The notes under the pieces are model-generated. The model was not told where the DNA came from. It did not search any database and saw only the letters and a program-made list of their open reading frames with translations. Of a DNA stretch of 64,000 nt, positions 1-64,000 are shown piece after piece; within the stretch, counting starts at the first letter, position 1, and the number at the start of each line of letters is the position of its first letter. Where the stretch lies: positions 434,001 to 498,000 of the forward strand of contig NZ_BDAP01000002.1 in NCBI RefSeq assembly GCF_001598915.1, in the 5' to 3' direction. The position numbers were made by a program, and so were the translations under genes. Origin of the DNA: Williamsia muralis NBRC 105860. GTDB taxonomy: Bacteria > Actinomycetota > Actinomycetes > Mycobacteriales > Mycobacteriaceae.

Positions 1-1
1 G

Positions 2-1162
2 CACGACGCCCGCCGCATCAGCGCGTTGCTGATCAACGGTGAACGCACCGACAGGGTCTCGACCACGGCAAACGTTCCCCTGGCGGATGATGCGACGCCG
101 TGGCTGGCGCCCGCAACCCTGATCGGGATGCGGAACAAACGTGACGTGGTGGTGTACGGCGACGTCAGCGAGACAGCGGTGCAGGGGAGCGTCAAAGCCC
201 AGGACACCCTCGGTTCGTGGTTTCCCGACATCTTGGACGAGGTGACGATCACGGCCCCGATGGCGGTCGAGACCACCAGGTCCTCCGGCCGGCGCGGGGT
301 GGGCGCATTCTTCTCTGGTGGCGTGGATTCGTACTACACCACGCTCAAACACCTCGACGAGATCACGCATCTCATCTTCATCCACGGTTTCGACATCGAT
401 CTGTCCAACAACGATCTCGCCGAACGTACCCTCGACGCCTTGCGGAAATCGGCGGCCGAACTGGGTAAAGAGCTCATCGAGGTGAAGACGGATCTGCGCG
501 GCCGGCTCGACCGCAACCGGCTCAACTGGGGGCTGCAGGGCCACGGTGCGCTGCTGGCGCACGTCGGGATCGCGTTGTCGACCGTGGTCGAAAAGATCTA
601 CGTCCCTTCGAGTTACACCGCCGACCAGTTGCACCCATGGGGTACCCATCCCGACTTGGATGGGCATTGGTCCAGCGACGCGGTCGAGTTCGTCCACGAC
701 GGGGTCGAGGCGAGTCGGGCGGCGAAGATGGAGAAGTTCATCGAGGAAGACGCCGCGATGAACAATCTGCGAGTGTGCTGGTGGAACCAGGACAACGCCT
801 ACAACTGCGGCGAATGTGAAAAGTGCCTGCGCACCATGATCAATCTCTACATCGCCGGTGGTCTCGAGCGGTGCGCCACGTTGCCCGACAACATCTCCAT
901 CGAGGCGATCGACCGGTTGCACTTCAATCGCGATGCGAAACTCTTTGTGGCAGAGAATCTTGCCGAACTGCGGGCCGGCGACATCGACGACCCGGAGCTC
1001 GAAGCGGCGCTACAACGGGTTCTCGACAGGTCGAAGTTCAAGGACTTCACGACGATGGCGAAGTTCGTGGCAATCGGTGTGAAGAACATCCTTACACCGC
1101 AAGGTGTGCGATTCCTGATCGGTCTCTACCGGCCGGCTCTGAACAAAGACCTGGCCGCCTGA
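2..1162 (+). CDS. QueC-like PP-loop ATP pyrophosphatase family protein, 5' end outside window
   Basis: The frame is already open at the left edge, so the true start probably lies upstream; the first possible start inside the window is TTG at 26. A PP-loop motif (FFSGGVDS, about 96-103 from that TTG) marks an ATP pyrophosphatase of the QueC/asparagine-synthetase-like superfamily. Further on, a CGECEKC cluster with an upstream Cys resembles the zinc site of QueC (7-cyano-7-deazaguanine synthase). No queuosine gene neighbours are visible. At about 380 residues it is much longer than QueC, so the substrate is uncertain; such QueC-like proteins also occur in non-queuosine contexts. It converges on the mycolyltransferase gene and ends at a strong hairpin. 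Confidence 0.7.
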   Translation, partial: HDARRISALLINGERTDRVSTTANVPLADDATPWLAPATLIGMRNKRDVVVYGDVSETAVQGSVKAQDTLGSWFPDILDEVTITAPMAVETTRSSGRRGVGAFFSGGVDSYYTTLKHLDEITHLIFIHGFDIDLSNNDLAERTLDALRKSAAELGKELIEVKTDLRGRLDRNRLNWGLQGHGALLAHVGIALSTVVEKIYVPSSYTADQLHPWGTHPDLDGHWSSDAVEFVHDGVEASRAAKMEKFIEEDAAMNNLRVCWWNQDNAYNCGECEKCLRTMINLYIAGGLERCATLPDNISIEAIDRLHFNRDAKLFVAENLAELRAGDIDDPELEAALQRVLDRSKFKDFTTMAKFVAIGVKNILTPQGVRFLIGLYRPALNKDLAA

Positions 1163-1177
1163 AAACAGCAACAACGA

Positions 1178-1215
1178 CGTCGGCCGCGACCCAGAGCTCT
1201 GGGGCGCGGCCGACG
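1178..1215. terminator. Bidirectional hairpin terminator between convergent genes
   Basis: Outer arms CGTCGGCCGCG (1178-1188) and CGCGGCCGACG (1205-1215) are perfect complements. The space between them holds a second palindrome, CCCAGAGCTCTGGG, giving one almost continuous 38-nt hairpin. It sits between the stops of two convergent genes and can serve both. Confidence 0.75.
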
Positions 1216-1228
1216 GACTGTTGTGGGA

Positions 1229-2188
1229 CTAGACGCCCAGCGAAGGAGCGAGCGTTCCGTACCAGGATTCTTTGAGGCGGTCCTCCCAGTGGGTCCACCA
1301 GTGCACACCCTCCGGCGTGATGTGGACCTGCGGGTTGACCCCGGCGACACGAAGACTGGCGACGTAGAGCTGGCTGCTGATCGACGCCGCGGTCTCCAGA
1401 GGCACCATCTGGGAGAACTTGATCGGGTCGAACGACGGGCTCGCCGGGTTGAAGATCGGGTTCGTCCGCGGCGAACCCGCACCTGAGGACACGTACACAC
1501 GCTTGCCACGCAGGTTTCCGGTGTGCAACGAGGGGTCGTTCGCCGTCCAGGCTCCGGCCGGCCACAGGCCCCACATGTTCACCGGGTTGCCGCCCATCTC
1601 GAGCACGGATGCGGCGATGCCCTGTGCAAACCCCGGGGTGCTGACCGTGGGGTAGCCGCTGTACGACGCGACGCCCTGGTAGAAGTTGGGGTGTTTGGAA
1701 GCAAGGTTCAACGCGGAGGTGCCGCTCATCGAGAGTCCGGCAATGGCGTTGCGCCGGTTGTCGCTGTTGAACGCCGACTTCAGGTAGGCAGGCAGTTCCC
1801 GGGTGAGGAAGGTTTCCCACTTCTGCCGGCCCAGGGTCGGGTCGTCGCGCTGCCAGTCGGTGTAGAAACTGCCGCCGCCGCCGAACGGGATTGCCACATT
1901 CACGTTCTTGCCCGCGAAGAACTGCTGCACATCGGTCTCGATGAGCCAGCCGCTGTTGTTGTTGGGTGCACGCAGGCCGTCGAGCAGGTAGAGGGTGGCG
2001 TGGCTGCCACCGCCTGACGCGGGGAGGACGCGAACGGGGATGTTCTTGTTCATCGCGGCGGAGTAGACGTAGACCGTCTGAGGGGCTGCCGACGCAGTGC
2101 CGGGTGCCGCGGCCACCGAGACCGCCACTCCGGCCACAAGGGCAAGGGCTCCGGCGACGAACTTTCGCCAGGCGTGCTTTGCGCGCAT
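1229..2188 (-). CDS. Secreted mycolyltransferase, antigen 85 / esterase D family
   Basis: The 319-residue protein has a clear Sec signal peptide (basic start, hydrophobic stretch, likely cleavage near Ala35 at ASA-APQ). It has an alpha/beta-hydrolase fold with the GLSMSG nucleophile elbow (Ser153) and a late GVHWWTHW segment carrying the likely catalytic His. Antigen-85-type proteins transfer mycolic acids between trehalose monomycolate and arabinogalactan or other acceptors in the cell envelope. The ATG at 2188 follows AAAAGGA at about 7 nt. Its presence marks the host as a mycolic-acid actinobacterium. It is transcribed alone, after the MFS gene and its terminator. Confidence 0.9.
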   Translation of the reverse strand: MRAKHAWRKFVAGALALVAGVAVSVAAAPGTASAAPQTVYVYSAAMNKNIPVRVLPASGGGSHATLYLLDGLRAPNNNSGWLIETDVQQFFAGKNVNVAIPFGGGGSFYTDWQRDDPTLGRQKWETFLTRELPAYLKSAFNSDNRRNAIAGLSMSGTSALNLASKHPNFYQGVASYSGYPTVSTPGFAQGIAASVLEMGGNPVNMWGLWPAGAWTANDPSLHTGNLRGKRVYVSSGAGSPRTNPIFNPASPSFDPIKFSQMVPLETAASISSQLYVASLRVAGVNPQVHITPEGVHWWTHWEDRLKESWYGTLAPSLGV

Positions 2189-2410
2189 CAGTTTCCTTTT
2201 GTACGTGGTGCCAGTGAATGGCCCGATCCGGACCGGTGCTCACCCCGGTGCCGCATGCGGGCCCGCGGGAAAGATAACAGCAAAATAACAGGGCCTTCTG
2301 CTGTATGCACGCCCGGCAACGCCGCTGATGGCGGCGGCGATTGTGAGCTTTGCGAGCGACCCCGCATCACCTGCATCGCTGTCGATATCTAACGCAAAAT
2401 CAACTGTTCG

Positions 2411-2508
2411 GCCTGACCGGAGAACCCGATGATGTGCCCTTGTGGCGAAGGTATCCCCAGGTGGGGTCCGCCAGAAGGGCACATCATCGGGATCGGGTGG
2501 GGTCAGGC
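2411..2508. terminator. Very long imperfect palindrome downstream of MFS gene
   Basis: Perfect 17-bp arms lie at 2425-2441 and 2475-2491 (left arm CCCGATGATGTGCCCTT). Inner pairing TGGCG/CGCCA (2443-2447 with 2469-2473) and CCCC/GGGG extends the stem. Outer GCCTGACC/GGTCAGGC (2411-2418 with 2501-2508) reaches the MFS stop codon. It is probably the transcription terminator of the leftward MFS gene. The rest of 2189-2502 holds only the promoter region of the mycolyltransferase. Confidence 0.7.
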
Positions 2509-3954
2509 GTCGGCGTAGACCGTCCCGCGGCGGAGCATCAAGGTGAGGCCGACGGTCAAACCGGTGCCGACAAGGATCACGATGGAGACGGTGTTGAGCC
2601 CGCTGACGGTGGGCGCGACGCTACCGGCGACCGCCGACGACGCCAGGATGGTCGTGGCAATCGACGTGCCGACGCCCTGCCCGGCAGTGCGAACGACAGT
2701 GTTGAGACCGGTTGCCTCGCTGGTGTTCTCGACCGGAACCTCTTCCACGATGAGGTTCGGCAGGGCTGTGTAGGCAAACGACGTCGCGATGGACACGGTG
2801 ACCACCATGACAAACATCCCGACCTTGGAATCGTGGAACATCATCAACATCACGCCCGACACCCCGTACACCAGGCCGCCGATCAGGAGCGACACCCGCG
2901 ATCCCATGGTGCGCGTGATCCGGCCGCTCAACGGGGTGAAGGCGAACCCGAGGAGTGCTGCGACGAATGCCAGCAGTCCGGCGTCGGTCGGGGTCATGCC
3001 CAGGCCGAAGGGCGCGCTCGTGGGCGTCTGCAGCACCAGGGGAACGATCATGTTGCTGATACCGAAAGGACCGGCGGCCAGCGTCAGCGTCGCGAGCATC
3101 GTCAACGCGACCTTGCGATGGGCGAGAAGTCGCACGTTTGCGATCGGATCGGTGACCCGCAATTCCCACAGCACCCAGAGCGCCAGTACCACCGCACCGC
3201 CGATGAGCAGGCCGAGCGTCTTTGCGTCGCTCCACCCCCAGGTGCCGGACTTGTTGATGGCGAGCAAAATTGCCGCGATTGCCGGGGCGAAGGCGATGGT
3301 GCCGAGGAAGTCCACCTTCTGGCTGGTGCCGACCGGCCGTCGCCAGGGCAGCACGAAGAGCACAAGCAGCAAGGTGAATGCGGCGTACACGGCCGCGACG
3401 ATGAAGATCATGTGCCAGCTGGCGTGATCGATCATCAAACCGGCAACGTAGGCGGACGCTGCACCGGCGGCCACCGCCGTCCCGGAGATCAGGGCGACAG
3501 CGACAGGGACCTTCACATTGGGCAGGTGTTCGCGGGCCAATCCGATGCACAGCGGCAGGATCGCGCCGGCGACGCCCTGGATCGCACGACCGATGATGAT
3601 GGCACTGATGCTGTCGCCGAGGGCGCTGATCAGTGACCCGATGGTGGCGGCGGCGAGGATGAACACCAGAACTCTCTCGCGTCCGTACATGTCGCCGAGC
3701 CGACCGCAGACGGCCGCTGAGGCCGCGGCGACCAGCAGAAAGGCTGTCACCGCCCAGCCGACCGTCGCTGCGTCGCTGTTGAAGTCGGCGATGATGGTCG
3801 GGATCGCCGCGAACACCATCGAGGTCTCGAAGGCGCTGATGATCTCGACGAGGACCAGGATTCCGATGATCACCCCGGTGGAGCGGCGGCGGTTGAATCG
3901 TCCACCTTCGGGCAACGGCTTTGCCGGTGCCGTTGGGTCGGGGATCGTTGTCAT
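2503..3954 (-). CDS. MFS drug/metabolite transporter, DHA2-like
   Basis: A 483-residue polytopic membrane protein starting at the ATG at 3954, preceded by GGAGG at a good distance; the open frame further upstream is not used. It begins with a short cytoplasmic tail, then helices with the MFS motif A-type loop (GRLGDMYGRERV, after TM2) and many hydrophobic segments, consistent with the 12-14-helix DHA2 family of proton-driven exporters or importers. It is divergent from the lipase gene and shares a 360-bp intergenic region that contains two copies of the island's repeated GTCTC-type element. It could therefore move steroids or their acids across the membrane, but this is inference from position only. 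Confidence 0.8.
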   Translation of the reverse strand: MTTIPDPTAPAKPLPEGGRFNRRRSTGVIIGILVLVEIISAFETSMVFAAIPTIIADFNSDAATVGWAVTAFLLVAAASAAVCGRLGDMYGRERVLVFILAAATIGSLISALGDSISAIIIGRAIQGVAGAILPLCIGLAREHLPNVKVPVAVALISGTAVAAGAASAYVAGLMIDHASWHMIFIVAAVYAAFTLLLVLFVLPWRRPVGTSQKVDFLGTIAFAPAIAAILLAINKSGTWGWSDAKTLGLLIGGAVVLALWVLWELRVTDPIANVRLLAHRKVALTMLATLTLAAGPFGISNMIVPLVLQTPTSAPFGLGMTPTDAGLLAFVAALLGFAFTPLSGRITRTMGSRVSLLIGGLVYGVSGVMLMMFHDSKVGMFVMVVTVSIATSFAYTALPNLIVEEVPVENTSEATGLNTVVRTAGQGVGTSIATTILASSAVAGSVAPTVSGLNTVSIVILVGTGLTVGLTLMLRRGTVYADA

Positions 3955-4117
3955 GGGTGTCCTCCAAGTAGACGTGGTGATGTGTGACGAACGCGGCTGT
4001 CGCCGACTGCGGCGTATAGGTCTGTGGCGCAGTACATGTGGATTCGATCGGGCGAGGACGGGCTGCCTCCGCCGCGGTGAGCCAAAAGCTACAGTGACGC
4101 AGCGCACACCAACTGTT

Positions 4118-4137
4118 CAGTCCCACTGGCCGGAATC
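4118..4137 (+). promoter_or_regulatory. GTCTC-type dyad element, copy A
   Basis: CAGTCCCACTGGCCGGAATC matches the repeated island element less strongly than the other copies. It shares a longer block with the copy at 44573, including CAGTGAC-n-CAGCGC on its left. It lies between the MFS start and the lipase start. Confidence 0.45.
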
Positions 4138-4240
4138 GGATGTTGTTCGGCGCTCCGAATCGTCGCCGGGGCGGCTTGGAGGAGACAGATGAGTCGCTGA
4201 GCCGGGCGACGTGTGATGCGGGACGTCCGATGGAAAGGCA

Positions 4241-4260
4241 GGTCTCGCTCACCGGGACTG
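4241..4260 (+). promoter_or_regulatory. GTCTC-type dyad element, copy B
   Basis: GGTCTCGCTCACCGGGACTG is one of the best copies of the repeated element. It ends 56 bp before the lipase ATG. The remainder of 3955-4316 shows no gene. Confidence 0.6.
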
Positions 4261-4316
4261 TTGTGATCCCGAAGGGTGGGCGCTGTCACAGTGCCTGCAT
4301 GAAAAGAGGCGCACAT

Positions 4317-5531
4317 ATGAGCGAAATCGTTGCCGCACTGCATCGCCGGAAGTCCACGCCCGTCCGATGGTCGACGCTGGCCACCGCTGCAGTGATCACC
4401 TCGGCAGTGGTTTCCTGCTCGTCCGGCACAGACGATGGTTCGAAAGGCGATATGGCGCCGGTGAAAGCAGGCCGAGTGTTGTCCGCGGCCGTGGTCGACG
4501 GACCGGTTGCTCTCCGAGATGCGGCCCAGACCAAGTTGATCACGTACTCGTCCGAAGACGCGAGTGGGAACGCCATCGTGGTGTCCGGAACGGTTGCGGT
4601 ACCGAGAACTCCCGCCCCGGCCGGGGGTTACCCGGTGATCAGCTGGGCGCACGGAACCACCGGCGTGGCAGATGCGTGCGCACCGTCCGCGGCTTTCGAC
4701 GGCGGTCCGACCCAGGCGTATCTCACCGAAGTCGATGCCGCTTTAAATGATTGGCTGAGTAAGGGCTTTGCCGTGGTTCGCACCGACTACGAAGGTCTGG
4801 GTACTCCGGGGGTCCATCCCTATGTCAACGCCGAATCGGAGGTGAACGCGCTCACCGACATCGTGCGGGCAGCACGTGACCTCGACCAGTCGATCGGGAC
4901 AGACTGGTACGCAGTCGGCCACAGTCAGGGCGGCCAGGCCGCATTGTTCGCCGCCGCAGACGCTCCCGAACGTGCACCGGAGCTCGATCTGCGAGCTGCC
5001 GCGGCCATCGCGCCCGGGAGTGGACTCGATCGACTGCCGGAGTACTTCAAATCGGGTGTGCCCGGAATCGCTGCAGCGCAGTCATTTCTCCCGCTGATAC
5101 TCCTCGGTGCACAAGCAGCCGATCCGTCGATTCGTCCCGAGGACCTGCTGACCGATCAGGCTCGTCCGCTCCTTGACTCCGCCAGGACCGGCTGCCTGGA
5201 CGACATCCGCCGCGTGCCACCGGTGGTGGACGGCCAGGTGTTCCGGGCCGATGCCGACCTCGGTCCGTTGACGGACTACATGACGAAGCAAGAGCCCGCG
5301 GCGGTGAAAGTGGTTGTGCCGACGATGATCGCTCAAAGCTCCACCGACGCGGTGGTGCCGAAATCCGGCACCGATGTCCTGGTCGACACCCTGTGTGCTC
5401 GAGGCAACCCGATCGACTACCGACTGTACGAGGGCGCCGACCACCGCCAGACCATCGGCGCCTCGTTGGGTGACATCCAGTCTTTCGTCTCCGCGGTGAA
5501 AACCGGGGCCCAGGCAGTCGACGGCTGCTGA
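4317..5531 (+). CDS. Secretory lipase-family (LIP) alpha/beta hydrolase, probable lipoprotein
   Basis: A 404-residue protein starting at the ATG at 4317, preceded by AAGAGG. A hydrophobic segment ends in the lipobox-like VVSC (Cys34), suggesting a membrane-anchored lipoprotein. The hydrolase core has WAHGTTG (about 110-116), the nucleophile elbow GHSQGG (Ser203), a late Asp in SSTDAVVP and a His in GADHRQ, as in actinobacterial secretory lipases. It could hydrolyse lipid or steroid esters outside the membrane; the substrate is unknown. Copy B of the dyad element in its promoter suggests co-regulation with the steroid island. Confidence 0.8.
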   Translation: MSEIVAALHRRKSTPVRWSTLATAAVITSAVVSCSSGTDDGSKGDMAPVKAGRVLSAAVVDGPVALRDAAQTKLITYSSEDASGNAIVVSGTVAVPRTPAPAGGYPVISWAHGTTGVADACAPSAAFDGGPTQAYLTEVDAALNDWLSKGFAVVRTDYEGLGTPGVHPYVNAESEVNALTDIVRAARDLDQSIGTDWYAVGHSQGGQAALFAAADAPERAPELDLRAAAAIAPGSGLDRLPEYFKSGVPGIAAAQSFLPLILLGAQAADPSIRPEDLLTDQARPLLDSARTGCLDDIRRVPPVVDGQVFRADADLGPLTDYMTKQEPAAVKVVVPTMIAQSSTDAVVPKSGTDVLVDTLCARGNPIDYRLYEGADHRQTIGASLGDIQSFVSAVKTGAQAVDGC

Positions 5532-5537
5532 CCGACA

Positions 5538-5572
5538 ACCCTGCCTGCCCGCCCGGGGCGGGCAGGCAGGGT
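5538..5572. terminator. Bidirectional hairpin terminator
   Basis: A 35-nt palindrome with arms ACCCTGCCTGCCCGC and GCGGGCAGGCAGGGT fills the space between the convergent lipase and SDR stop codons. Confidence 0.8.
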
Positions 5573-5578
5573 CAGAGG

Positions 5579-6514
5579 TCACTGCAGAGCGCCTTCGTTG
5601 GTGGCCAGGGCGGGCTTCTCCAGTTCGGCCACTCCGTAGGCGGCGTATGTCTCGTACTCTCCACGGCCGGAGAAGTACGGGGTCAGCCGGCCCGCCAGCT
5701 CCTCGGCCGAGAATGCGGAACCGACTGCGTCGAAACGGTTCTCCACCTCAGGGGCGTGCATCAGCGCGACCATCTTGCCGTACACGACAAACACCTGACC
5801 ATTGATCTCGTCGGATGCGGGGGAGGCGAGATAGCGCACGAGGGTGGCTACGCGCTCCGGCGCGAGCGGATCGCTGTCGGCGGCACCATTGTTCTCGCCG
5901 AAGGCATCAGCGGTCATTGCGGTGCGTGCCCGGGGGCAGATGGCGTTGGCGCGCACCCCGTAGCGTGACAAACCCTGTGCGGTGGAGAGTGTCAGCGCGG
6001 TGATGCCCGCCTTTGCCGCCGAGTAGTTCGGCTGGCCGGCCGAGCCGAACAGAAAAGCCTCTGACGACGTGTTGATGACACGCCCGAACACCGGTTGACC
6101 GGCGTTCTTGCTCGCTTCGCGCCAATGGGCGGCGGCGGCGCGCGAGGTGGCGGCGTGGCCTTTGAGGTGCACTCGGATCACGTCGTCCCAGTCGGATTCG
6201 GTCAGATTGAAGATCATCTTGTCCCGCAGAATCCCGGCGTTGTTGACCAGGATGTCGAATGACCCGAATCGGGTGACCGCCTCCTGGACAAGGCGCTCGC
6301 CCATCGACCAGTCCGAGACGTCACCGGTGAGCGCGACAGCTCGACCGCCGGCGGACGTGATCTCCTCGACCACGAGATGCGCGTTGTCACCCATGTCGTT
6401 GACGACCACGGCGGCGCCCGCCTCGGCCAGCGCCAGGGCTTCCGCGCGTCCGAGACCCGCGCCCGCGCCCGTGACCACGGCGACGCGGCCGGCCAGATCG
6501 AGTGTGTCCACCAT
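5579..6514 (-). CDS. Hsd4A-like short-chain dehydrogenase (3-hydroxyacyl-CoA / hydroxysteroid)
   Basis: A 311-residue SDR with the N-terminal cofactor motif TGAGAGLG, VNDMGDN after beta-2, NNAG, and the active-site YSAAK with an upstream Ser. The length and the VNDMG-type beta-2 loop match the peroxisomal multifunctional enzyme type 2 group and actinobacterial Hsd4A (Rv3502c-like), which oxidises the side-chain 3-hydroxyacyl-CoA of steroids. In this island it would follow hydration by the MaoC protein 25969-26838 and feed the thiolase 22529-23692. It has its own promoter with a KstR-like palindrome 32 bp before the start. GAGGAG precedes the ATG. Confidence 0.8.
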   Translation of the reverse strand: MVDTLDLAGRVAVVTGAGAGLGRAEALALAEAGAAVVVNDMGDNAHLVVEEITSAGGRAVALTGDVSDWSMGERLVQEAVTRFGSFDILVNNAGILRDKMIFNLTESDWDDVIRVHLKGHAATSRAAAAHWREASKNAGQPVFGRVINTSSEAFLFGSAGQPNYSAAKAGITALTLSTAQGLSRYGVRANAICPRARTAMTADAFGENNGAADSDPLAPERVATLVRYLASPASDEINGQVFVVYGKMVALMHAPEVENRFDAVGSAFSAEELAGRLTPYFSGRGEYETYAAYGVAELEKPALATNEGALQ

Positions 6515-6545
6515 GTTGAGCTCCTCAGTTCGTTGGCTACTGCAA

Positions 6546-6571
6546 CGAAACTAGTATTCATTCTAGTTTCG
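6546..6571. promoter_or_regulatory. KstR-like operator S1
   Basis: Perfect 9-bp arms CGAAACTAG and CTAGTTTCG flank TATTCATT. The central 20 bases match S2 (16/20) and S3 (15/20). It sits between the SnoaL gene stop and the SDR start, in the SDR promoter. Confidence 0.7.
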
Positions 6572-6581
6572 ACGCAAGTGG

Positions 6582-7088
6582 TCAACCTTCATGTTCGGCT
6601 CGGACCCCCTCGGCCAGCAGTGCGCGTGCGTCTGGGCGGCCGTCGAGCAGACGCCCGGTCCGGTATGTCACCTTCCACGTGCCGTCGATCTTGCTCAGCT
6701 CCCAGCGGGTCGCGGTCACCCGCAGGACCGTGAAGTGGTCACCATCGCGAATGATCAACTGCGACTTGCATGTTGCGACCGCTGTGTCACCATCCACGAT
6801 GATGTGACCCGGCTCCAACACGTGCCCGCAGCCGCCATCTATCCATGCCTGGTGAGCCTGCGATCTCACCATCGCCGTGATCTCGGCATGTCCGCGCATG
6901 ACACCGGTGTCCACGTCGTAGACGCCATCTTCGGTCCACAGGCGGGCCACGGCCTCGGCCGAACCGCTGTCGACGGCCGGGCCGTAGGCCGTCATCAACT
7001 CGGTGATCGCCAGTTTGTCCTCGAGCAGGGCGACGCGCTCGGTGAGTGTGTGGATGAGAAGAGCCACGTCAGGGGTGGTGTCGGTCAT
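6582..7088 (-). CDS. SnoaL/NTF2-fold protein, possible bile-acid 7alpha-dehydratase-like
   Basis: A 168-residue NTF2-like (SnoaL_4) protein. Tyr35 and Asp40 are five residues apart, and His89 follows at the spacing seen in the bile-acid 7alpha-dehydratase BaiE (Tyr30, Asp35, His83 as I recall them). The family also includes ring hydroxylases, isomerases and scaffolds, so this pattern is suggestive only. A 7alpha-dehydratase would fit a cholate-like substrate. The gene is divergent from the IclR gene and precedes the Hsd4A-like gene, which has its own operator. Confidence 0.6.
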   Translation of the reverse strand: MTDTTPDVALLIHTLTERVALLEDKLAITELMTAYGPAVDSGSAEAVARLWTEDGVYDVDTGVMRGHAEITAMVRSQAHQAWIDGGCGHVLEPGHIIVDGDTAVATCKSQLIIRDGDHFTVLRVTATRWELSKIDGTWKVTYRTGRLLDGRPDARALLAEGVRAEHEG

Positions 7089-7162
7089 GGATCAGCCTTT
7101 CGTTTTGTTGGCCGGAGAGAGCGGGGATTCGCAGCGCTGCCGACAGCGGCTGCTGCGACACG

Positions 7163-7182
7163 CTTCCCAGTCACCGGGACTG
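7163..7182 (+). promoter_or_regulatory. GTCTC-type dyad element, copy C
   Basis: CTTCCCAGTCACCGGGACTG shares its 3' half exactly with copy B. It lies in the divergent region between the SnoaL gene and the IclR gene, 70 bp before the latter's start. Confidence 0.5.
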
Positions 7183-7193
7183 CTGTTAGTATT

Positions 7194-7213
7194 ACAAGAA
7201 TTCATTTCAGTTT
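7194..7213 (+). promoter_or_regulatory. KstR-like operator S2 (imperfect)
   Basis: ACAAGAATTCATTTCAGTTT matches S1 at 16 of 20 positions. It lies 39 bp before the IclR start and so could place this regulator under the TetR protein. Confidence 0.5.
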
Positions 7214-7252
7214 TGTCCTGGATCTCGGATTCGACCAGGTTATGGAGGCTCG

Positions 7253-8146
7253 ATGACGGTCATTGATTCCGGTGCTGCACACCCCCGCTCTGCCGGTAAG
7301 CGGGATCTGCCGCCCTCGATGCTCGAACGAATGACGCTCATCCTCGATTCATTCGGCGGCCCTGCGTCGCGGCTGACTCTCGAAGAAGTGGCCGGACGCA
7401 CGCAACTGCCGCGATCGACGGTGCACCGCATCCTCGACCAACTGGTCCGGTTGAACTGGGTGGAACACGCCTCGTTCGGCTATCGACTCGGCCGGCGGTC
7501 GATGGGTCTCGGCGGAGGGGACGGTGGTCATGCACAGGTGCGTGCGGCTGCCGCGCCTCTGTTGCACGATCTGCACATGCAGACCGGCATGGTGGTCCAT
7601 CTGTCGGTCCTCGACGGGGGCGAGAGCATCTACCTCGACAAGGTCGGTGGACGGTTCGCTGCATCGCTGCCTTCACGAGTTGGTGGACGCGGGCCGGCGT
7701 ATTCCACCGCCGGCGGAAAGTCGATGCTCGCCTGGCTCGATCCGGAGCGCGTCGACGCGATCTATCAGCAGCGGCTGAATCGGTGCACCGACCACACGAT
7801 CCCTGATCTGCCGACCCTCCATCAGGAACTCAACCGCATCCGACAGCGCAGCGGATTGGCATTCGAGCGCGGTGAGTCCGTGCGCGGCGCCGCGTGCGTC
7901 GGAGTGGCGGTCCGCGGATACGACGGCCCGGTTGCGGCGATCTCGCTCTGCGGAGACGCACGGACCGCTCAGCTCAAACGGGTTGCCCCCCTGGTCGTGC
8001 GGGCGGTCCGGGAAGTCACGCGCACCCTGTATCCCGAGGCCGGTACCACTCGCCGGGGGCGCAAAACCCCTCCGATGCCGGACAACACGTGGTCGGCCGA
8101 GGCCTTGGACCGACTGCTCGCCGTGCAGTCGGGGCAGTGGCTGTAG
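7253..8146 (+). CDS. IclR-family transcriptional regulator
   Basis: A 297-residue protein with an N-terminal winged helix-turn-helix (about 28-85; LTLEEVAGRTQLPRSTVHRI) and a C-terminal IclR effector domain (GGKSMLAWL, then a GAACVGVAVRG segment). IclR proteins commonly activate or repress aromatic and steroid catabolic operons in actinobacteria. It is one of only two regulators inside the island. A dyad element and a KstR-like site lie in its promoter, so it is a good candidate reader of the GTCTC-type element and may be controlled by the TetR protein. A polar tail after residue 260 is unusual but not informative. Confidence 0.88.
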   Translation: MTVIDSGAAHPRSAGKRDLPPSMLERMTLILDSFGGPASRLTLEEVAGRTQLPRSTVHRILDQLVRLNWVEHASFGYRLGRRSMGLGGGDGGHAQVRAAAAPLLHDLHMQTGMVVHLSVLDGGESIYLDKVGGRFAASLPSRVGGRGPAYSTAGGKSMLAWLDPERVDAIYQQRLNRCTDHTIPDLPTLHQELNRIRQRSGLAFERGESVRGAACVGVAVRGYDGPVAAISLCGDARTAQLKRVAPLVVRAVREVTRTLYPEAGTTRRGRKTPPMPDNTWSAEALDRLLAVQSGQWL

Positions 8147-8180
8147 TCGATTCGCCACGCGCGATGAACCAGTCGATGCT

Positions 8181-8684
8181 TCAGGCACGCAAAAGCTTTG
8201 AAGCCGCGTCGAGTCCGAATCCGCCGCGGAAGAAGATCATCGGACGCTCTTCGGTGACCGACTCCAACCCGAGGATTCGGCCGATCACCACGTCGTGATC
8301 GCCTGCGGTGTGCACGTCGTGGATCTCGGCATGTACCCGCATGAGCACACCTGGGAGCGACGGCGTCGCCCACTTGCTCAGATCCCAGTCGAGTCCCTCG
8401 TACTTGCGCCCGTTGCTCGATCCGAATCGGGAACACAGATCGGTTTGGTTCTCGTGCAGCACGTTGATGCTGAACCGGCCCGTGTTCCGGATACGGGGCC
8501 AAGACCGCCCGCGGTGGTCGGCGCAGAACAGGATCAGGGGAGGATCAAGCGACACCGAGGCGAAGGACTGGCAGGCGAAACCGATAGGTCCCTCGTCGTC
8601 CATACCGGCGACCACGGTGACTCCGCTTGCGAACTGACCCAGTGCCTTTCGCATGTCGGTCTGCGACATCGTTTCGATCGACAT
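8181..8684 (-). CDS. hsaB: HsaB-like flavin reductase of the 3-HSA hydroxylase
   Basis: A 167-residue flavin reductase of the HpaC/HsaB type (FASGVTVV near 18-25, SVSLDPPLILFC about 44-55). It would supply reduced flavin to HsaA for 4-hydroxylation of 3-HSA in steroid ring degradation. GGAGG precedes the ATG at 8684. It is transcribed away from the hsaD operon. The shared 183-bp promoter region carries two dyad elements exactly 50 bp apart, so both directions are probably controlled together. Confidence 0.85.
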   Translation of the reverse strand: MSIETMSQTDMRKALGQFASGVTVVAGMDDEGPIGFACQSFASVSLDPPLILFCADHRGRSWPRIRNTGRFSINVLHENQTDLCSRFGSSNGRKYEGLDWDLSKWATPSLPGVLMRVHAEIHDVHTAGDHDVVIGRILGLESVTEERPMIFFRGGFGLDAASKLLRA

Positions 8685-8758
8685 CCGAACACCTCCGGTT
8701 CTGTTGTGTGGCCGATGATGAGGTGAGGCTATTGCGGCCGGCCTCGGCAGCCGTACGA

Positions 8759-8778
8759 GGTCTCGCTCAGCGGAAGCG
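8759..8778 (+). promoter_or_regulatory. GTCTC-type dyad element, copy D
   Basis: GGTCTCGCTCAGCGGAAGCG, 74 bp upstream of the hsaB start and exactly 50 bp (about five helical turns) from copy E. Confidence 0.6.
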
Positions 8779-8808
8779 CCAGAGTCCGGCCGGCCCTGGC
8801 GTGCTGGG

Positions 8809-8828
8809 GATCTCGCTCAACGAGACCT
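8809..8828 (+). promoter_or_regulatory. GTCTC-type dyad element, copy E
   Basis: GATCTCGCTCAACGAGACCT contains the perfect inverted repeat TCTCG-5-CGAGA (8811-8825). It ends 39 bp before the hsaD ATG. Confidence 0.65.
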
Positions 8829-8867
8829 GGGCTGTGGATGAGGCGCCGGGCTGGCAACGTTCGGGCC

Positions 8868-9737
8868 ATGACGACAGACGTGAGCTACGAGCGCAGTCTG
8901 CGGGAGTTGAACACCGATCTCGGGATGCTCCGGTTCCATGAGGCAGGCGAGGGCCCACCACTGCTGCTGCTCCACGGCTCCGGGCCCGGGGTGACCGGGT
9001 GGAGGAACTATCGGGGAGTGCTTCCCGAACTGGCCGAGCATTTCCGTTGTTTGGTACTGGAGTTCCCCGGATTCGGGGTCAGCGATCCTGGCGACGGCCA
9101 CCCGATGTCGATGGCGCAGTCCGCCGTCGGACTCTTTCTCGATGGTCTCGAGATCGATACCGCGCACATGATCGGGAACTCGATGGGAGGGATCGTCGCC
9201 ACCAAGGTCGCGATCGATGAACCCAGCAGGGTCGACAAGTTGGTCACCATCAGTGGAATGGGCAAGGCCACCTTCTCTCCGGGGCCCAGTGAGGGAATCA
9301 AGCTCCTGATGGAGTTCACCGACAACCCCACCCGCGAAGGATTGCGCCGCTGGCTCCGGTCGATGGTCTATGACCCGGCTGTGATCACCCCTGAACTGAC
9401 CGACGAGCGCTGGGAGCTGGCGACCGAGCCGACAACCCTCGAGATCGCTCGACGGATGTACAGCAGCAAGGCCTTTGCCGCCTCCATGGTCGCGGCGGCG
9501 CGCTCAGACGCGCCGCCGTATTGGTCGCAGCTCGGCAAGGTGAAAGCCCCGACGCTGCTGACCTGGGGGCGAGACGACAGGGTGAGCCCGGTCGACATGG
9601 CAATGCTGCCGATGCGAGACATCCCGAACAGCGAGCTGCACGTATTCCCCAAGTGCGGGCACTGGACGATGATCGAGGCCCGAGATGCCTGGGTCCCTGC
9701 GGTGCTTGCCTTTCTCACCCGCAAGGACAGGACGTAG
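8868..9737 (+). CDS. hsaD: HsaD-like meta-cleavage product hydrolase
   Basis: A 289-residue alpha/beta hydrolase of the MhpC/BphD/HsaD group. It has HGSGPGVTGW (about 36-45), the nucleophile elbow GNSMGG (Ser105), WGRDDR (Asp236/237) and KCGHW (His264/265). It would hydrolyse the C-C bond of 4,9-DSHA, separating rings C/D from the dienoate that HsaE takes. It is the first gene of the hsaD-kstD-hsaE-hsaG-hsaF-hsaA-hsaC operon; kstD starts 2 bp after its stop. The ATG at 8868 is chosen because the family begins near here and the upstream extension runs into the operator region. Confidence 0.88.
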   Translation: MTTDVSYERSLRELNTDLGMLRFHEAGEGPPLLLLHGSGPGVTGWRNYRGVLPELAEHFRCLVLEFPGFGVSDPGDGHPMSMAQSAVGLFLDGLEIDTAHMIGNSMGGIVATKVAIDEPSRVDKLVTISGMGKATFSPGPSEGIKLLMEFTDNPTREGLRRWLRSMVYDPAVITPELTDERWELATEPTTLEIARRMYSSKAFAASMVAAARSDAPPYWSQLGKVKAPTLLTWGRDDRVSPVDMAMLPMRDIPNSELHVFPKCGHWTMIEARDAWVPAVLAFLTRKDRT

Positions 9738-9739
9738 AC

Positions 9740-11443
9740 ATGGCCGACAACAATCGCTTCGACACCCGACAGTTCGAGACAATCGTCGACTTCCTGGTCG
9801 TGGGGAGCGGCGGCGGTGGCATGGCGGCCGGAATCACCGCCGCGCACAGCGGACTCGACACACTCATCATCGACAAGGGCGCCACCTACGGTGGATCCAC
9901 CGCCATTTCCGGCGGCGGCATCTGGATTCCCAACGCGCCCACACTCCGGGCGAAAGGCGTGGTGGACAAACGGAGTTCCATCCGTCGCTATCTCGACGTC
10001 ATCACCGAGGGCAAGGTGCCCGCGGATCGCCTCGACGCTTTTGTCGACAACGGGCCCGCGCTCATGGAACTGCTCGACAAGAGCCCGCACATGAAGCTCT
10101 ACTGGGTCAAGGGGTACTCGGACTATCACCCTGAGTTCGAAGGGGGGAGCGCGCTGGGTCGCACCATCGAATGCAAGCCCTTCGACACCCGCGCGCTGAA
10201 GGAAGACGAGAAGTTCCAGCGCCCGAACAGCATGAAAGGCCCACTGGGACTGTGGGTCACATCGAAGGACTACCACGACCTCGCCATGGTCAAGAGAACG
10301 TGGAAGGGGCGCAGGGCCTCGCTGGTCGCAGCGTGGCGGGTGTCCTCAAACGTGATCCGACGCCGGCACATGGCGACCGGCGGCCGTGCCCTGGTCGCAC
10401 GGATGCGCATGGTCCTCAAGGACGCAGGCGTCCCCTTATGGCTGAAGACGTCGATGACCGAACTGATCACCGACGACCGCGGAACAGTCATCGGTGTGGT
10501 GGCCGAGCGTGATGGCACAACCATTCGTATCGGTGCGCGCCGCGGCGTGTTGTTGGCGACAGGCGGTTTCGACCACAACAAAGAGATGAGGGCACAGTAT
10601 CTGCCCCGACACGGTGTGGCCGACGTCAGTTCGGGTGCCCGAGAGAACGTCGGCGACGGGATCGTTGCGGGACAGCGTCTCGGGGCGGCAGTAGACCTGA
10701 TGGACGACGCGTGGTGGATGCCATCGGTCCTTCATCCCATGGGTGCGGTCATCCCGTTGGTTTCTGAGAGGTGTATCCCACCGTCGGTGATCGTGAACAG
10801 CGCCGGAAAGCGTTTCACCAACGAGTCGGCTCCCTACGTGAACTTCGTGCACGAGCAGCTGGAGGGCGGGCACGTCCCGGCATGGTTCATCATGGACACC
10901 AAGGCCAAGAATCGGTACCCGTTCGCGCAGGTACTTCCGAATGTTCCCTTCCCTCAGGGGTTCTACGACTCCGGTGTGGTGCACAAGGCCGACACGCTGC
11001 GTGAGCTGGCCGAAGAGATCGGTGTCCCAGCCGACACGCTGGTCGAGACCATCAACCGTTTCAACGGCTTCGCGCGTTCAGGTGTGGACGAGGACTTCGG
11101 TCGTGGCGAGAGCGCATACGACCGCTACTACGGAGATCCGACGATGAAGAACCCCAACCTCGACGAGATCGTGAAGGGGCCCTTCTATGCAATCCGTTGT
11201 GAGGCAGGCGACCTGGGCACCAAGGGCGGTTTGGTGTGCGACGCAAAGAGTCGAGTGCTGCGCGAGGACGGAACGGTCATCGACGGCCTGTACGCCACCG
11301 GCAACACGTCGGCGTCGGTGATGGGCAACGAATATGCGGGCGCAGGAGCGACGATCGGGCCGTCGATGGTGTTCGGCTACATTGCGGCCCGGCATGTGTC
11401 GGCGACCGAACGGGGCGCAACGCTCGATTCGGCCACAGCCTGA
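9740..11443 (+). CDS. kstD: 3-ketosteroid dehydrogenase (KstD family), first copy
   Basis: A 567-residue flavoprotein with an N-terminal FAD motif (VVGSGGGGMAAG), GGSTAISGGGIW, and a C-terminal GLYATGN and EYAGAGATIGP region. Tyr and Gly in YAGAG match the Tyr487/Gly491 pair of Rhodococcus KstD1, and a Tyr-rich stretch near 120-130 can supply the other active-site Tyr. The enzyme would introduce a ring-A double bond (Delta1 or Delta4) in 3-ketosteroids. The ATG at 9740 lies two bases after hsaD; the open frame upstream is a shadow inside hsaD. Its stop overlaps the hsaE start (TGATG). Confidence 0.88.
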   Translation: MADNNRFDTRQFETIVDFLVVGSGGGGMAAGITAAHSGLDTLIIDKGATYGGSTAISGGGIWIPNAPTLRAKGVVDKRSSIRRYLDVITEGKVPADRLDAFVDNGPALMELLDKSPHMKLYWVKGYSDYHPEFEGGSALGRTIECKPFDTRALKEDEKFQRPNSMKGPLGLWVTSKDYHDLAMVKRTWKGRRASLVAAWRVSSNVIRRRHMATGGRALVARMRMVLKDAGVPLWLKTSMTELITDDRGTVIGVVAERDGTTIRIGARRGVLLATGGFDHNKEMRAQYLPRHGVADVSSGARENVGDGIVAGQRLGAAVDLMDDAWWMPSVLHPMGAVIPLVSERCIPPSVIVNSAGKRFTNESAPYVNFVHEQLEGGHVPAWFIMDTKAKNRYPFAQVLPNVPFPQGFYDSGVVHKADTLRELAEEIGVPADTLVETINRFNGFARSGVDEDFGRGESAYDRYYGDPTMKNPNLDEIVKGPFYAIRCEAGDLGTKGGLVCDAKSRVLREDGTVIDGLYATGNTSASVMGNEYAGAGATIGPSMVFGYIAARHVSATERGATLDSATA

Positions 11444-12228
11444 TGCTGATCGATGACGAACGCTTGTCGGCCGCCGACCTCCTGTGGTACGCCGAAGCAC
11501 ACCGCTCGCCGATCGATCCCCTCAGTACGACGTTCGAGCAGATCGATGTGGTCGACGCGTACGAGATCGCGCTGATCAACATCCGCAGGCGGCTGGCTGC
11601 CGGGGAGAGTGTGTACGGCCACAAGGTCGGCCTGTCTTCCGAGGTGATGCAGGCGATGATGGGTGTCGACGAGCCCGACTACGGACATCTCCTGTCGTCG
11701 ATGGTGTATTCCGAGGACGCCCCGATCGACTCCGCGCGATTCTGTTACCCCCGTATCGAAGTCGAGATCGGCTACGTGCTGGGCGAAACCCTTCCTGGGG
11801 AGGTCTGCACCGAAGAGGACGTGCTCGCTGCCACCGAGTACATCGTTCCGAGTATCGAGCTGATCGATTCACGGATCAGGAATTGGAAGATCGGTCTGGT
11901 CGACACCATCGCCGACAATGCTTCGTCCGCGGGGGTCATCCTCGGTGCGGGGAGGGTCCGGCCGTCGGACATCGACATCGGAGGTATTTCAGCGGTGCTC
12001 TTCGAGGACGGCGTGGAGATCGCTCGCGGTGAGGCGAGCGCGGTTCTCGGGAATCCGACGAAGGCCGTTGCGTGGCTGGCACGCACGGTCGCGGCTTTCG
12101 GGGTACGCCTCGAGGCCGGCCACGTCATCCTGCCCGGCTCGTGTACCCGGGCGATCGACGTGCATGCAGGCTCGACCTTCCGGGCTGACTTCAGCGGCAT
12201 CGGCTCCGTGACAGCGCAATTCAAGTGA
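11443..12228 (+). CDS. hsaE: HsaE-like 2-hydroxypentadienoate hydratase
   Basis: A 261-residue member of the 2-keto-4-pentenoate hydratase family (MhpD/DmpE/HsaE), with [16 protein letters not shown] and ILPGSCTRA segments. It would hydrate 2-hydroxyhexa-2,4-dienoate, released by HsaD, to the 4-hydroxy-2-oxo acid used by HsaF. The start ATG overlaps the kstD stop as TGATG, indicating translational coupling. hsaG begins 10 bp after its stop. Confidence 0.88.
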
Positions 12229-12238
12229 GGAAGAACCC

Positions 12239-13141
12239 ATGACCAAGGCGAAGGCCGCCATCGTCGGATCCGGCAACATCGGCACCGATCTGATGTACAA
12301 GTTGCTGCGCTCGGACATCATCGAGCCGCGGTGGATGATCGGGGTCGATCCCCAGAGTGAAGGACTTCGGCGCGCCGCTGACGCCGGCATGGTGACCAGT
12401 TCGGAGGGCGTCGATTGGCTTCTCTCACAGGATGAGAAGCCCGACCTCGTCTTCGAGGCGACCTCGGCCTATGTTCACCGTGCGAACGCGCCCCGGTACG
12501 CCGAACTCGGTATCACCGCCGTCGATCTGACACCCGCCGCGCTCGGTCCGGCGGTGATCCCGTCGGTGAACATGGGCGAGCACCTCGACGCGCCCAACGT
12601 CAACCTCATCACCTGTGGTGGTCAGGCCACGATCCCCATGGTGCACGCGGTGTCTCGTGTTGCCGAGGTCGCCTACGCCGAGATCGTCGCGAGTGTCGCG
12701 TCACCGTCTGCGGGGCCAGGAACGCGAGGAAACATCGACGAGTTCACCATCACCACCAGTCGCGGAATCGAGACCATAGGTGGGGCAAAGCGGGGCAAGG
12801 CGATCATCATCCTGAACCCCGCCGAGCCACCGATGTTCATGCGGGACACCGTATTCTGCTCGATTCCGGCCGACGCCGACCGCGATGCCATCGCAGCGTC
12901 CATCTACGAGATGGCGGGCTCGGTGCAGCAGTACGTACCCGGTTACCGCCTGCGGGCCGAGCCACAGTTCGACGAACCCAGCACGACGAGCGGTGGACTG
13001 GCGCGGGTCGAGATCTTCCTCGAGGTGGAAGGCGCCGGCGACTATCTGCCGCCATACTCGGGCAACCTCGACATCATGACAGCCGCCGCGACCAAAGTCG
13101 GCGAGAGTTTCGCTTCGAACCTGCTCGCCGGCGCCGTCTGA
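12239..13141 (+). CDS. hsaG: HsaG-like acylating aldehyde dehydrogenase
   Basis: A 300-residue acetaldehyde/propionaldehyde dehydrogenase (DmpF/HsaG type). It has an N-terminal NAD motif ([10 protein letters not shown], 9-18), the catalytic Cys126 in LITCGGQAT, and a late [11 protein letters not shown] segment. It converts the aldehyde from HsaF (propionaldehyde for steroids) to acyl-CoA, with intermediate channelling in the HsaF-HsaG complex. The order hsaE-hsaG-hsaF and short gaps match known actinobacterial clusters. Confidence 0.92.
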
Positions 13142-13173
13142 ACCGCCCGAACTGCTCTTCCTAAGGAACACTC

Positions 13174-14202
13174 ATGCCCTACAGTCCTGATCTCGACATC
13201 CGAATCACCGACTCGTCGTTGCGCGACGGGTCCCACGCAAAGCGCCACCAATTCACTGTCGACCACGTCAAGGCGGTCGTCGCCGCCCTCGATGGTGCGG
13301 GTGTTCCGGTGATCGAGGTGACCCATGGTGATGGTCTGGGTGGGTCGTCGTTCAATTATGGGTTCTCGAAGACTCCTGAGCAGCAGTTGATCCGCGCGGC
13401 GGTCGAGACGGCGACGACAGCGAAGATCGCGTTCTTGATGTTGCCTGGTCTGGGGATCAAGGACGATATTCGGGCGGCGCAGGACAACGGTGCGCAGATT
13501 TGTCGTATCGCGACGCATTGCACCGAGGCCGATGTGTCGATGCAGCATTTCGGGTTGGCGCGTGAGTTGGGGCTAGAGACCGTGGGGTTCTTGATGATGT
13601 CGCACAGTCAGCCTCCGGAGGTGCTCGCGAAGCAGGCGCGGATCATGACCGATGCGGGTTGTCAGTGTGTGTACGTGGTGGATTCGGCCGGCGCACTGGT
13701 TCTCGACGACGTCAGCGATCGAGTGTCTGCACTGGTATCAGAGCTGGGGGACGACGCTCAGGTCGGTTTCCACGGCCACGAGAACCTCGGACTGGGCGTT
13801 GCGAACTCCGTCCTCGCGGTGAAGGCCGGTGCGCTGCAGATCGACGGTTCCACCCGCCGGTTCGGGGCCGGGGCGGGCAACACCCCGGTGGAGGCATTCG
13901 CCGCGGTGACCGAGAAGCTCGGCATCCGAACGGGTATCGACACCCTCAAGATGTTCGACGCCGCCGAGGACGTCGTACGGCCGATCATGGACGGCGAGTG
14001 CCTCCTGGACCGGATGTCGCTGACGATGGGATACGCAGGCGTCTACTCGAGTTTCCTCAAGCACGCCGACAAACAGGGCGAACGCTATGGGGTCTCCGGC
14101 GCGGAGATCCTCATCGAGGCAGGTCGCCGCAAGCTCGTCGGGGGACAAGAAGACCAGCTGATCGAGATCGCGATCGGTCTCGCGGAAACAACCTCTGCCT
14201 AG
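13174..14202 (+). CDS. hsaF: HsaF-like 4-hydroxy-2-oxovalerate aldolase
   Basis: A 342-residue DmpG/BphI/HsaF aldolase. Metal-site signatures are [15 protein letters not shown] at the N-terminus and [11 protein letters not shown] in the middle. It splits the 4-hydroxy-2-oxo acid to pyruvate and an aldehyde that passes to HsaG. The protein looks intact, but the DNA between about 13300 and 13690 has clearly different codon choice from the rest of the gene and its neighbours (see the separate entry), suggesting an exchanged segment. Confidence 0.92.
13297..13690 (+). other. Codon-usage block inside hsaF, possible recombination patch
   Basis: Within 13321-13689 all 12 Gly codons are GGT or GGG (none GGC or GGA), 13 of 15 Ala codons are GCG, and TTG, TAT, CAT, ATT, CGT and GAT are frequent. 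The flanks of the same gene use GGC, GCC, CTC, GTC and GAC freely. Both edges are sharp and in frame, so the block looks like a homologous replacement from a relative with other codon preferences or from a paralogue. Confidence 0.6.
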
Positions 14203-14238
14203 GCGTTCGCCGGGTACCTATAGAAAGCCGAGAACATC

Positions 14239-15417
14239 ATGGGCCAGGTTCTGGACAACATTCAGCAATTCGCCGAGGAGATCCGCGCCGAGGGCGTGGA
14301 AGGTGACAAGCTCATGCGGCTGTCGGACACCTCGGCAAAACGATTGCGGGACTCCGGGGTCATCCGCATGTTGCAGCCGAAGGAGTACGGCGGATTCGAG
14401 GCACATCCTCGCGAGTTCGCCGAGACCGCAATGGGTATCGGAGCCATCGATGGCGCGGCCGGCTGGGTGAGCGGCATCGTCGGTGTGCACCCGTGGGAAC
14501 TCGCCTTCTTCGATCGCAAGGCGCAGGACGAGATCTGGGGTGAGGACCCCGACATGTGGATGGCATCCCCTTATGCCCCCATGGGTGTGGCGAAGCCTGT
14601 AGAGGGCGGCTACATCCTCAACGGGCGCTGGTCGTTTTCCTCAGGTACCGACCATTGCGGGTGGATCATGATCGGTGCCGCCGTCGGAGACAAAGACGGC
14701 AACCGGCTGATGCCACCGCAGAACCTGCACGTGTTGCTACCGCGCTCGGACTACGACATCGACCCGGACAGCTGGAATGTCGTGGGGTTGCGCGGTACCG
14801 GCAGCAAAGACCTCATCGTCAAAGACGCCTTCATCCCCACGTATCGAACTCTCGCCGCAGGCAAGGTGTTCGACGGGACCGCAGCCAAGGAGTTCGGCCG
14901 CACCCAGACCCTCTACAACTTCCCGTTCTCGTGCATCTTTCCGCTCGGCATCACGTCGTCGCTGATCGGCATCGCCGAAGGCGCCCTCGCTTGTCACATC
15001 AACACCCAGCGCGATCGGGTCACGGTGTCGGGGACGGCGATCAAAGAAGACCCCTACGTTCTGTTCGCAATCGGTGAGGCAGCAGCGGAGATCGCTGCAT
15101 CACGGGCAGCCGTCCTCGAAACGGTCGACCGATTCTGGGACATGACGGAAAGAGGCCAGAAGGTCTCGTTCGAGCTGCGTGCCATCGGCAGGCGAACTCA
15201 AACCGCTGCCGCATGGCGTGTGGTGCGGGCGGTCGACGAGGTCTTTGCACGGTCGGGCGGCGGTGCGCTACAGCTGAAGACCCCGATGCAGCGTTTCTGG
15301 CGCGACGCTCACGCGGGCTTGGCGCACGCAATTCACGTGCCGGGGTCGATCTTCCACGCTTCGGCGCTCACCCAGATGGGCGGCGAGCCGCAAGGCCCGC
15401 ATCGCTCGATGATCTAG
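14239..15417 (+). CDS. hsaA: HsaA-like 3-HSA 4-hydroxylase oxygenase
   Basis: A 392-residue flavin-dependent monooxygenase with an acyl-CoA-dehydrogenase fold, close in size to M. tuberculosis HsaA (394). Markers are RMLQPKEYGG near 43-52, GVHPWELAFFD, and a C-terminal FWRDAHAGLAHA segment typical of this group. Together with HsaB it would hydroxylate 3-HSA to the catechol cleaved by HsaC, encoded next. The ATG at 14239 lies 36 bp after hsaF. Confidence 0.88.
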   Translation: MGQVLDNIQQFAEEIRAEGVEGDKLMRLSDTSAKRLRDSGVIRMLQPKEYGGFEAHPREFAETAMGIGAIDGAAGWVSGIVGVHPWELAFFDRKAQDEIWGEDPDMWMASPYAPMGVAKPVEGGYILNGRWSFSSGTDHCGWIMIGAAVGDKDGNRLMPPQNLHVLLPRSDYDIDPDSWNVVGLRGTGSKDLIVKDAFIPTYRTLAAGKVFDGTAAKEFGRTQTLYNFPFSCIFPLGITSSLIGIAEGALACHINTQRDRVTVSGTAIKEDPYVLFAIGEAAAEIAASRAAVLETVDRFWDMTERGQKVSFELRAIGRRTQTAAAWRVVRAVDEVFARSGGGALQLKTPMQRFWRDAHAGLAHAIHVPGSIFHASALTQMGGEPQGPHRSMI

Positions 15418-15439
15418 ATCTGACACGAAAGGTTCACCC

Positions 15440-16366
15440 ATGACCGACATACGAGCACTTGGATATCTGCGGGTCCAGACCCGCGACGTCGACCGGTGGC
15501 GCGAACTGACTGTCGACGGATTGGGCATGTCGACGGGTTCGGGTCCAGAAGCCGACGGTCTGTATCTGCGGCTCGACGAGCGTCGTTCCCGCATCGTCGT
15601 CTTGCCCGGCGAGTCGGACAAGGCGCTGGCCATCGGCTGGGAGGTGCGTGACCAGTTCGCCCTCGAGCGTGTTCGCCAGGCGATCGAGAAGGCAGGCATC
15701 GCAGTCGACGTGTTGTCTGAGGAAGAGTCGCTGTATCGCGATGCCGAACAGGTCATCGCGTTCGACGACCCGTCCGGTACCAGGACGGAGATCTTCTTCG
15801 GTCCGGTGCTCGACCACAGTCCGGTGGTCACGCCACACGGTGGCCGATTCGTCACCGGCACGGAGGGACTCGGTCACGCCGTACTCCCGACCTCGGCATT
15901 CGACGAGACGTACGCCTTCTACACCGAGGTGCTCGGCTTCCTCCCGCGAGGCGCCATCCGCCTCGGCGGTCCCGATGCCCCCGCACCGGCCCGGAGAGTG
16001 CGGTTCCTCGGCGTCAACCAGCGTCACCACAGCCTCGCGCTGTGTCCGGCGCCGGCGAGTCAGGACCCCGGCATGGTGCACCTGATGGTGGAGGTCGACA
16101 CTCTCGACGCCGTGGGGCAGGCCCTCGATCGTGTGAACAAGTTGGGGTTCAGCCTCTCCTCGACACTGGGCCGCCACACGAACGACAAGATGGTGTCGTT
16201 CTATGTGCGCGCACCCGGCGGCTGGGACCTCGAGTTCGGCACCGAGGGCATGCTGGTCGACGAAAGCCATTACACCGCCGAGGAAATCACCGCTGACAGC
16301 TACTGGGGCCACGATTGGTCGGGCTCCGAACCCCTTGCCGCCTTCGCGCCACCGGCCGACATCTGA
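15440..16366 (+). CDS. hsaC: HsaC-like extradiol catechol dioxygenase
   Basis: A 308-residue type I extradiol dioxygenase with two VOC modules per half. The iron ligands are His146 (GLGHAV), His214 (MVHLMVE) and Glu265 (DLEFGTEG), at the spacing of BphC/HsaC. It opens ring A of the steroid catechol 3,4-DHSA, giving the HsaD substrate. It is the last gene of the operon and is followed by a long hairpin shared with the convergent SDR gene. Confidence 0.92.
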   Translation: MTDIRALGYLRVQTRDVDRWRELTVDGLGMSTGSGPEADGLYLRLDERRSRIVVLPGESDKALAIGWEVRDQFALERVRQAIEKAGIAVDVLSEEESLYRDAEQVIAFDDPSGTRTEIFFGPVLDHSPVVTPHGGRFVTGTEGLGHAVLPTSAFDETYAFYTEVLGFLPRGAIRLGGPDAPAPARRVRFLGVNQRHHSLALCPAPASQDPGMVHLMVEVDTLDAVGQALDRVNKLGFSLSSTLGRHTNDKMVSFYVRAPGGWDLEFGTEGMLVDESHYTAEEITADSYWGHDWSGSEPLAAFAPPADI

Positions 16367-16388
16367 CCACCTGCCCGAGTCTGACCAA

Positions 16389-16460
16389 GACAAAGCCTCC
16401 CGCTTCGTTCATCCCCTCCAGTTGCAACCGGAGGATGTGACCGAAACGGGAGGCTTTGTC
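16389..16460. terminator. Long bidirectional hairpin terminator
   Basis: Perfect 14-bp arms GACAAAGCCTCCCG (16389-16402) and CGGGAGGCTTTGTC (16447-16460). An inner stem CCTCC/GGAGG surrounds GTTGCAAC. It separates hsaC from the convergent SDR gene. Confidence 0.8.
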
Positions 16461-16469
16461 AGTTGTGGA

Positions 16470-17261
16470 TCAGCGGCGTCCGAGCAGCTTGCGCATGCTC
16501 TCGGCCGCGCCCTTGACGAGTTTGTCCCGGGGGAAGCCGTTTCGTTTCTGCGCGGCCTCGTAGTTGCCGCCGGCAACCCACACCGGGCCGTCGGTGAGAT
16601 GCTCGATCCCCTCGCGGGCAACATCTTCCGGCTCGGCAACGTTCATGCCGGGTACACCGAAATTCAGGCCGGCCCGGATCATCGCCGGGGTGCGTGTCAC
16701 TCCGAGCACCAACTCGACCACGTGAACGCCGAACGGCTCGAGCTCCAGCCACAGACTCTCGGCGAAGATGCGGCCGAACGCCTTGGATGCGGCGTAGATG
16801 CTCTGGTCTTCTGAACCAATGTAGCCGGCGAGGGAGCCGAGCAACATGATGCCGCCACGCCCGCGTTCTTTCATCTTCGCCCCGAAGTGGTGGGACAGGG
16901 TGAGTTGAGACGTGATGTTCAGGTCGATGACACCCTGGAATCCGGCGAGGTCGCCGGTGACGAACTCGTGCCCGTAGCTGTTGGCCCCGGCGTTGAAGAT
17001 CAGCAGGCCCACCTCGATGTCGTCGGTGGCCCGCCGGATCTGCTCGAACGCGTCCGGTGAGAGAAGGTCGAGTGCCAACGTCCGGACCTCGACCCCATTG
17101 TTTCGCGCCCTCTCTGCGGTCTCATCGAGAGGCCCGGGTTTTCGGGCTATCAGCACCAGATTGAGGCCGGCAGTGCTCAGAAGATCGGCGAACGATGCGC
17201 CGACGCCTTCGGATCCGCCGGCGATCACCGCCCACGGACCGTAGTGGTTCCTGTCGATCAA
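16470..17261 (-). CDS. Short-chain dehydrogenase in the kshA operon
   Basis: A 263-residue SDR with GGSEGVGAS as cofactor motif, NAG, and YAASK preceded by a Ser in LGSLAG. The TTG at 17261 is chosen as start because AAGGAG lies 8 nt before it and the upstream extension is unlike the family. It is the third gene of kshA-small protein-SDR and could oxidise a ring hydroxyl or a 17-position group. Neither substrate nor coenzyme can be read from the sequence. Confidence 0.75.
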   Translation of the reverse strand: MIDRNHYGPWAVIAGGSEGVGASFADLLSTAGLNLVLIARKPGPLDETAERARNNGVEVRTLALDLLSPDAFEQIRRATDDIEVGLLIFNAGANSYGHEFVTGDLAGFQGVIDLNITSQLTLSHHFGAKMKERGRGGIMLLGSLAGYIGSEDQSIYAASKAFGRIFAESLWLELEPFGVHVVELVLGVTRTPAMIRAGLNFGVPGMNVAEPEDVAREGIEHLTDGPVWVAGGNYEAAQKRNGFPRDKLVKGAAESMRKLLGRR

Positions 17262-17308
17262 GGACGTACTCCTTCGGGATGATGCGGACGAAAGTGTGGA
17301 ACGGACTG

Positions 17309-17563
17309 TCAATGTGATTGCGCCAGAGGCCGAACCGGCGTGTCATCGGCCACCGGGATGGAACCGGAGCGGGCGGCGTTCTCGATCACGTCGGTCAGCG
17401 TCTGGCATCGCTCCAACGGCGCCCCCACGCGGCGGGCAGCACCACCGGCGAGTTCTCGGCATGCCGCGCGGGCATCGTCGTTCCACTGCACCGAGGTGTG
17501 TTCCCAGCTGTTCTTCTGGACGAGAACCGCTGCCCCACACTCAGTGCAGTGCAATGGCTGCAT
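17309..17563 (-). CDS. Small CxxC protein overlapping kshA
   Basis: An 84-residue protein whose start lies inside the 3' end of kshA (23-bp overlap). It has HCTECG at the N-terminus followed by a WEHTSVQW segment and a further Cys, suggesting a small metal site. I do not recognise a function. Small conserved genes next to kshA exist in mycobacteria (Rv3527 beside Rv3526), so it may be an accessory of the hydroxylase. Start-codon context is weak. Confidence 0.55.
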   Translation of the reverse strand: MQPLHCTECGAAVLVQKNSWEHTSVQWNDDARAACRELAGGAARRVGAPLERCQTLTDVIENAARSGSIPVADDTPVRPLAQSH

Positions 17564-18704
17564 CGGAACCGATGGCCTTCCGGGCGACGTTGGCTTCCAC
17601 TTCCTTCTTCCACGACTCCACCGGACGGGTGGTGTCGAGTTCGAACTCGAAGCGTTCGGTCATCTCCGGTGTCACGTCCGCGACGTCGACATAGAACTGC
17701 TCGTACCAGCGCCGTAGTTGGTAGACGGGACCGTCCTCCTCGCACAGCAGCGGGTTCTCGATGCGCGTCTTGTTCTTCCAGATCTCGATGTCCTGCTCGA
17801 AGCCCTTGGCGATGAACACACCGAAGTTCTTGGCCATCTCGTCTGCGGCGGCTCCTTCGAGCCGCTTGGATTTCTTGACGATCATGCCGTACTGCAGCAC
17901 GAACTGGTTGGCACTCACCGGGTAATGGCAGTTGATCAGGATGGATTCGACGTCATGGTCCTCGTACTGGTACACGAGGTCGTCGATCATGAATGACGGG
18001 CCGAAGTACGTGGCATCCGAACGACTCCCGAGCATCTTCGGTTGTCCAGAGGCGTGAGGACGCATGTCCTCACGGGCCTCGCCACGCATGAACTGGCTGG
18101 CCACATGCCCTTCGAACACGTTCTTGAAGTAGGTGGGGAACGAGTAGTGGACGTAGAAGAAGTGGGCCATGTCGACGATGTTGTCGACCACCTCGCGGCA
18201 GTTGGTGTCGACGGTGACCTGGTACCAGACCCAATCCGACCACTCATCGCTGAGCGCTCCCTCGATTCGGGGAATGGTCACATCTGCCGGCGGTGGCTTG
18301 CCTTCGGGATCGTTCCAGACGAACAGCATGCCGTCCTGGTCGAGCACCTTCCAGCTGCGCGTCTTCGCGACCGGGGGCACACGGCGCGCGTACGGGATCT
18401 TCTTGCACCGACCGCCCGCGCCCCATCGCCAGTCGTGGAACGGGCACGCGACCTCGTCGCCCTTGATGGTGCCCTGACTCAGGTCACCACCCATGTGCCG
18501 GCAGTACCCGTCGAGGACGGCCAATTTCCCTGAGCTGTCGGCGAATACCACGAGTTTGGTGCCAAATGCCTGGACGGAATGGGGCTGACCATCCTTGAAG
18601 GATTCGGAGAGGCCGAGGCAGTGCCAGCCGCGGGCGAATCGTGTGGGTGGGACCCCCGTGTCGATCTCACGGATCTCACCTGTTTCGGACTGCGAGGTGG
18701 TCAC
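17541..18704 (-). CDS. kshA: KshA, oxygenase of 3-ketosteroid 9alpha-hydroxylase
   Basis: A 387-residue Rieske oxygenase. The Rieske cluster ligands are Cys68-x-His70 and Cys87-x2-His90. The mononuclear iron site is NIVDMAHFFYVH with Asp178, His181 and His186, the arrangement and numbering seen in KshA. It hydroxylates C9 of 3-ketosteroids, which with Delta1 unsaturation breaks ring B. Its reductase is probably the KshB-like protein encoded at 38931-39986. It is divergent from the second hsaA-like gene, with a dyad element between them. Confidence 0.93.
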   Translation of the reverse strand: MTTSQSETGEIREIDTGVPPTRFARGWHCLGLSESFKDGQPHSVQAFGTKLVVFADSSGKLAVLDGYCRHMGGDLSQGTIKGDEVACPFHDWRWGAGGRCKKIPYARRVPPVAKTRSWKVLDQDGMLFVWNDPEGKPPPADVTIPRIEGALSDEWSDWVWYQVTVDTNCREVVDNIVDMAHFFYVHYSFPTYFKNVFEGHVASQFMRGEAREDMRPHASGQPKMLGSRSDATYFGPSFMIDDLVYQYEDHDVESILINCHYPVSANQFVLQYGMIVKKSKRLEGAAADEMAKNFGVFIAKGFEQDIEIWKNKTRIENPLLCEEDGPVYQLRRWYEQFYVDVADVTPEMTERFEFELDTTRPVESWKKEVEANVARKAIGSDAAIALH

Positions 18705-18788
18705 GATGCGTCCGTCCTTTCCTTGAGGAGTTGCGGCAGAACAGTTGTGACCCGAACGCTAGGTGACCACGGCCACATTCACGGCGGA

Positions 18789-18808
18789 GGTCTCACTAAC
18801 CGAGACCT
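18789..18808 (+). promoter_or_regulatory. GTCTC-type dyad element, copy F
   Basis: GGTCTCACTAACCGAGACCT has perfect arms GGTCTC/GAGACC (18789-18794 and 18802-18807). It is in the divergent promoter of kshA and the second hsaA-like gene. Confidence 0.65.
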
Positions 18809-18879
18809 GGTCAATGCGGTGCCCGGGCCCGTCGGCCTACCATCGCGAAACCACTGCGCTGCATCGATGGAGTTCGAAG

Positions 18880-20046
18880 ATGACAAACGAGACGCTGCAC
18901 TCGGTCCGTGACCTGCTGCCCGGCATCGCCGACCAAGCGCGGGTGGTCGACGAGACACGTCGGGTGTCCGACGACGTGATCGAGGATCTGCAGAACACCG
19001 GCGTGCTGAGGATGTTGCAGCCCAAGCGGTATGGGGGATCGGAGATCGATCCGGTCGAGTTCTACGAAGTGGTGCGCGCCATTTCGGGGGCCTGTGGTTC
19101 CACGGGCTGGATCGTGTCGGTACTGGGTGTGCACCCGTGGCACCTGGCCCTGTTCGACCAGCGCGCACAGGAGGACGTCTGGGGCCACAACCGGCTCGCA
19201 CTCGTGTCGTCGGCCTACGCGCCGATGGGCCAATTGCTGCCGGTGGAGGGTGGATACGAGCTCTCGGGTACCTGGAAGTTCTCGTCGGGATGTGACCATG
19301 CATCGTGGGCGCTGCTCGGTGCCCTGCAGTTCGGGGCAGAGGGCCGGCCGGTCGACTTCATGACCGTGCTCGTTCCACGCGCCGACTACACCATCCAGGA
19401 CGTCTGGGACGTGGTGGGAATGCGGGGCACCGCGAGCAACGAGATCACGGTGACCAAAGCCTTTGTGCCCGAACATCGGACGATCCGCAACTACGAGACG
19501 GCCCAACTGCGGGGCCCTGGCCAGAAGATCAACTCAGGTCCGCTGTACCGGCTGCCGTTTGCCACGATCTTCACCTCCGCCATCGCGGCTCCGATCGTGG
19601 GTGTGGTCGCGGGGTGTCACGAGTCCTACGTGAACGTGATGCGTGAGCGGGTGCGGCTCAGTCTCGGCGGCGGACGATTCGCCGAAGACCACGTCGCTCA
19701 GGTGTCGGTGGCCCGCGCCGCATCCGAGATCGACGCCGCGACACTGCAGATGGATCGCAACGTCCGCGACATGTGGGACCTCGCACGCGCCGGGGAGGAT
19801 GTGCCGAAGTGGATGCGACTGCGGGCCCGCCGCGATCAGGTGCGCGCCACCGAGCGGGCGCTCGAGGCGATCGACCTGCTGTTCAAGACCGCCGGAGGCA
19901 ATTCGCTGACGCGCGGCAACCCCATCGAGCGTGCATGGCGGGACGCCCACGCGGGCAGCGTCCACGTCGCCAACGAACCCGAGCGGGCGCTGGCACTATA
20001 CGGCCGCGGCGCATTTGGGCTGCCCGTCGAGGACAATCTGGTCTGA
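18880..20046 (+). CDS. Second HsaA-like flavin-dependent monooxygenase
   Basis: A 388-residue protein with the same landmarks as the HsaA at 14239: RMLQPKRYGG, GVHPWHLALFD, a GMRGTASNEI segment and AWRDAHAGSVH near the end. It starts at the ATG at 18880. As a paralogue it may hydroxylate a related phenolic steroid, for example one retaining a 7- or 12-hydroxyl, or act on another position. It lacks a reductase partner of its own, so it may share HsaB. Convergent with kstD copy two, with only 17 bp between stops. Confidence 0.82.
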   Translation: MTNETLHSVRDLLPGIADQARVVDETRRVSDDVIEDLQNTGVLRMLQPKRYGGSEIDPVEFYEVVRAISGACGSTGWIVSVLGVHPWHLALFDQRAQEDVWGHNRLALVSSAYAPMGQLLPVEGGYELSGTWKFSSGCDHASWALLGALQFGAEGRPVDFMTVLVPRADYTIQDVWDVVGMRGTASNEITVTKAFVPEHRTIRNYETAQLRGPGQKINSGPLYRLPFATIFTSAIAAPIVGVVAGCHESYVNVMRERVRLSLGGGRFAEDHVAQVSVARAASEIDAATLQMDRNVRDMWDLARAGEDVPKWMRLRARRDQVRATERALEAIDLLFKTAGGNSLTRGNPIERAWRDAHAGSVHVANEPERALALYGRGAFGLPVEDNLV

Positions 20047-20063
20047 AGCCAGCGTGGGATCGG

Positions 20064-21608
20064 TTATCGGAGCATGTGCTGGACGGCCCGATAGGCGAAC
20101 GCCATCGCGGTCCCGAGAGGTACTCCGGGTCCCGGATAGAACCGGCCGCTGAGTGAAGCACTCGTGTTACCGGCCGCGTAGAGACCGTCGATGGCAGTGC
20201 CGTCCTGACGTAGCGCGCGGCCGTCGACATCGGTTCGCACACCTCCCTTGGTGCCGAGGTCGCTGAGGATGATCCGGGCCGCATAGAAGGGTCCGGTGGA
20301 GATCGGCCGCAAGGCCGCGTTGGGTGCTTCTGCAGCCTTGCTCGGTCGGCAGAAGAACGTGTCGTAGGGGTCTTCGCCGCGTCGGAACTGCTCGTCGACC
20401 CCGGCCTTGGCGTAGCCGTTGAACTGCTCGACCGTGCGGCGCAGTGTGCCGGAGGGAACGCCGATCTTGTCTGCGAGCGCCTCGATCGTGTCCGCCTGCA
20501 CCCAGGTGCCGGCGTCGAGATGTTCTGCGGCCGATGCCTGGGGGATCGAGATGGCCGGCAGCACCGGGCCACCTTCGGCGGAGTCGAAGACGAAATACGA
20601 GGGGATGGCGGAGTCGGCGCCCCGGGCGATCATGGCCCGACCGAATTGGTCGTAGGGGAGTGACTCGTTGAGGTACCGTTCGCCCGATCCGTCGACCAAG
20701 ATGCCGCCGCGGACGCAGACCATGAAAGCGCCGGAGCCGTCCGGCATCTCGACGCCCGGGCACCACCACGCCTCGTCGAGAAGGGCGGTGTCGGCGCCCG
20801 CATCCACTGCCGCCCGGATGAGGTCACCCGTGTTGGCACCGTTGGGGCCCATCGTCCATGCGGCGCGGCCGGGTGTGCCGTTGGCCGCTCGCAATTCCGC
20901 ATTGCTCTCGATGCCGCCGGCAGCGAGGAGGACGCCGCGGTCGGCGCGGATGGAGAAGGTCTCGCCGGTCGCGGTGACGGCCTCGACCCCGACGACCCGT
21001 CCATCGTCGACGATGAGTCGGCGGGCCGCGGTGCCGGTACGGAGATCGGCGTGGCCGGTCCCTCGCAACGCCAGGAGCAAACGGCCGATGAGTGCACGTC
21101 CACCGATCAGGGTTTCGTCGGGATGTGATCGGCCGGCCCGATCGACATCGGGTTCGGGCCGGATCAGTTCACGTAGGTCGCCGATCTCGGCGCTGGGCAG
21201 ATCGAGGGGATTGATCGCCCGGCCGGCGTCCATCCTGCCCGGGGCGCGGTAGTAGTCGGGAAAAGCCCGCCATTCGAACTCGATGTTCGGGTCGCTCTCG
21301 AGGAAGTCGACGAGGGTCGGAGCGGTGGCCAGGTAGGCCTCCTGGCGATCGACGTCGTTGTCTCCGACCACGGCGCGCAGATAGGTGCGCGCCTTCTCGG
21401 GGGTGTCGCCGATCCCGGCCCGTTCCTGCACGGCCGTTGCCGGCAGCCACACAGCGGCGCCCGAATAGGCAGATGTGCCACCGAACAGGCTGGTCTTCTC
21501 CAGGACGACCGTGTCGAGGCCCTGTGCCGCCGCCGTGTATGCGCCGGTCAGGGCGCCGCCGCCGGAACCGACGACCAGTACGTCGCATCGGATGGTCCAG
21601 TCCTGCAT
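20064..21608 (-). CDS. kstD: 3-ketosteroid dehydrogenase (KstD family), second copy
   Basis: A 514-residue FAD enzyme with VVGSGGGALTG, FGGTSAYSGAAVWLP, and a C-terminal GLYAAGNTSAS followed by FYPGPG, where Tyr and the Gly four residues later match the KstD active site. A PDYYR segment near 120 supplies another Tyr. The ATG at 21608 is preferred because GGAGG lies 8 nt upstream; in-frame ATGs at 21614 and 21623 are too close to or overlap it. Two KstD-type enzymes in one island suggest one acts at C1-C2 and the other at C4-C5, as needed for substrates with a saturated ring A. Confidence 0.88.
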   Translation of the reverse strand: MQDWTIRCDVLVVGSGGGALTGAYTAAAQGLDTVVLEKTSLFGGTSAYSGAAVWLPATAVQERAGIGDTPEKARTYLRAVVGDNDVDRQEAYLATAPTLVDFLESDPNIEFEWRAFPDYYRAPGRMDAGRAINPLDLPSAEIGDLRELIRPEPDVDRAGRSHPDETLIGGRALIGRLLLALRGTGHADLRTGTAARRLIVDDGRVVGVEAVTATGETFSIRADRGVLLAAGGIESNAELRAANGTPGRAAWTMGPNGANTGDLIRAAVDAGADTALLDEAWWCPGVEMPDGSGAFMVCVRGGILVDGSGERYLNESLPYDQFGRAMIARGADSAIPSYFVFDSAEGGPVLPAISIPQASAAEHLDAGTWVQADTIEALADKIGVPSGTLRRTVEQFNGYAKAGVDEQFRRGEDPYDTFFCRPSKAAEAPNAALRPISTGPFYAARIILSDLGTKGGVRTDVDGRALRQDGTAIDGLYAAGNTSASLSGRFYPGPGVPLGTAMAFAYRAVQHMLR

Positions 21609-21676
21609 CGTCATTGCCTCCATCGGGTCTGTCGTTCGTTTTCACGCAATCCCAATACGCGGGGCATTGCTCCGCA

Positions 21677-21696
21677 GGTCCCACTCACCGGGAAAA
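21677..21696 (+). promoter_or_regulatory. GTCTC-type dyad element, copy G
   Basis: GGTCCCACTCACCGGGAAAA, between the divergent kstD copy two and TetR genes, 40 bp before the TetR ATG. Confidence 0.6.
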
Positions 21697-21736
21697 GTGC
21701 GCAATTTCCTACGGTGATGAGAGAGTCAGTCACCAC

Positions 21737-22384
21737 ATGATGTTGGTGTCGCATGACGGGAGATGGACGTTGCCGAGAATTGGCGAGGCGAGGGACGCGG
21801 CGGAACCCAGTTCCGACGATCAGCGGGCCCGTCATGTGCGGATGCTGGAGGCCGCGGCCGAACTCGCGACCGAGAAAGAGCTGGCGCGGGTTCAGATGCA
21901 CGAGGTGGCCAAGCGTGCGGGTGTCGCGATCGGCACGCTCTACCGGTACTTTCCGTCCAAGACGCATCTGTTCGTCGCCGTCATGGTCGAGCAGATCGAT
22001 CAGATCAGGGACAACCTCGACAGGCGGCCACCCGCGGGTCAGGGTCCGGATGCGATCTACGAGGTACTGGTCCGAGCGACCCGTGCGCTGCTTCGCCGCC
22101 CCGCGCTCTCCACTGCGATGATCCAGTCGAACAGCACGGCCAACGCCGCCACCGTGCCGGACGCGGGGAAGGTGGACCGCGTGTTCCACCAGATCTTGCT
22201 CGAGGCCGCGGGCATCGAGAATCCGTCCGAGGACGATTCCACCGCGGTCCGGTTGATGATGCAGCTCTGGCTGGGCGTCATCCAGTCGTGCCTTAACGGC
22301 CGCATCTCCATCCCGGATGCCGAGTCGGACATTCGTACCGCGTGCGACCTCCTGCTGACGCGGTTGTCCACGAACTTGTACTGA
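21737..22384 (+). CDS. KstR-like TetR-family regulator
   Basis: A 215-residue TetR protein whose DNA-binding region (VQMHEVAKRAGVAIGTLYRY) is very close to that of KstR, the repressor of cholesterol genes. Its operators are probably the CTAG-type palindromes S1-S4 in the island, one of which overlaps its own stop codon and another lies before the following thiolase operon. KstR-family repressors respond to steroid acyl-CoA intermediates. Start is the ATG at 21737 or 21740. The name KstR3 used for the cholate-cluster regulator of Rhodococcus may apply, but orthology is not shown here. Confidence 0.88.
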   Translation: MMLVSHDGRWTLPRIGEARDAAEPSSDDQRARHVRMLEAAAELATEKELARVQMHEVAKRAGVAIGTLYRYFPSKTHLFVAVMVEQIDQIRDNLDRRPPAGQGPDAIYEVLVRATRALLRRPALSTAMIQSNSTANAATVPDAGKVDRVFHQILLEAAGIENPSEDDSTAVRLMMQLWLGVIQSCLNGRISIPDAESDIRTACDLLLTRLSTNLY

Positions 22385-22396
22385 AATACATTCTTG
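22381..22396 (+). promoter_or_regulatory. KstR-like half-conserved site S4
   Basis: CTGAAATACATTCTTG shares AATACATTCT exactly with S3 and 13 of 16 positions overall. It overlaps the TetR stop codon, 86 bp before S3. Confidence 0.4.
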
Positions 22397-22456
22397 CTCG
22401 CCGCGCGCCGCGGTAGGGGGCTCTCCACGAATGCAGGTGATTGTGCGCATTGCTGA

Positions 22457-23692
<1,236 letters not shown>

Positions 23693-23744
23693 CAACTCGC
23701 CGGATGCCCGGCGGACACCGCGCACGACAGGAATTTGAACCAAT

Positions 23745-25934
23745 ATGGGAATTGAACTGAGCGACGACCACCGCGACCTGCGCGATTCGGTGCGGGGGTG
23801 GGCGGAACGCCACGCCACGCCCGCGGTGATACGCGATGCCGTCGAAGCCAAATCCGAAGCGCGACCCGTTTTTTGGAACTCGCTGGCGGCGCTCGGCATG
23901 CTGGGACTGCACCTGCCGGAAGAATTCGGCGGCGCGGGAGCCGGATTCGTGGAGCTGGCCATTGTCACCGAAGAGCTCGGTCGATCGATGGTGCCCGGGC
24001 CGTTCTTGCCGACCGTCATCGTCTCGGCTGTCCTGCACGAGGCCGGGCGAACCGCCGAGCTGGCACCTCTTGCCGATGGCTCCATGCTGGCTGCCGTTGC
24101 GCTGCAACCAGGCTCACTGCGGCTGATCCGTGACGGCGACACCGTGACACTGGCCGGAAGATCCGGTCACGTTCTCGGTGGTCAGGTTGCAGACCTGTTC
24201 TTGGTGGCCGTCGACGACAACGGCGACCGTGCGTTTGTGGTGGTTCGCCGCGACCAAGTGTCGGTGACAGAACTGCCCAGTCACGATCTCGTGCGACGAA
24301 ATGCGCAGATCGAAGCCGAGAACGTGGAACTCGACCCCGAAGACGTCCTCGATCTGGATCCGAAGCGGGTCCTCGACCTCGCGTCGACACTGTTCTCTGC
24401 GGAAGCCGCAGGTCTGGCCGGCTGGGCCACCAACACCGCGGCTGAATATGCCCGGGTACGACAGCAATTCGGCCGGGCCATCGGTCAGTTCCAGGGTGTC
24501 AAGCACAAGGCCGCGCGGATGCTCGCCTCCACCGAACAGGCCCGGGTGACCGCATGGGACGCCGCCCGCGCGATGGCGCCGTCGACAGAACGGTCCGAGG
24601 CGTCGTTGGCCGCCGCTGTCGCAGGGGCCGTGGCCCCGGAGGCGGCCTTCACCGTCACCAAGGACTGCATCCAGATCCTCGGCGGCATCGGGTACACCTG
24701 GGAGCACGACGCTCACCTGTACATGCGGCGCGCCCAATCCCTCCGGATCCTGCTCGGATCCACCGCCATCTGGCGACGACGGGTGGCGAGCCTGACGATC
24801 GATGGGGCCCGTCGTGTGCTCGGCATCGACTTGCCTGCGGAGGCCGAGGCGATCCGTGCCGACATCCGGTCGGAGCTGGCCGGCGCCACGTCGCTGGACA
24901 CGAGCAAGCGAGCAAACTACCTGGCTGACAGAGGCTATACCGCACCGCATTTCGCCGAGCCCTGGGGTAAGGGGGCCGACGCGGTGACGCAATTGGTCAT
25001 CGCCGAGGAAATGCGCGCGGCGGCTCTGGAGCCGCACGACATGATCATCGGCAACTGGGTGGTCCCGACGCTGATCGCCCATGGAGACGACCAGCAACTG
25101 CAGCGCTTCGTGCCGCCGTCTCTACGGGGCGACATCGTCTGGTGCCAGCTGTTCTCCGAACCAGGGGCCGGATCGGACCTTGCCGGGCTGAGCACCAAGG
25201 CCACCAAGGTCGACGGCGGCTGGAGACTGCAGGGACAAAAGGTGTGGACGTCCGGTGCGCGCGACGCCCACTGGGGCATCTGCCTGGCCCGCACGGACGG
25301 CGACGCCGCGAAACACAAAGGTTTGTCGTACTTCCTGGTCGACATCCAGAACAGTCCTGGCCTCGACATCAGGCCACTGCGCGAGATCACCGGCGAGTCA
25401 CTGTTCAACGAGGTGTTCCTCGACGACGTGTTCGTCCCCGACGACTGCCTCGTCGGCGAGCCCGGCGAAGGCTGGAAGCTCGCGCGCACCACACTGGCGA
25501 ACGAACGGGTCTCACTGTCGAACGACTCGTCGTTGGGATCGGGTGGGGAAACGCTGCTGAACCTGGCCGCGTCGGTGCCCGGCGGTCTCGACGACGAGCA
25601 ACTGACCGTTCTCGGAAAAGTGCTGTGCGACGCACAGTCTGGCGGCTTGATGGCGCTCCGGACCACACTGCGCTCGCTCGCCGGAGGACAACCCGGAGCC
25701 GAGTCGTCCATCGCCAAGCTGCTGGGCGTCGAGCACATCCAGCAGATTTGGGAGGTGGCGATGGAGTGGACCGGGCCTGATGCGCTTCTCGGAGAACAGG
25801 ACCGGTGGTCGCCCACGCAGCAGTTCCTGAACTCGCAGTGTCTGTCCATCGCCGGTGGTACCACCAACGTCCAGCTGAACATCATCGGTGAGCGGATCCT
25901 CGGCCTACCTCGCGACCCCGCGCCCGGCAAGTGA
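23745..25934 (+). CDS. Fused double acyl-CoA dehydrogenase, CasC/FadE34 type
   Basis: A 729-residue protein made of two acyl-CoA dehydrogenase units. The first (about 1-350) ends with GGIGYTWEHDAHLYMRRAQS; the second (about 360-729) has the FAD signature LFSEPGAGSDLAG and ends with GGTTNVQLNIIGERILGLP. This size and layout match FadE34 (ChsE3) and the cholate enzyme CasC, which desaturate five-carbon steroid side chains as their CoA thioesters. It lies 52 bp after the thiolase. Confidence 0.88.
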   Translation: MGIELSDDHRDLRDSVRGWAERHATPAVIRDAVEAKSEARPVFWNSLAALGMLGLHLPEEFGGAGAGFVELAIVTEELGRSMVPGPFLPTVIVSAVLHEAGRTAELAPLADGSMLAAVALQPGSLRLIRDGDTVTLAGRSGHVLGGQVADLFLVAVDDNGDRAFVVVRRDQVSVTELPSHDLVRRNAQIEAENVELDPEDVLDLDPKRVLDLASTLFSAEAAGLAGWATNTAAEYARVRQQFGRAIGQFQGVKHKAARMLASTEQARVTAWDAARAMAPSTERSEASLAAAVAGAVAPEAAFTVTKDCIQILGGIGYTWEHDAHLYMRRAQSLRILLGSTAIWRRRVASLTIDGARRVLGIDLPAEAEAIRADIRSELAGATSLDTSKRANYLADRGYTAPHFAEPWGKGADAVTQLVIAEEMRAAALEPHDMIIGNWVVPTLIAHGDDQQLQRFVPPSLRGDIVWCQLFSEPGAGSDLAGLSTKATKVDGGWRLQGQKVWTSGARDAHWGICLARTDGDAAKHKGLSYFLVDIQNSPGLDIRPLREITGESLFNEVFLDDVFVPDDCLVGEPGEGWKLARTTLANERVSLSNDSSLGSGGETLLNLAASVPGGLDDEQLTVLGKVLCDAQSGGLMALRTTLRSLAGGQPGAESSIAKLLGVEHIQQIWEVAMEWTGPDALLGEQDRWSPTQQFLNSQCLSIAGGTTNVQLNIIGERILGLPRDPAPGK

Positions 25935-25968
25935 GGCAACCCGTTCGCACCACAAAGGAGTCCTGACC

Positions 25969-26838
25969 GTGGCTATCGATCGACTCGCAGCACTGGCCGC
26001 TGAGCCCTCCGTTCGAGAGGTGTCCTGGACCGAGCGGGACGTGTTGCTGTATCACCTCGGGATCGGTGCGGGCGCAGATCCCGTCGCTCCGGCGGAATTG
26101 CGCTGGGTGTACGAGAAGAACATCAGCGTGCTCCCTACGTTCGCCATGGTTGCCGGACAGGGTGTTTCGGCGGGGGACATCGCACCGCCCGGGATGAACC
26201 TGCCTGGAATCGACATCGACCTCCGCAAGATCCTGCACGGCGGTCAGTCGCTCACGATGCACGGCCCCATCCCCGCCTCTGGGTCAGGGGTACTGTCCTC
26301 CCGCGTCGCGGATGTCTGGGACAAGGGCAAGGCGGCGGTCATCGTCTTGGAGCAGGCGGCCGCCGACGTGGACGGGAACCCGTTGTGGACCAGCGAGATG
26401 CAGATCTGGGCCAGAGGTGAGGGCGGATTCGGAGGCCCCGCGGGCCCCGAGACGTCCGCAGTCGCCCCGGACCGTGCGCCGGACAAGGTACTCAGATCGC
26501 CGACCACCGCCCGACAAGCCCTTGTCTACCGTCTCAGCGGCGACATGAACCCTCTGCACGCGGATCCGGATTTCGCCGCGCACGCCGGTTTCGATCGGCC
26601 CATCCTGCACGGCCTGGCATCCTACGGTGTGGTCTGTAAGGCCGTCGTCGATGACATCCTCGGCGGTGATGCCGATGCCGTAGACACTTTTTCGGCGCGG
26701 TTCGCCGGTTCGATCTATCCCGGTGAGGCCATCGAGACATCGGTGTGGCGCGAGGACAACCGGCTCATCCTGCACGCTGTCTGCCCGGACCGTGATGGTC
26801 AGGCGGTATTGACCCACGCCCACATGGAGATCCGATGA
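25969..26838 (+). CDS. MaoC-type 2-enoyl-CoA hydratase, Hsd4B-like
   Basis: A 289-residue double-hotdog protein of the hydratase-2 family. The catalytic motif is YRLSGDMNPLHADPDFA, with Asp and His at the usual spacing, followed by PILHGL. It would hydrate the side-chain enoyl-CoA made by the preceding dehydrogenase. The GTG at 25969 is chosen because AAGGAG lies 8 nt upstream. Its stop overlaps the thioesterase start (ATGA). Confidence 0.88.
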   Translation: MAIDRLAALAAEPSVREVSWTERDVLLYHLGIGAGADPVAPAELRWVYEKNISVLPTFAMVAGQGVSAGDIAPPGMNLPGIDIDLRKILHGGQSLTMHGPIPASGSGVLSSRVADVWDKGKAAVIVLEQAAADVDGNPLWTSEMQIWARGEGGFGGPAGPETSAVAPDRAPDKVLRSPTTARQALVYRLSGDMNPLHADPDFAAHAGFDRPILHGLASYGVVCKAVVDDILGGDADAVDTFSARFAGSIYPGEAIETSVWREDNRLILHAVCPDRDGQAVLTHAHMEIR

Positions 26839-27479
26839 CCCTTCACCCCACCGTCGGTAATGCGCCTGACGGAACCGTGCTCACCTCGGCGCCTCAGGAC
26901 AGGCCCGTCGACCGCGCCACCGCTGCGGCGCGTCGGATCGTGGACGCCCTGTTGCGCACGGACCGGACGAATGCCAATCTGCAACGGGTCGCCGAGGAGC
27001 TGGACAACATCGCCGAGCACCTCGAAGAACACTCGCCGGAGATCGCCGAGCGGCTGATCGACATGTGGCACGGCGAAGGCGTCACCCGCCACGACCCGGT
27101 CACCGGACCAGAGAATGCGATTGCGCCGCCGCTGACACTGGCCGGCCGCGAGGACGGTTCGGTAGAAGGTGAAGTGACACTGACATTTCCATACCAGGGA
27201 CCACCCGGGCACCTTCATGGCGGCGTGGCAGCAATGCTTCTCGACCACACCCTCGGTGTGGCGAATGCCTGGGCGGGCCGTAGCGGTGCCACAGCACAAC
27301 TCAACGTCCGCTACCACCGTCCTACGCCTCTGTTCGAACCGCTGACCGTGAGCGGCCGGATGGTCGCCGAAGAGGGGATCAAGATCAATACCGTCGGCGA
27401 CATTCGCACTGCCGACGGCACCGTATGTGTCTCGGTTGAGGCACTGTTCATCGACAAGACGGTGCCGCGCCCTCGATAG
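26835..27479 (+). CDS. PaaI-type hotdog thioesterase
   Basis: A 214-residue protein. The N-terminal third is helical and charged; the C-terminal half is a 4HBT/PaaI hotdog (GHLHGGVAAMLLDHTLG near 126-142). It may release a steroid acid from CoA. That would explain why the island has a second acyl-CoA ligase for the three-carbon intermediate. Overlaps the MaoC gene by 4 bp. Confidence 0.78.
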   Translation: MTLHPTVGNAPDGTVLTSAPQDRPVDRATAAARRIVDALLRTDRTNANLQRVAEELDNIAEHLEEHSPEIAERLIDMWHGEGVTRHDPVTGPENAIAPPLTLAGREDGSVEGEVTLTFPYQGPPGHLHGGVAAMLLDHTLGVANAWAGRSGATAQLNVRYHRPTPLFEPLTVSGRMVAEEGIKINTVGDIRTADGTVCVSVEALFIDKTVPRPR

Positions 27480-27504
27480 GTGCGGGCCGATGAAGGGGTG
27501 TTTC

Positions 27505-28293
27505 ATGGCCACACTGAACGGACGGGTGGCCGTGGTCACCGGCGCCGGTATGGGGATCGGCAAGGGTGTCGCCGGGGCGCTCGCACGCGAGGGTGCATCG
27601 GTGATGGTTGCCGAGATCGACCGCACGGCAGGTGAAGCCACCGCGGCGTGGTTGCGGGACGAGTGGGGTGCGGAGGCGGAATTCGTGTCCACCGACGTCA
27701 CAGACAAGGCGCAGGTCGTCGGAATGGTCGACGCCGCTGTGCGCCGTTTCGCCAGGCTCGACGTCCTGGTCAACAACGCTTGGCGAGGGTCGGGTTACGC
27801 GCGGCTGGAGAACATGACCGACGACCAGATGCGTGGTGGTTTCGACATGGCCGTGATGGCGGCATTCTGGGCGATGAAGGCTGCGCTGCCCGAATTGCAG
27901 CGGCACGGTACCGGGCGGGTCATCAATCTGTGCTCCCTCAACGGCGTGAACGCGCACATGCATTCGGTGCAGTACAACGCAGCCAAAGAGGCACTGCGCA
28001 CCCTGACGCGCACCGCCGCCCGCGAGTGGGCGCCAAAACAGGTGTGCTGCAACGTCATCTGCCCAGGTGCCCAGAGTGAGGCATATCGGCGCATGGCTGA
28101 TGGGAATCCGCAGATGGCGTCGGCGATGGCTTCAGCCAATCCGATGGGCCGCATCGGTGACCCGCTCGAGGACATCGGACCCGTTGCGGTGTTCCTGGCC
28201 GGCGACGCCAGTCGGTACCTGACGGGGAACACACTGTTCGTCGACGGCGGTGCGCACATCAACGGCGTGCAGTGGGCGCCGGCTGTCGACTAG
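27505..28293 (+). CDS. Short-chain dehydrogenase/reductase
   Basis: A 262-residue SDR with TGAGMGIGKG, NNAWRG and the catalytic YNAAK. It starts at the ATG at 27505 after AAGGGG; the ATG at 27490 lacks a ribosome-binding site. The protein resembles the SDRs at 40885 and 43557 in the variant after NNA. As the last gene of the thiolase operon it may oxidise a hydroxyl of the steroid nucleus or side chain. Confidence 0.78.
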   Translation: MATLNGRVAVVTGAGMGIGKGVAGALAREGASVMVAEIDRTAGEATAAWLRDEWGAEAEFVSTDVTDKAQVVGMVDAAVRRFARLDVLVNNAWRGSGYARLENMTDDQMRGGFDMAVMAAFWAMKAALPELQRHGTGRVINLCSLNGVNAHMHSVQYNAAKEALRTLTRTAAREWAPKQVCCNVICPGAQSEAYRRMADGNPQMASAMASANPMGRIGDPLEDIGPVAVFLAGDASRYLTGNTLFVDGGAHINGVQWAPAVD

Positions 28294-28390
28294 GCGCTGC
28301 CCTCTGACAGAGCCTGGTTGCACGCGAGTCGGGGTCGTCCGGCCGGATGTGACGCTGCGGGGCATCTTGTGTGCAGCTGGACCCGCGAGG

Positions 28391-28422
28391 TCCGGCGCCG
28401 GCGGTTGACCACCGGCGCCGGA
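28391..28422. terminator. Bidirectional GC-rich hairpin
   Basis: Arms TCCGGCGCCGG (28391-28401) and CCGGCGCCGGA (28412-28422) with a 10-nt loop, between the convergent SDR and ligase genes. The rest of 28294-28426 holds no gene. Confidence 0.7.
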
Positions 28423-28426
28423 GAGC

Positions 28427-30088
28427 TCACAACGCGATCTGCCTACGCATCATCTTCCCGGTTGCGTTGCGCGGCAACGGCTGATCGGTGATCCGCCACT
28501 GTGTCGGGACCTTGTAGTACGAGAGTCGTTCGGCTGCGAAGGCGCGTAATCCGTCCTCGGTGGTGGTGGATCCAGGGCGGGTCACCACCACTGCGGCCAC
28601 CTCCTGGCCGAGGTCCGGATGCGGTACGCCGACCACCGCGCACTCGGCCACGTCCGGATGTTCGTCGAGACACTGCTCGATCTCTGTCGGGTAGACATTC
28701 TCGCCGCCGCGCAGGATCAGGTCCGACCGGCGGCCGGTGAGCCGGAGCCTGCCGTTGTCGATCAAGCCGAAATCGCCTGTGCGAAGCCAGCGCCCGGGGG
28801 CGATGGCGGCAGCTGTGGCCTGCTCGTCTTCCCAGTAGCCGAGCATCACGAACGGGCTGCGCACGCAGACCTCTCCCTCGGTCCCGTCGGGCACCGGGTC
28901 TCCCGACGCATCGCGGATCTCCATGCTGACGGTGATGATCGGCCTTCCGAGTGTGCCGGGGAAGGCTTCGATGTCGGCTGGGGTCGCGACGGCGATGGCA
29001 GTGCTGCACTCGGTGAGGCCGTAGCTGTCGACCAGCGCGCCGCGGGCGAAGGGGAACTTCTCCTGCAAGCGTTCTTTGAACGCCACCGATGACGGCGCCG
29101 AAGCCAATGCAAACGACGCCAGGGACGAGAGGTCGTACTTCTCGACGTTGTCGTGCTCGAGGAGCCGGGTGGCCATGGTGGGCACGGCACCCCAATTGGT
29201 GACCCGTTCACGTTCGATGAGCCCGAGCACGGTGTCGGCGTCGAAGGCACCCTGATTCATCACGACCGCGCCGCCGGTCGCCAGGCGCGGGACCACGAGA
29301 TTGTGCAGACTCGCGATGTGGAACAGCGGCGAGGTCAGCAGGTGGCGTGCAGAACTGGGCGCAGACGGGTCAGGAGTCTGTCCGCGTAGCTCGGCCGTGA
29401 ACGCTTCGGCGAACCGTTGGTAGTCCACGACCGCCAGGAGGTTGCGCTGTGAGTGCAGAGCGCCCTTCGGGCGTCCACTGGTGCCGCTGGTGTAGAGGAT
29501 CACCGATGGGTCGTCCTCGTCGATGTCGACGGTCGGGAGGTCGGCGCCGCTGAACTCCGCGATCAGCGCGGGGATGTCGTCTTCCATGGTCAGGACGGTG
29601 ACGGTGTCCGGCAGTTCCGGCAGGGCGGCAGCCCGTTTGGCGTCGACCACCAGTACCTTCGGTCCGCTGTGCTCGACTCCGTAGATGACCTCGCGAGGCA
29701 CCCACCAGCCGTTGAGGCCAACGGTGATGGCCCCGAGCGCCTGTGTGGCCCAGAAGGTCATGACCCACTCCGGGGTGTTCGCCGCCAGGATTGCGACGCG
29801 GTCGCCCTTACCCACCCCGTACCTCTCGGCGAACCCAGCTGCCAGGGCGGCAACTGCAGCCAGATGGTCGGCGTAGGAGATCCGTCGGTCGGTGGTGACG
29901 AGGTAATCCTTTGTCCCCCATGTCGCCGACAACGGGAGCAGTTCGGCCACGGCGCGCCTGCGGTGTTTCATCACCGACATGCTGGCACCGAGGACCTCTT
30001 CGTCGACCAGCTCGAACGGCCCTCCCGGGCCGACCAGGCGGGCCATCACCTGATCAAGATGGTGCTGGAGATCGGTGGACGCAGTCAT
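28427..30088 (-). CDS. Steroid acyl-CoA ligase candidate, CasG/FadD family
   Basis: A 553-residue AMP-forming ligase. ATP-binding motif [45 protein letters not shown] and the C-terminal NATGKMMRR lysine are present. It starts at the ATG at 30088 after GAAAGG. The only leftward gene between the two rightward side-chain operons, it is the best candidate for activating the five-carbon acid side chain (the CasG role). Substrate assignment is by context. Confidence 0.85.
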
Positions 30089-30127
30089 GCGGAGGCCTTT
30101 CGGTAGTACTGCTGTGCTCGCCACGCT

Positions 30128-30147
30128 CGGGCTGCTCATCGGGACTG
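30128..30147 (+). promoter_or_regulatory. Weak GTCTC-type element, copy H2
   Basis: CGGGCTGCTCATCGGGACTG matches mainly in its right half (TCATCGGGACTG against TCACCGGGACTG). It lies 66 bp from copy H, on the side of the ligase start. Confidence 0.3.
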
Positions 30148-30193
30148 GGATTCTGGTCACAAAATGTCATGGCGCCACGTATTCATGGTGACC

Positions 30194-30213
30194 GTTACCA
30201 CTCACCGAGACTT
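30194..30213 (+). promoter_or_regulatory. GTCTC-type dyad element, copy H
   Basis: GTTACCACTCACCGAGACTT, between the divergent ligase and OYE operons, 65 bp before the OYE ATG. Confidence 0.6.
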
Positions 30214-30278
30214 GCCTGTTCGGTATCGGTGGGCGGCGATACGGTTCGGCCCAGTCTCGCAGCTGGAGGAATATCATC

Positions 30279-31472
30279 ATGACCACAGAACTCGGGTTTC
30301 CCCCGGTGCACGCCGATCCGCTTGCACCGGCAAAATTGGGGCCGATCTCCCTACGTAACCGGGTGATCAAGGCCGCCACCTTTGAGGGTCTGACCCCCAA
30401 AGGGCTTGTCACCGACGAATTGATCGAATTCCATCGCCGCCCGGCCGCAGGTGGCGTCGGGATGACAACCGTTGCGTACTGCGCGGTGTCGTACGAGGGC
30501 CGGACCTCGCCCGCCCAGATCTACTGGCGCGACGAGGCCATGCCAGGTCTGCGCAAGCTCACCGATGCCATCCACGACGAAGGTGCGGCGGTGTCCGCTC
30601 AGATCGGTCACGCCGGCCCGGTGGCAGGCTCGAAATACCTTGGTACACCTGCTCTAGGGCCTTCCCGCGCCTTCCGGATGACCACACAGAACTTCTCGAA
30701 ACCGGCCTCCACGGCGGACATCACACGGATCGTGGATGCACACGCGGATGCCGCACGCCGCGCCATCGAGACCGGTTTCGACGCCGTCGAGCTCCATTTC
30801 GGTCACAACTACCTGGTCAGCTCATTCCTGAGTCCACGGGTGAACAAGCGCAAAGACGACTATGGCGGGTCCCTGAAGAACCGGGCGCGTTTCGCCCGTG
30901 AGGTCGCTCGTGCGGTGCGCGACGCCGTCGGCGACAGGATCGCGATCCTGGCCAAACTGAACATGGACGACGGTGTGCCCGGTGGATTCTGGGTCGACGA
31001 AGCCATCCAGGTTGCGCAGTGGCTCGAGCAAGACGGATCCCTGGACGCGCTCGAACTCACCGCGGGCAGTTCACTGCTCAACCCGATGTATCTGTTCAAG
31101 GGTGACGCGCCTCTGCGCGACTTCGCCGCCGTGATGCCACAGCCGACCAAACTGGGAATCCAGCTGGTGGGCAAACACTTCCTGAAGGAGTACCCGTACA
31201 AGGACGCGTATCTCCTCGACGACGCCCGGCAGATCCGCGAAGCCGTGAAGATGCCCCTGGTCCTGCTCGGTGGGATCACCGGCCGCGAAACCATGGACCT
31301 CGCGATGAGGGAGGGCTTCCAGTTCGTGGCCGTCGCCAGGGCGCTGCTCCGTGAGCCCGACCTCGTGAACCGGATTTCCGCTGACACCCACTCGCCGGGC
31401 CTGTGTAATCACAACAACAAATGCATGACGGCGATCTACGGCGGCACACACTGTGTGCTGCGTCCACGATGA
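30279..31472 (+). CDS. Old-Yellow-Enzyme-family NADH:flavin oxidoreductase
   Basis: A 397-residue TIM-barrel FMN protein of the OYE/2,4-dienoyl-CoA reductase family, with QIGHAGP, HFGHNYLVSSFLSP, SLKNRARF and VLLGGITG. Cysteines near the C-terminus (CNHNNKC and one more) are fewer than the four needed for the iron-sulfur cluster of dienoyl-CoA reductases, and no C-terminal NAD/FAD domain follows. It leads the igr-like operon in the place where CYP125 sits in mycobacteria. A ring-A or side-chain double-bond reductase or isomerase role is possible. GGAGGA precedes the start. Confidence 0.8.
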   Translation: MTTELGFPPVHADPLAPAKLGPISLRNRVIKAATFEGLTPKGLVTDELIEFHRRPAAGGVGMTTVAYCAVSYEGRTSPAQIYWRDEAMPGLRKLTDAIHDEGAAVSAQIGHAGPVAGSKYLGTPALGPSRAFRMTTQNFSKPASTADITRIVDAHADAARRAIETGFDAVELHFGHNYLVSSFLSPRVNKRKDDYGGSLKNRARFAREVARAVRDAVGDRIAILAKLNMDDGVPGGFWVDEAIQVAQWLEQDGSLDALELTAGSSLLNPMYLFKGDAPLRDFAAVMPQPTKLGIQLVGKHFLKEYPYKDAYLLDDARQIREAVKMPLVLLGGITGRETMDLAMREGFQFVAVARALLREPDLVNRISADTHSPGLCNHNNKCMTAIYGGTHCVLRPR

Positions 31473-33184
31473 GGACTGATGTCTTGAACCCGACCACCAC
31501 CGACGCCGGCTCGGCGGCATCCTCAGCGACAACCCACCACCCTGACGTCGCCCGGATGCTGATGGAGCGGGTAGGCGACCAGCACCTCGGGCTGCGTACC
31601 CGCGCCCGGGACTGGACCTGGGATGAGGTGGTGCGGGAGAGCGCGGCGCGCGGCGCGCTGGCGCAGTCGCTGCGACGGCCCGGTCCCTTCCACATCGGGG
31701 TCCTGCTGGAGAACACTCCCGAGTTCGTGTTCTGGCTGGGTGCAGCGGCGTTGACCGGGGCCACCGTCGTCGGCATCAACCCGACCCGCCGAGGCCGAGA
31801 ACTCGAGGCCGAGGTCCGCTACGTCGACTGCCAGCTCATCGTCACAGACCACAAAGGACGGGAGAAGCTCGCGGGCCTCGACCTGGGCCTCACCGACGAC
31901 AGATTTGTCATGGTCGACGCCGACTCGTACATCAACACGGTGTCCGAGCACGCCACCGAACCCTCCGTGGCAGAGGATGTCGACGCCACCACGCTGTTTC
32001 TGCTGCTGTTCACCTCGGGCACCACCGGCATGTCAAAAGCCGTGCGGTGCAGCCAGGGTCGGATCACCCGGCTGGCCTACTCGAACTGCGCGAAGTACGA
32101 CATCGACAGGGACGACGTCTGCTATTGCTGCATGCCGCTGTTCCACGGCAACGCGTTGATGGGTCTGTGGGCACCGGCCCTGTCTCAGGGTGCCACGGTG
32201 GCCCTGGTGCCGAAGTTCACGGCCTCGGGCTTCATGTCGGACGTTCGATATTACGGGGCAACGTATTTCACGTACGTGGGCAAGGCGCTCGGTTACCTGA
32301 TGTCCACCGAGGAATCGCCCGATGACCATGTGAACACGCTGACCCACGGGTTCGGGACGGAGGCGTCCCCCGGTGACAAGGCCGAGTTCGTCCGCCGTTT
32401 CGCGGCGAAGCTGTACGAGGCATACGGCTCGAGCGAGGGCGCAGGCTCGGTGAAGCTCGATCCCGATGCGCCCGCCGGAGCGCTGGGTCGGCCGGCCAAC
32501 GAGAACGTTGTGATCGTCGACCCGGAGACACTCCAGGAGTGTCCACGCGCGGTGCTGGACGAGCACGGCCATGTCGTCAACCCCGATGTTGCCATCGGGG
32601 AGATGATCGACAAGGCAGGTGCCGCGCGATTCGAGGGCTACTACAAGAACGAATCGGCGGTCGCCGAGCGAATCCGCCACGGCTGGTACTGGACTGGCGA
32701 CCTGGGATATGTCGACGAAGCCGGATTCCTTTACTTCGCCGGCCGCAAAGGGGACTGGATTCGGGTGGACGGGGAGAACACCTCTGCCCTGATGATCGAG
32801 CACATCCTGCGTCGCCATCCGAAAGTGATCGCCACCGGTGTGTTCGCAGTCCCGGACCCCCGATCCGGTGACCAGGTGATGGCAGCCGTCGAAGTGGCCG
32901 ACCTGGCCGACTTCGACCCCGATGAGTTTGCCGAATACCTCGCGGCGCAAGCAGATCTCGGAACCAAGGCGGCACCCCGGTTCGTCCGGGTGTCGACCGA
33001 CCTCCCGGTCACCGGGTCGAACAAGGTGCTCAAACGTGCACTGCAGTCCGAGGGCTGGCGGTGTGAGGAGCCGGTGTTCCACTGGGTGGGTCGAGGAACG
33101 CCCCGGTACACGCTGATGACCGACGCCGATCGCCGAGCGCTCGAGCAGGACTTCCGCGACCACGGTCGCGCTCGCTTCCTCTGA
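31469..33184 (+). CDS. Acyl-CoA ligase, CasI/FadD17-like
   Basis: A 571-residue AMP-forming ligase. Its ATP motif is LLFTSGTTGMSKAV, followed by EAYGSSEG and TGDLGY; a late TGSNKVLKR carries the catalytic Lys. The position inside an igr-like operon matches CasI and FadD17, which activate steroid acids with a shortened three-carbon side chain. The ATG at 31469 overlaps the OYE stop (ATGA); the in-frame region before it belongs to the OYE gene. Confidence 0.85.
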   Translation: MRTDVLNPTTTDAGSAASSATTHHPDVARMLMERVGDQHLGLRTRARDWTWDEVVRESAARGALAQSLRRPGPFHIGVLLENTPEFVFWLGAAALTGATVVGINPTRRGRELEAEVRYVDCQLIVTDHKGREKLAGLDLGLTDDRFVMVDADSYINTVSEHATEPSVAEDVDATTLFLLLFTSGTTGMSKAVRCSQGRITRLAYSNCAKYDIDRDDVCYCCMPLFHGNALMGLWAPALSQGATVALVPKFTASGFMSDVRYYGATYFTYVGKALGYLMSTEESPDDHVNTLTHGFGTEASPGDKAEFVRRFAAKLYEAYGSSEGAGSVKLDPDAPAGALGRPANENVVIVDPETLQECPRAVLDEHGHVVNPDVAIGEMIDKAGAARFEGYYKNESAVAERIRHGWYWTGDLGYVDEAGFLYFAGRKGDWIRVDGENTSALMIEHILRRHPKVIATGVFAVPDPRSGDQVMAAVEVADLADFDPDEFAEYLAAQADLGTKAAPRFVRVSTDLPVTGSNKVLKRALQSEGWRCEEPVFHWVGRGTPRYTLMTDADRRALEQDFRDHGRARFL

Positions 33185-33236
33185 CTCCACGCCCCGACTC
33201 GACCTTGTGCCCCTGAAATTCTCGAGGAGAACCACG

Positions 33237-34403
33237 ATGGATCTGACCGAATCGCCTGAGCAGCAGCAGCTCAGGAAGGAATTGCGCGCCTACTTCTCCA
33301 CGCTGCTCCCCGAAGGCGAGCGCCGCGCTGCCGGAGAACAGGGTGTGGGCGGTCCGAGATTCCGGGAGATCGTCAAGATGCTCGGACGGGACGGCTGGCT
33401 GGGCATCGGCTGGCCGACGGAGTTCGGTGGCCAGGGCCGGTCGATCGAGGATCAGTTCGTCTTCTTCGACGAAGTTCAGCGCGCGGGATTGCCGTTCCCG
33501 TTTGTCACGGTCAACACCGTGGGGCCGACGCTGCAGAAGTACGGAACCGAAGAGCAAAAGGCGAGGTACCTCCCCGGAATCCTCTCGGGAGACATCGTTT
33601 TCGCGATCGGATACACCGAACCCGACGCGGGCACCGACCTCGCGTCCCTCAAGACCCGGGCAGTGCGCGACGGCGACGAGTGGGTGGTGGATGGCAACAA
33701 GATCTTCACCTCCGGTGCCAACACCGCCGACTATGTGTGGCTGGCTTGTCGGACCGACCCCGAAGCGCCTAAGCACAAGGGTATTTCGATCCTCATCATC
33801 CCCACCGACGACCCCGGCTTCTCGTGGTCACCGATCCCGACGGTCGGGGGACTGATGGTCACCTCGACCTACTACAGCGGAATCCGGGTCGGTGAGGATG
33901 CGCTGGTGGGGGATCTCAACGGCGGCTGGCGTCTGATCACCGCCCAGCTCAACCACGAGCGGATCGGACTGGCGGCCCTCGGTGGACGCACCGAGGGACT
34001 GTGGACCCAGGTGATCGACTGGGCGCGGGAGTCTGGTGCCATCGAGATTCCCTGGGTACAGCAGGAATTCGCGCGCACCCACGCCAAGCTCGTGGCGATG
34101 CGGTTGATGAACTGGAAGATGACGGCCGCGGTCGCCACCGATACCCTCTCCGGGGCAGACGCTGGATCGGCAAAGGTCTTCGGCACCGAAACCCACGTCG
34201 ACGTGTACCGCACGCTGCTGGGCATCCTCGGCGCGGCAGGAAGAATCCGCCCCGACAACCCGGGTGCCATCCTGGCCGGACAGATCGAGCAGATCTCCCG
34301 CCAAGGCGTTGTCAACACGTTCGGCGGAGGCGTGAACGAGGTGCTCCGCGACATGGTTGCGACCATCGGCCTGGGGACCGCGAAACTCGGACGGGCGAAA
34401 TGA
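33237..34403 (+). CDS. Acyl-CoA dehydrogenase, ChsE2/FadE29-like subunit
   Basis: A 388-residue acyl-CoA dehydrogenase with FAD signature AIGYTEPDAGTDLAS (123-137) and a late NTFGGGVNEVLRDMVA segment. Its size matches FadE29 (387). With the protein at 35335 it would form the alpha2beta2 enzyme that desaturates the three-carbon side chain of a steroid-CoA. GAGGAG precedes the ATG at 33237. Confidence 0.87.
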   Translation: MDLTESPEQQQLRKELRAYFSTLLPEGERRAAGEQGVGGPRFREIVKMLGRDGWLGIGWPTEFGGQGRSIEDQFVFFDEVQRAGLPFPFVTVNTVGPTLQKYGTEEQKARYLPGILSGDIVFAIGYTEPDAGTDLASLKTRAVRDGDEWVVDGNKIFTSGANTADYVWLACRTDPEAPKHKGISILIIPTDDPGFSWSPIPTVGGLMVTSTYYSGIRVGEDALVGDLNGGWRLITAQLNHERIGLAALGGRTEGLWTQVIDWARESGAIEIPWVQQEFARTHAKLVAMRLMNWKMTAAVATDTLSGADAGSAKVFGTETHVDVYRTLLGILGAAGRIRPDNPGAILAGQIEQISRQGVVNTFGGGVNEVLRDMVATIGLGTAKLGRAK

Positions 34404-35335
34404 TCGAAACCCGAGTGCTCGACGAGTTCGTCGGGCGCGAACTCATCCCGACCACGTGGGCACAGGACCCGGTGAACGTGCCCATGATCCGTCATTGGGT
34501 GGAGGCGATGGGAGACACCAACCCGATCTACCTCGATGACGCGGCCGCTCGCGACACCGGACGTGCCGGAATCATCGCCCCTGCGACCATGGTTCAGGCA
34601 TGGACGATGCGGGGTTACGGGGCAACGATTGCCGGAGGCGCGGCCTCGGATACTGCCACCCAGCTGCTCGGCGTCCTCGCCGATGCGGGCTTCACCTCCG
34701 TGGTGGCAACAGATTCCGAGCAGGAGTACTTCGCCGAACTCCGACCCGGAACCCGGATCAATGTCACCGAGGTGATCGAATCGATCTCCCCGGAGAAGAA
34801 AACCGGTCTGGGCGTAGGGCATTTCGTGACCACGCTCAAGACCTACCGCGACGAGGACGGCGAGGTTGTCGCCACACAGCGGTGGCGAACATTGCGGTTC
34901 CGGCCCGCGGAGAAGCAGAAACCACGACCGCCACGGCCTCGCCCGGCGCTCAACCAGGACAACGCTTTCTGGTTCGAAGCCGCCAAGGAGCACCGACTGG
35001 TGATCCAGCGTTGTTCCAACTGCCTCACGCTGCGTCACCCGACCGGGCCCATGTGCGGGCAGTGCCGGTCGCTGGAGTGGGACACCACCGATGCGTCCGG
35101 CAAGGGCACTGTGTACAGCTTCGTGGTCAACCACCACCCGAAGATCGATGCCTTCGACTACCCGCTGATCGTCGCGGTGATCGAACTGGAAGAGGGTACC
35201 CGGCTGATCGCCAACATGGTCGGAGTGACCCCGGACGAAGTGACCATCAACATGCCGGTGGAGCTGGAGTGGATCGACGCCGATCCGGACCTGACGCTTC
35301 CCGCTTTCCGGCCGTCTGTACCCGAGGAGAACTGA
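34400..35335 (+). CDS. chsH2: ChsH2-like MaoC-DUF35 fusion
   Basis: A 311-residue protein, the same size as M. tuberculosis ChsH2 (Rv3542c). Residues 1-170 are a MaoC-like hotdog in which the catalytic His position of the D-x-N-P motif is replaced (GDTNPIYLDD). Residues 180-311 are a DUF35 unit with zinc ribbon CSNC and CGQC and an OB fold. In mycobacteria ChsH1-ChsH2 hydrate the 17(20)-enoyl-CoA, and the DUF35 unit binds the Ltp2 aldolase. Overlaps both neighbours (ATGA and TGATG). Confidence 0.9.
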   Translation: MIETRVLDEFVGRELIPTTWAQDPVNVPMIRHWVEAMGDTNPIYLDDAAARDTGRAGIIAPATMVQAWTMRGYGATIAGGAASDTATQLLGVLADAGFTSVVATDSEQEYFAELRPGTRINVTEVIESISPEKKTGLGVGHFVTTLKTYRDEDGEVVATQRWRTLRFRPAEKQKPRPPRPRPALNQDNAFWFEAAKEHRLVIQRCSNCLTLRHPTGPMCGQCRSLEWDTTDASGKGTVYSFVVNHHPKIDAFDYPLIVAVIELEEGTRLIANMVGVTPDEVTINMPVELEWIDADPDLTLPAFRPSVPEEN

Positions 35336-36438
35336 TGGACTTCACCTTCAACGAAGAGCAAACCGCGATCGGTGACCTGGCTGCGAACATCTTCTCGCAG
35401 AGGTCCGGCATCGACCGTGTCAAGGCTGTCGAGGCCTCCGACGAGCGAATAGACCGGGACCTCTGGCGAGAGCTGGCACAGGCAGGACTGGTGGGAATCG
35501 CCCTGCCCGACGAATTCGGTGGCGGCGCCATGGGTTTCACTGAACTCTGCGTGGTGCTCGAACAGCAGGGACGATGCGTGGCACCGGTTCCGCTCTGGGA
35601 AACGGTGCTCGCCGCTGCGGCCATCGCACAATTCGGCACTGCGGAGCAGAAACGGATGTTCGTGGCCCCGGCCGCCGCCGGCGAACTCTTCCTCACCGTC
35701 GGCATCGAGGAGTTCGGACCCCACGATCCGACCGAGCCGACGATGAGTGCCCGCGAGGACGCGACCGGGTCGTGGACGTTGCACGGCACCAAAGCGGTTG
35801 TGCCGTCAGCGCACGTCGCCGCCGGCGTTGTGGTCTCGGCCGTGACCCCGGCAGGAACGGGTCTCTTCCTGGTCGATCCGGCCGATCCCGCGGTGCACGT
35901 GCAGAACAACGAGACGACCACCCGCGCGATCGCGGCCAACATGACCTTCGACGCCGCGCCGGCACAGCTGCTTGCGGGAGGCGATGCGGTCAACTGGCTC
36001 GTCGATCGGGTCGAGGTCGCCCTGGCCGCACTGCAAGTCGGAGTGGGTGCCGGGGCCGTCGAACAGGCGGTGACCTATCTGAACGGCCGAGAACAGTTCG
36101 GTCGTCCGCTGGCGACGTTCCAGGCGGTGAGCCACCAGTTGGCGGACTGCTACATAGATCTCGAGGCCATGCGTGTCACGTTGTGGCAGGCGGCCTGGAT
36201 GCTGACGAACGGAGCTGCTCCGGGTACCGCCGTGCTGGTCGCCAAGTGGTGGGCAACCGACGCTGGTCAACGTGTGGTGCACCGAACCCAGCACGTCCAT
36301 GGCGGAATAGGGGTCGACACCGACTACCCGGTGCATCGGCATCTGCTGTGGGGCAAACAGATCGCCGCATCACTGGGTGGATCGAGTGCCGACCTCGCGC
36401 GTCTCGGAGCGCAGCTTGCGCTGGGCGTGGCCTCGTGA
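35335..36438 (+). CDS. Acyl-CoA dehydrogenase, ChsE1/FadE28-like subunit
   Basis: A 367-residue acyl-CoA dehydrogenase. It has REQFGRPLATFQAVSH and QHVHGGIGVDTDYPVHRH, but the middle FAD signature is degenerate (TVGIEEFGPHDP), as in the partner subunits of steroid heteromeric dehydrogenases. It probably pairs with the protein at 33237, although the ChsH2 gene lies between them, unlike the mycobacterial order. ATG overlaps the ChsH2 stop (TGATG). Confidence 0.87.
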   Translation: MDFTFNEEQTAIGDLAANIFSQRSGIDRVKAVEASDERIDRDLWRELAQAGLVGIALPDEFGGGAMGFTELCVVLEQQGRCVAPVPLWETVLAAAAIAQFGTAEQKRMFVAPAAAGELFLTVGIEEFGPHDPTEPTMSAREDATGSWTLHGTKAVVPSAHVAAGVVVSAVTPAGTGLFLVDPADPAVHVQNNETTTRAIAANMTFDAAPAQLLAGGDAVNWLVDRVEVALAALQVGVGAGAVEQAVTYLNGREQFGRPLATFQAVSHQLADCYIDLEAMRVTLWQAAWMLTNGAAPGTAVLVAKWWATDAGQRVVHRTQHVHGGIGVDTDYPVHRHLLWGKQIAASLGGSSADLARLGAQLALGVAS

Positions 36439-36839
36439 ACACCGATGTGGCGGTGGGTCACGAACTGCCCGAACTCGTTGTCCCGATCACGCGCACGATG
36501 ATCGTGGCGACGGCCATCGCGAGCCGCGACTACCAAGATGTTCACCATGATCCGGCGCTGGCAGTCGAGCGTGGATCCCCAGACGTGTTCATGAACATCC
36601 TCACGACCAATGGTCTGGTCGGGCGGTTCATCACCGACTGGGCGGGCCCCGGTGCATCGCTGCGCAAGGTCGCGATACGGCTTGGTGCGCCCAACTACCC
36701 CGGCGACACCATGACCCTCACCGGGAAGGTGATCGCGAACGACAACGGCGTGGTGTCGTTCCACGTCCGCGGTGTCAACAGTATCGGCGCGCATGTCACC
36801 GGCACTGTGACGGTCACCGTCATGAAAGGAGGCAGGTGA
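36435..36839 (+). CDS. chsH1: ChsH1-like single-hotdog MaoC hydratase
   Basis: A 134-residue hotdog protein. Its SRDYQDVHHDPALA holds the catalytic Asp and His missing in ChsH2. In mycobacteria ChsH1 (129 residues) pairs with ChsH2 to hydrate the steroid enoyl-CoA. GTG start overlaps the preceding stop (GTGA); its stop overlaps the Ltp2 gene. Confidence 0.87.
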   Translation: MNTDVAVGHELPELVVPITRTMIVATAIASRDYQDVHHDPALAVERGSPDVFMNILTTNGLVGRFITDWAGPGASLRKVAIRLGAPNYPGDTMTLTGKVIANDNGVVSFHVRGVNSIGAHVTGTVTVTVMKGGR

Positions 36840-38014
36840 TGTCCAGCCCACTGTCCGGGTCGGCGGCCATCGTCGGGATCGGGGCCACCGAGTTCTCCAA
36901 GGACTCGGGCCGAAGCGAACTGCAGCTCGCGTGTGAGGCGATCGTGGCCGCTCTGTCCGACGCGGGCATCGACCCATCCGAGGTCGACGGCCTCTCGACG
37001 TATACCGCCGAGACGAACGGAGAGGTGCTCGTGGCCCGCAACTGCGGGCTCGGTGAGTTGAAGTTCTTCTCCCGCATCGGATATGGCGGAGGAGCGGCGT
37101 GCGCGACCGTACAGCAGGCCGCGATGGCCGTGACCACCGGCGTCGCGGACGTGGTGGTCTGTTATCGCGCTTTCAACGAGCGATCAGGCGTCCGGTACGG
37201 GCTGGGCCAACACGATCGCCCGATGGACAGCACCGCAGACCGCGCCGCCTACGCGTGGATGACACCTCAGGGACTGTCGACGCCGGCGCAGTGGGTCGCG
37301 ATGTTCGCTCGGCGGTACATGCATGAACATGGCGCCACCAGCGAGGATTTCGGGAGGGTTGCGGTGGTGGCCCGCAAGCACGCGGCGAACAACCCCGAGG
37401 CGTGGTTCTACCGCCGGCCGATCACACTCGACGACCATCAGAACTCGCGCTGGATCGCCGAACCCCTACATCTGCTGGATTGCTGTCAGGAAACCGATGG
37501 GGGCCAGGCACTCGTCATCGTCTCGGCCGAGCGGGCCGCGACGCTCGACAACAAGCCGGCGCTCATCAAAGGCGCGGCACAGGGCAGCGGCAGGGACCAG
37601 CACATGATGACCAGCTACTACCGTCCCGACATCACCGGCATTCCGGAGATGGGTCTGGTGGGCCGCCAGCTCTACGCCCAGAGTGGGCTGGGGCCCGAAG
37701 ACATCGACGCTGCGATCCTCTACGACCACTTCACGCCTCTGGTGTTACCTCAACTCGAAGAGCTCGGGTTCTGCGCCCGGGGCGAAGCGAAGGACTTCAT
37801 CGCCGACGGCAACCTGGAGGTCGGTGGACTGTTGCCCTCCAACACTCACGGCGGACAGATCGGAGAGGCGTACCTGCACGGCGTCAACGGCATAGCCGAA
37901 GCTGTGCGTCTCATCCGGGGAACGTCGACCAATCAGCCCGACACGGCCGAGAACATCATCGTCACCGCAGGCACCGCGGTTCCGACCAGCGGCCTCATCC
38001 TCGGGGTGGCGTAG
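36839..38014 (+). CDS. ltp2: Ltp2-like retro-aldolase, thiolase fold
   Basis: A 391-residue thiolase-fold lipid-transfer protein of the SCP-x/Ltp2 group. GYGGGAACATVQQAA, HANNNPEA-like KHAANNPEAW and SNTHGGQIGEA replace the classical thiolase active-site motifs. Ltp2 cleaves the hydroxylated three-carbon side chain into a 17-ketosteroid and propionyl-CoA. AAGGAGG before the ATG at 36839 supports the start, which overlaps the ChsH1 stop (TGATG). The order ChsH1-Ltp2 is the same as in the igr operon. Confidence 0.9.
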   Translation: MSSPLSGSAAIVGIGATEFSKDSGRSELQLACEAIVAALSDAGIDPSEVDGLSTYTAETNGEVLVARNCGLGELKFFSRIGYGGGAACATVQQAAMAVTTGVADVVVCYRAFNERSGVRYGLGQHDRPMDSTADRAAYAWMTPQGLSTPAQWVAMFARRYMHEHGATSEDFGRVAVVARKHAANNPEAWFYRRPITLDDHQNSRWIAEPLHLLDCCQETDGGQALVIVSAERAATLDNKPALIKGAAQGSGRDQHMMTSYYRPDITGIPEMGLVGRQLYAQSGLGPEDIDAAILYDHFTPLVLPQLEELGFCARGEAKDFIADGNLEVGGLLPSNTHGGQIGEAYLHGVNGIAEAVRLIRGTSTNQPDTAENIIVTAGTAVPTSGLILGVA

Positions 38015-38850
38015 TGAAGAGCTGGGAGAACGCGGGCCGGTGGCGAGGCGTCGACCTCGGTACACGCACCGTGTCCTACGACGAACGCGATGCGATCATC
38101 TACGCGTTGGCCTTGGGCGCGAAAGCAACCGAGCTGGACCTGGTGTTCGAGGACCAGCTGAGGGTGCTGCCGACGTTCGCCCTCACCCTCGCGCAGTGGG
38201 CCCCGGACGAGCTCGGGTCGCGGGGTGCGTTCGATACCCGCACGGCACTGCATGGGTCACAACAGCTGACGGTAATGGCACCTTTGCCACGCAGCGGCGA
38301 CGTGACACTGTCGGCGTCGGTCGGCAATGTGTGGGACAAGGGCGCCGCAGCGGTCTTCGAGGTCGAGGTCCGCAGTGAGTACTTCATCGCGACGTGGTCG
38401 TTGTTCGCACCGGGCGCAGGAGGTTTCGGGGGCGAGCGAGGACCGGCGAGACCGGTTGATGCGCAGGGTGATCCGGCCTTCGAATCCGTGTTGCACACGC
38501 GTGAGAACCAAGCGGCACTCTATCGACTCACCGGCGACCGGCACCACATCCACATCGACCCCGACGCGTCGGAGCGAATCGGTCAGCCGCGGCCGATCAT
38601 GCACGGACTGTGCACCCTGGCCGCCGGAGCGCTGGAATGCGCCCGTCTGACCGGCGCACATCCGGCAGCCCTGGTGAGTCTCGACGGCCGATTCGCAGCG
38701 GCACTCCATCCCGGTGAGTCCCCGGTGTTACGGGCGTGGGGCGATGGCTCGGATCTCACGTTCGAACTCGTCAAGAACGGACGGCCGGCGATCTCCGGAG
38801 GCAGGGTGTCGTTTGCCGCCACGACAGGGGTTTCGAGCGCGTCCCGTTGA
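38014..38850 (+). CDS. Second double-hotdog MaoC hydratase
   Basis: A 278-residue hydratase-2 family protein. Motif YRLTGDRHHIHIDPDA, then PIMHGL. It is similar in layout to the MaoC protein at 25969 but is encoded at the end of the igr-like operon, starting at a GTG that overlaps the Ltp2 stop (TAGTG). Its substrate may be the other side-chain intermediate or a ring-derived enoyl-CoA. Confidence 0.83.
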   Translation: MKSWENAGRWRGVDLGTRTVSYDERDAIIYALALGAKATELDLVFEDQLRVLPTFALTLAQWAPDELGSRGAFDTRTALHGSQQLTVMAPLPRSGDVTLSASVGNVWDKGAAAVFEVEVRSEYFIATWSLFAPGAGGFGGERGPARPVDAQGDPAFESVLHTRENQAALYRLTGDRHHIHIDPDASERIGQPRPIMHGLCTLAAGALECARLTGAHPAALVSLDGRFAAALHPGESPVLRAWGDGSDLTFELVKNGRPAISGGRVSFAATTGVSSASR

Positions 38851-38930
38851 GCGGGAGCGGCGGCGCACCGAAGCGCCCGTTCATCTAGTTTCGGCGAGTC
38901 GTGTCCACGCAGGGAGAGGCAACACCGGCG

Positions 38931-39986
38931 ATGACAACTGCTGTATCTGAACATAATTCGCGGTCAGTGATGGTGACCGTGGCTGCCGTCGTCGAGGAGA
39001 CGGCCGAAGCGCGGTCGCTGGTGTTCGACGTGCCCGCCGACCGTAGCGACGACTTCAGATACAAGCCGGGGCAATTCCTCACCCTGCGTATCCCCAGCGA
39101 CCGGACGGGGTCGGTTGCCCGGTGCTATTCACTGGCCAGTTCGCCGCTGACCGACGACCGACCGAAGGTCACCGTCAAGCGCACCGACGGTGGATACGGA
39201 TCGCACTGGCTGTGCGACAACGTCAACGTCGGTGATGTCCTCGAAGTGCTGCCCCCGTCCGGCGTCTTCACCCCGGCGAATCTGGACGACGACTTGCTGC
39301 TGTTCGCCGCGGGCAGTGGGGTGACGCCGGTGATCTCCATTCTCAAGACCGCGCTGAGTGGAGGCGCCGGCAAAGTTGTTCTGCTCTATGCGAATCGGAA
39401 CGAGAACTCGATCATCTTCCGGCAAGAACTGCACGACCTCGCAACGCGATTCGCCGACAGGTTGCTGGTGCTGCACTGGCTGGAGAGTGTGCAGGGCCGG
39501 CCGACCGTCGACCAGCTTGTGCCCCTTTGCTCGGCATTCGGGAACCACCGGGTGTTCATGTGCGGTCCCAAACCGTTCATGGACATGGTGCACAAGGCAA
39601 CCGCGCGATCGGGCATCGCCCGGGGCCGAGTGCACGCCGAGGTCTTCACATCACTGTCCGGCGATCCCTTTGCCGAGGTGGAGGTGCCGCAGCTGTCCGA
39701 GGGTGACCACGGCGATGCGCCGACGGTCTCGGTGAGTCTCGACGGTGAAGCGCACGAGCTGAGCTGGCCCCGGTCGGCCACGCTTGTCGACGTTCTGCTG
39801 TCCAAGGGACTGGATGTGCCGTACTCGTGCCGCGAAGGCGAATGTGGTTCCTGTGCATGCACTCTTGTCGACGGCGAGGTCGACATGGGTGATACGTCGA
39901 TCCTCGATGAGGAGGACATCGCGGACGGCTACATCCTGGCCTGTCAGGCCCGCCCGCTCAGCGAGCACCTGACCATCGAGTTCTGA
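38931..39986 (+). CDS. kshB: KshB-like ferredoxin reductase of the 9alpha-hydroxylase
   Basis: A 351-residue reductase with an FAD domain (RCYSLASSP), an NAD domain (GSGVTP, CGPKPFM) and a C-terminal plant-type 2Fe-2S domain (CREGECGSC and a final Cys). The same order and size occur in KshB (358), which passes electrons to KshA. The ATG at 38931 follows GGGAGAGG; an in-frame GTG at 38901 is possible. An 80-bp gap separates it from the igr-like operon. Confidence 0.88.
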   Translation: MTTAVSEHNSRSVMVTVAAVVEETAEARSLVFDVPADRSDDFRYKPGQFLTLRIPSDRTGSVARCYSLASSPLTDDRPKVTVKRTDGGYGSHWLCDNVNVGDVLEVLPPSGVFTPANLDDDLLLFAAGSGVTPVISILKTALSGGAGKVVLLYANRNENSIIFRQELHDLATRFADRLLVLHWLESVQGRPTVDQLVPLCSAFGNHRVFMCGPKPFMDMVHKATARSGIARGRVHAEVFTSLSGDPFAEVEVPQLSEGDHGDAPTVSVSLDGEAHELSWPRSATLVDVLLSKGLDVPYSCREGECGSCACTLVDGEVDMGDTSILDEEDIADGYILACQARPLSEHLTIEF

Positions 39987-39998
39987 TACAGCTCTACC

Positions 39999-40838
39999 TC
40001 ACCCGGTGACGCGTGCTGCATTCCCGGCGTCGACCGGAATGACCGTACCGCTGATGTGCGCACTGGCCTTGTCCGTGAGGAACAGCACCACCCGGGTGAT
40101 CTCGTCGGCATCGAGCCACGGCACCGGCTGGGCGTGCAGTGAGGCGAAGACGGGTTCGACGTCCTTGTCGGTCGGATGGTCGAGGTCGGGCCGCATCATC
40201 GCGTACAGGGCGTCGTTGTGAATCATCGGAGTCGAGATGTTGCCCGGGGCAATTGCATTCACGGTGATGCCATGCGATGCGAGATCAAGGGCAGCGCTCT
40301 TCGTCAGGCCGATGACGCCCCACTTGGACGCGGCGTAGCCGACCATGCTGACGTTCCCCGCTCGGCCGAGCATGGAGGAGATCGTCACGATTCGACCGTA
40401 ACCGCGCTTGATCATCCCCGGTGAGACTGCGCCGACGGTGTTGAAGACACCGGTGAGGTTGGACGAGATGACTTCTGACCATTGCTGCTCGGTCATCGAC
40501 TGGACGGACGCTGCGACCGAGACGCCGGCGTTGGCCACTGCGATGTCGATCCGTCCCAGTTCTGCTTCGGCCCGGCCGACCAGAGCGTCCATCGCCGGGC
40601 GATCGGCAGTGTCAGCTTTGACCGCAATGCACTGTCGTCCGGTGGCTTTCACAAGACGCACGGTCTCGTCGAGGTCTGCTTCGGTGGCCAGCGGGTAAGC
40701 GACCGAAGGGCTGTCTTCACATCTGTCACACACCACGATGTCAGCGCCGCGTTCGGCGAAGGCGATGGCGTGGCTACGGCCCTGGCCGCGGGCGCCGCCG
40801 GTGATCAGGGCGACCTGTCCGTCGAAACGCTCTGTCAT
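39999..40838 (-). CDS. SDR resembling the mycofactocin-coupled family
   Basis: A 279-residue SDR whose N-terminus contains GGARGQGRSHA, the hallmark of mycofactocin-associated SDRs, which hold NAD tightly and pass electrons to the redox cofactor mycofactocin. YAASK with an upstream Ser is the active site. It is the last gene of a four-gene leftward operon and may oxidise one of the nuclear hydroxyls of the steroid. No mycofactocin biosynthesis gene is present in the window. Confidence 0.78.
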   Translation of the reverse strand: MTERFDGQVALITGGARGQGRSHAIAFAERGADIVVCDRCEDSPSVAYPLATEADLDETVRLVKATGRQCIAVKADTADRPAMDALVGRAEAELGRIDIAVANAGVSVAASVQSMTEQQWSEVISSNLTGVFNTVGAVSPGMIKRGYGRIVTISSMLGRAGNVSMVGYAASKWGVIGLTKSAALDLASHGITVNAIAPGNISTPMIHNDALYAMMRPDLDHPTDKDVEPVFASLHAQPVPWLDADEITRVVLFLTDKASAHISGTVIPVDAGNAARVTG

Positions 40839-40884
40839 GTGCTGACTCCTTGTTGTTCGAGAGCTGACGCAGTGGTTTGCAGAC

Positions 40885-41628
40885 CTACCGCAGTTTGATG
40901 ATGCCGCCGTCTGCCATCAGAGTCTGCCCGGTCATGTACTTGGAATCCTCGGAAGCAAGAAAGACGACGATGGGTGCGATATCGGTCTCAGGGTCCCCGA
41001 TACGTCCGAGGGGCACCTTGGCAGCCGATTCGGCGGCCCGCTCGGGGAAGGCCTTCTGCCAGGCCATGACACCCTCGGTGGCCGCAAACGGGCAGATCAC
41101 GTTCACGCGGATTCCGTCGGCGGCCCACTCGTTGGCGGCGACCCGGCTCACGCCCCGAATGGCTTCTTTGGCTGCGGCATAGGACGTCTGGGTCGGCATC
41201 CCTTCCAAGCCCGACCCGGAGGCGAAGTTGATCACCGAACCCGACGCAGCTTTCAGCTGTTCGTAGCAGGCCTGCATGAGGTGCACCGTCGGGTAGAACC
41301 CGGTGTTGAAGGACAACTCGAACATCTCGGCGGTGTGGTCGACCAGCGACGCCTGGCGCGACGCATGGGCGTTGTTGACCAAGATGTCGACCGAACCGAA
41401 ATGCGACACGGCGGTGTCGCGGATGGTCACCGCAGCTTGTGGTTTCGAGATGTCCACATTCAGGAAGCGTGCCGATGGGCCGAGGTCGCGTTCCAATTCG
41501 TGGCCGCGCTTGTCGTCGATGTCGGCGAACAGGACGTTAGCGCCCTGCTCGACGAACACGCGGGTGATAGCGCTTCCGATCCCGCCCGCGCCGCCAGTGA
41601 CAATCGCCGTCTTTCCCTGCAGTTTCAT
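40885..41628 (-). CDS. Short-chain dehydrogenase/reductase
   Basis: A 247-residue SDR with TGGAGGIG, NNAHASR, YAAAK and a C-terminal MTGQTLMADGG segment. The ATG at 41628 follows GGAGGACAG and overlaps the upstream LLM gene stop (ATGA). It is closely similar in layout to the SDRs at 27505 and 43557. Substrate unknown. Confidence 0.8.
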   Translation of the reverse strand: MKLQGKTAIVTGGAGGIGSAITRVFVEQGANVLFADIDDKRGHELERDLGPSARFLNVDISKPQAAVTIRDTAVSHFGSVDILVNNAHASRQASLVDHTAEMFELSFNTGFYPTVHLMQACYEQLKAASGSVINFASGSGLEGMPTQTSYAAAKEAIRGVSRVAANEWAADGIRVNVICPFAATEGVMAWQKAFPERAAESAAKVPLGRIGDPETDIAPIVVFLASEDSKYMTGQTLMADGGIIKLR

Positions 41629-42506
41629 GGTCTGTCCTCCGAAGTGAAGTCGATGTCGAGCTCGATGCAGGCCTCGTGCAACGCCTCGAGCTGGTCGCAG
41701 TAATGGGACACGCTGGTGGCCGAGATACTGACGCTCACGATGGTGGCCCCCATCTCCCTGCGCCGCTCCAGCGATCTGAGGGCACCCGACCGGTTGCCGA
41801 GTGGGTCGATGTGACTCGCGGGGAGGACCACCGTGAAGTCGTGGGGCAGCTCGGCGGCCTCGAGGAGCCGCTCGAGGTCCAGCAGCGGCAGGCCGAACGG
41901 AACCCATCCGTCTCCGAGCGTGACGGCACGGCGCAGGGAACGGGGAGTGCGTCCGCCGATCCACATCGGAACGTGCGGCTGTACTGCGTGGGGCTCGACG
42001 ACAACATTGCCGAAGTTGTAATGAGGGCCGTGGTAGACGGGGTTTGGACGAGAGAGCGAAGCCCGCAGCGCGGCGAGGGCGTCGTCGGCGATGCGACCCC
42101 GGCCGGCGAAGTCTGCACCGAGCGCGTCGAACTCTTCGCGCAAGCTGCCCACGCCGAGGCCCAGCACGAGGCGGCCGCCGCTGACCAGATCGAGGGTGCC
42201 GTACCGCTTGGCGATCTCGAGGGGATGGTGATAGCCGAGGACAAGCACCTGGGTGGCGAGTTTGATCCGAGACGTGTGCGCCGCAACGAAACCGAAGGTG
42301 GCGAGCGGGTCCCAGTAGGTACCCCCGCGTTCGGCGGCGACGTCGATGGGGACAGCGACATGCTCGCTGCACGTGAGGTGGTGGTAGCCGAGTCGATCGG
42401 CCTTCTGGGCGATACGGATCAGCTCTGCGGGCCCGGCGTCACGCTCCCATGCGGATGCGGCGGCCGGGTGCTGGACGACGATGGGTGATGTGATCCCGAT
42501 ACGCAT
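41625..42506 (-). CDS. LLM-class flavin/F420-dependent oxidoreductase
   Basis: A 293-residue luciferase-like monooxygenase-family protein (EHVAVPID, ATQVLVLGYHHPLEIAKR, GLGVGS, PMWIGG). It may use FMN or F420. In a steroid island it may oxidise or reduce a keto or hydroxyl group, but the substrate cannot be told. It lies between two SDR genes of the same operon. Confidence 0.78.
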   Translation of the reverse strand: MRIGITSPIVVQHPAAASAWERDAGPAELIRIAQKADRLGYHHLTCSEHVAVPIDVAAERGGTYWDPLATFGFVAAHTSRIKLATQVLVLGYHHPLEIAKRYGTLDLVSGGRLVLGLGVGSLREEFDALGADFAGRGRIADDALAALRASLSRPNPVYHGPHYNFGNVVVEPHAVQPHVPMWIGGRTPRSLRRAVTLGDGWVPFGLPLLDLERLLEAAELPHDFTVVLPASHIDPLGNRSGALRSLERRREMGATIVSVSISATSVSHYCDQLEALHEACIELDIDFTSEDRP

Positions 42507-42511
42507 GGCGG

Positions 42512-43324
42512 TCAGCGCACGCCTTCCAGTGTCACCGAGCGGTTGCGGACACCGCTGTGGGTGGCGACATACCGAGCGGGGTACTCACCACCGCCGTGGA
42601 CGGCGAGGTCTGCACCGTTGACGTAGGACGCCCATCGGCTCGCGAGGAACAGGCAGGCGTTGGCGATGTCGTCGGGGACGGCCATCCGGCCCATCGGGAG
42701 TGTGTTGATGACGGCTGCCCCGCCGTCGTCGCCGTATACCGAGGCCGCGCTCTCGGTGCGAATGAGACCCGTGGTGATGTGATTGATGCGCACGGCCGGC
42801 GCCCATTCCAGAGCCAGGGCTTTGGTGAGGACGAGCAGGCCGGCCTTGGCGGCGCTGTATGCGGCAGTGCCCGGCTGGGGGTCGTGGGCCGAGACACTGC
42901 CGATGTTGATGATGGAACCGCCCTCGGGATTGGCTTGCATCACCGAGTTCGCGGCTTGGGCGGCGTAAAAGGGCCCGAGGAGATTGAGTGCGAGAATCTT
43001 CTCGACAAATCGCGGCGAGACGGTGGCGGCGTCGGCATCGGGGGAGCCGCCGGCATTGTTCACCAGCACGTCGAGCCCACCGTGTGCCGCGACGGTGTCG
43101 TCGATCAAACCGGCTGCGTCCGAAGGATCCCGGACATCGGTGGCGCGGAACGATGCCGTTCGGCCGGCGTGGTGCGGCAGCGTGGCGGGGGTGTGCCGAC
43201 CACAGACCATCACGTCGGCACCGGCCTCTAAGAACGCCGTTGCCACGACGAATCCGATGCCTTTGGTGCCGCCCGTCACGACGACACTTCTGCCTGAGAA
43301 GTCCCAGTCGGTGCGCGGATCCAT
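42512..43324 (-). CDS. Short-chain dehydrogenase/reductase, first gene of leftward operon
   Basis: A 270-residue SDR with TGGTKGIG, NNAGG and YSAAK. The ATG at 43324 is used because GGAAGG lies about 7 nt before it. It heads the SDR-LLM-SDR-SDR operon that starts from the divergent region with two dyad elements. Confidence 0.78.
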   Translation of the reverse strand: MDPRTDWDFSGRSVVVTGGTKGIGFVVATAFLEAGADVMVCGRHTPATLPHHAGRTASFRATDVRDPSDAAGLIDDTVAAHGGLDVLVNNAGGSPDADAATVSPRFVEKILALNLLGPFYAAQAANSVMQANPEGGSIINIGSVSAHDPQPGTAAYSAAKAGLLVLTKALALEWAPAVRINHITTGLIRTESAASVYGDDGGAAVINTLPMGRMAVPDDIANACLFLASRWASYVNGADLAVHGGGEYPARYVATHSGVRNRSVTLEGVR

Positions 43325-43400
43325 CAGCATCCCTTCCCAGTCGGTGCGCTGTGCGGCGCCTGACACGGACGCTAGATGTTGTGGTGGTCGTGGTTGGTCG

Positions 43401-43420
43401 CAGTCCCGCCCAGCGGGACG
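43401..43420. promoter_or_regulatory. GTCTC-type dyad element, copy J
   Basis: CAGTCCCGCCCAGCGGGACG includes the perfect inverted repeat GTCCCGC-3-GCGGGAC (43403-43419). It lies between two divergent SDR genes. Confidence 0.5.
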
Positions 43421-43427
43421 TGAGCAG

Positions 43428-43447
43428 GGTCTCGGTGAACGGGAGTG
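43428..43447 (-). promoter_or_regulatory. GTCTC-type dyad element, copy I
   Basis: Read on the minus strand it is ACTCCCGTTCACCGAGACCC. It is oriented towards the leftward SDR operon, whose start is 104 bp away. The rest of 43325-43556 holds no gene. Confidence 0.6.
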
Positions 43448-43556
43448 CAGCACTGCCGGCAGACCTCGGCCATTACCGTCCTGGCCCGTGAGATCTCGCG
43501 CCCCTGCCCGCGCAGCACGTGAACAGATCTGACAGAACCTTGAAAGGAAGTGCAGC

Positions 43557-44321
43557 ATGGGAACACTCGACGGCAAGGTGGCACTCATAACCGGGGCAGG
43601 TCAGGGGATCGGGCAGGGCATCGCGCTCGCCTTGGCCAAGGAGGGCGCTGCGATCGCCGTGGCCGGCCGAACGGAGTCCAAGCTGCTCGACACCTGTGCG
43701 ATGCTGACCGATCTCGGCGCGCGTGGTGAACCGATCGTCTGCGACGTGAGCGATCGCGAGGACATCGCGCGCGCGGTCGGTGGCACGGTGGCAGCTCTCG
43801 GGTCGGTCGACATCCTGGTGAACAACGCCAACGACTGCAAGCCGGGCCCGATCCTGTCGATCGTCGACGAGGACTACGAACGGTCGTTTGCCACCGGGCC
43901 GCTCGCGACCCTTCGGATGATGCAGCTGTGCCATCCCCACATGAAGGCACGTGGCGGCGGCGGCGTCATCATCAATCTCGTGACCTCAGCGGCAGTGCGC
44001 TGGGACGCAAGCAATTACGGCGCCTACGGGTCGATCAAAGAAGGCATGCGGTCGCTCACGCGGGCGGCAGCATGCGAGTGGGGTCGTGACGGAATCAGAG
44101 TCCTGTCGGTCGCCCCGCACGCCGCGTCGCCCGCCCTCGACCGGTGGATGGAGAGGAATCCCGAAGAAGCAGCTGCGTTTGTGGCGGGTATCCCGCTCGG
44201 CCGTGTAGGTGACCCCGAGAGCGACATCGGCCGGGCCATCGTCTTCCTGGTGGGGCCAGATGCGGGGTATCTCACCGGAGCGACCATTCCACTCGACGGT
44301 GGTCAATCACGTTGGGGATGA
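43557..44321 (+). CDS. Short-chain dehydrogenase/reductase
   Basis: A 254-residue SDR with TGAGQGIG, NNANDC, and YGSIK preceded by a Ser/Thr-rich VTSAAV. It starts at 43557 after AAAGGAAG. Divergent from the four-gene SDR operon, with which it shares the J/I elements. The likely role is oxidation of a steroid hydroxyl; not provable here. Confidence 0.8.
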   Translation: MGTLDGKVALITGAGQGIGQGIALALAKEGAAIAVAGRTESKLLDTCAMLTDLGARGEPIVCDVSDREDIARAVGGTVAALGSVDILVNNANDCKPGPILSIVDEDYERSFATGPLATLRMMQLCHPHMKARGGGGVIINLVTSAAVRWDASNYGAYGSIKEGMRSLTRAAACEWGRDGIRVLSVAPHAASPALDRWMERNPEEAAAFVAGIPLGRVGDPESDIGRAIVFLVGPDAGYLTGATIPLDGGQSRWG

Positions 44322-44534
44322 ACCACATCGGCCGGCGACGATGACAGGGCTCCTCATCTGCAGCAGAGTACCGACAGTATCGGCCGACAACCGCAGCTCG
44401 GTGACGTCTGTCCAAGGTGAAGAAGTGAACCACCGTCCGGTGCCCTGACCGTCACTGATGTAGGTGACCGCCACGGTGGACATCATCCAGTCCCCGACGG
44501 TTCGCGAGACGCGGGAGCTGAGCCGAGAGCGCAT
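44307..44534 (-). pseudogene. Uncertain 75-residue ORF, possible gene remnant
   Basis: This leftward ORF starts 40 bp from the orphan dyad element K and overlaps the end of the neighbouring SDR gene. Its composition (Trp, Met, Tyr and Asp well represented) looks more protein-like than most shadow frames, but no domain is recognised and there is no clear ribosome-binding site. The rest of 44322-44622 shows nothing else. Confidence 0.2.
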
Positions 44535-44572
44535 ACCGCAATGATGCAGTGACCCAGCGCGCAGGTGTTGGA

Positions 44573-44592
44573 CAGTCTCACTGAACGGAAGC
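44573..44592. promoter_or_regulatory. GTCTC-type dyad element, copy K (orphan)
   Basis: CAGTCTCACTGAACGGAAGC. Together with CAGTGAC-n-CAGCGC on its left it resembles the block at copy A over about 45 bp. It lies between two convergent genes, with no obvious target except the uncertain ORF at 44307-44534. Confidence 0.45.
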
Positions 44593-44622
44593 CGCTGTGG
44601 GCAAGGGTGATTCGAGTTCTCA

Positions 44623-45159
44623 CTACGACCTGTGGAAGCGGGTGCCCGTCACATCGTACAAGTGGTGAATCGGGTCGTGTATGAAGTAGAGCGCGAGCGA
44701 GTCCACGGTGAACTCGCTGCCGTCACTGCGGCGGCCGCGTCGGCTGAGCGCTTCATCGGGGACGTTGGCGAACGCGTCCGCGAGTCGGGCGGCGCCCGCG
44801 GTCAATTCGTGGGACACCGCGGCCGGATCCTGGTCGTTGTAGCGTTCGGCAACTGCGGTGGCGTCCTGATCCCAATTCTCGAACGCCGGATTGTCATTCG
44901 AGAGCATCGCCTCAAGACGTTCGTCGAACTTGATGAACACATCTCGGACGTGGGCGGCGTACTCGAGTGGCGACCATGTGGAGTCGTCCGGTCTCCGGTG
45001 GGGATCAGACGCGGCCAGGGCCGGAGGCCATTGGGCGGAGTTGGCTCTGATCAGGCCCGGGATATCCCGGAAAGCTATCCCGGAGGGGTCGAATCCACAG
45101 TCGGGACAAGGACGTTCGAGCACCCACGTCCAGTTCTTGGTGTCGGGCACGATGGCCAT
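44623..45159 (-). CDS. DinB/MDMPI-fold protein
   Basis: A 178-residue protein. EYAAHVRD near the middle and HDPIHHLYD near the end supply the His residues typical of the DinB-like four-helix metal-dependent superfamily, which includes mycothiol-dependent enzymes. A thiol-transferase role is possible. The CPDCGFDP at the N-terminus is shared by a group of actinobacterial homologues. Single gene. Confidence 0.75.
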   Translation of the reverse strand: MAIVPDTKNWTWVLERPCPDCGFDPSGIAFRDIPGLIRANSAQWPPALAASDPHRRPDDSTWSPLEYAAHVRDVFIKFDERLEAMLSNDNPAFENWDQDATAVAERYNDQDPAAVSHELTAGAARLADAFANVPDEALSRRGRRSDGSEFTVDSLALYFIHDPIHHLYDVTGTRFHRS

Positions 45160-45235
45160 GGAGTCTCCCGTCGTCAGGTGGTCTCAGCCTATCGTCCGCG
45201 AGCGGGGCGTGGTCCGATTGCTCGCGATCGTGTGG

Positions 45236-45760
45236 TCAGGACGGTATGTCGAAGACGAGCAGTGCGCTCGATGCGGTCGCGACAGTCTTGCCGCTCTCAT
45301 CGGTGATCTCGGCCTCGGCAAACGCCACCCGCCGCCCTGGCTTCTTCACCCAGCCGCGTGCTGTGAGCCGGCCGGATTCGAGGGTGACTCCCCGCATGAA
45401 GTTGACCTTGATCTCGATGGATGTGTAGCCGGTGCCGCGCGGCAAGGTGGAGTGCACGGCGCATCCCGCGGCCGAATCGAGCAGTGTGCAGATGATGCCA
45501 CCGTGAACCGCGCCGATCGGGTTGAAGTGAGACTCGTTGGGCTCGAGGGTGAATACGGCCGTGCCCGAGTCCACCGATGCCAACCGAGCGTCGATCAAAC
45601 CGACGATGGGCGGTGCGGGGATCGTTCCGGCCGCCATGGCCTCCAGATAGTCCAGACCGGACATCTTCTGCGATGCGGCAGCGGGTTTCGACGGGTCGTG
45701 CCACGTGACGGTCCGGGATCGGGGCTCACCCCACTCGGTGGATGCGAGCGCGTCACCCAT
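45236..45760 (-). CDS. PaaI-family hotdog thioesterase
   Basis: A 174-residue hotdog thioesterase. GAVHGGIICTLLDSAAG is the family motif. Its start overlaps the end of the MFS gene by 8 bp, so both form an operon. The substrate (an acyl-CoA, perhaps aromatic) is unknown. Confidence 0.82.
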   Translation of the reverse strand: MGDALASTEWGEPRSRTVTWHDPSKPAAASQKMSGLDYLEAMAAGTIPAPPIVGLIDARLASVDSGTAVFTLEPNESHFNPIGAVHGGIICTLLDSAAGCAVHSTLPRGTGYTSIEIKVNFMRGVTLESGRLTARGWVKKPGRRVAFAEAEITDESGKTVATASSALLVFDIPS

Positions 45761-47177
45761 GGGAGGGCCTGCTTCGGACGAACACAGCGGTCGGGATGGC
45801 CACCACGGCGAACACTGCGGCGGCTACCAGTGCGCAGGTGTGGAATGCCGATTCAAATGCTTCGTCGGCGGGGCGGGTCAGCAAACCGGAAGCGAGCTGC
45901 GAGGTCAGTATCGACCCGAGCACGCTTGTGCCGAGTACGCCACCCAGCTGGCGGAACATGTTGACCGTTCCGCTGGCCATCCCTGCCTGGGCCGGCGCCA
46001 CACTGTTCATGGCGGCAGCGGTGGCCGGCGCGATCAGTGAACCGAAGCCGACTCCCAGGACCACCAGTGCCACGGTCAGGTTTGTCCAACCCTCGTGCGG
46101 ATGGACTCGCAGCAGCAGCAATGATCCGAGCGCGGTGATGATCAATCCGGTGGTGAGCATGACCTTGAAACCGATGCGCGGCAACAACCGTGGCGCGATC
46201 GCGCTGACGACAACGTAGGTGCCCATCAGGGCCAACAAATGCAGCCCGGTGCTCCAGGCGCTCAGCTTTCCTATCCTTTCGAGAAACAACACGGAGATCA
46301 GGGACAGTCCGGTGAAACCGAAGAGCACCGTTGCGCTGACCACCATGACGGTGGAGAAGGACGCTGACCGAAAGAGGCGCAGATCAAGCATCGGTGCGTT
46401 CGTCGAGCGCTCATAGACGATGAAAAAGGCCAAGGCACAGGCAAATAGGATGATCGCGATGATCGCGTGGGTGGACGTGAAGCCACTGCGTGATCCGTCG
46501 ATGACCCAGTAGGTGAGCGCGGCGATGGCTGTGGTGGCGGACAGGAGACCGGGAACGTCGAGTCCGGCTCCCTGAACCTTGCTGCGTGGCACAACAATCG
46601 GGGCGACGGCCACGACCACGAGGGCAGCGATGGCGTTGACGAGGTAGACGGCATTCCAGGAGAATGCCCCGAGTACCGCTCCAGCTGACAGGGGTCCGAT
46701 CGCGAGGCCGAGGCCGGAGCAAGCAGCCCAGATGCTGATCGCCTCGGTCCGCTCCTTCGGGTCGGGGAAGCCGTTGCTGATGATGGCCAGACTGTTGGGC
46801 AATACCAGCGCGGCTCCCACACCGGTGATCGCCTGAGCGGCAAGGATCATGCCGCTGCTGTGCGAGAGGAACGATGAGAGGCTGCCGATCGACATGATCG
46901 CAGAGCCGGCGATGAACGCGGTTCGCCTGCCGATGACATCACCGACGGTGCCCGCAGAGAGCACCAGGCTGGCAACCACCAACGCGAAGATGCTCGGGAT
47001 CCACACCATCGTGGCACTGTCGGCATCGAGATCGGATTGGATCGCAGGCACGGCCGAAATGGTGGCCGTGATGTTCAGGAACGTCAGCATCATGCCGAAG
47101 CACACCGCTGCCAGCGCAAACCACCGGGTGTTGTCGCTGCCGGTCGCCGGCGTGGCGGACTGACTACTAATAAGCAT
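45753..47177 (-). CDS. MFS exporter, DHA2 (14-helix) family
   Basis: A 474-residue membrane protein with motif-A loop GDVIGRRTAF after TM2, a TM5 segment with GLAIGPLSAGAVLG (antiporter motif C) and 13-14 hydrophobic segments. These features are typical of proton-driven drug exporters of the EmrB/QacA group. The start codon is inside a 28-bp inverted repeat and lacks a Shine-Dalgarno sequence, suggesting a leaderless or tightly repressed message. Confidence 0.85.
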   Translation of the reverse strand: MLISSQSATPATGSDNTRWFALAAVCFGMMLTFLNITATISAVPAIQSDLDADSATMVWIPSIFALVVASLVLSAGTVGDVIGRRTAFIAGSAIMSIGSLSSFLSHSSGMILAAQAITGVGAALVLPNSLAIISNGFPDPKERTEAISIWAACSGLGLAIGPLSAGAVLGAFSWNAVYLVNAIAALVVVAVAPIVVPRSKVQGAGLDVPGLLSATTAIAALTYWVIDGSRSGFTSTHAIIAIILFACALAFFIVYERSTNAPMLDLRLFRSASFSTVMVVSATVLFGFTGLSLISVLFLERIGKLSAWSTGLHLLALMGTYVVVSAIAPRLLPRIGFKVMLTTGLIITALGSLLLLRVHPHEGWTNLTVALVVLGVGFGSLIAPATAAAMNSVAPAQAGMASGTVNMFRQLGGVLGTSVLGSILTSQLASGLLTRPADEAFESAFHTCALVAAAVFAVVAIPTAVFVRSRPSHG

Positions 47178-47202
47178 AGTCAGACGGTACGGCCTGACTA
47201 TG
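47175..47202. promoter_or_regulatory. Inverted repeat across the MFS start codon
   Basis: Perfect 9-bp arms CATAGTCAG (47175-47183) and CTGACTATG (47194-47202) with a 10-bp spacer. The MFS ATG lies in the first arm. It looks like a repressor operator (for example MarR or TetR type), but no such gene is adjacent. Confidence 0.55.
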
Positions 47203-47203
47203 G

Positions 47204-48319
47204 TCAGCGCAAGACAGTGGGATCGACGGCGCCGAGAAGATCGAATTCGGCAACACCCATGCGCCGGCCGTTCACCTGCACGGCCAGTTCATGGCGGCCG
47301 GGGTGGTACCGGCGGGTGGTGATGGGGGCAAACGAATGTGACTTGCTCAAACTTAGGTGTTCACCCGGTCTCATCGTCTTCGTGGCCAACTTGAACACCT
47401 TGTGGGTGATGGCGCCGTTGGCCTTGCGGAATCCGATGCTGTAGTCGACGACCACGTTCACCGGCGACTCGCCAGAATGCGCGAGAGTTACCGCGAACGT
47501 GAGCTTGTCCCCGGTGTCGACGGTTGGGTCGACGATCAGCTCGGTAAGGTCGAGACCGGTCGGCGCATCGAAGCCCAGCAGCGCCAGCGCGCCCGGGTCG
47601 CCTTTCTTCACCAGCGTCCGCAACGCGTGCCGCACCAGCTTGCCGGTGTTGGCGTCGGGCGCACTCTGCCAGCGTGCCGCAGTGGAGACCACCAGGTCGG
47701 GGTGGTGGCGGCTGAGGTCGTTGACGTGATTGGCCACGGACCGTCGAACGTACTCGCTGGGGTCGCGGTAGAGCGCATCGACGATCGGCAGGGTTGCCTC
47801 TGGATGCCGAAGCAATTCGGGTATCCGGCGTGCCCACGGCAGGTAATGCCGGGTTCCTTCGCTCGCGAGCCGCCGCACGTGGTGGTCCGGTGATTCCGCC
47901 CATGCGCGCGCCGCGGCAAGGGTGCGGTCGAGATCGGCCAGAAGCATGGTGCGCAAAGCGAACTCGGATGTGAGTCGGGGAGTGAGCTCGGCGAGCAACG
48001 CCAGCCCGATGTCGAAGGCTCCGGTTGTCCGTTGCGCGGTGGCACGCAAGGCCACCGCTTCGGTGATCGGCCAGACCATCCACCCGGTGCAGCCAGGCTG
48101 GTCGATGAGTTTGTTCACCGCACTGACGAACTCGGTGAACGGCTCGGGCAGATCACCGATCAGGGCATCGCGGACGAGGTCTGATCGGTTCTTGAGCGCC
48201 ATGCCGTCGAACTCGGTGACGGTTGCCGACGTGCGGGCGGTGTCGTAGCCGGCGAGCATCAGGCACGTCGTCAAGCCCTCGACCGCGGAGGCGCCCAGGA
48301 GTTCGTCGGCGAATGGCAT
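47204..48319 (-). CDS. HEAT-repeat DNA-alkylation-repair-like protein
   Basis: A 371-residue protein of helical HEAT-like repeats (EFALRTMLLADLDRTL, VRRLASEGTRHYLPWA, VRRSVANHVNDLSRHHPDLV). These match the AlkC/AlkD-like alkyl-base glycosylase superfamily; the C-terminal 90 residues are beta-rich, as in AlkC-type members with an Ig-like domain. Role in removing alkylated bases is inferred from family. Confidence 0.78.
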   Translation of the reverse strand: MPFADELLGASAVEGLTTCLMLAGYDTARTSATVTEFDGMALKNRSDLVRDALIGDLPEPFTEFVSAVNKLIDQPGCTGWMVWPITEAVALRATAQRTTGAFDIGLALLAELTPRLTSEFALRTMLLADLDRTLAAARAWAESPDHHVRRLASEGTRHYLPWARRIPELLRHPEATLPIVDALYRDPSEYVRRSVANHVNDLSRHHPDLVVSTAARWQSAPDANTGKLVRHALRTLVKKGDPGALALLGFDAPTGLDLTELIVDPTVDTGDKLTFAVTLAHSGESPVNVVVDYSIGFRKANGAITHKVFKLATKTMRPGEHLSLSKSHSFAPITTRRYHPGRHELAVQVNGRRMGVAEFDLLGAVDPTVLR

Positions 48320-48363
48320 GGTGCAAATCTACGGGTGGCCACCGACACGTTCCGTGACCACGA

Positions 48364-50244
48364 TCATTCGAGTTGGCTCTTCAGGGCCTCGAGAACAGCC
48401 GGGTCCTCGATTGTCGATGGCACCGTGAAGGATTCGTGGTCGGCGATCTGACGCATCGTCTTGCGCAGGATCTTGCCCGACCTCGTCTTGGGGAGCGCAT
48501 TGACGACGGTGACATCGCGGAAGGTCGCGACTGCGCCGATCTGCTCACGCACCATGGCGACCAGTTCGGAACGGAGACTCTCCGGATCGATGTCGACCCC
48601 TTCTTTGAGAACCACATATCCGCTGGGCCGCTGACCCTTGAGTTCGTCCTGTATGCCGATCACCGCGCATTCGGCGACCGCCGGATGTGCCGCGACCACG
48701 GCCTCGATACTCCCCGTGGACAGCCGGTGGCCGGCGACATTGATCACGTCGTCGGAACGTCCGAGGACAAACACATAGCCGTCGGAGTCGATGTATCCCG
48801 AGTCGCCCGTGAGGTAGAAACCGGGGAATGCCTTGAGATACGAATCGTGGTAGCGCGCTTCGTCATTCCACAGACCGGAGAGAGTTCCGGGCGGAAGCGG
48901 GAGTTCGATGACGATGTTGCCTTCGCCGCCTGCCGGAACGATTTTCCCCTCGGCGTCGACAACCTGCACCCGGAAGCCCGGCACCGGCACGGTGGGCGAC
49001 CCGGCCTTGAGTGGCATGGGTTCGAGGCCGCGGAGATTGGCCGCGATCGCCCAGCCGGTCTCGGTCTGCCACCAGTGGTCGACCACCGGGACGCCGAGCA
49101 CCTTCGTCGACCACTCGTATGTGTCCGGATCGAGTCGTTCGCCGGCGGCGAAAAGTGTCCGAAGCGATGAGATGTCGTACTGCGCAATCAGCTTCGCATC
49201 CGGATCCTGCTTTCGGACGGCGCGGATGGCGGTGGGGGCGGTGAACAGCGCCCGCACGCCGTAGTCGTCGATGACCCGCCAAAAAGCGCCCGCGTCCGGC
49301 GTTCCCACCGGTTTGCCCTCGTACATCACGGACGTGGCGCCCGCGAGGAGCGGGCCGTAGACGATGTACGAATGGCCCACCACCCAGCCGACATCGGATG
49401 CCGTCCACCACACGTCGCCGGGGGCGATGTCGTAGATGTTGCGCATCGACCACGTCAGTGCCACGGCGTGGCCGCCGTTGTCGCGGACGACGCCTTTGGG
49501 TTTACCGGTGGTCCCGGAGGTGTAAAGGATGTAGAGCGGGTCGGTGGCCGCGACCGGAACAGGTTCTGCGGCAGGCGCTTCGGCAGTCAGATCATCCCAG
49601 TCGAACCAGCCGTCGTGGTCTGCCGCGCTCCCGGCGACCTGCTCGCGATTCTTGACGATCACCGTGCTGGGTGGGTGATCGGACAGCTCGAGTGCTGTGG
49701 TCACCATCGGCAGGTACTCCACAGTGCGCCCCGGCTCGAGTCCACCCGAGGCGGTGATGAGGGCAACCGGGCGGGCGTCGTCGATGCGGGTGGCGAGTTC
49801 TTTTCCGGCGAACCCACCGAACACCACCGAGTGCACGGCGCCGATCCGTGCGCAGGCCAGCATGGCGATGGCGGCCTCCGGGATCATCGGCATGTAGATG
49901 ATGACGCGGTCACCGGCGGTGACGTCGCGGTCACGCAGGGCGCCTGCGAATGTGGCGACCTCGGCCAGCAGGTCGGAGTAGGAGAAGGTGCGTGAGACAC
50001 CGGTCATCGCCGAATCCCAGATCAGGGCCGGCCGATCGCCGTGGCCGGCGTCCACATGCCGATCCAGCGCGTTGAAACTCGTGTTGAGGGTTGCTCCGGG
50101 AAACCACTGGTACTGCGTCTCGCTCCGTCGGCCGAGAGCGACGGTTGGTGCTGTGTACCATTCAACAGCCTTGGCCGCGTGAAGCCAGAACTCGTCTGGG
50201 TCGTCCACACTCTGCGCAAAAGCCTCCGCGTACAGCCCCATCAC
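48364..50244 (-). CDS. prpE: Propionyl-CoA synthetase (PrpE-like)
   Basis: A 626-residue AMP-forming synthetase of the acetyl/propionyl-CoA group. It has SVVFGGFAGKELATRI, ILYTSGTTGKPKGVV, WWQTETG, TGDSGYID and the C-terminal Lys in PKTRSGK. The protein lacks the CODH-like features of acetyl-CoA synthase and is closest in layout to PrpE. Steroid side-chain and ring degradation yields propionyl-CoA, but activation of free propionate is the more likely role. Confidence 0.85.
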   Translation of the reverse strand: MMGLYAEAFAQSVDDPDEFWLHAAKAVEWYTAPTVALGRRSETQYQWFPGATLNTSFNALDRHVDAGHGDRPALIWDSAMTGVSRTFSYSDLLAEVATFAGALRDRDVTAGDRVIIYMPMIPEAAIAMLACARIGAVHSVVFGGFAGKELATRIDDARPVALITASGGLEPGRTVEYLPMVTTALELSDHPPSTVIVKNREQVAGSAADHDGWFDWDDLTAEAPAAEPVPVAATDPLYILYTSGTTGKPKGVVRDNGGHAVALTWSMRNIYDIAPGDVWWTASDVGWVVGHSYIVYGPLLAGATSVMYEGKPVGTPDAGAFWRVIDDYGVRALFTAPTAIRAVRKQDPDAKLIAQYDISSLRTLFAAGERLDPDTYEWSTKVLGVPVVDHWWQTETGWAIAANLRGLEPMPLKAGSPTVPVPGFRVQVVDAEGKIVPAGGEGNIVIELPLPPGTLSGLWNDEARYHDSYLKAFPGFYLTGDSGYIDSDGYVFVLGRSDDVINVAGHRLSTGSIEAVVAAHPAVAECAVIGIQDELKGQRPSGYVVLKEGVDIDPESLRSELVAMVREQIGAVATFRDVTVVNALPKTRSGKILRKTMRQIADHESFTVPSTIEDPAVLEALKSQLE

Positions 50245-50268
50245 TCGCCATCCTCTCGCCGATCAGGA

Positions 50269-50284
50269 CGGCCCTGAAGGGCCG
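50269..50284. terminator. Short hairpin before the transporter operon end
   Basis: CGGCCCTGAAGGGCCG is a 16-nt palindrome just after the permease stop on the minus strand. The loop is very short, so it is a weak candidate. Confidence 0.35.
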
Positions 50285-50292
50285 GCCCTGCG

Positions 50293-51168
50293 TCAGGACG
50301 CCGCGAGAGCCGTGGAGCGTCGTCGCTGCGCCCGGTTGATCGCCTTGATCAACACGCCCTGGCGAGGTGCGAACAGATAGATGACCGCAAACGCCAGTCC
50401 CTGGGCGAGTACCACCATCGCGCCGGGTGCCACGTCCAGGTAGTACGCATAGTAGATCCCCAGGACTGCGCAGGAACAGGCCAAGATCGGGGCGATGATC
50501 AGCATCCGGTTGAAGCGATCAGTGAGCAGGTAAGCGGACGCACCCGGGATGATCAGCATCGCGACCACCAGAACAACGCCGACGATCTGGAGTGCCACAA
50601 CACATGTGAGAGCGAGCAACCCGAGTAGCAGCGCACCGAGGCGACGAGGGGACAATCCGATCGCATGAGCGTGGGTGGGGTCGAAGGCGAACAGGGTGAG
50701 GTCTCGTCGTTTGAGTGTCAGGACCACCACGGCGACCACGGCCAGTCCGAGGATCTGCCACAGGTCTGATTGCGAGACCCCGAGAACGTTGCCGAAAAGG
50801 ATGTGGTTGAGGTCGGTCTGACTCGGCGTGATCGAGATGAGTACCAGGCCCAGCGCGAAAAGTGTGCTGAAGACGATGCCGATCGCGGCGTCTTCCTTGA
50901 CCCTGCTGGTGTCGCGGACCACGCCGATCAGCAGGACCGCACCGAGGCCGAAGATCAACGCACCCACCGCAAACGGCGCGCCGAAGATGTACGCGAGCAC
51001 CACGCCGGGCAGAACCGCGTGGGACACGGCATCACCCATCAGCGACCAGCCGATCAGAACGATCCAGCAACTGATCATGGCGCACACCGCGGCCGCGACC
51101 GTGGTCGCGAGAAGCATGTTCACCATGAAGTCCTCGGCCAGAGGATCGAGCCACCAGTCGATGATCAT
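50293..51168 (-). CDS. Metal ABC transporter permease
   Basis: A 291-residue permease of the ABC-3 family, eight or nine hydrophobic segments with SLMGDAVSHAVLPG near the N-terminus, as in Mn/Zn/Fe permeases (MntB/ZnuB). It is the third gene of the binding protein-ATPase-permease operon; its ATG overlaps the ATPase stop by 4 bp. Confidence 0.9.
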   Translation of the reverse strand: MIIDWWLDPLAEDFMVNMLLATTVAAAVCAMISCWIVLIGWSLMGDAVSHAVLPGVVLAYIFGAPFAVGALIFGLGAVLLIGVVRDTSRVKEDAAIGIVFSTLFALGLVLISITPSQTDLNHILFGNVLGVSQSDLWQILGLAVVAVVVLTLKRRDLTLFAFDPTHAHAIGLSPRRLGALLLGLLALTCVVALQIVGVVLVVAMLIIPGASAYLLTDRFNRMLIIAPILACSCAVLGIYYAYYLDVAPGAMVVLAQGLAFAVIYLFAPRQGVLIKAINRAQRRRSTALAAS

Positions 51169-51953
51169 GACCGCACCCCCCGTCCCAGCACGTCCATACC
51201 GAACGCAAGGGCAAGGCTCTCCGGCCGTAGTACGACGTCGGGCTCGTCGTGCATCAGGACCGTGCGCATCAGCAGTACCGCCTCGTCGCAGAAGGTCTCG
51301 AGCGAGCCGAGGTCGTGGGTGGAGATGAGGATCGTCTTTCCCTGTGAGGCCAGGGACGTCAGGAGAGCGATGATCGTGGCTTCAGACTTCTTGTCGACGC
51401 CTGCGAAGGGTTCGTCGAGCAGCAGGACGTCCGCCTCTTGGGCGATCCCACGGGCGACGAATGCCCGCTTGCGTTGTCCACCGGAGAGTCGCCCGATCTG
51501 ACGGCCGGCCAACTCGGTCAGCTCGACCTGGGCGAGTGCATGGTCGACCGCTTCCTTGTCGGCGCGACGTGGCCTGCGGGTGAATCCCTGACGACCGTAC
51601 CGCCCGGTCATCGCGACTTCGCGGACCGAGATGGGGAACGTCCAGTCGACGTCTTCGGACTGCGGGACGTAGGAGATGAGACCGTTGCTGCGCGCCTCTG
51701 CCGGTGTACCTCCGGCGATCTCGACCGATCCGGAGTCGGGTTTCACCAGCCCCATGATGGTCTTGAACAGTGTCGACTTGCCCGAACCGTTCATCCCGAT
51801 CAGTCCGCAGATGCGCCCCGGCGCGATGTTGATGGAGACGTTGTCGAGGGCGTGTACGTCGCCGTAGAACACGCTGACCCCGTTGATCGCGATGGCGGGG
51901 GGCCCGTCGTGAGGGGTTCGGCCCGGCTGAGGCTGAGAAGGAAGTGTGGTCAT
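51165..51953 (-). CDS. Metal ABC transporter ATP-binding protein
   Basis: A 262-residue ABC ATPase with Walker A GMNGSGKST, signature LSGGQRKR, Walker B VLLLDEP and the His switch in STHDL. It drives the permease encoded next. Both flanking overlaps are 4 bp. Confidence 0.93.
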   Translation of the reverse strand: MTTLPSQPQPGRTPHDGPPAIAINGVSVFYGDVHALDNVSINIAPGRICGLIGMNGSGKSTLFKTIMGLVKPDSGSVEIAGGTPAEARSNGLISYVPQSEDVDWTFPISVREVAMTGRYGRQGFTRRPRRADKEAVDHALAQVELTELAGRQIGRLSGGQRKRAFVARGIAQEADVLLLDEPFAGVDKKSEATIIALLTSLASQGKTILISTHDLGSLETFCDEAVLLMRTVLMHDEPDVVLRPESLALAFGMDVLGRGVRS

Positions 51954-52879
51954 TGGGATCCACCTCGGGTCAGTGCGTTGACGATCGTGTCGGAATCGTG
52001 GCGGATGAGGTCGAGATACGTCGGCACCGGGCCATCGGACTCGGACAGCGAGTCGACGTAGAGAACGCCCCCGAAGTCGGCGTCGGTGGCGCGCTCGACC
52101 TGGCGCATCACCGAATCACTCACGGTGGACTCGCAGAACACCGCGCGAATGTTGTTCGCGCGCACGAAGTCGATCGTGGACTGCAATTGCTTAGATGTGC
52201 CCTGCTGTTCGGCGTTCACTGGCCATACGTATTTCTCTTGCATACCGGTGTCACGGGCGAGGTATGAGAAGGCGCCTTCGCAGCTGACCAGCGCTCTGCT
52301 CTGCGGTGGCAGCTTGGCCAATTCGGAGACCATCCGGTCGTGGACCTCTTGCAACTGCGCCTTGTAGGTGACGGCATTCTGGCGGTACTCGGAAGCATGG
52401 TCGGGATCGAGTTCGGCGAGTGCCGATGCGATGTTGTCGGCGTACGTCTGGACGTTCAACGGGGACATCCAGGCGTGGGGGTTCGCGGTACCCGCTCCGG
52501 CGTCATCGCTGATGGGGATGGGCTCGACGCGCTTGCTGGCGACCACGTGTTCCACGTCGAGCCGGTCGACGAACTGCTCGAACCAGGCTTCCAGGTGCAG
52601 GCCGTTGTCGATGATGAGGTCCGCTTCCGCGGCCCGTCGCAGGTCGCCCGGTGTCGGTTCGTAGCCGTGGATCTCCGCGCCGGCCTTGGTCACGGACTCC
52701 ACCCGGACTTCTGGCCCCGCGATGTTGGCGACGATGTCTTGAAGCACCGTGAACGTGGTCAGCACTGTCAGCCGACCGTCGTTGCGCTCGCGTTTGCCGA
52801 CACACGCACTGAGGGCCAACACGCTCAGGGCGATGACGAACACCGAGGTCACCCGCAATACCCTGGACCGAGTTCGCAT
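51950..52879 (-). CDS. Mn/Fe-type metal-binding lipoprotein of ABC transporter
   Basis: A 309-residue cluster A-I substrate-binding lipoprotein (lipobox LSAC, Cys26). The four metal ligands are His71, His135, Glu201 and Asp276. The set His-His-Glu-Asp is that of the Mn2+/Fe2+ group (PsaA, MntC), not of the His-rich Zn group. Together with the palindrome at 52893-52910 this supports manganese import under a DtxR/MntR-type repressor. Confidence 0.9.
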   Translation of the reverse strand: MRTRSRVLRVTSVFVIALSVLALSACVGKRERNDGRLTVLTTFTVLQDIVANIAGPEVRVESVTKAGAEIHGYEPTPGDLRRAAEADLIIDNGLHLEAWFEQFVDRLDVEHVVASKRVEPIPISDDAGAGTANPHAWMSPLNVQTYADNIASALAELDPDHASEYRQNAVTYKAQLQEVHDRMVSELAKLPPQSRALVSCEGAFSYLARDTGMQEKYVWPVNAEQQGTSKQLQSTIDFVRANNIRAVFCESTVSDSVMRQVERATDADFGGVLYVDSLSESDGPVPTYLDLIRHDSDTIVNALTRGGSQ

Positions 52880-52892
52880 CCTCTCACCTTAG

Positions 52893-52910
52893 AGTTCGGG
52901 TACCCGAACT
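52893..52910. promoter_or_regulatory. Perfect 18-bp palindrome, candidate MntR/DtxR operator
   Basis: AGTTCGGGTACCCGAACT is its own reverse complement. It lies 13 bp upstream of the binding-protein ATG on the minus strand, overlapping the expected promoter. Confidence 0.7.
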
Positions 52911-52934
52911 TTCAACTTCAACCGAGCGGCAGAC

Positions 52935-53744
52935 TCACGCGTCCAGGAAGTCTGCGACCCCTTGCGGCCACTCGCGGAGCTGACCCGGGGTGTCGGCGAC
53001 GCACAATTGCGCCCCCGGGATGACGGTTGCCAACCGACGTGCGGTGGACAGCGGATGGCCCGGGTCTCCTGACCACGCGAGCACCAGGGTGGGTACTCGC
53101 AGTGCACGCAGCTCCACGTCCGCCGGCAGATCCGACCGCGCGGCGCCCCGCAGGACCGATGGCAGCAGGGATTCGGGCACAGCGATCGGAGTTCGGGCGT
53201 CGGCAAGACCCGACAACACCGCAGGCGGTGGTCCTGCGGAAGCTGCTTCGTAGGCGGCCAGCCCGCTGCGTTCGATGAGGTCGGCGCCTGCCCGGTAGGC
53301 GACAACGTGTGCGGCCCGGACCTGCCCGGCGGTCGGTGGGGTGGTCAACACGAGGTGGTGGAACCGATGGGGTTCGGCGACCGCCGCCCACAACAGCGTG
53401 GCTGTCCCCATGGACGAGCCGATCCCGGCGACCGGCTCGTCGGGGCTCACCGAGTCGAGGAGGCCGAGCAGGTCACGGCCGAGGTTCGGCCAGGTGTATT
53501 GCTCCGGATCGGCACCGCCCGTCGATCGGCCGTGGCCGCGGGCGTCGTACCGGATCAGCCGGTGATCGCGGGTGACCGGCGACCAATCGAACATGCCGAC
53601 GGTCTCCTGGGCGGTGGCGCTGGACGTCAGCCCATGCGCCCAGATCGCGGTCCGGCCGGACCTGGAGGCGTGGCCCTCCTCTGTCCAGGCGAGTTCGGCG
53701 TCCCCGATCGCGGTGGTGTGGATGGATGCAGGCGGGCCGCTCAC
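52935..53744 (-). CDS. Alpha/beta hydrolase lacking the usual C-terminal His
   Basis: A 269-residue alpha/beta hydrolase with WAHGLTSS, YDARGHGRS and the nucleophile elbow GIGSSMGT, plus SGDPGHP for the acidic residue. The final stretch (ADTPGQLREWPQ) has no His where the family normally has one, so activity is doubtful or another His is used. The start is uncertain: GTG at 53744 is given; an ATG at 53792 lies inside the DoxX gene. Confidence 0.65.
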   Translation of the reverse strand: MSGPPASIHTTAIGDAELAWTEEGHASRSGRTAIWAHGLTSSATAQETVGMFDWSPVTRDHRLIRYDARGHGRSTGGADPEQYTWPNLGRDLLGLLDSVSPDEPVAGIGSSMGTATLLWAAVAEPHRFHHLVLTTPPTAGQVRAAHVVAYRAGADLIERSGLAAYEAASAGPPPAVLSGLADARTPIAVPESLLPSVLRGAARSDLPADVELRALRVPTLVLAWSGDPGHPLSTARRLATVIPGAQLCVADTPGQLREWPQGVADFLDA

Positions 53745-53757
53745 CGGCAGGCCGCCG

Positions 53758-54183
53758 TTATTTTGACCGCACCTTCTCGCCGAGAGCGTCAACCATCAGT
53801 CCCACACCGATGCCCAGCATCCAGACATCCTTGGCTAGCGCGGTGCCCTGCTGCGTGGGGGCCAGGGTGCCCGGTTCCCGCATGCCGGGGGTGTTCAGGT
53901 AGAGGCCGAGGAGACTCGCCGAGAAGGCGGTCAGACCCGCGCCGGCAACGGCGGTGGGGACGATGGGGAGCAACAATGCTGCTCCGAGTGCGATCTCGCC
54001 GGTCGAGACAAACCGGATGAACGCAGGTGGGCTGAGCTTGGTTGCCAGTGGGTATGTCCCGGCGGTGAGGCCGTGGAGCTGTGTGGCGGTTTCCTCGTCG
54101 GCCTGTCGCTTGGCCAGACCCGAACTGAGGATGAATGCGCCGGTGGCGACCCGGGTGGGGATGTGGCGAACTTTGAACTTCAT
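53758..54183 (-). CDS. DoxX-like membrane protein
   Basis: A 141-residue protein with four hydrophobic segments, starting at the ATG at 54183 after AAAGGAG. Its size and helix pattern match the DoxX/DoxD-like family. It precedes the hydrolase gene in an operon. A redox-related membrane role is typical but unproven. Confidence 0.75.
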   Translation of the reverse strand: MKFKVRHIPTRVATGAFILSSGLAKRQADEETATQLHGLTAGTYPLATKLSPPAFIRFVSTGEIALGAALLLPIVPTAVAGAGLTAFSASLLGLYLNTPGMREPGTLAPTQQGTALAKDVWMLGIGVGLMVDALGEKVRSK

Positions 54184-54244
54184 GATGGCTCCTTTCGGCA
54201 GCATCCACTGCCTCAGCCGATGGTATTGCCCGACGGCACCTCAG

Positions 54245-55153
54245 TCAGGGCGAAGCGGAAGACCGGGTGATCGCGAGGTCGACCAAATCCCTTGCTGGCC
54301 CGTGCAACCCGCGATTTCGATCCCATACTGCGCGCAACACCCGAGGCATTGCCACGCCGGACACCTCGATGCGGACCAACTTGCCGTCCGCCAGCTCGGG
54401 CGCGACGGACAGACTGGACAGCACGGCCGGTGCGTCGGAACTGAGGACCGCGGCCTTGACAGCAGCTACCGACGTCAGCTCGAGCAACGGATCCGCGGCC
54501 TCACCGAGCGCCGCCTCGAAGGTGACTCGTGTGCCCGAGCCGTGTTCACGTTGAACCAGCGGGGTGCGCATCAATTCGGCAGGAGAGATGGCGCGGCCGG
54601 CTCGCGCCCAGGGATGATCCGGCCGGGTGACCACCACCAGCTCGTCGTGCGCGACAGCCCGGTGATCCAGATGCGAATCGGTGTGTGGCCCTTCGACAAA
54701 CCCCACGTCGACGGATCCTGCCAACACATCCCGGATGACATCGGCGGAGTTCATCGGCTGCACCCGTATCCGTGTCTCGGGGTGAAGGCGCCGCAGGGCC
54801 AGGGCCCAGGACGGAATCAGAATCTCGGCAACCGTCATCGAGGCCGCGACCGTGACCGTGGCGCGCTTGCTGCCCAGCAACGAGTCGATTCCAGCCGAGA
54901 ACCGTTCCGCCGCGTCGAGCAGACCCGATGCCCACTCCAGGACTGCGACGCCTTCGGGCGTCAGCTCGGTGCCCGACGGCGACCTGCGGAAGAGCACCAC
55001 ACCCAGTTCGCGTTCCACGGCATGGACGCGTGCGCTGATTGCCTGCTGGCTGAGGTTCTGTTCGCGGGCGGCGGCGCTCATACTGCCTTGCCGTGCCACT
55101 GACACGACAACGTCGAGGGCGGAGAGGTCGGGGACTCGGGCGGGCAACACCAT
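54245..55153 (-). CDS. LysR-family regulator
   Basis: A 302-residue LysR protein with N-terminal winged HTH (SMSAAAREQNLSQQAISARV) and a periplasmic-binding-like effector domain. It is divergent from the TDT transporter gene; the palindrome at 55164-55180 is a likely binding site. Effector may be a sulfur or organic-acid metabolite matching the transporter. Confidence 0.9.
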   Translation of the reverse strand: MVLPARVPDLSALDVVVSVARQGSMSAAAREQNLSQQAISARVHAVERELGVVLFRRSPSGTELTPEGVAVLEWASGLLDAAERFSAGIDSLLGSKRATVTVAASMTVAEILIPSWALALRRLHPETRIRVQPMNSADVIRDVLAGSVDVGFVEGPHTDSHLDHRAVAHDELVVVTRPDHPWARAGRAISPAELMRTPLVQREHGSGTRVTFEAALGEAADPLLELTSVAAVKAAVLSSDAPAVLSSLSVAPELADGKLVRIEVSGVAMPRVLRAVWDRNRGLHGPARDLVDLAITRSSASP

Positions 55154-55163
55154 CTGTCGAGGC

Positions 55164-55180
55164 TACAAGCCTGACTTGTA
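55164..55180. promoter_or_regulatory. Candidate LysR site between LysR and transporter
   Basis: TACAAG (55164-55169) and CTTGTA (55175-55180) are separated by 5 bp. It lies 11 bp before the LysR start and 57 bp before the transporter start. Confidence 0.5.
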
Positions 55181-55236
55181 CCCGGACAACAACAAGCCCT
55201 CTACCTGTCTCGACGAGACGAGGTGACCATGAATCC

Positions 55237-56349
55237 ATGACGCCGAACTGGTTCTCTGCAGTGATGGGCACGGGCATCGTGGCCACGTCGGGTGTGGCGT
55301 TGCATTCGGCCTGGCCGGCGATGGGAGTTCTCACCACCTCTTTCTGGGTGATCGCGCTGGGCGGGCTGGTGGTCGCGTCGTGCCTGTTCCTCGGCAAGGG
55401 GCCTGCCGATCACGCCGCGGACCCCGGTATGGCTCACTTCTACGGCGCCCCAGCCATGGCCCTGCTCACGGTCGGGGCCGGGACGGTCGAGCTCGGACCG
55501 CAGTTCGTCGGTGACTCAGCCGCAGTGTGGGTCGGCGGTGCGTTGTGGGCGGTGGGTACCGCCGCGGGCGTGTTCACAACCGTGTGGGTTCCATTTCGGA
55601 CGATCACCGGTACGCAGAGTTCGGCGGACGGTGCCATGCCGAGTTGGTTGATGCCGGTGGTTCCGCCGATGGTGTCGGCAGCCACCGGCCCGTTGCTTCT
55701 CCCGCACCTGCCGCCCGGCGACATCCGATCAGGACTTCTCGCAATGTGTTACGCGCTGTTCGGGCTGACCTTGATTGTCGGGTTCTTGACGATGACGATG
55801 GTCTACTCACGTCTCATCCATCGCGGACTGCCGTCTGTGCAGGTTGCACCGACGGTATGGATCATGCTCGGGATGATCGGCCAATCCATCGCAGCCGCAG
55901 TGTTACTCGGGTCGAGTGCCCACCTCGTGTTCGACGGCGAGCAGGCCTCGATCGCAAACGGCCTGCGCGTCTTCGGCATCGGCTACGGATTGGTCATGTC
56001 GGGGTTTGCAGGATTCGTCTTTGTCCTCGCGGCGCTGATCACCGTGCACAACGTCCGACGGGGACTGACCTTCACGCCCACCTGGTGGAGCTTCACCTTT
56101 CCGATCGGCACGTGCGTGACCGGTTCGGCATCACTTGCCGTTGCGGTGGGGTCGACACCCTTGCGCGTCATTGCTGCAGCGTTGTTCGCGCTACTGCTGA
56201 TCACGTGGGTTGTGGTGGCGGGATGGAGTTCGGTCTACCTGCGAAGAACAACCATCCAGCGACAGCACTTTTCACGTCTCGAAGTCGCCAACGCATGTGG
56301 CCCTGATCGTGCTCCTGAGCCGGCCCGTGTTGGTAGGGCTGTCGCCTGA
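55237..56349 (+). CDS. TDT-family transporter (TehA/Mae1/SSU1 type)
   Basis: A 370-residue membrane protein with about ten hydrophobic helices and WFSAVMGTGIVATS at the N-terminus, the signature of the voltage-dependent anion channel/TDT family (tellurite resistance TehA, sulfite efflux, C4-dicarboxylates). The ATG at 55237 lies 12 nt after GAGGTG. The substrate is unknown; the LysR gene suggests an inducible anion exporter. Confidence 0.85.
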   Translation: MTPNWFSAVMGTGIVATSGVALHSAWPAMGVLTTSFWVIALGGLVVASCLFLGKGPADHAADPGMAHFYGAPAMALLTVGAGTVELGPQFVGDSAAVWVGGALWAVGTAAGVFTTVWVPFRTITGTQSSADGAMPSWLMPVVPPMVSAATGPLLLPHLPPGDIRSGLLAMCYALFGLTLIVGFLTMTMVYSRLIHRGLPSVQVAPTVWIMLGMIGQSIAAAVLLGSSAHLVFDGEQASIANGLRVFGIGYGLVMSGFAGFVFVLAALITVHNVRRGLTFTPTWWSFTFPIGTCVTGSASLAVAVGSTPLRVIAAALFALLLITWVVVAGWSSVYLRRTTIQRQHFSRLEVANACGPDRAPEPARVGRAVA

Positions 56350-56377
56350 CCTGTGCCAGTCGGGCAGGCGACAGCCC
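56336..56377. terminator. Hairpin terminator of the TDT gene
   Basis: Perfect 13-bp arms GGGCTGTCGCCTG (56336-56348) and CAGGCGACAGCCC (56365-56377) with a 16-nt loop. The stem includes the stop codon. Confidence 0.7.
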
Positions 56378-56476
56378 CTGAACGCGGTTTCACACTATGG
56401 AGTTGTCAGGGTGCGTCCGCGGTCCCGTCGTTGTGTCGGGTGCGGTGTTTCGCGGTGCGGTGCTGGTTTGTGTGAG

Positions 56477-57688
56477 TCAGGCTGCGTGGGTGAGGGTTCG
56501 GCGGTTGTAGGCCGGTAGTGGTTGTCGGGTGGGGTCGATGTCGGCGGGTGGGATGAGCCAGGGATGTCCGTCGGTGCCCATGACGATGTCCCAGTCGGTG
56601 TGGTGCACGGCCCGATGGCACGTCCGGCACAGCAGGCACCCATTGCGCAGGGTGGTGGGTCCGCCGTCGGCCCAGTGCACGATGTGGTGGCAGTCTGACC
56701 AGGTCGCTGGTGCCCCGCATTTGATGCAGCAGGTATCGCGAAGCAGGATCGCTTTGCGCACTGGCCCGGTGAACAAACGCTTTGGTGGGCTCAAATCGAT
56801 CGGCACCTGCTGCCCGTCCAGGGTGATCGAGGTGATCACCGCATCACACGCGGCTGCTGCCGCGGTGGCTTCGGTGACCGGACCCATCCACCGCAACACC
56901 GCCCGGTCGGGATGATCCGCCGGAACGGTCACGGCCACTTCCGTTCTCGGCGCCGACACCACACCCTGCTCACCACCACAATCGAGGAGTTGGTGCAGGG
57001 CGTCAGCTCGCCGTTGCGACGGCGTGCGAGTATCTGCGCTGCCATCGGGTTCAGGTCGGGGTCTGGACCATACGTCGAGCGCGGACATCATCCTTTCCCC
57101 GGTCACCGCATCCACATCAAACCTGCCCGACAATCGGCCATCGCTGGTGATGACGTAGTCCAGAGTGTTCAACGAAACGTCTTCGGCGGCCGGCACCCCA
57201 CCAGACACCTCGGCGACCTCGTTACCTATCGCCCGGGCGATCCGGCCGATCTCGGCGGGTGGTGCACCAGAGATCGAATGAGCCAGGAGTGTTCCCTCGA
57301 TCTCACACCGGAAGTCGCCGCTCATCACACCCACGAAGCGGCCGCGCACATGACTGATACCCCGAACTATTGCATCGACGTGCTCGGCCGAGAGAAACCC
57401 GTCCCGAAAGTATCCGGCTGTACGCTCCAACCCCGCCAACCCGGTGCCGATGCGTAGCCATCGTGCCGCCACTGCTGGGGCGGCACCGTTGGCCTGCACC
57501 ACCTTCGACGTTGTCGAACCCAGACGCTTGGCCACGCCGAGGCGGTCGATGATCGCCGCACCGGCCGCCAACCGCGCATCGACAGCATTACGCAGGGTGA
57601 TCAGGTCTTTCACCACCGCCACCACCCCGGCCGGATCATCCGGAAACTCCACCCCGATGACTTCATCAACCAGATCAACAACAGCCAT
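56477..57688 (-). CDS. 13E12/DUF222 family HNH endonuclease-like protein
   Basis: A 403-residue protein with an N-terminal DUF222 region (about 1-300) and a C-terminal HNH motif (CIKCGAPATWSDCHHI, then CRTCHRAVHH). This family is repeated many times in mycobacteria, Gordonia and Rhodococcus. The ATG at 57688 follows GGAGGGGG. Function is unknown; it may be selfish DNA. The 57689-58000 gap carries no convincing gene. Confidence 0.85.
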   Translation of the reverse strand: MAVVDLVDEVIGVEFPDDPAGVVAVVKDLITLRNAVDARLAAGAAIIDRLGVAKRLGSTTSKVVQANGAAPAVAARWLRIGTGLAGLERTAGYFRDGFLSAEHVDAIVRGISHVRGRFVGVMSGDFRCEIEGTLLAHSISGAPPAEIGRIARAIGNEVAEVSGGVPAAEDVSLNTLDYVITSDGRLSGRFDVDAVTGERMMSALDVWSRPRPEPDGSADTRTPSQRRADALHQLLDCGGEQGVVSAPRTEVAVTVPADHPDRAVLRWMGPVTEATAAAAACDAVITSITLDGQQVPIDLSPPKRLFTGPVRKAILLRDTCCIKCGAPATWSDCHHIVHWADGGPTTLRNGCLLCRTCHRAVHHTDWDIVMGTDGHPWLIPPADIDPTRQPLPAYNRRTLTHAA

Positions 57689-58000
57689 CACCACACCCCC
57701 TCCAAGACAACAACATTGAGATAACAACATTGGGACAGCCGATCACAATGGTGGCGTAGTCACACGTATCTCAGAGTCAGGTCTAGCGGACGATCAGCGT
57801 GCAATCAGTCTACGCGGTTCGAACACACATTCGATAGTCATCCGTTTGGATGAAGCCGGCCGGGAACCCGCGCACAGGCGAGAACGTCAAAATCGGGAAG
57901 ACGATGAGCATCTACGAAAACTGAAGCAGGAGAGCCTTTATGAACAGACTGAGGAGCCAAAGCGCTGTACATCCACCTGGCAATCGGCGGGTCGCGTGTG

Positions 58001-59539
58001 TCAACCCGCGATGGGCGCAGAGGCCTCGGGGTAGTCCACCCGATGATGGCAACCCCGCGACTCTTTTCGGGCCAAAGCGCCGGCGACCACCAATCGTGCT
58101 GTGGCGGTCAGGGCAGCATCTTCGTGGTCGGCACCATCCAGCAGTGGCCGACGCGGCACCGCGTCGAGGTGGTCGGCGAGAGCCATCAGCCCTGAATGGT
58201 CGCGAGATAGAGCCGCGCTCGCGGACATTCGGTCCTGGAGGTCTCGACGTGGGGCGACAGGTGCGTCGAGCTCGGTCGCGACGTCCGGTCGCGAAGCGTC
58301 TGGGTGTCCGGCTCGGCCGGCGGCTGCCCGCGCGACCCGCAGTCCCATCACCAGTCCTTCGAGCAAACTGTTGGACGCCAATCGATTTGCACCATGCAGG
58401 CCTGTCCGGGCGACTTCACCTGCGGCAAACAACCCAGGAACGGTGGTGGCACCCTCGGTATCGGTGACAACACCTCCACAGAGATAGTGAGCGCCCGGCA
58501 CCACCGGGATGAGGTCGGTGGTGGGGTCGATGCCGATTGCTGCGACACCGGCGGTGACCGTGGGGAAGCGGCGGCCGAAGTCCGCGATGTGACGGGCGTC
58601 GAGGTAGACGCAGCGGTGGCCGGTGCGCGCCATGGCGGCACCGACGGCATTGGCGACCACGTCGCGCGGAGCGAGATCGCCGAGGGGGTGTACGCCTTCG
58701 GTGACCGAATTGCCTTCGCTGTCAACGAGTTTTGCGCCCTCGCCGCGTAGGGCCTCGGTGATGAGTGTGCGCCTGCCGCGCTGGCCGGGGCGGTACAGCA
58801 TCGTGGGATGGAATTGGATGAACTCCATGTCCGAGACCGCCGCACCAGCCCTGTGCGCCAGGGCGATGCCGTCACCCGTCGAACCGAGTGGGTTGGTGGT
58901 GGCCGCATAGAGGTGCCCGACCCCGCCGGTCGCGAGAATCACTGTGGGCGCCAAAATGTCTCGGAAGGAGCCACCGGAGCGTCCGACGCGCACCCCGACC
59001 GCTGTGCCGTGCTGGTCCTGCAGGATCTGCTGGGCATACGATTCGTCGAGCACGGTGATGGTGGGTTGGGCGAGTGCGCGCACCGCCAGGGACCGTTGCA
59101 CCTGCGCTCCGGTGGCGTCGCCGCCGGCGTGAATGATCCGACGAACGCTGTGTCCACCTTCTCGTGTCCGCAGGAAGCGCCCGTCGTCCCCGATGTCGAA
59201 GTGCGCGCCCCAGCTGACCAAGGCCGAGACCGCGGCGTGGCCCTCCGAGAGGATGGACTCTGTGGCTACAGGGTCGGTGAGACCGGCACCCGCGACCACG
59301 GTGTCGCGGGTGTGCAGTGCGACCGAGTCCTCCGCGTTGCTGGGCTCCACCACGGCGATGCCACCCTGCGCGAAGTAGGTGGCGGTGTTGGGTGCCGGAT
59401 CGTCGGGACGCCAGCCGCTGCCCTTGTTGAGAACGATCACCGCGAGCCCGGTTTCGGCGGCTCGAACGGCCGCGGTGAGGCCTGCGACACCCGCACCGAC
59501 CACCACGAGATCAGCACGCAGCGCAGCGTCGGCAACCAT
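58001..59539 (-). CDS. nadB: L-aspartate oxidase (NadB-like)
   Basis: A 512-residue flavoprotein with the FAD motif VVVGAGVAGLTAA, TYFAQGGIAV, a CYLDARHI segment and GLHGANRLASNSLLEGL near the end, typical of NadB. It oxidises L-aspartate to iminoaspartate for NAD biosynthesis. nadA and nadC are not adjacent, so it may be a separate paralogue. The following HxlR gene lies 18 bp away but is transcribed in the same direction upstream. Confidence 0.85.
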   Translation of the reverse strand: MVADAALRADLVVVGAGVAGLTAAVRAAETGLAVIVLNKGSGWRPDDPAPNTATYFAQGGIAVVEPSNAEDSVALHTRDTVVAGAGLTDPVATESILSEGHAAVSALVSWGAHFDIGDDGRFLRTREGGHSVRRIIHAGGDATGAQVQRSLAVRALAQPTITVLDESYAQQILQDQHGTAVGVRVGRSGGSFRDILAPTVILATGGVGHLYAATTNPLGSTGDGIALAHRAGAAVSDMEFIQFHPTMLYRPGQRGRRTLITEALRGEGAKLVDSEGNSVTEGVHPLGDLAPRDVVANAVGAAMARTGHRCVYLDARHIADFGRRFPTVTAGVAAIGIDPTTDLIPVVPGAHYLCGGVVTDTEGATTVPGLFAAGEVARTGLHGANRLASNSLLEGLVMGLRVARAAAGRAGHPDASRPDVATELDAPVAPRRDLQDRMSASAALSRDHSGLMALADHLDAVPRRPLLDGADHEDAALTATARLVVAGALARKESRGCHHRVDYPEASAPIAG

Positions 59540-59557
59540 GGCTGAGGAGTCTATCCG

Positions 59558-60034
59558 TCAGCGTTTGACCAGCGATATCCGCAAGTCGTCGAGGGGGACC
59601 TCGGTGCCGTCAGGCGTGGTCAGTCCCACGTGCACGGGCTCACCCGTCACGTTGGATTGCAGCTGCAGCGGCTTGCCCTTGGGCTGGAAATACTTGTCTC
59701 CCCACTGCATGAGTCCGAACAGCACGGGAACCAGGTCGGTGCCCATCTCGGTGAGCCGGTACTCGTAACGCGTGCGTTGACCAGGTTCCTGATACGGCGA
59801 CTTCTCCAGTAGGCCTGCTTCGACAAGTGCTTTGAGTCGCGCGGATGCGACTGCGTCGCTGACTCCGACCCGCCGCGCGAATCCGTCGAAACGAGTCGTG
59901 CCGTACATGGCCTCGCGCATGATCAGCAATGCAGTCCTGGTCCCGACCACCTCGAGGGCACGGACTATCGAGCACCGGTCGCCCGGCGTCCACCGATCGA
60001 GGTCGGCCAACTTCTCGTCGAGAACTGCAACCAT
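59558..60034 (-). CDS. HxlR-family regulator
   Basis: A 158-residue HxlR winged-helix protein (MREAMYGTTRFDGFARRVGVSDA near 39-61 spans recognition). These regulators respond to reactive compounds. It lies upstream of nadB on the same strand; a CTGAC-3-GTCAG repeat at 60054-60066 may be its operator. Confidence 0.82.
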   Translation of the reverse strand: MVAVLDEKLADLDRWTPGDRCSIVRALEVVGTRTALLIMREAMYGTTRFDGFARRVGVSDAVASARLKALVEAGLLEKSPYQEPGQRTRYEYRLTEMGTDLVPVLFGLMQWGDKYFQPKGKPLQLQSNVTGEPVHVGLTTPDGTEVPLDDLRISLVKR

Positions 60035-60090
60035 GGCAGCAACTATACGCGGCCTGACTTCGTCAGACAGCAGTCAGAAGGAAGCCTCGG

Positions 60091-60450
60091 TTACTCCAGG
60101 ACAAGGCAGAACGGGTGACCCACCGGGTCGAGGTACACCCGGAAACCGGGATGTTCCTGACCCTCGACCTTGCGCGCTCCGAGGTCGAGTATCTGTGGTT
60201 CGGCCGACTCGAAGTCGTCGACCTGGATGTCGAGATGGAACTGCTGACTGCCGTTGGGGTCGGGAAACTTCGGGGGGACATAGCTGGTTGATGGTTGAAA
60301 TGTCAGTTTCGCTTTACCCAAACCACAATCCAGCGTGACCCATTCGGGATCGCTTGTATCCAGCTCGCCACCGAGAACTTGCTGGTAGAACTGCGCAAGC
60401 CCGACCGGATCCGGTCCGTCGAGGGCAATGGCATTAACGAAACCGATCAT
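60091..60450 (-). CDS. VOC superfamily (glyoxalase-like) protein
   Basis: A 119-residue protein with the betaalphabetabetabeta pattern of a VOC domain (MIGFVNAIALDGPDP start, FHLDIQVDD, late CLVLE). ATG at 60450 has GGGAG 5 nt before it. Ligands are not clear. Substrate unknown. Confidence 0.75.
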   Translation of the reverse strand: MIGFVNAIALDGPDPVGLAQFYQQVLGGELDTSDPEWVTLDCGLGKAKLTFQPSTSYVPPKFPDPNGSQQFHLDIQVDDFESAEPQILDLGARKVEGQEHPGFRVYLDPVGHPFCLVLE

Positions 60451-60511
60451 CAAAACTCCCAACTCGTGTGTCGGACTCGCCACCGCATCGCGATGAGGCC
60501 AAGATGTAGCG

Positions 60512-61171
60512 GTGGCGACCGAATTCGACCTGTGCTGGTCCACGGTAATCGCTGCCTCCGACACGTATGAAGCGTTTGCGCACGCGCCGGAGAACGGCTG
60601 GGTTCAACGATGCCGCCTGGGGCTCGGTCACGACGGGACGCACGGCAGTGACGGGGGAGGCGAGCCGCCCGATGCGCGGCGGACCTGGGTGCTGTGGCTC
60701 GACGGCCAGCCCGGCCAGCGTCTGGCGGAGCTCGAGAGCTGTGTGGCATCCGACGGAGTTCACGGAGGCAGTTGCGTTCTGTTCGCCGACCACGGTGGAC
60801 CCCACCGATTCGCCCCACCCTCGAAGATGCGTGGCTTCGGGGCACCGTACCGGCCGGAGCCGCAAATCAGCCGGAACGGTTCCCGCAACGGCACCCTCGT
60901 CACCGTCAGTGATGTCGCGTCTCGCGAAATGGCAGCAGAGGCCCCACCTCGTCGACACCGCGAACCTGACCCGGAGCAGGTGGAGACGGCGGACTCGCCC
61001 CGGGACCCCGCGTCGGGCGGAGTGAGTCCGGCCGGTGATCAACCGGAGTCGGACCGGGAAGCCGGCCACTCGCGTACGCCCACGGTCGACGAAGCGCTAC
61101 TCGTGGTCGCGGATGCCCTGACCGATCTGGCGCGCGCGTTGCGTCATCGCCCTGCCGAACCCCAACGGTGA
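60512..61171 (+). CDS. Hypothetical protein, low-complexity C-terminus
   Basis: A 219-residue protein from a GTG at 60512. The first 110 residues have Cys, Trp and His (ENGWVQRC, GHDGTHGSDG), and the remainder is rich in Pro, Arg and Glu, then an amphipathic helix. I do not recognise a family. It converges on the TetR gene. No Shine-Dalgarno is apparent. Confidence 0.5.
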   Translation: MATEFDLCWSTVIAASDTYEAFAHAPENGWVQRCRLGLGHDGTHGSDGGGEPPDARRTWVLWLDGQPGQRLAELESCVASDGVHGGSCVLFADHGGPHRFAPPSKMRGFGAPYRPEPQISRNGSRNGTLVTVSDVASREMAAEAPPRRHREPDPEQVETADSPRDPASGGVSPAGDQPESDREAGHSRTPTVDEALLVVADALTDLARALRHRPAEPQR

Positions 61172-61183
61172 AACTCGGGACAG

Positions 61184-61858
61184 TTACTCACCGGGCCGGG
61201 CATCGAGCCTCGACCGCGCCATATCCGACGCGCTTTCGCCGAGCGACAACCAGATTGCGGCGATGTCGTCGATCAACTGATCGCGCTCGACCGGAAGGTC
61301 GCCGTTGACCCACGACAAGATCGTCTGTGCGGTACCGCCGATGACAAACGCCGGGGCCGTGAAGGCCAAAGAGTCCTGTTCCAGTTCGACGTCGTGGATA
61401 CGCCGTGCATGGTCCACGAGGATGGCCGTCAAACCACCGATGGCAGCCCGTCGCGTGTCCTCCTGACCTGCGGAAGTCGGTACGCCGCCGAGTAGGACAA
61501 GCGCCTTGCGCCGATCGGTGCCCAGGACGTCGACCAATGCGCTCACAGTGTTCTTGGCCTGCACCTCCAGAGGCGAGTCGAGTGTCGCGAGATACGCCGC
61601 AACGGCCGCACCACCGACGTCGGCGGCGACGCTGTCGATGACAGCGTCGGCGAGCCGGTCGAGGTCGTCGAAACTCTCGTAGAAGTACCGCTTGTTCAGT
61701 CGGGCCTGAACACACAGGCTGGCGACGGTGGCAGACCGCCAGCGATTCTCGGCCATCTCTGTCAGAGCCGCGTCGATGAGACCGGACCGGCGCTTCTCGA
61801 CACGTGCAGATGCGGAAGCGCCCCCGTAGTTCCGCGTGCTGCCGCTAGTCACGCCCAC
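61184..61858 (-). CDS. TetR-family regulator of the adjacent divergent operon
   Basis: A 224-residue TetR protein. Its HTH spans about 43-62 (VASLCVQARLNKRYFYESF). The GTG at 61858 is used as start; a second GTG at 61852 is possible. It faces a divergent operon across a nested palindrome (61906-61950), so it probably represses the P450 operon. Genes for TetR, SDR and CYP136 also occur together in M. tuberculosis (Rv3057c-Rv3059). Confidence 0.85.
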   Translation of the reverse strand: MGVTSGSTRNYGGASASARVEKRRSGLIDAALTEMAENRWRSATVASLCVQARLNKRYFYESFDDLDRLADAVIDSVAADVGGAAVAAYLATLDSPLEVQAKNTVSALVDVLGTDRRKALVLLGGVPTSAGQEDTRRAAIGGLTAILVDHARRIHDVELEQDSLAFTAPAFVIGGTAQTILSWVNGDLPVERDQLIDDIAAIWLSLGESASDMARSRLDARPGE

Positions 61859-61905
61859 AGTTTTGCATCTTCGTCCGCCAAAGGTCTTGATTGCCCACGT
61901 CTATC

Positions 61906-61950
61906 TGGTACCGTCCCGTTCCAGATACGAACTGGAACAGAGTTGTACCA
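61906..61950. promoter_or_regulatory. Nested symmetric operator for the TetR/P450 operon
   Basis: Inner arms GTTCCAG (61918-61924) and CTGGAAC (61932-61938), outer arms TGGTAC (61906-61911) and GTACCA (61945-61950). All share the centre 61928. It fits two TetR dimers or a dyad with outer half-sites. Confidence 0.72.
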
Positions 61951-61974
61951 AAATTTGGAGGCCCACGTAAGTCG

Positions 61975-62655
61975 GTGCAAGAGCAAGAGGTCGTCTCGTC
62001 GACGAGGGATGGGGAGTCGGTTTCTGCCGTTCGTTCCATGGCCTCGGAACTGCGGGAGTTGGCAGTCGCACGTCCGACTGTCGCCCGGGGAGCGGCGTGG
62101 CAATACATCAAAGAACTCGGTGCCCGAAACGACCGAGAAGCGTTGGCGGAGTTGTTCGGTGAAGGCACGGCCCCCGACGGACCGGACGGCAAGATGGAGG
62201 GACTGATCGTCGGCAAGCTGTTCGGGATAGCCGAGGCCCACCTTGCCAATCCTTTGATGCGCGTCAACCCGACATGGCGGGGAAAGACCTTCGACCTGGG
62301 CGCCGGAACGGGATTCAACAGATTGGCACCTATCGCTCGGCTGGCCATGCCGGTTGTCGCATTCGGGTACCGCGGGCTCCGGCGGGGACGCGGCGAGGTG
62401 GAGGGTTTCGACTTCGACCATGCGATCGACAAAGGCCTGATCGAGCCACGAGTCATGGTGCGCGCGCTCGATTACGGTGTGCCGCAATACAAGAATCCCA
62501 GCGTCCGCACGTTCCCCATCAAGAGGACGCGCGATGAGATCGTCGAGCTGGTCCCGGGGGTGTATCTGGGGCGCGCACTGCTCACCATGCCCGGCGGGGA
62601 GGTTCGACTCATCGCCTACTTCGCGCTTCGTGAGCCGATCGGAAGCCCCCTGTGA
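61975..62655 (+). CDS. Conserved protein of unknown function, first gene of P450 operon
   Basis: About 226 residues from the GTG at 61975, 13 nt after GGAGG; an ATG at 62038 is the alternative. The ATG at 61891 is rejected because the frame would cross the operator. Mid-protein GKTFDLGAGTGFNRLAPIAR and the C-terminal VPGVYLGRALL segment do not point to a known domain. Its stop overlaps the SDR start (GTGA). Confidence 0.65.
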   Translation: MQEQEVVSSTRDGESVSAVRSMASELRELAVARPTVARGAAWQYIKELGARNDREALAELFGEGTAPDGPDGKMEGLIVGKLFGIAEAHLANPLMRVNPTWRGKTFDLGAGTGFNRLAPIARLAMPVVAFGYRGLRRGRGEVEGFDFDHAIDKGLIEPRVMVRALDYGVPQYKNPSVRTFPIKRTRDEIVELVPGVYLGRALLTMPGGEVRLIAYFALREPIGSPL

Positions 62656-63461
62656 TCGACCTCGATGGTGCCCGCGTCTGTGTCACGGGCGGTGCTCGCG
62701 GGATCGGCCGAGCCACTGCAGCCGCCTTGGCCCAGAGGGGTGCCATCGTGACGATCGGCGACATCGATCTCGATGCCGCTTCGGCGACGGCGGACGAGCT
62801 GGGAGTCAGGGCGGAAGCTCTCGATGTCACGGATGAGAAGAGCTTTCGGGAGTTCTTGCTGGCCGCCGCGGACGGCCACGACATCGACATGCTCGTGAAC
62901 AACGCCGGAATCCAGCTGATGGGTCGCTTCGTCGATTCCGAACTCCAGGCGCTGCACCGCGAACTGGCCATCAATCTCGGCGCAGTGGTGACGGGGACCC
63001 ATCTGGTGCTGCCGCACATGATCGTCCGCGGCCGGGGTCACATCGTGAACGTCTCATCGATGGCAGGCAAGGTCTCGACACCAGGCATGGCAACCTACTG
63101 CGCTTCCAAGTTCGGAGTGGTCGCACTCTCGCGTGCCATCCGCGCCGAGATCGTCGGCACCGGGGTGAGCGTGACGACAGTGATGCCCGCTGCCACCCGG
63201 ACCGACTTGACCTCGGGGGTGACTTTGCGCCTGCAACCGACACTGGAGGCCGACGACGTCGCGGCGGCGATTGTCGCCAGCGCCGGTCACGGTAGATCAG
63301 AGGTCACGGTCCCCCGTTGGCTGGCGCCGATGGGCGTGGTCGAACAGGGTGTGCCGGAACGGCTTCTGCTGCAGGCCAAGCGACTCGTGGGTGGCAAGGA
63401 ACCGGGTGCGTTCGATCCGGGGGGTCGCCGGGCATACCTCGACAGGACCCAGATCCGATGA
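62652..63461 (+). CDS. Short-chain dehydrogenase/reductase in P450 operon
   Basis: A 269-residue SDR with TGGARGIGRA, NNAG, a Ser in VNVSSMAG and YCASK, plus a C-terminal extension. GTG at 62652 overlaps the preceding stop; its own stop overlaps the P450 start (ATGA). The arrangement suggests that it works on the same lipid as the P450. Confidence 0.82.
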   Translation: MIDLDGARVCVTGGARGIGRATAAALAQRGAIVTIGDIDLDAASATADELGVRAEALDVTDEKSFREFLLAAADGHDIDMLVNNAGIQLMGRFVDSELQALHRELAINLGAVVTGTHLVLPHMIVRGRGHIVNVSSMAGKVSTPGMATYCASKFGVVALSRAIRAEIVGTGVSVTTVMPAATRTDLTSGVTLRLQPTLEADDVAAAIVASAGHGRSEVTVPRWLAPMGVVEQGVPERLLLQAKRLVGGKEPGAFDPGGRRAYLDRTQIR

Positions 63462-64000
63462 GGCCGACGCGGGCAGGGGTCACCGACACTCTGCAGCGGG
63501 GTTCGGCCCGCCTGGCCTCGCTGTACCCGTCTTCGGCGGAACCGCTCGCCGCACCCCCCGGAGGCAGTGGACTAGAACCCGTCATGGGCAGCTACGGCAT
63601 TCCCGGTCTGGGGCACGTCCTGGAGAGCATCGCCCATCCTCTCGACTTCGGGCGTGAGCGATACCGCCGGTTCGGGCCGGTGTCGTGGACCGGCGCCGTC
63701 GGCTTCCGGGTTGTCACCGTGACGGGTCCGGAAGCGCTGCAGGAGGTCTGGCTCGACAAGAACAAGGTGTTCTCGAGCGAGAGGGGTTGGCACCCCGTGA
63801 TCGGTCCCTTTTTCCATCGGGGCCTCATGCTGCTCGATTTCGACGAGCACATGTTCCATCGACGGATCATGCAGCAGGCGTTCACGCGTCCCCGGCTAGA
63901 CGGCTACCTGGCGTTGTCGCGGCCGCTCGTGTCCGGGATCCTCGCCACATGGACCCCTGGCGAGCAAGTCCCTGTGTTCGACCACACCAAGGACTTGCTG
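63458..64000 (+). CDS. Cytochrome P450 N-terminal part, CYP136-like, runs off window
   Basis: The frame from the ATG at 63458 stays open to the right edge (181 residues visible). It has PGLGHVLES near the N-terminus, VFSSERGW, and FDEHMFHRRIMQQAF (the C-helix with HxxxRR-type residues that contact the haem propionates). The heme-Cys loop lies outside. The TetR-SDR-P450 order resembles the CYP136 locus of M. tuberculosis, so a sterol- or lipid-modifying P450 is possible. Confidence 0.75.
   Translation, partial: MRPTRAGVTDTLQRGSARLASLYPSSAEPLAAPPGGSGLEPVMGSYGIPGLGHVLESIAHPLDFGRERYRRFGPVSWTGAVGFRVVTVTGPEALQEVWLDKNKVFSSERGWHPVIGPFFHRGLMLLDFDEHMFHRRIMQQAFTRPRLDGYLALSRPLVSGILATWTPGEQVPVFDHTKDLL

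Follow-up and report, generated by a model that had tools for sequence, protein, structure and literature searches.

In part of a 2021 review, the regulation of bile-acid degradation is described as little known, and a KstR homologue is named as the regulator of the cholate cluster of R. jostii RHA1 (PMC8399759). A motif, Lcin1 (TCCCGGT[C/G]ACCGGGA), was predicted in cluster E, the cholate cluster, of Nocardioides simplex VKM Ac-2033D, where it precedes lithocholate-induced orthologues of cholate-catabolism genes; its reader was guessed to be the KstR3-type TetR orthologue KR76_18060 (PMC7593942). In a steroid-responsive island of Pimelobacter simplex, a TetR (SRTF1) and an IclR regulator (SRTF2) are encoded beside ketosteroid dehydrogenases; SRTF1 binds its own 22-bp palindrome, and the account given there assigns no site to SRTF2 (PMC7062782). 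Judged by gene numbers, cluster D of N. simplex seems to be the island that carries SRTF2.

The window analysed here, a stretch of 64,000 nucleotides from Williamsia muralis NBRC 105860, holds a comparable steroid/cholate-type catabolic island with a TetR and an IclR regulator. A dyad is repeated in it, a 17-bp odd palindrome of approximately KTCYCRSTSASYGRGAM (Table 1). As in the KstR and KstR2 regulons (PMC8399759), palindromic elements are dispersed over steroid-catabolic operons, but the sequence differs and the dyad lacks the AAC..GTT halves. The first-pass annotation knew of no published motif of this kind, which was wrong, since Lcin1 (PMC7593942) has the same core: it is compatible with the window matrix at every position, and all 11 sites of at least 15 bits can be classed with it, having 1–5 mismatches over 15 positions (5 of the 11 within 2). 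As far as the description of Lcin1 in that report goes, it neither assigns an IclR nor describes a promoter geometry or paired sites, unlike the present analysis. The dyad has thus been predicted before with another reader in mind; the promoter spacing is new.

Scanning of the window with the 17-bp matrix revealed 11 sites of at least 15 bits, against 0.34 expected, all of them within positions 4242–44591, in the island. Ten of these belong to the training set and scored 15.1–21.0 bits when left out. Unsupervised EM motif discovery in 16 island intergenic regions returned, as its eleven top places, exactly the copies A–K listed earlier, with a motif score of 181.7 compared to 71.6–133.5 in 20 shuffled sets, a gap that is somewhat overstated because the shuffled sets were seeded at half density. 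Both the discovery and its shuffle comparison read both strands, which alone favours a symmetric matrix; the sites E, F and J, correctly recognized before as inverted repeats, provide direct evidence of dyad symmetry. The list of eleven copies nevertheless overlooked site L, while a weaker copy reported at 30128 is absent among the matrix matches of at least 9 bits. The 20-mer consensus first written down turned out too strict and too asymmetric, as only 4241 and 18789 match it with up to three mismatches (shuffle mean 0.04). In the whole genome (5.54 Mb), 15 distinct places lie within one mismatch of GTCYCRCTSANCGRGAC, 6 of them in this 64-kb window; strong sites cluster in the island, which speaks against a random genome-wide density. 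The claim that no copy lies inside a gene is nearly right, the exception being site L, which extends over the final 10 bases of the gene predicted before it, and the upstream position holds except for site K, 3′ of both flanking genes. Near site K, no small ORF with coding-like codon use was found by a longest-ORF check, which is weak, as it also labels the island sites B, F, J and I coding and was mis-centred for locus L015. At divergent gene pairs there is either a single dyad, as for casG/OYE, or a separate dyad for each of the two promoters; in the two-dyad pairs, J and I (SDR genes) are 26 bp apart and D (hsaB) and E (hsaD) 50 bp, the latter distance, noted before, being confirmed by the matrix scan.

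Table 1. Dyads and related features of the island (positions in the window; hexamer distances in bp from the dyad centre).
Feature	Position	Strand	Bits	Context
Site A	4120..4136	-	13.9	GTCCCACTGGCCGGAAT; leave-one-out 12.1, weaker than the others; faces MFS transporter gene g3 (2503–3954, minus); TAGCTT at 37
Site B	4242..4258	+	21.6	strongest dyad; toward g4; CACAGT at 37
Site C	7164..7180	+	19.1	upstream of iclR; CAGTTT at 36 (off by one)
Site D	8760..8776	-	18.5	toward hsaB-like gene; TAGCCT at 37; conserved pair with E
Site E	8810..8826	+	19.8	toward hsaD-like gene; CAACGT at 37 (8855–8860)
Site F	18790..18806	-	19.4	between kshA-like g17 (minus) and hsaA g18 (plus); TAGCGT at 37 in g17 direction
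Site G	21678..21694	.	19.5	between kstD-like g19 (minus) and KstR-like g20 (plus); no YANNNT at 36–39, exception to the spacing
Site H	30195..30211	+	17.1	between casG g26 (minus) and OYE-family g27 (plus); TACGGT at 37 toward g27, CATTTT at 37 toward casG
Site L (new)	38841..38857	+	18.9	outside training set; overlaps end of g34; faces kshB-like g35; TAGTTT at 37
Site J	43403..43419	-	18.0	toward minus-strand g39–g36 (SDR and luciferase-like genes); TAGCGT at 37
Site I	43429..43445	+	18.8	toward SDR gene g40; TACCGT at 37
Site K	44575..44591	.	17.2	between 3′ ends of g40 (plus) and g41 (minus)
IclR-family regulator	7253..8146	+		proposed reader; recognition helix LPRSTVHRIL
hsaB-like flavin reductase subunit	8181..8684	-		best match HsaB, below curated cut-off
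hsaD-like hydrolase	8868..9737	+		first gene of a run reaching 16366, followed by kstD-, hsaE-, hsaG-, hsaF-, hsaA- and hsaC-like genes
KstR-like TetR regulator (KstR3 type), g20	21842..22384	+		rival reader
Perfect palindrome TAGAATACATTCTA	22468..22481	.		between kstR3 and g21; relative at 6552–6565

The dyads stand at a preferred spacing of 37–38 bp from a −10-like hexamer, without a −35 element. A TANNNT hexamer whose first base is 37 or 38 bp away from the centre of the dyad was found in 44 of 294 directions, where about 1.3 were expected (background 0.67 per offset); the directions derive from 147 non-redundant dyads of 202 loci, comprising all loci examined except own-genome and control loci. 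In a first, hand-chosen set of 46 loci, which omitted among others L103, L104, L109, L110, L241, L247 and L250, the proportion was 33 of 206 directions. The 33 aligned dyad promoters show no −35 element (no position between −36 and −30 exceeds 0.26 bits). Relaxed spacing is found at 10 of the 12 sites in the window and at none of 17 matches of at least 13 bits examined from elsewhere in its genome. In 27 of 32 cases, site E and a CTGGCA-type block are separated by 33 or 34 bp, even though the distance to the start codon varies. Overall, about half of the dyads stand at a fixed distance before a −10-like hexamer in promoters that lack a −35 element, as in activator-dependent promoters. The iclR promoter departs from the 37/38 spacing in the window, as it does in 7 of the 10 relatives examined, and in other families YANNNT is located at 37/38 for 10 of the 32 dyads listed.

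In several actinomycete families, the dyad occurs together with this IclR. The density of sites reaching 15 bits, per 10 kb, is 1.1 across ten IclR islands of 40 kb, 1.33 across 29 named loci and 2.27 across 13 loci of other families, compared to 0.28 in a control of 20 hsaD-paralogue loci, 17 of which have no IclR match. The control contains 10 sites instead of the 1.7 expected. It is not clean: three of its loci have distant IclR homologues (35–40 %), and among its matches of at least 13 bits, 8 of 21 have YANNNT at 37/38, also in loci without an IclR match. The dyads are consequently not confined to IclR-linked loci, though the control genomes carry this IclR. All 32 distinct hsaB–hsaD intergenic regions contain a site of at least 14.0 bits, and 31 contain two of at least 11. 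Counting matches to a loose pattern across 301 genomes did not cleanly separate IclR carriers from others; since eight genomes of one genus (g18), in which no IclR match reaches 1e-40, have 9–25 loose-pattern strand matches each, this count was dropped as support.

The dyad is predicted to be the operator of the linked IclR regulator, which would activate a dispersed regulon for catabolism of the steroid nucleus and a bile-acid-type side chain; we put the probability of this reading at roughly 0.6. The IclR protein had been named before as the likeliest reader, and the comparative evidence supports that proposal. The dyad is similar to GKTYCRYW3RYGRAMC, the consensus of IclR group 1, with most of the differences at positions 10/22 and in the centre. 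Measured against GKTYCRYW3-4RYGRAMC, the sites have 3–6 mismatches of 17 each and represent a variant, not a literal match; of random 17-mers, 0.03 % lie within 3 mismatches and 0.75 % within 5. Group-1 operators are likewise 17-bp odd palindromes with a YCR...YGR core and fitting contact residues, but the GTT-11-AAC subgroup has T/A where the dyad has C/G at 10/22, and paired group-1 sites are 18–22 bp apart, while those described here are mostly separated by 49–50 bp (Suvorova and Gelfand 2021, PMC8222616). In that study, Arg28, His32 and Arg33 correlate with G/C at 8/24 and with motifs of odd length, and more weakly with C at 10 (PMC8222616). These residues of the helix LPRSTVHR fit the motif in the register of Table 5 (PMC8222616), a weak argument, as paralogues share the helix. 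A comparison of IclR orthologues with paralogues gave no discrimination by the helix, because dyad-less paralogues have an identical one.

An IclR dimer would occupy the dyad centred near −49 and contact RNA polymerase in place of the −35 element, and in its ligand-bound form it would activate transcription, the ligand probably being an intermediate of the steroid pathway. About evenly balanced is the wider proposal that the catabolism of bile acids and of the steroid nucleus is under one master activator, an IclR shared by Williamsia, Rhodococcus, Nocardia and members of other actinomycete families, which governs the KstR3 gene as well. It would replace the −35 element from its fixed position at −49 at up to about ten promoters per genome. 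Such a two-tier IclR–KstR3 cascade would be unlike the control of cholesterol genes by KstR and KstR2, which is repressive.

Many catabolic IclR regulators are repressors, and it is conceivable, if rather doubtful, that this IclR binds beside −35 and holds RNA polymerase off, a block that a pathway intermediate would lift. The dyad edge at about −41 is near enough to hinder the polymerase, and a dyad also precedes iclR itself. However, a position fixed to one or two bp in promoters without −35 fits activation better, and the dyads leave −10 and +1 uncovered. With this fixed spacing the regulator would sit immediately before −35, as activators do.

The KstR3-like TetR regulator is a serious competing reader that the first-pass annotation had not weighed. 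That it reads the dyad while the IclR controls something else is improbable, even though it was the published guess, drawn from lithocholate induction of the N. simplex orthologue, and the cluster D gene KR76_27080 of that strain is without a predicted site (PMC7593942). KstR3 is almost always found together with this IclR, and in 14 of 22 loci kstR3 has a dyad of at least 14 bits in its upstream region. Against this, genomes without KstR3 keep the dyads: in G022, G096, G243, a N. beijingensis genome and G434, dyads of 16.6–19.3 bits adjoin the IclR and stand by casG, hsaA2-like, hsaE-like or MFS-like genes, and four of the genomes have a −10-like hexamer at 37/38, neither dyad of G434 having YANNNT there. 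The best TetR match reaches 39–40 % in G022, G096 and G243, 35 % in N. beijingensis and 41 %, with a KstR-type helix, in G434, where no TetR is present among the 10 scanned ORFs of the cluster. In another genome lacking KstR3, G152, no dyad was found near the IclR. Moreover, the KstR3 helix is almost that of KstR, yet the dyads are unlike the KstR operator, TNNAACNNGTTNNA, differing from it at 4–7 of 8 fixed positions in 11 of 11 cases. Another perfect palindrome, TAGAATACATTCTA, adjoins kstR3 and is a candidate KstR3 operator. Group-1 operator likeness, co-occurrence with the IclR and the dyads kept in KstR3-less genomes together favour the linked IclR over KstR3 as the probable reader.

An origin by chance or from base composition, or as a mobile repeat, for which the GC-rich, palindromic core and the genus rich in loose-pattern matches without an IclR match could be cited, is rejected on the grounds of conserved positions across genera and the preferred distance to −10, and the scores are far above those of shuffles.

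The present work points to an IclR protein, and not a KstR homologue, as the probable reader, and makes a sharp prediction, namely an activator with spacing dependence. The operator consensus and the promoter geometry allow the members of the regulon to be identified from sequence in further actinomycetes that degrade steroids, and since steroid-transforming strains are in industrial use, a switch of the pathway would be of practical value.

After masking of the dyads, a de novo search for a second motif returned composition patterns only, and a KstR-type pattern gave 13 weak matches (shuffle mean 5.4, largest shuffle 14). The true start of kstR3 may be located further upstream. The gene at 13174–14202 is presumably hsaF-like. 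The IclR protein matches the PcaR/PcaU/PobR subfamily best, below its curated cut-off, while casG and casI of the island are above theirs. Downstream of site B, g4 has an in-frame ATG at 4317 and no NCBIfam match; by our own reading of its GHSQGG motif, its product appears lipase-like.

A repeated 17-bp odd palindrome (dyad) of the steroid-catabolic island was analyzed by motif discovery in 16 intergenic regions, blind to the sequence written in the first-pass annotation. All eleven sites proposed there (A to K) were recovered with a score of 181.7, compared to a maximum of 133.5 over 20 shuffled sets, which were seeded more coarsely; the element is thus real, but the sequence written for it matches two places only. 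Using a symmetrised 17-bp matrix trained on the window, 11 sites of at least 15 bits were detected in 64 kb, where 0.34 are expected. Ten of them are members of the training set (leave-one-out scores 15.1–21.0), and the remaining one, site L, lies outside it and had been missed. Site A reaches 13.9 bits, and a weaker copy proposed at 30128 is not among the window matches of at least 9 bits. Outside the window, none of the matches listed by two pattern searches scores above 17.0 bits. Of 16 outside places checked, 13 are inside ORFs with a codon score above 26, a crude measure that also flags four island sites. Site K is a strong dyad flanked on both sides by the 3′ end of a gene, the two being convergent; neither a promoter target nor a small gene was found nearby, and the site could be a relic, serve as a decoy or mark an antisense start.

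Positions of dyads, regulator genes and related palindromes (window coordinates unless a comparison locus is named)
Feature	Position	Strand	Remark
Steroid-catabolic island	~2.5–45 kb		
Site A	4120		
Site B	4242		
SEQ1 relative	6552–6565		one mismatch, between g5 and g6
Site C	7164		
iclR	7253–8146	+	proposed reader
Site D	8760–8776		hsaB-hsaD region
Site E	8810		hsaB-hsaD region
Site F	18790		
Site G	21678		
kstR3 (g20)	21842–22384	+	KstR-like TetR
TAGAATACATTCTA	22468–22481		perfect palindrome, between kstR3 and g21
Site H	30195		
Site L	38841		added site
Site J	43403		
Site I	43429		
Site K	44575–44591		
L059, site D	11607		
L243 (G017)	5860, 7463, 9202		beside IclR
L176	4238		near hsaD paralogue
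L177	2321		near hsaD paralogue
L178	14646		near hsaD paralogue

In the window, which belongs to a 5.54-Mb genome and whose gene starts were set by a simple codon model, casG (steroid-24-oyl-CoA synthetase), casI, hsaA (g18), a kstD-type gene (g10), acetaldehyde dehydrogenase and a steroid thiolase scored above the curated cut-offs. For the KstR-like TetR and for the genes resembling hsaB, hsaD, hsaE and a second hsaA, the best hits fall short of these cut-offs; g17 and g35 are read as kshA-like and kshB-like from Rieske-type and PaaE-type hits. Among nine same-genus genomes, IclR and the KstR3-type regulator are, at the thresholds used, both present in five and both absent in four, which makes the island accessory. 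Among named loci, Williamsia muralis (L057) and L056 come closest, both with a 100% identical IclR; the title of the L056 record, Kitasatospora arboriphila NRRL B-24581, is probably wrong.

Around IclR relatives, dyads precede the same genes in many named loci (Prescottella, Rhodococcus, Nocardia and a record titled Streptomyces halstedii), namely iclR, the hsaB-hsaD pair, hsaA/hsaC, hsaA2, SDR genes and casG, and no dyad is seen in several loci whose IclR relatives are more distant. The pattern is repeated in part in ten further 40-kb islands, of which that of G172 has no site and that of G228 one, at the homologous gene hsaA2. In 13 loci that belong to other families of the class, 11 sites were detected vs. 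0.1 expected; the control loci carry sites as well (10 vs. 1.7 expected).

The promoter geometry was counted in 202 loci, with own-genome and control loci left out. The 313 dyads of at least 15 bits were reduced at 70% identity to 147 (294 directions). A TANNNT hexamer starts at offset 37 in 26 directions and at 38 in 18; the other offsets have a mean of 0.67 and a largest value of 6. A first count in 46 author-chosen loci had given 18 and 15 of 206 directions (background 0.43). With C allowed as first base (YANNNT), 71 of the 147 dyads have the spacing on one side or both, compared with 4.3% of random positions. The signal is lost in weaker matches (11–13 bits, 7/71), and none of 17 out-of-island matches of at least 13 bits in the loci examined has this spacing. 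In the window, sites A, B, D, E, F, H, L, J, I and K have it at exactly 37, the exceptions being C (36) and G (none); no gene follows CATCAT on the minus strand at K, which may be chance. With the hexamer taken as the −10 element, the centre of the dyad would lie near −49 and the edge at about −41. When 33 promoters are aligned on the hexamer, no position between −36 and −30 exceeds 0.26 bits.

The best explanation is that IclR bound at the dyad near −49 would activate transcription in place of a −35 element, with a probability of about 0.6. IclR is very probably the reader; the combined figure is lower because activation is also claimed. The dyad resembles the published consensus of IclR group-1 operators (PMC8222616), from which it differs mainly at its centre and at positions 10/22; the residues in the helix of this IclR are those correlated there with the bases seen. 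Repression by IclR from the same dyad appears unlikely.

A KstR3-type TetR was proposed as reader by the authors of Lcin1 (PMC7593942). KstR3 travels with IclR: it was found at 1e-45 in 79 of 301 family genomes, outside of which only G277 (74% complete) has an IclR match below 1e-120, and dyads lie upstream of kstR3 in 14 of 22 loci. The two readers can be told apart in genomes that lack KstR3, and these argue against KstR3 as the reader, which we consider improbable. In G022, G096 and G243, an 18.7-bit dyad stands beside IclR, its centre 88 bp upstream of the aligned casG start, and CATGTT is found at 38 in the direction of casG. Three dyads occur at the N. beijingensis locus, and each has a −10-like hexamer at offset 37 on at least one side. 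In G434, from another family, hsaA2/iclR and hsaE are preceded by two near-perfect palindromes; IclR is there the sole regulator among the ORFs scanned, and the −10 spacing is absent. A single dyad precedes iclR in G068, and two weak ones (14.8 and 15.5 bits) are present in G395. As counter-evidence, no dyad was found near IclR in G152 and at the second IclR locus of G243, and that of G022 has only a 15.2-bit dyad before another gene. In G017, the two regulators are about 516 kb apart, with dyads at both loci. Of the genomes with KstR3, only G043 has no IclR match at 1e-40; its kstR3 is located, without a dyad, on a 4.4-kb contig, which is too small to count.

The pair D/E is conserved in the hsaB-hsaD region. 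In 32 distinct regions, which include several near-identical relatives and are not 32 independent cases, the two sites are 49 or 50 bp apart in 24, 58 or 59 bp in four, and 69, 93 and 149 bp once each; one has a single site. Steps of about 10 bp in few lineages suggest that the helical phase is kept. Apart from the dyad pair, conservation is mainly confined to short blocks. One of them, of CTGGCA type with four permitted spellings, lies 33 or 34 bp from the centre of E in 27 of the 32 sequences. Most sequences, including the window and L059, retain GGAA in the right half of D, and E keeps GRGA; the two members seem different in kind.

The motif, for which no published counterpart was known in the first-pass annotation, has been published as Lcin1 (PMC7593942), a name under which a single relevant paper was found. 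As far as could be seen, three results are new: the assignment to IclR by means of genomes that lack KstR3, the 37/38-bp spacing in promoters with no −35, and the conservation of the pair D/E. The cholate cluster of RHA1 was reportedly studied by Mohn et al. in 2012. In the partly available literature on IclR with cholate or steroid degradation, no assignment of the motif to an IclR protein was found; an earlier one is possible in that study or the regulon tables of PMC8222616.

Further palindromes were observed. Downstream of kstR3, TAGAATACATTCTA occurs unchanged in G106, and copies with two mismatches are present in G023, G229 and G209; it is a candidate KstR3 operator. A different conserved palindrome, GTATCACTCAGTGATTC, is located about 94–194 bp upstream of IclR paralogues in L076, L077, L080 and L082, whose recognition helix is the same as that of this IclR. 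Genomes of one comparison genus (genus g18: G018, G044, G062, G079, G094, G107, G120, G132) have 9–25 strand matches each to a loose dyad pattern (reversed-pattern control 0–1), although they lack a reported IclR match at 1e-40. The three strong dyads beside IclR in L243 each have TANNNT at 37 or 38, and no clear homologue of island genes was found nearby. The operator-like dyads with −10 spacing in L176, L177 and L178, in genomes with IclR elsewhere, are possibly further regulon members in trans.
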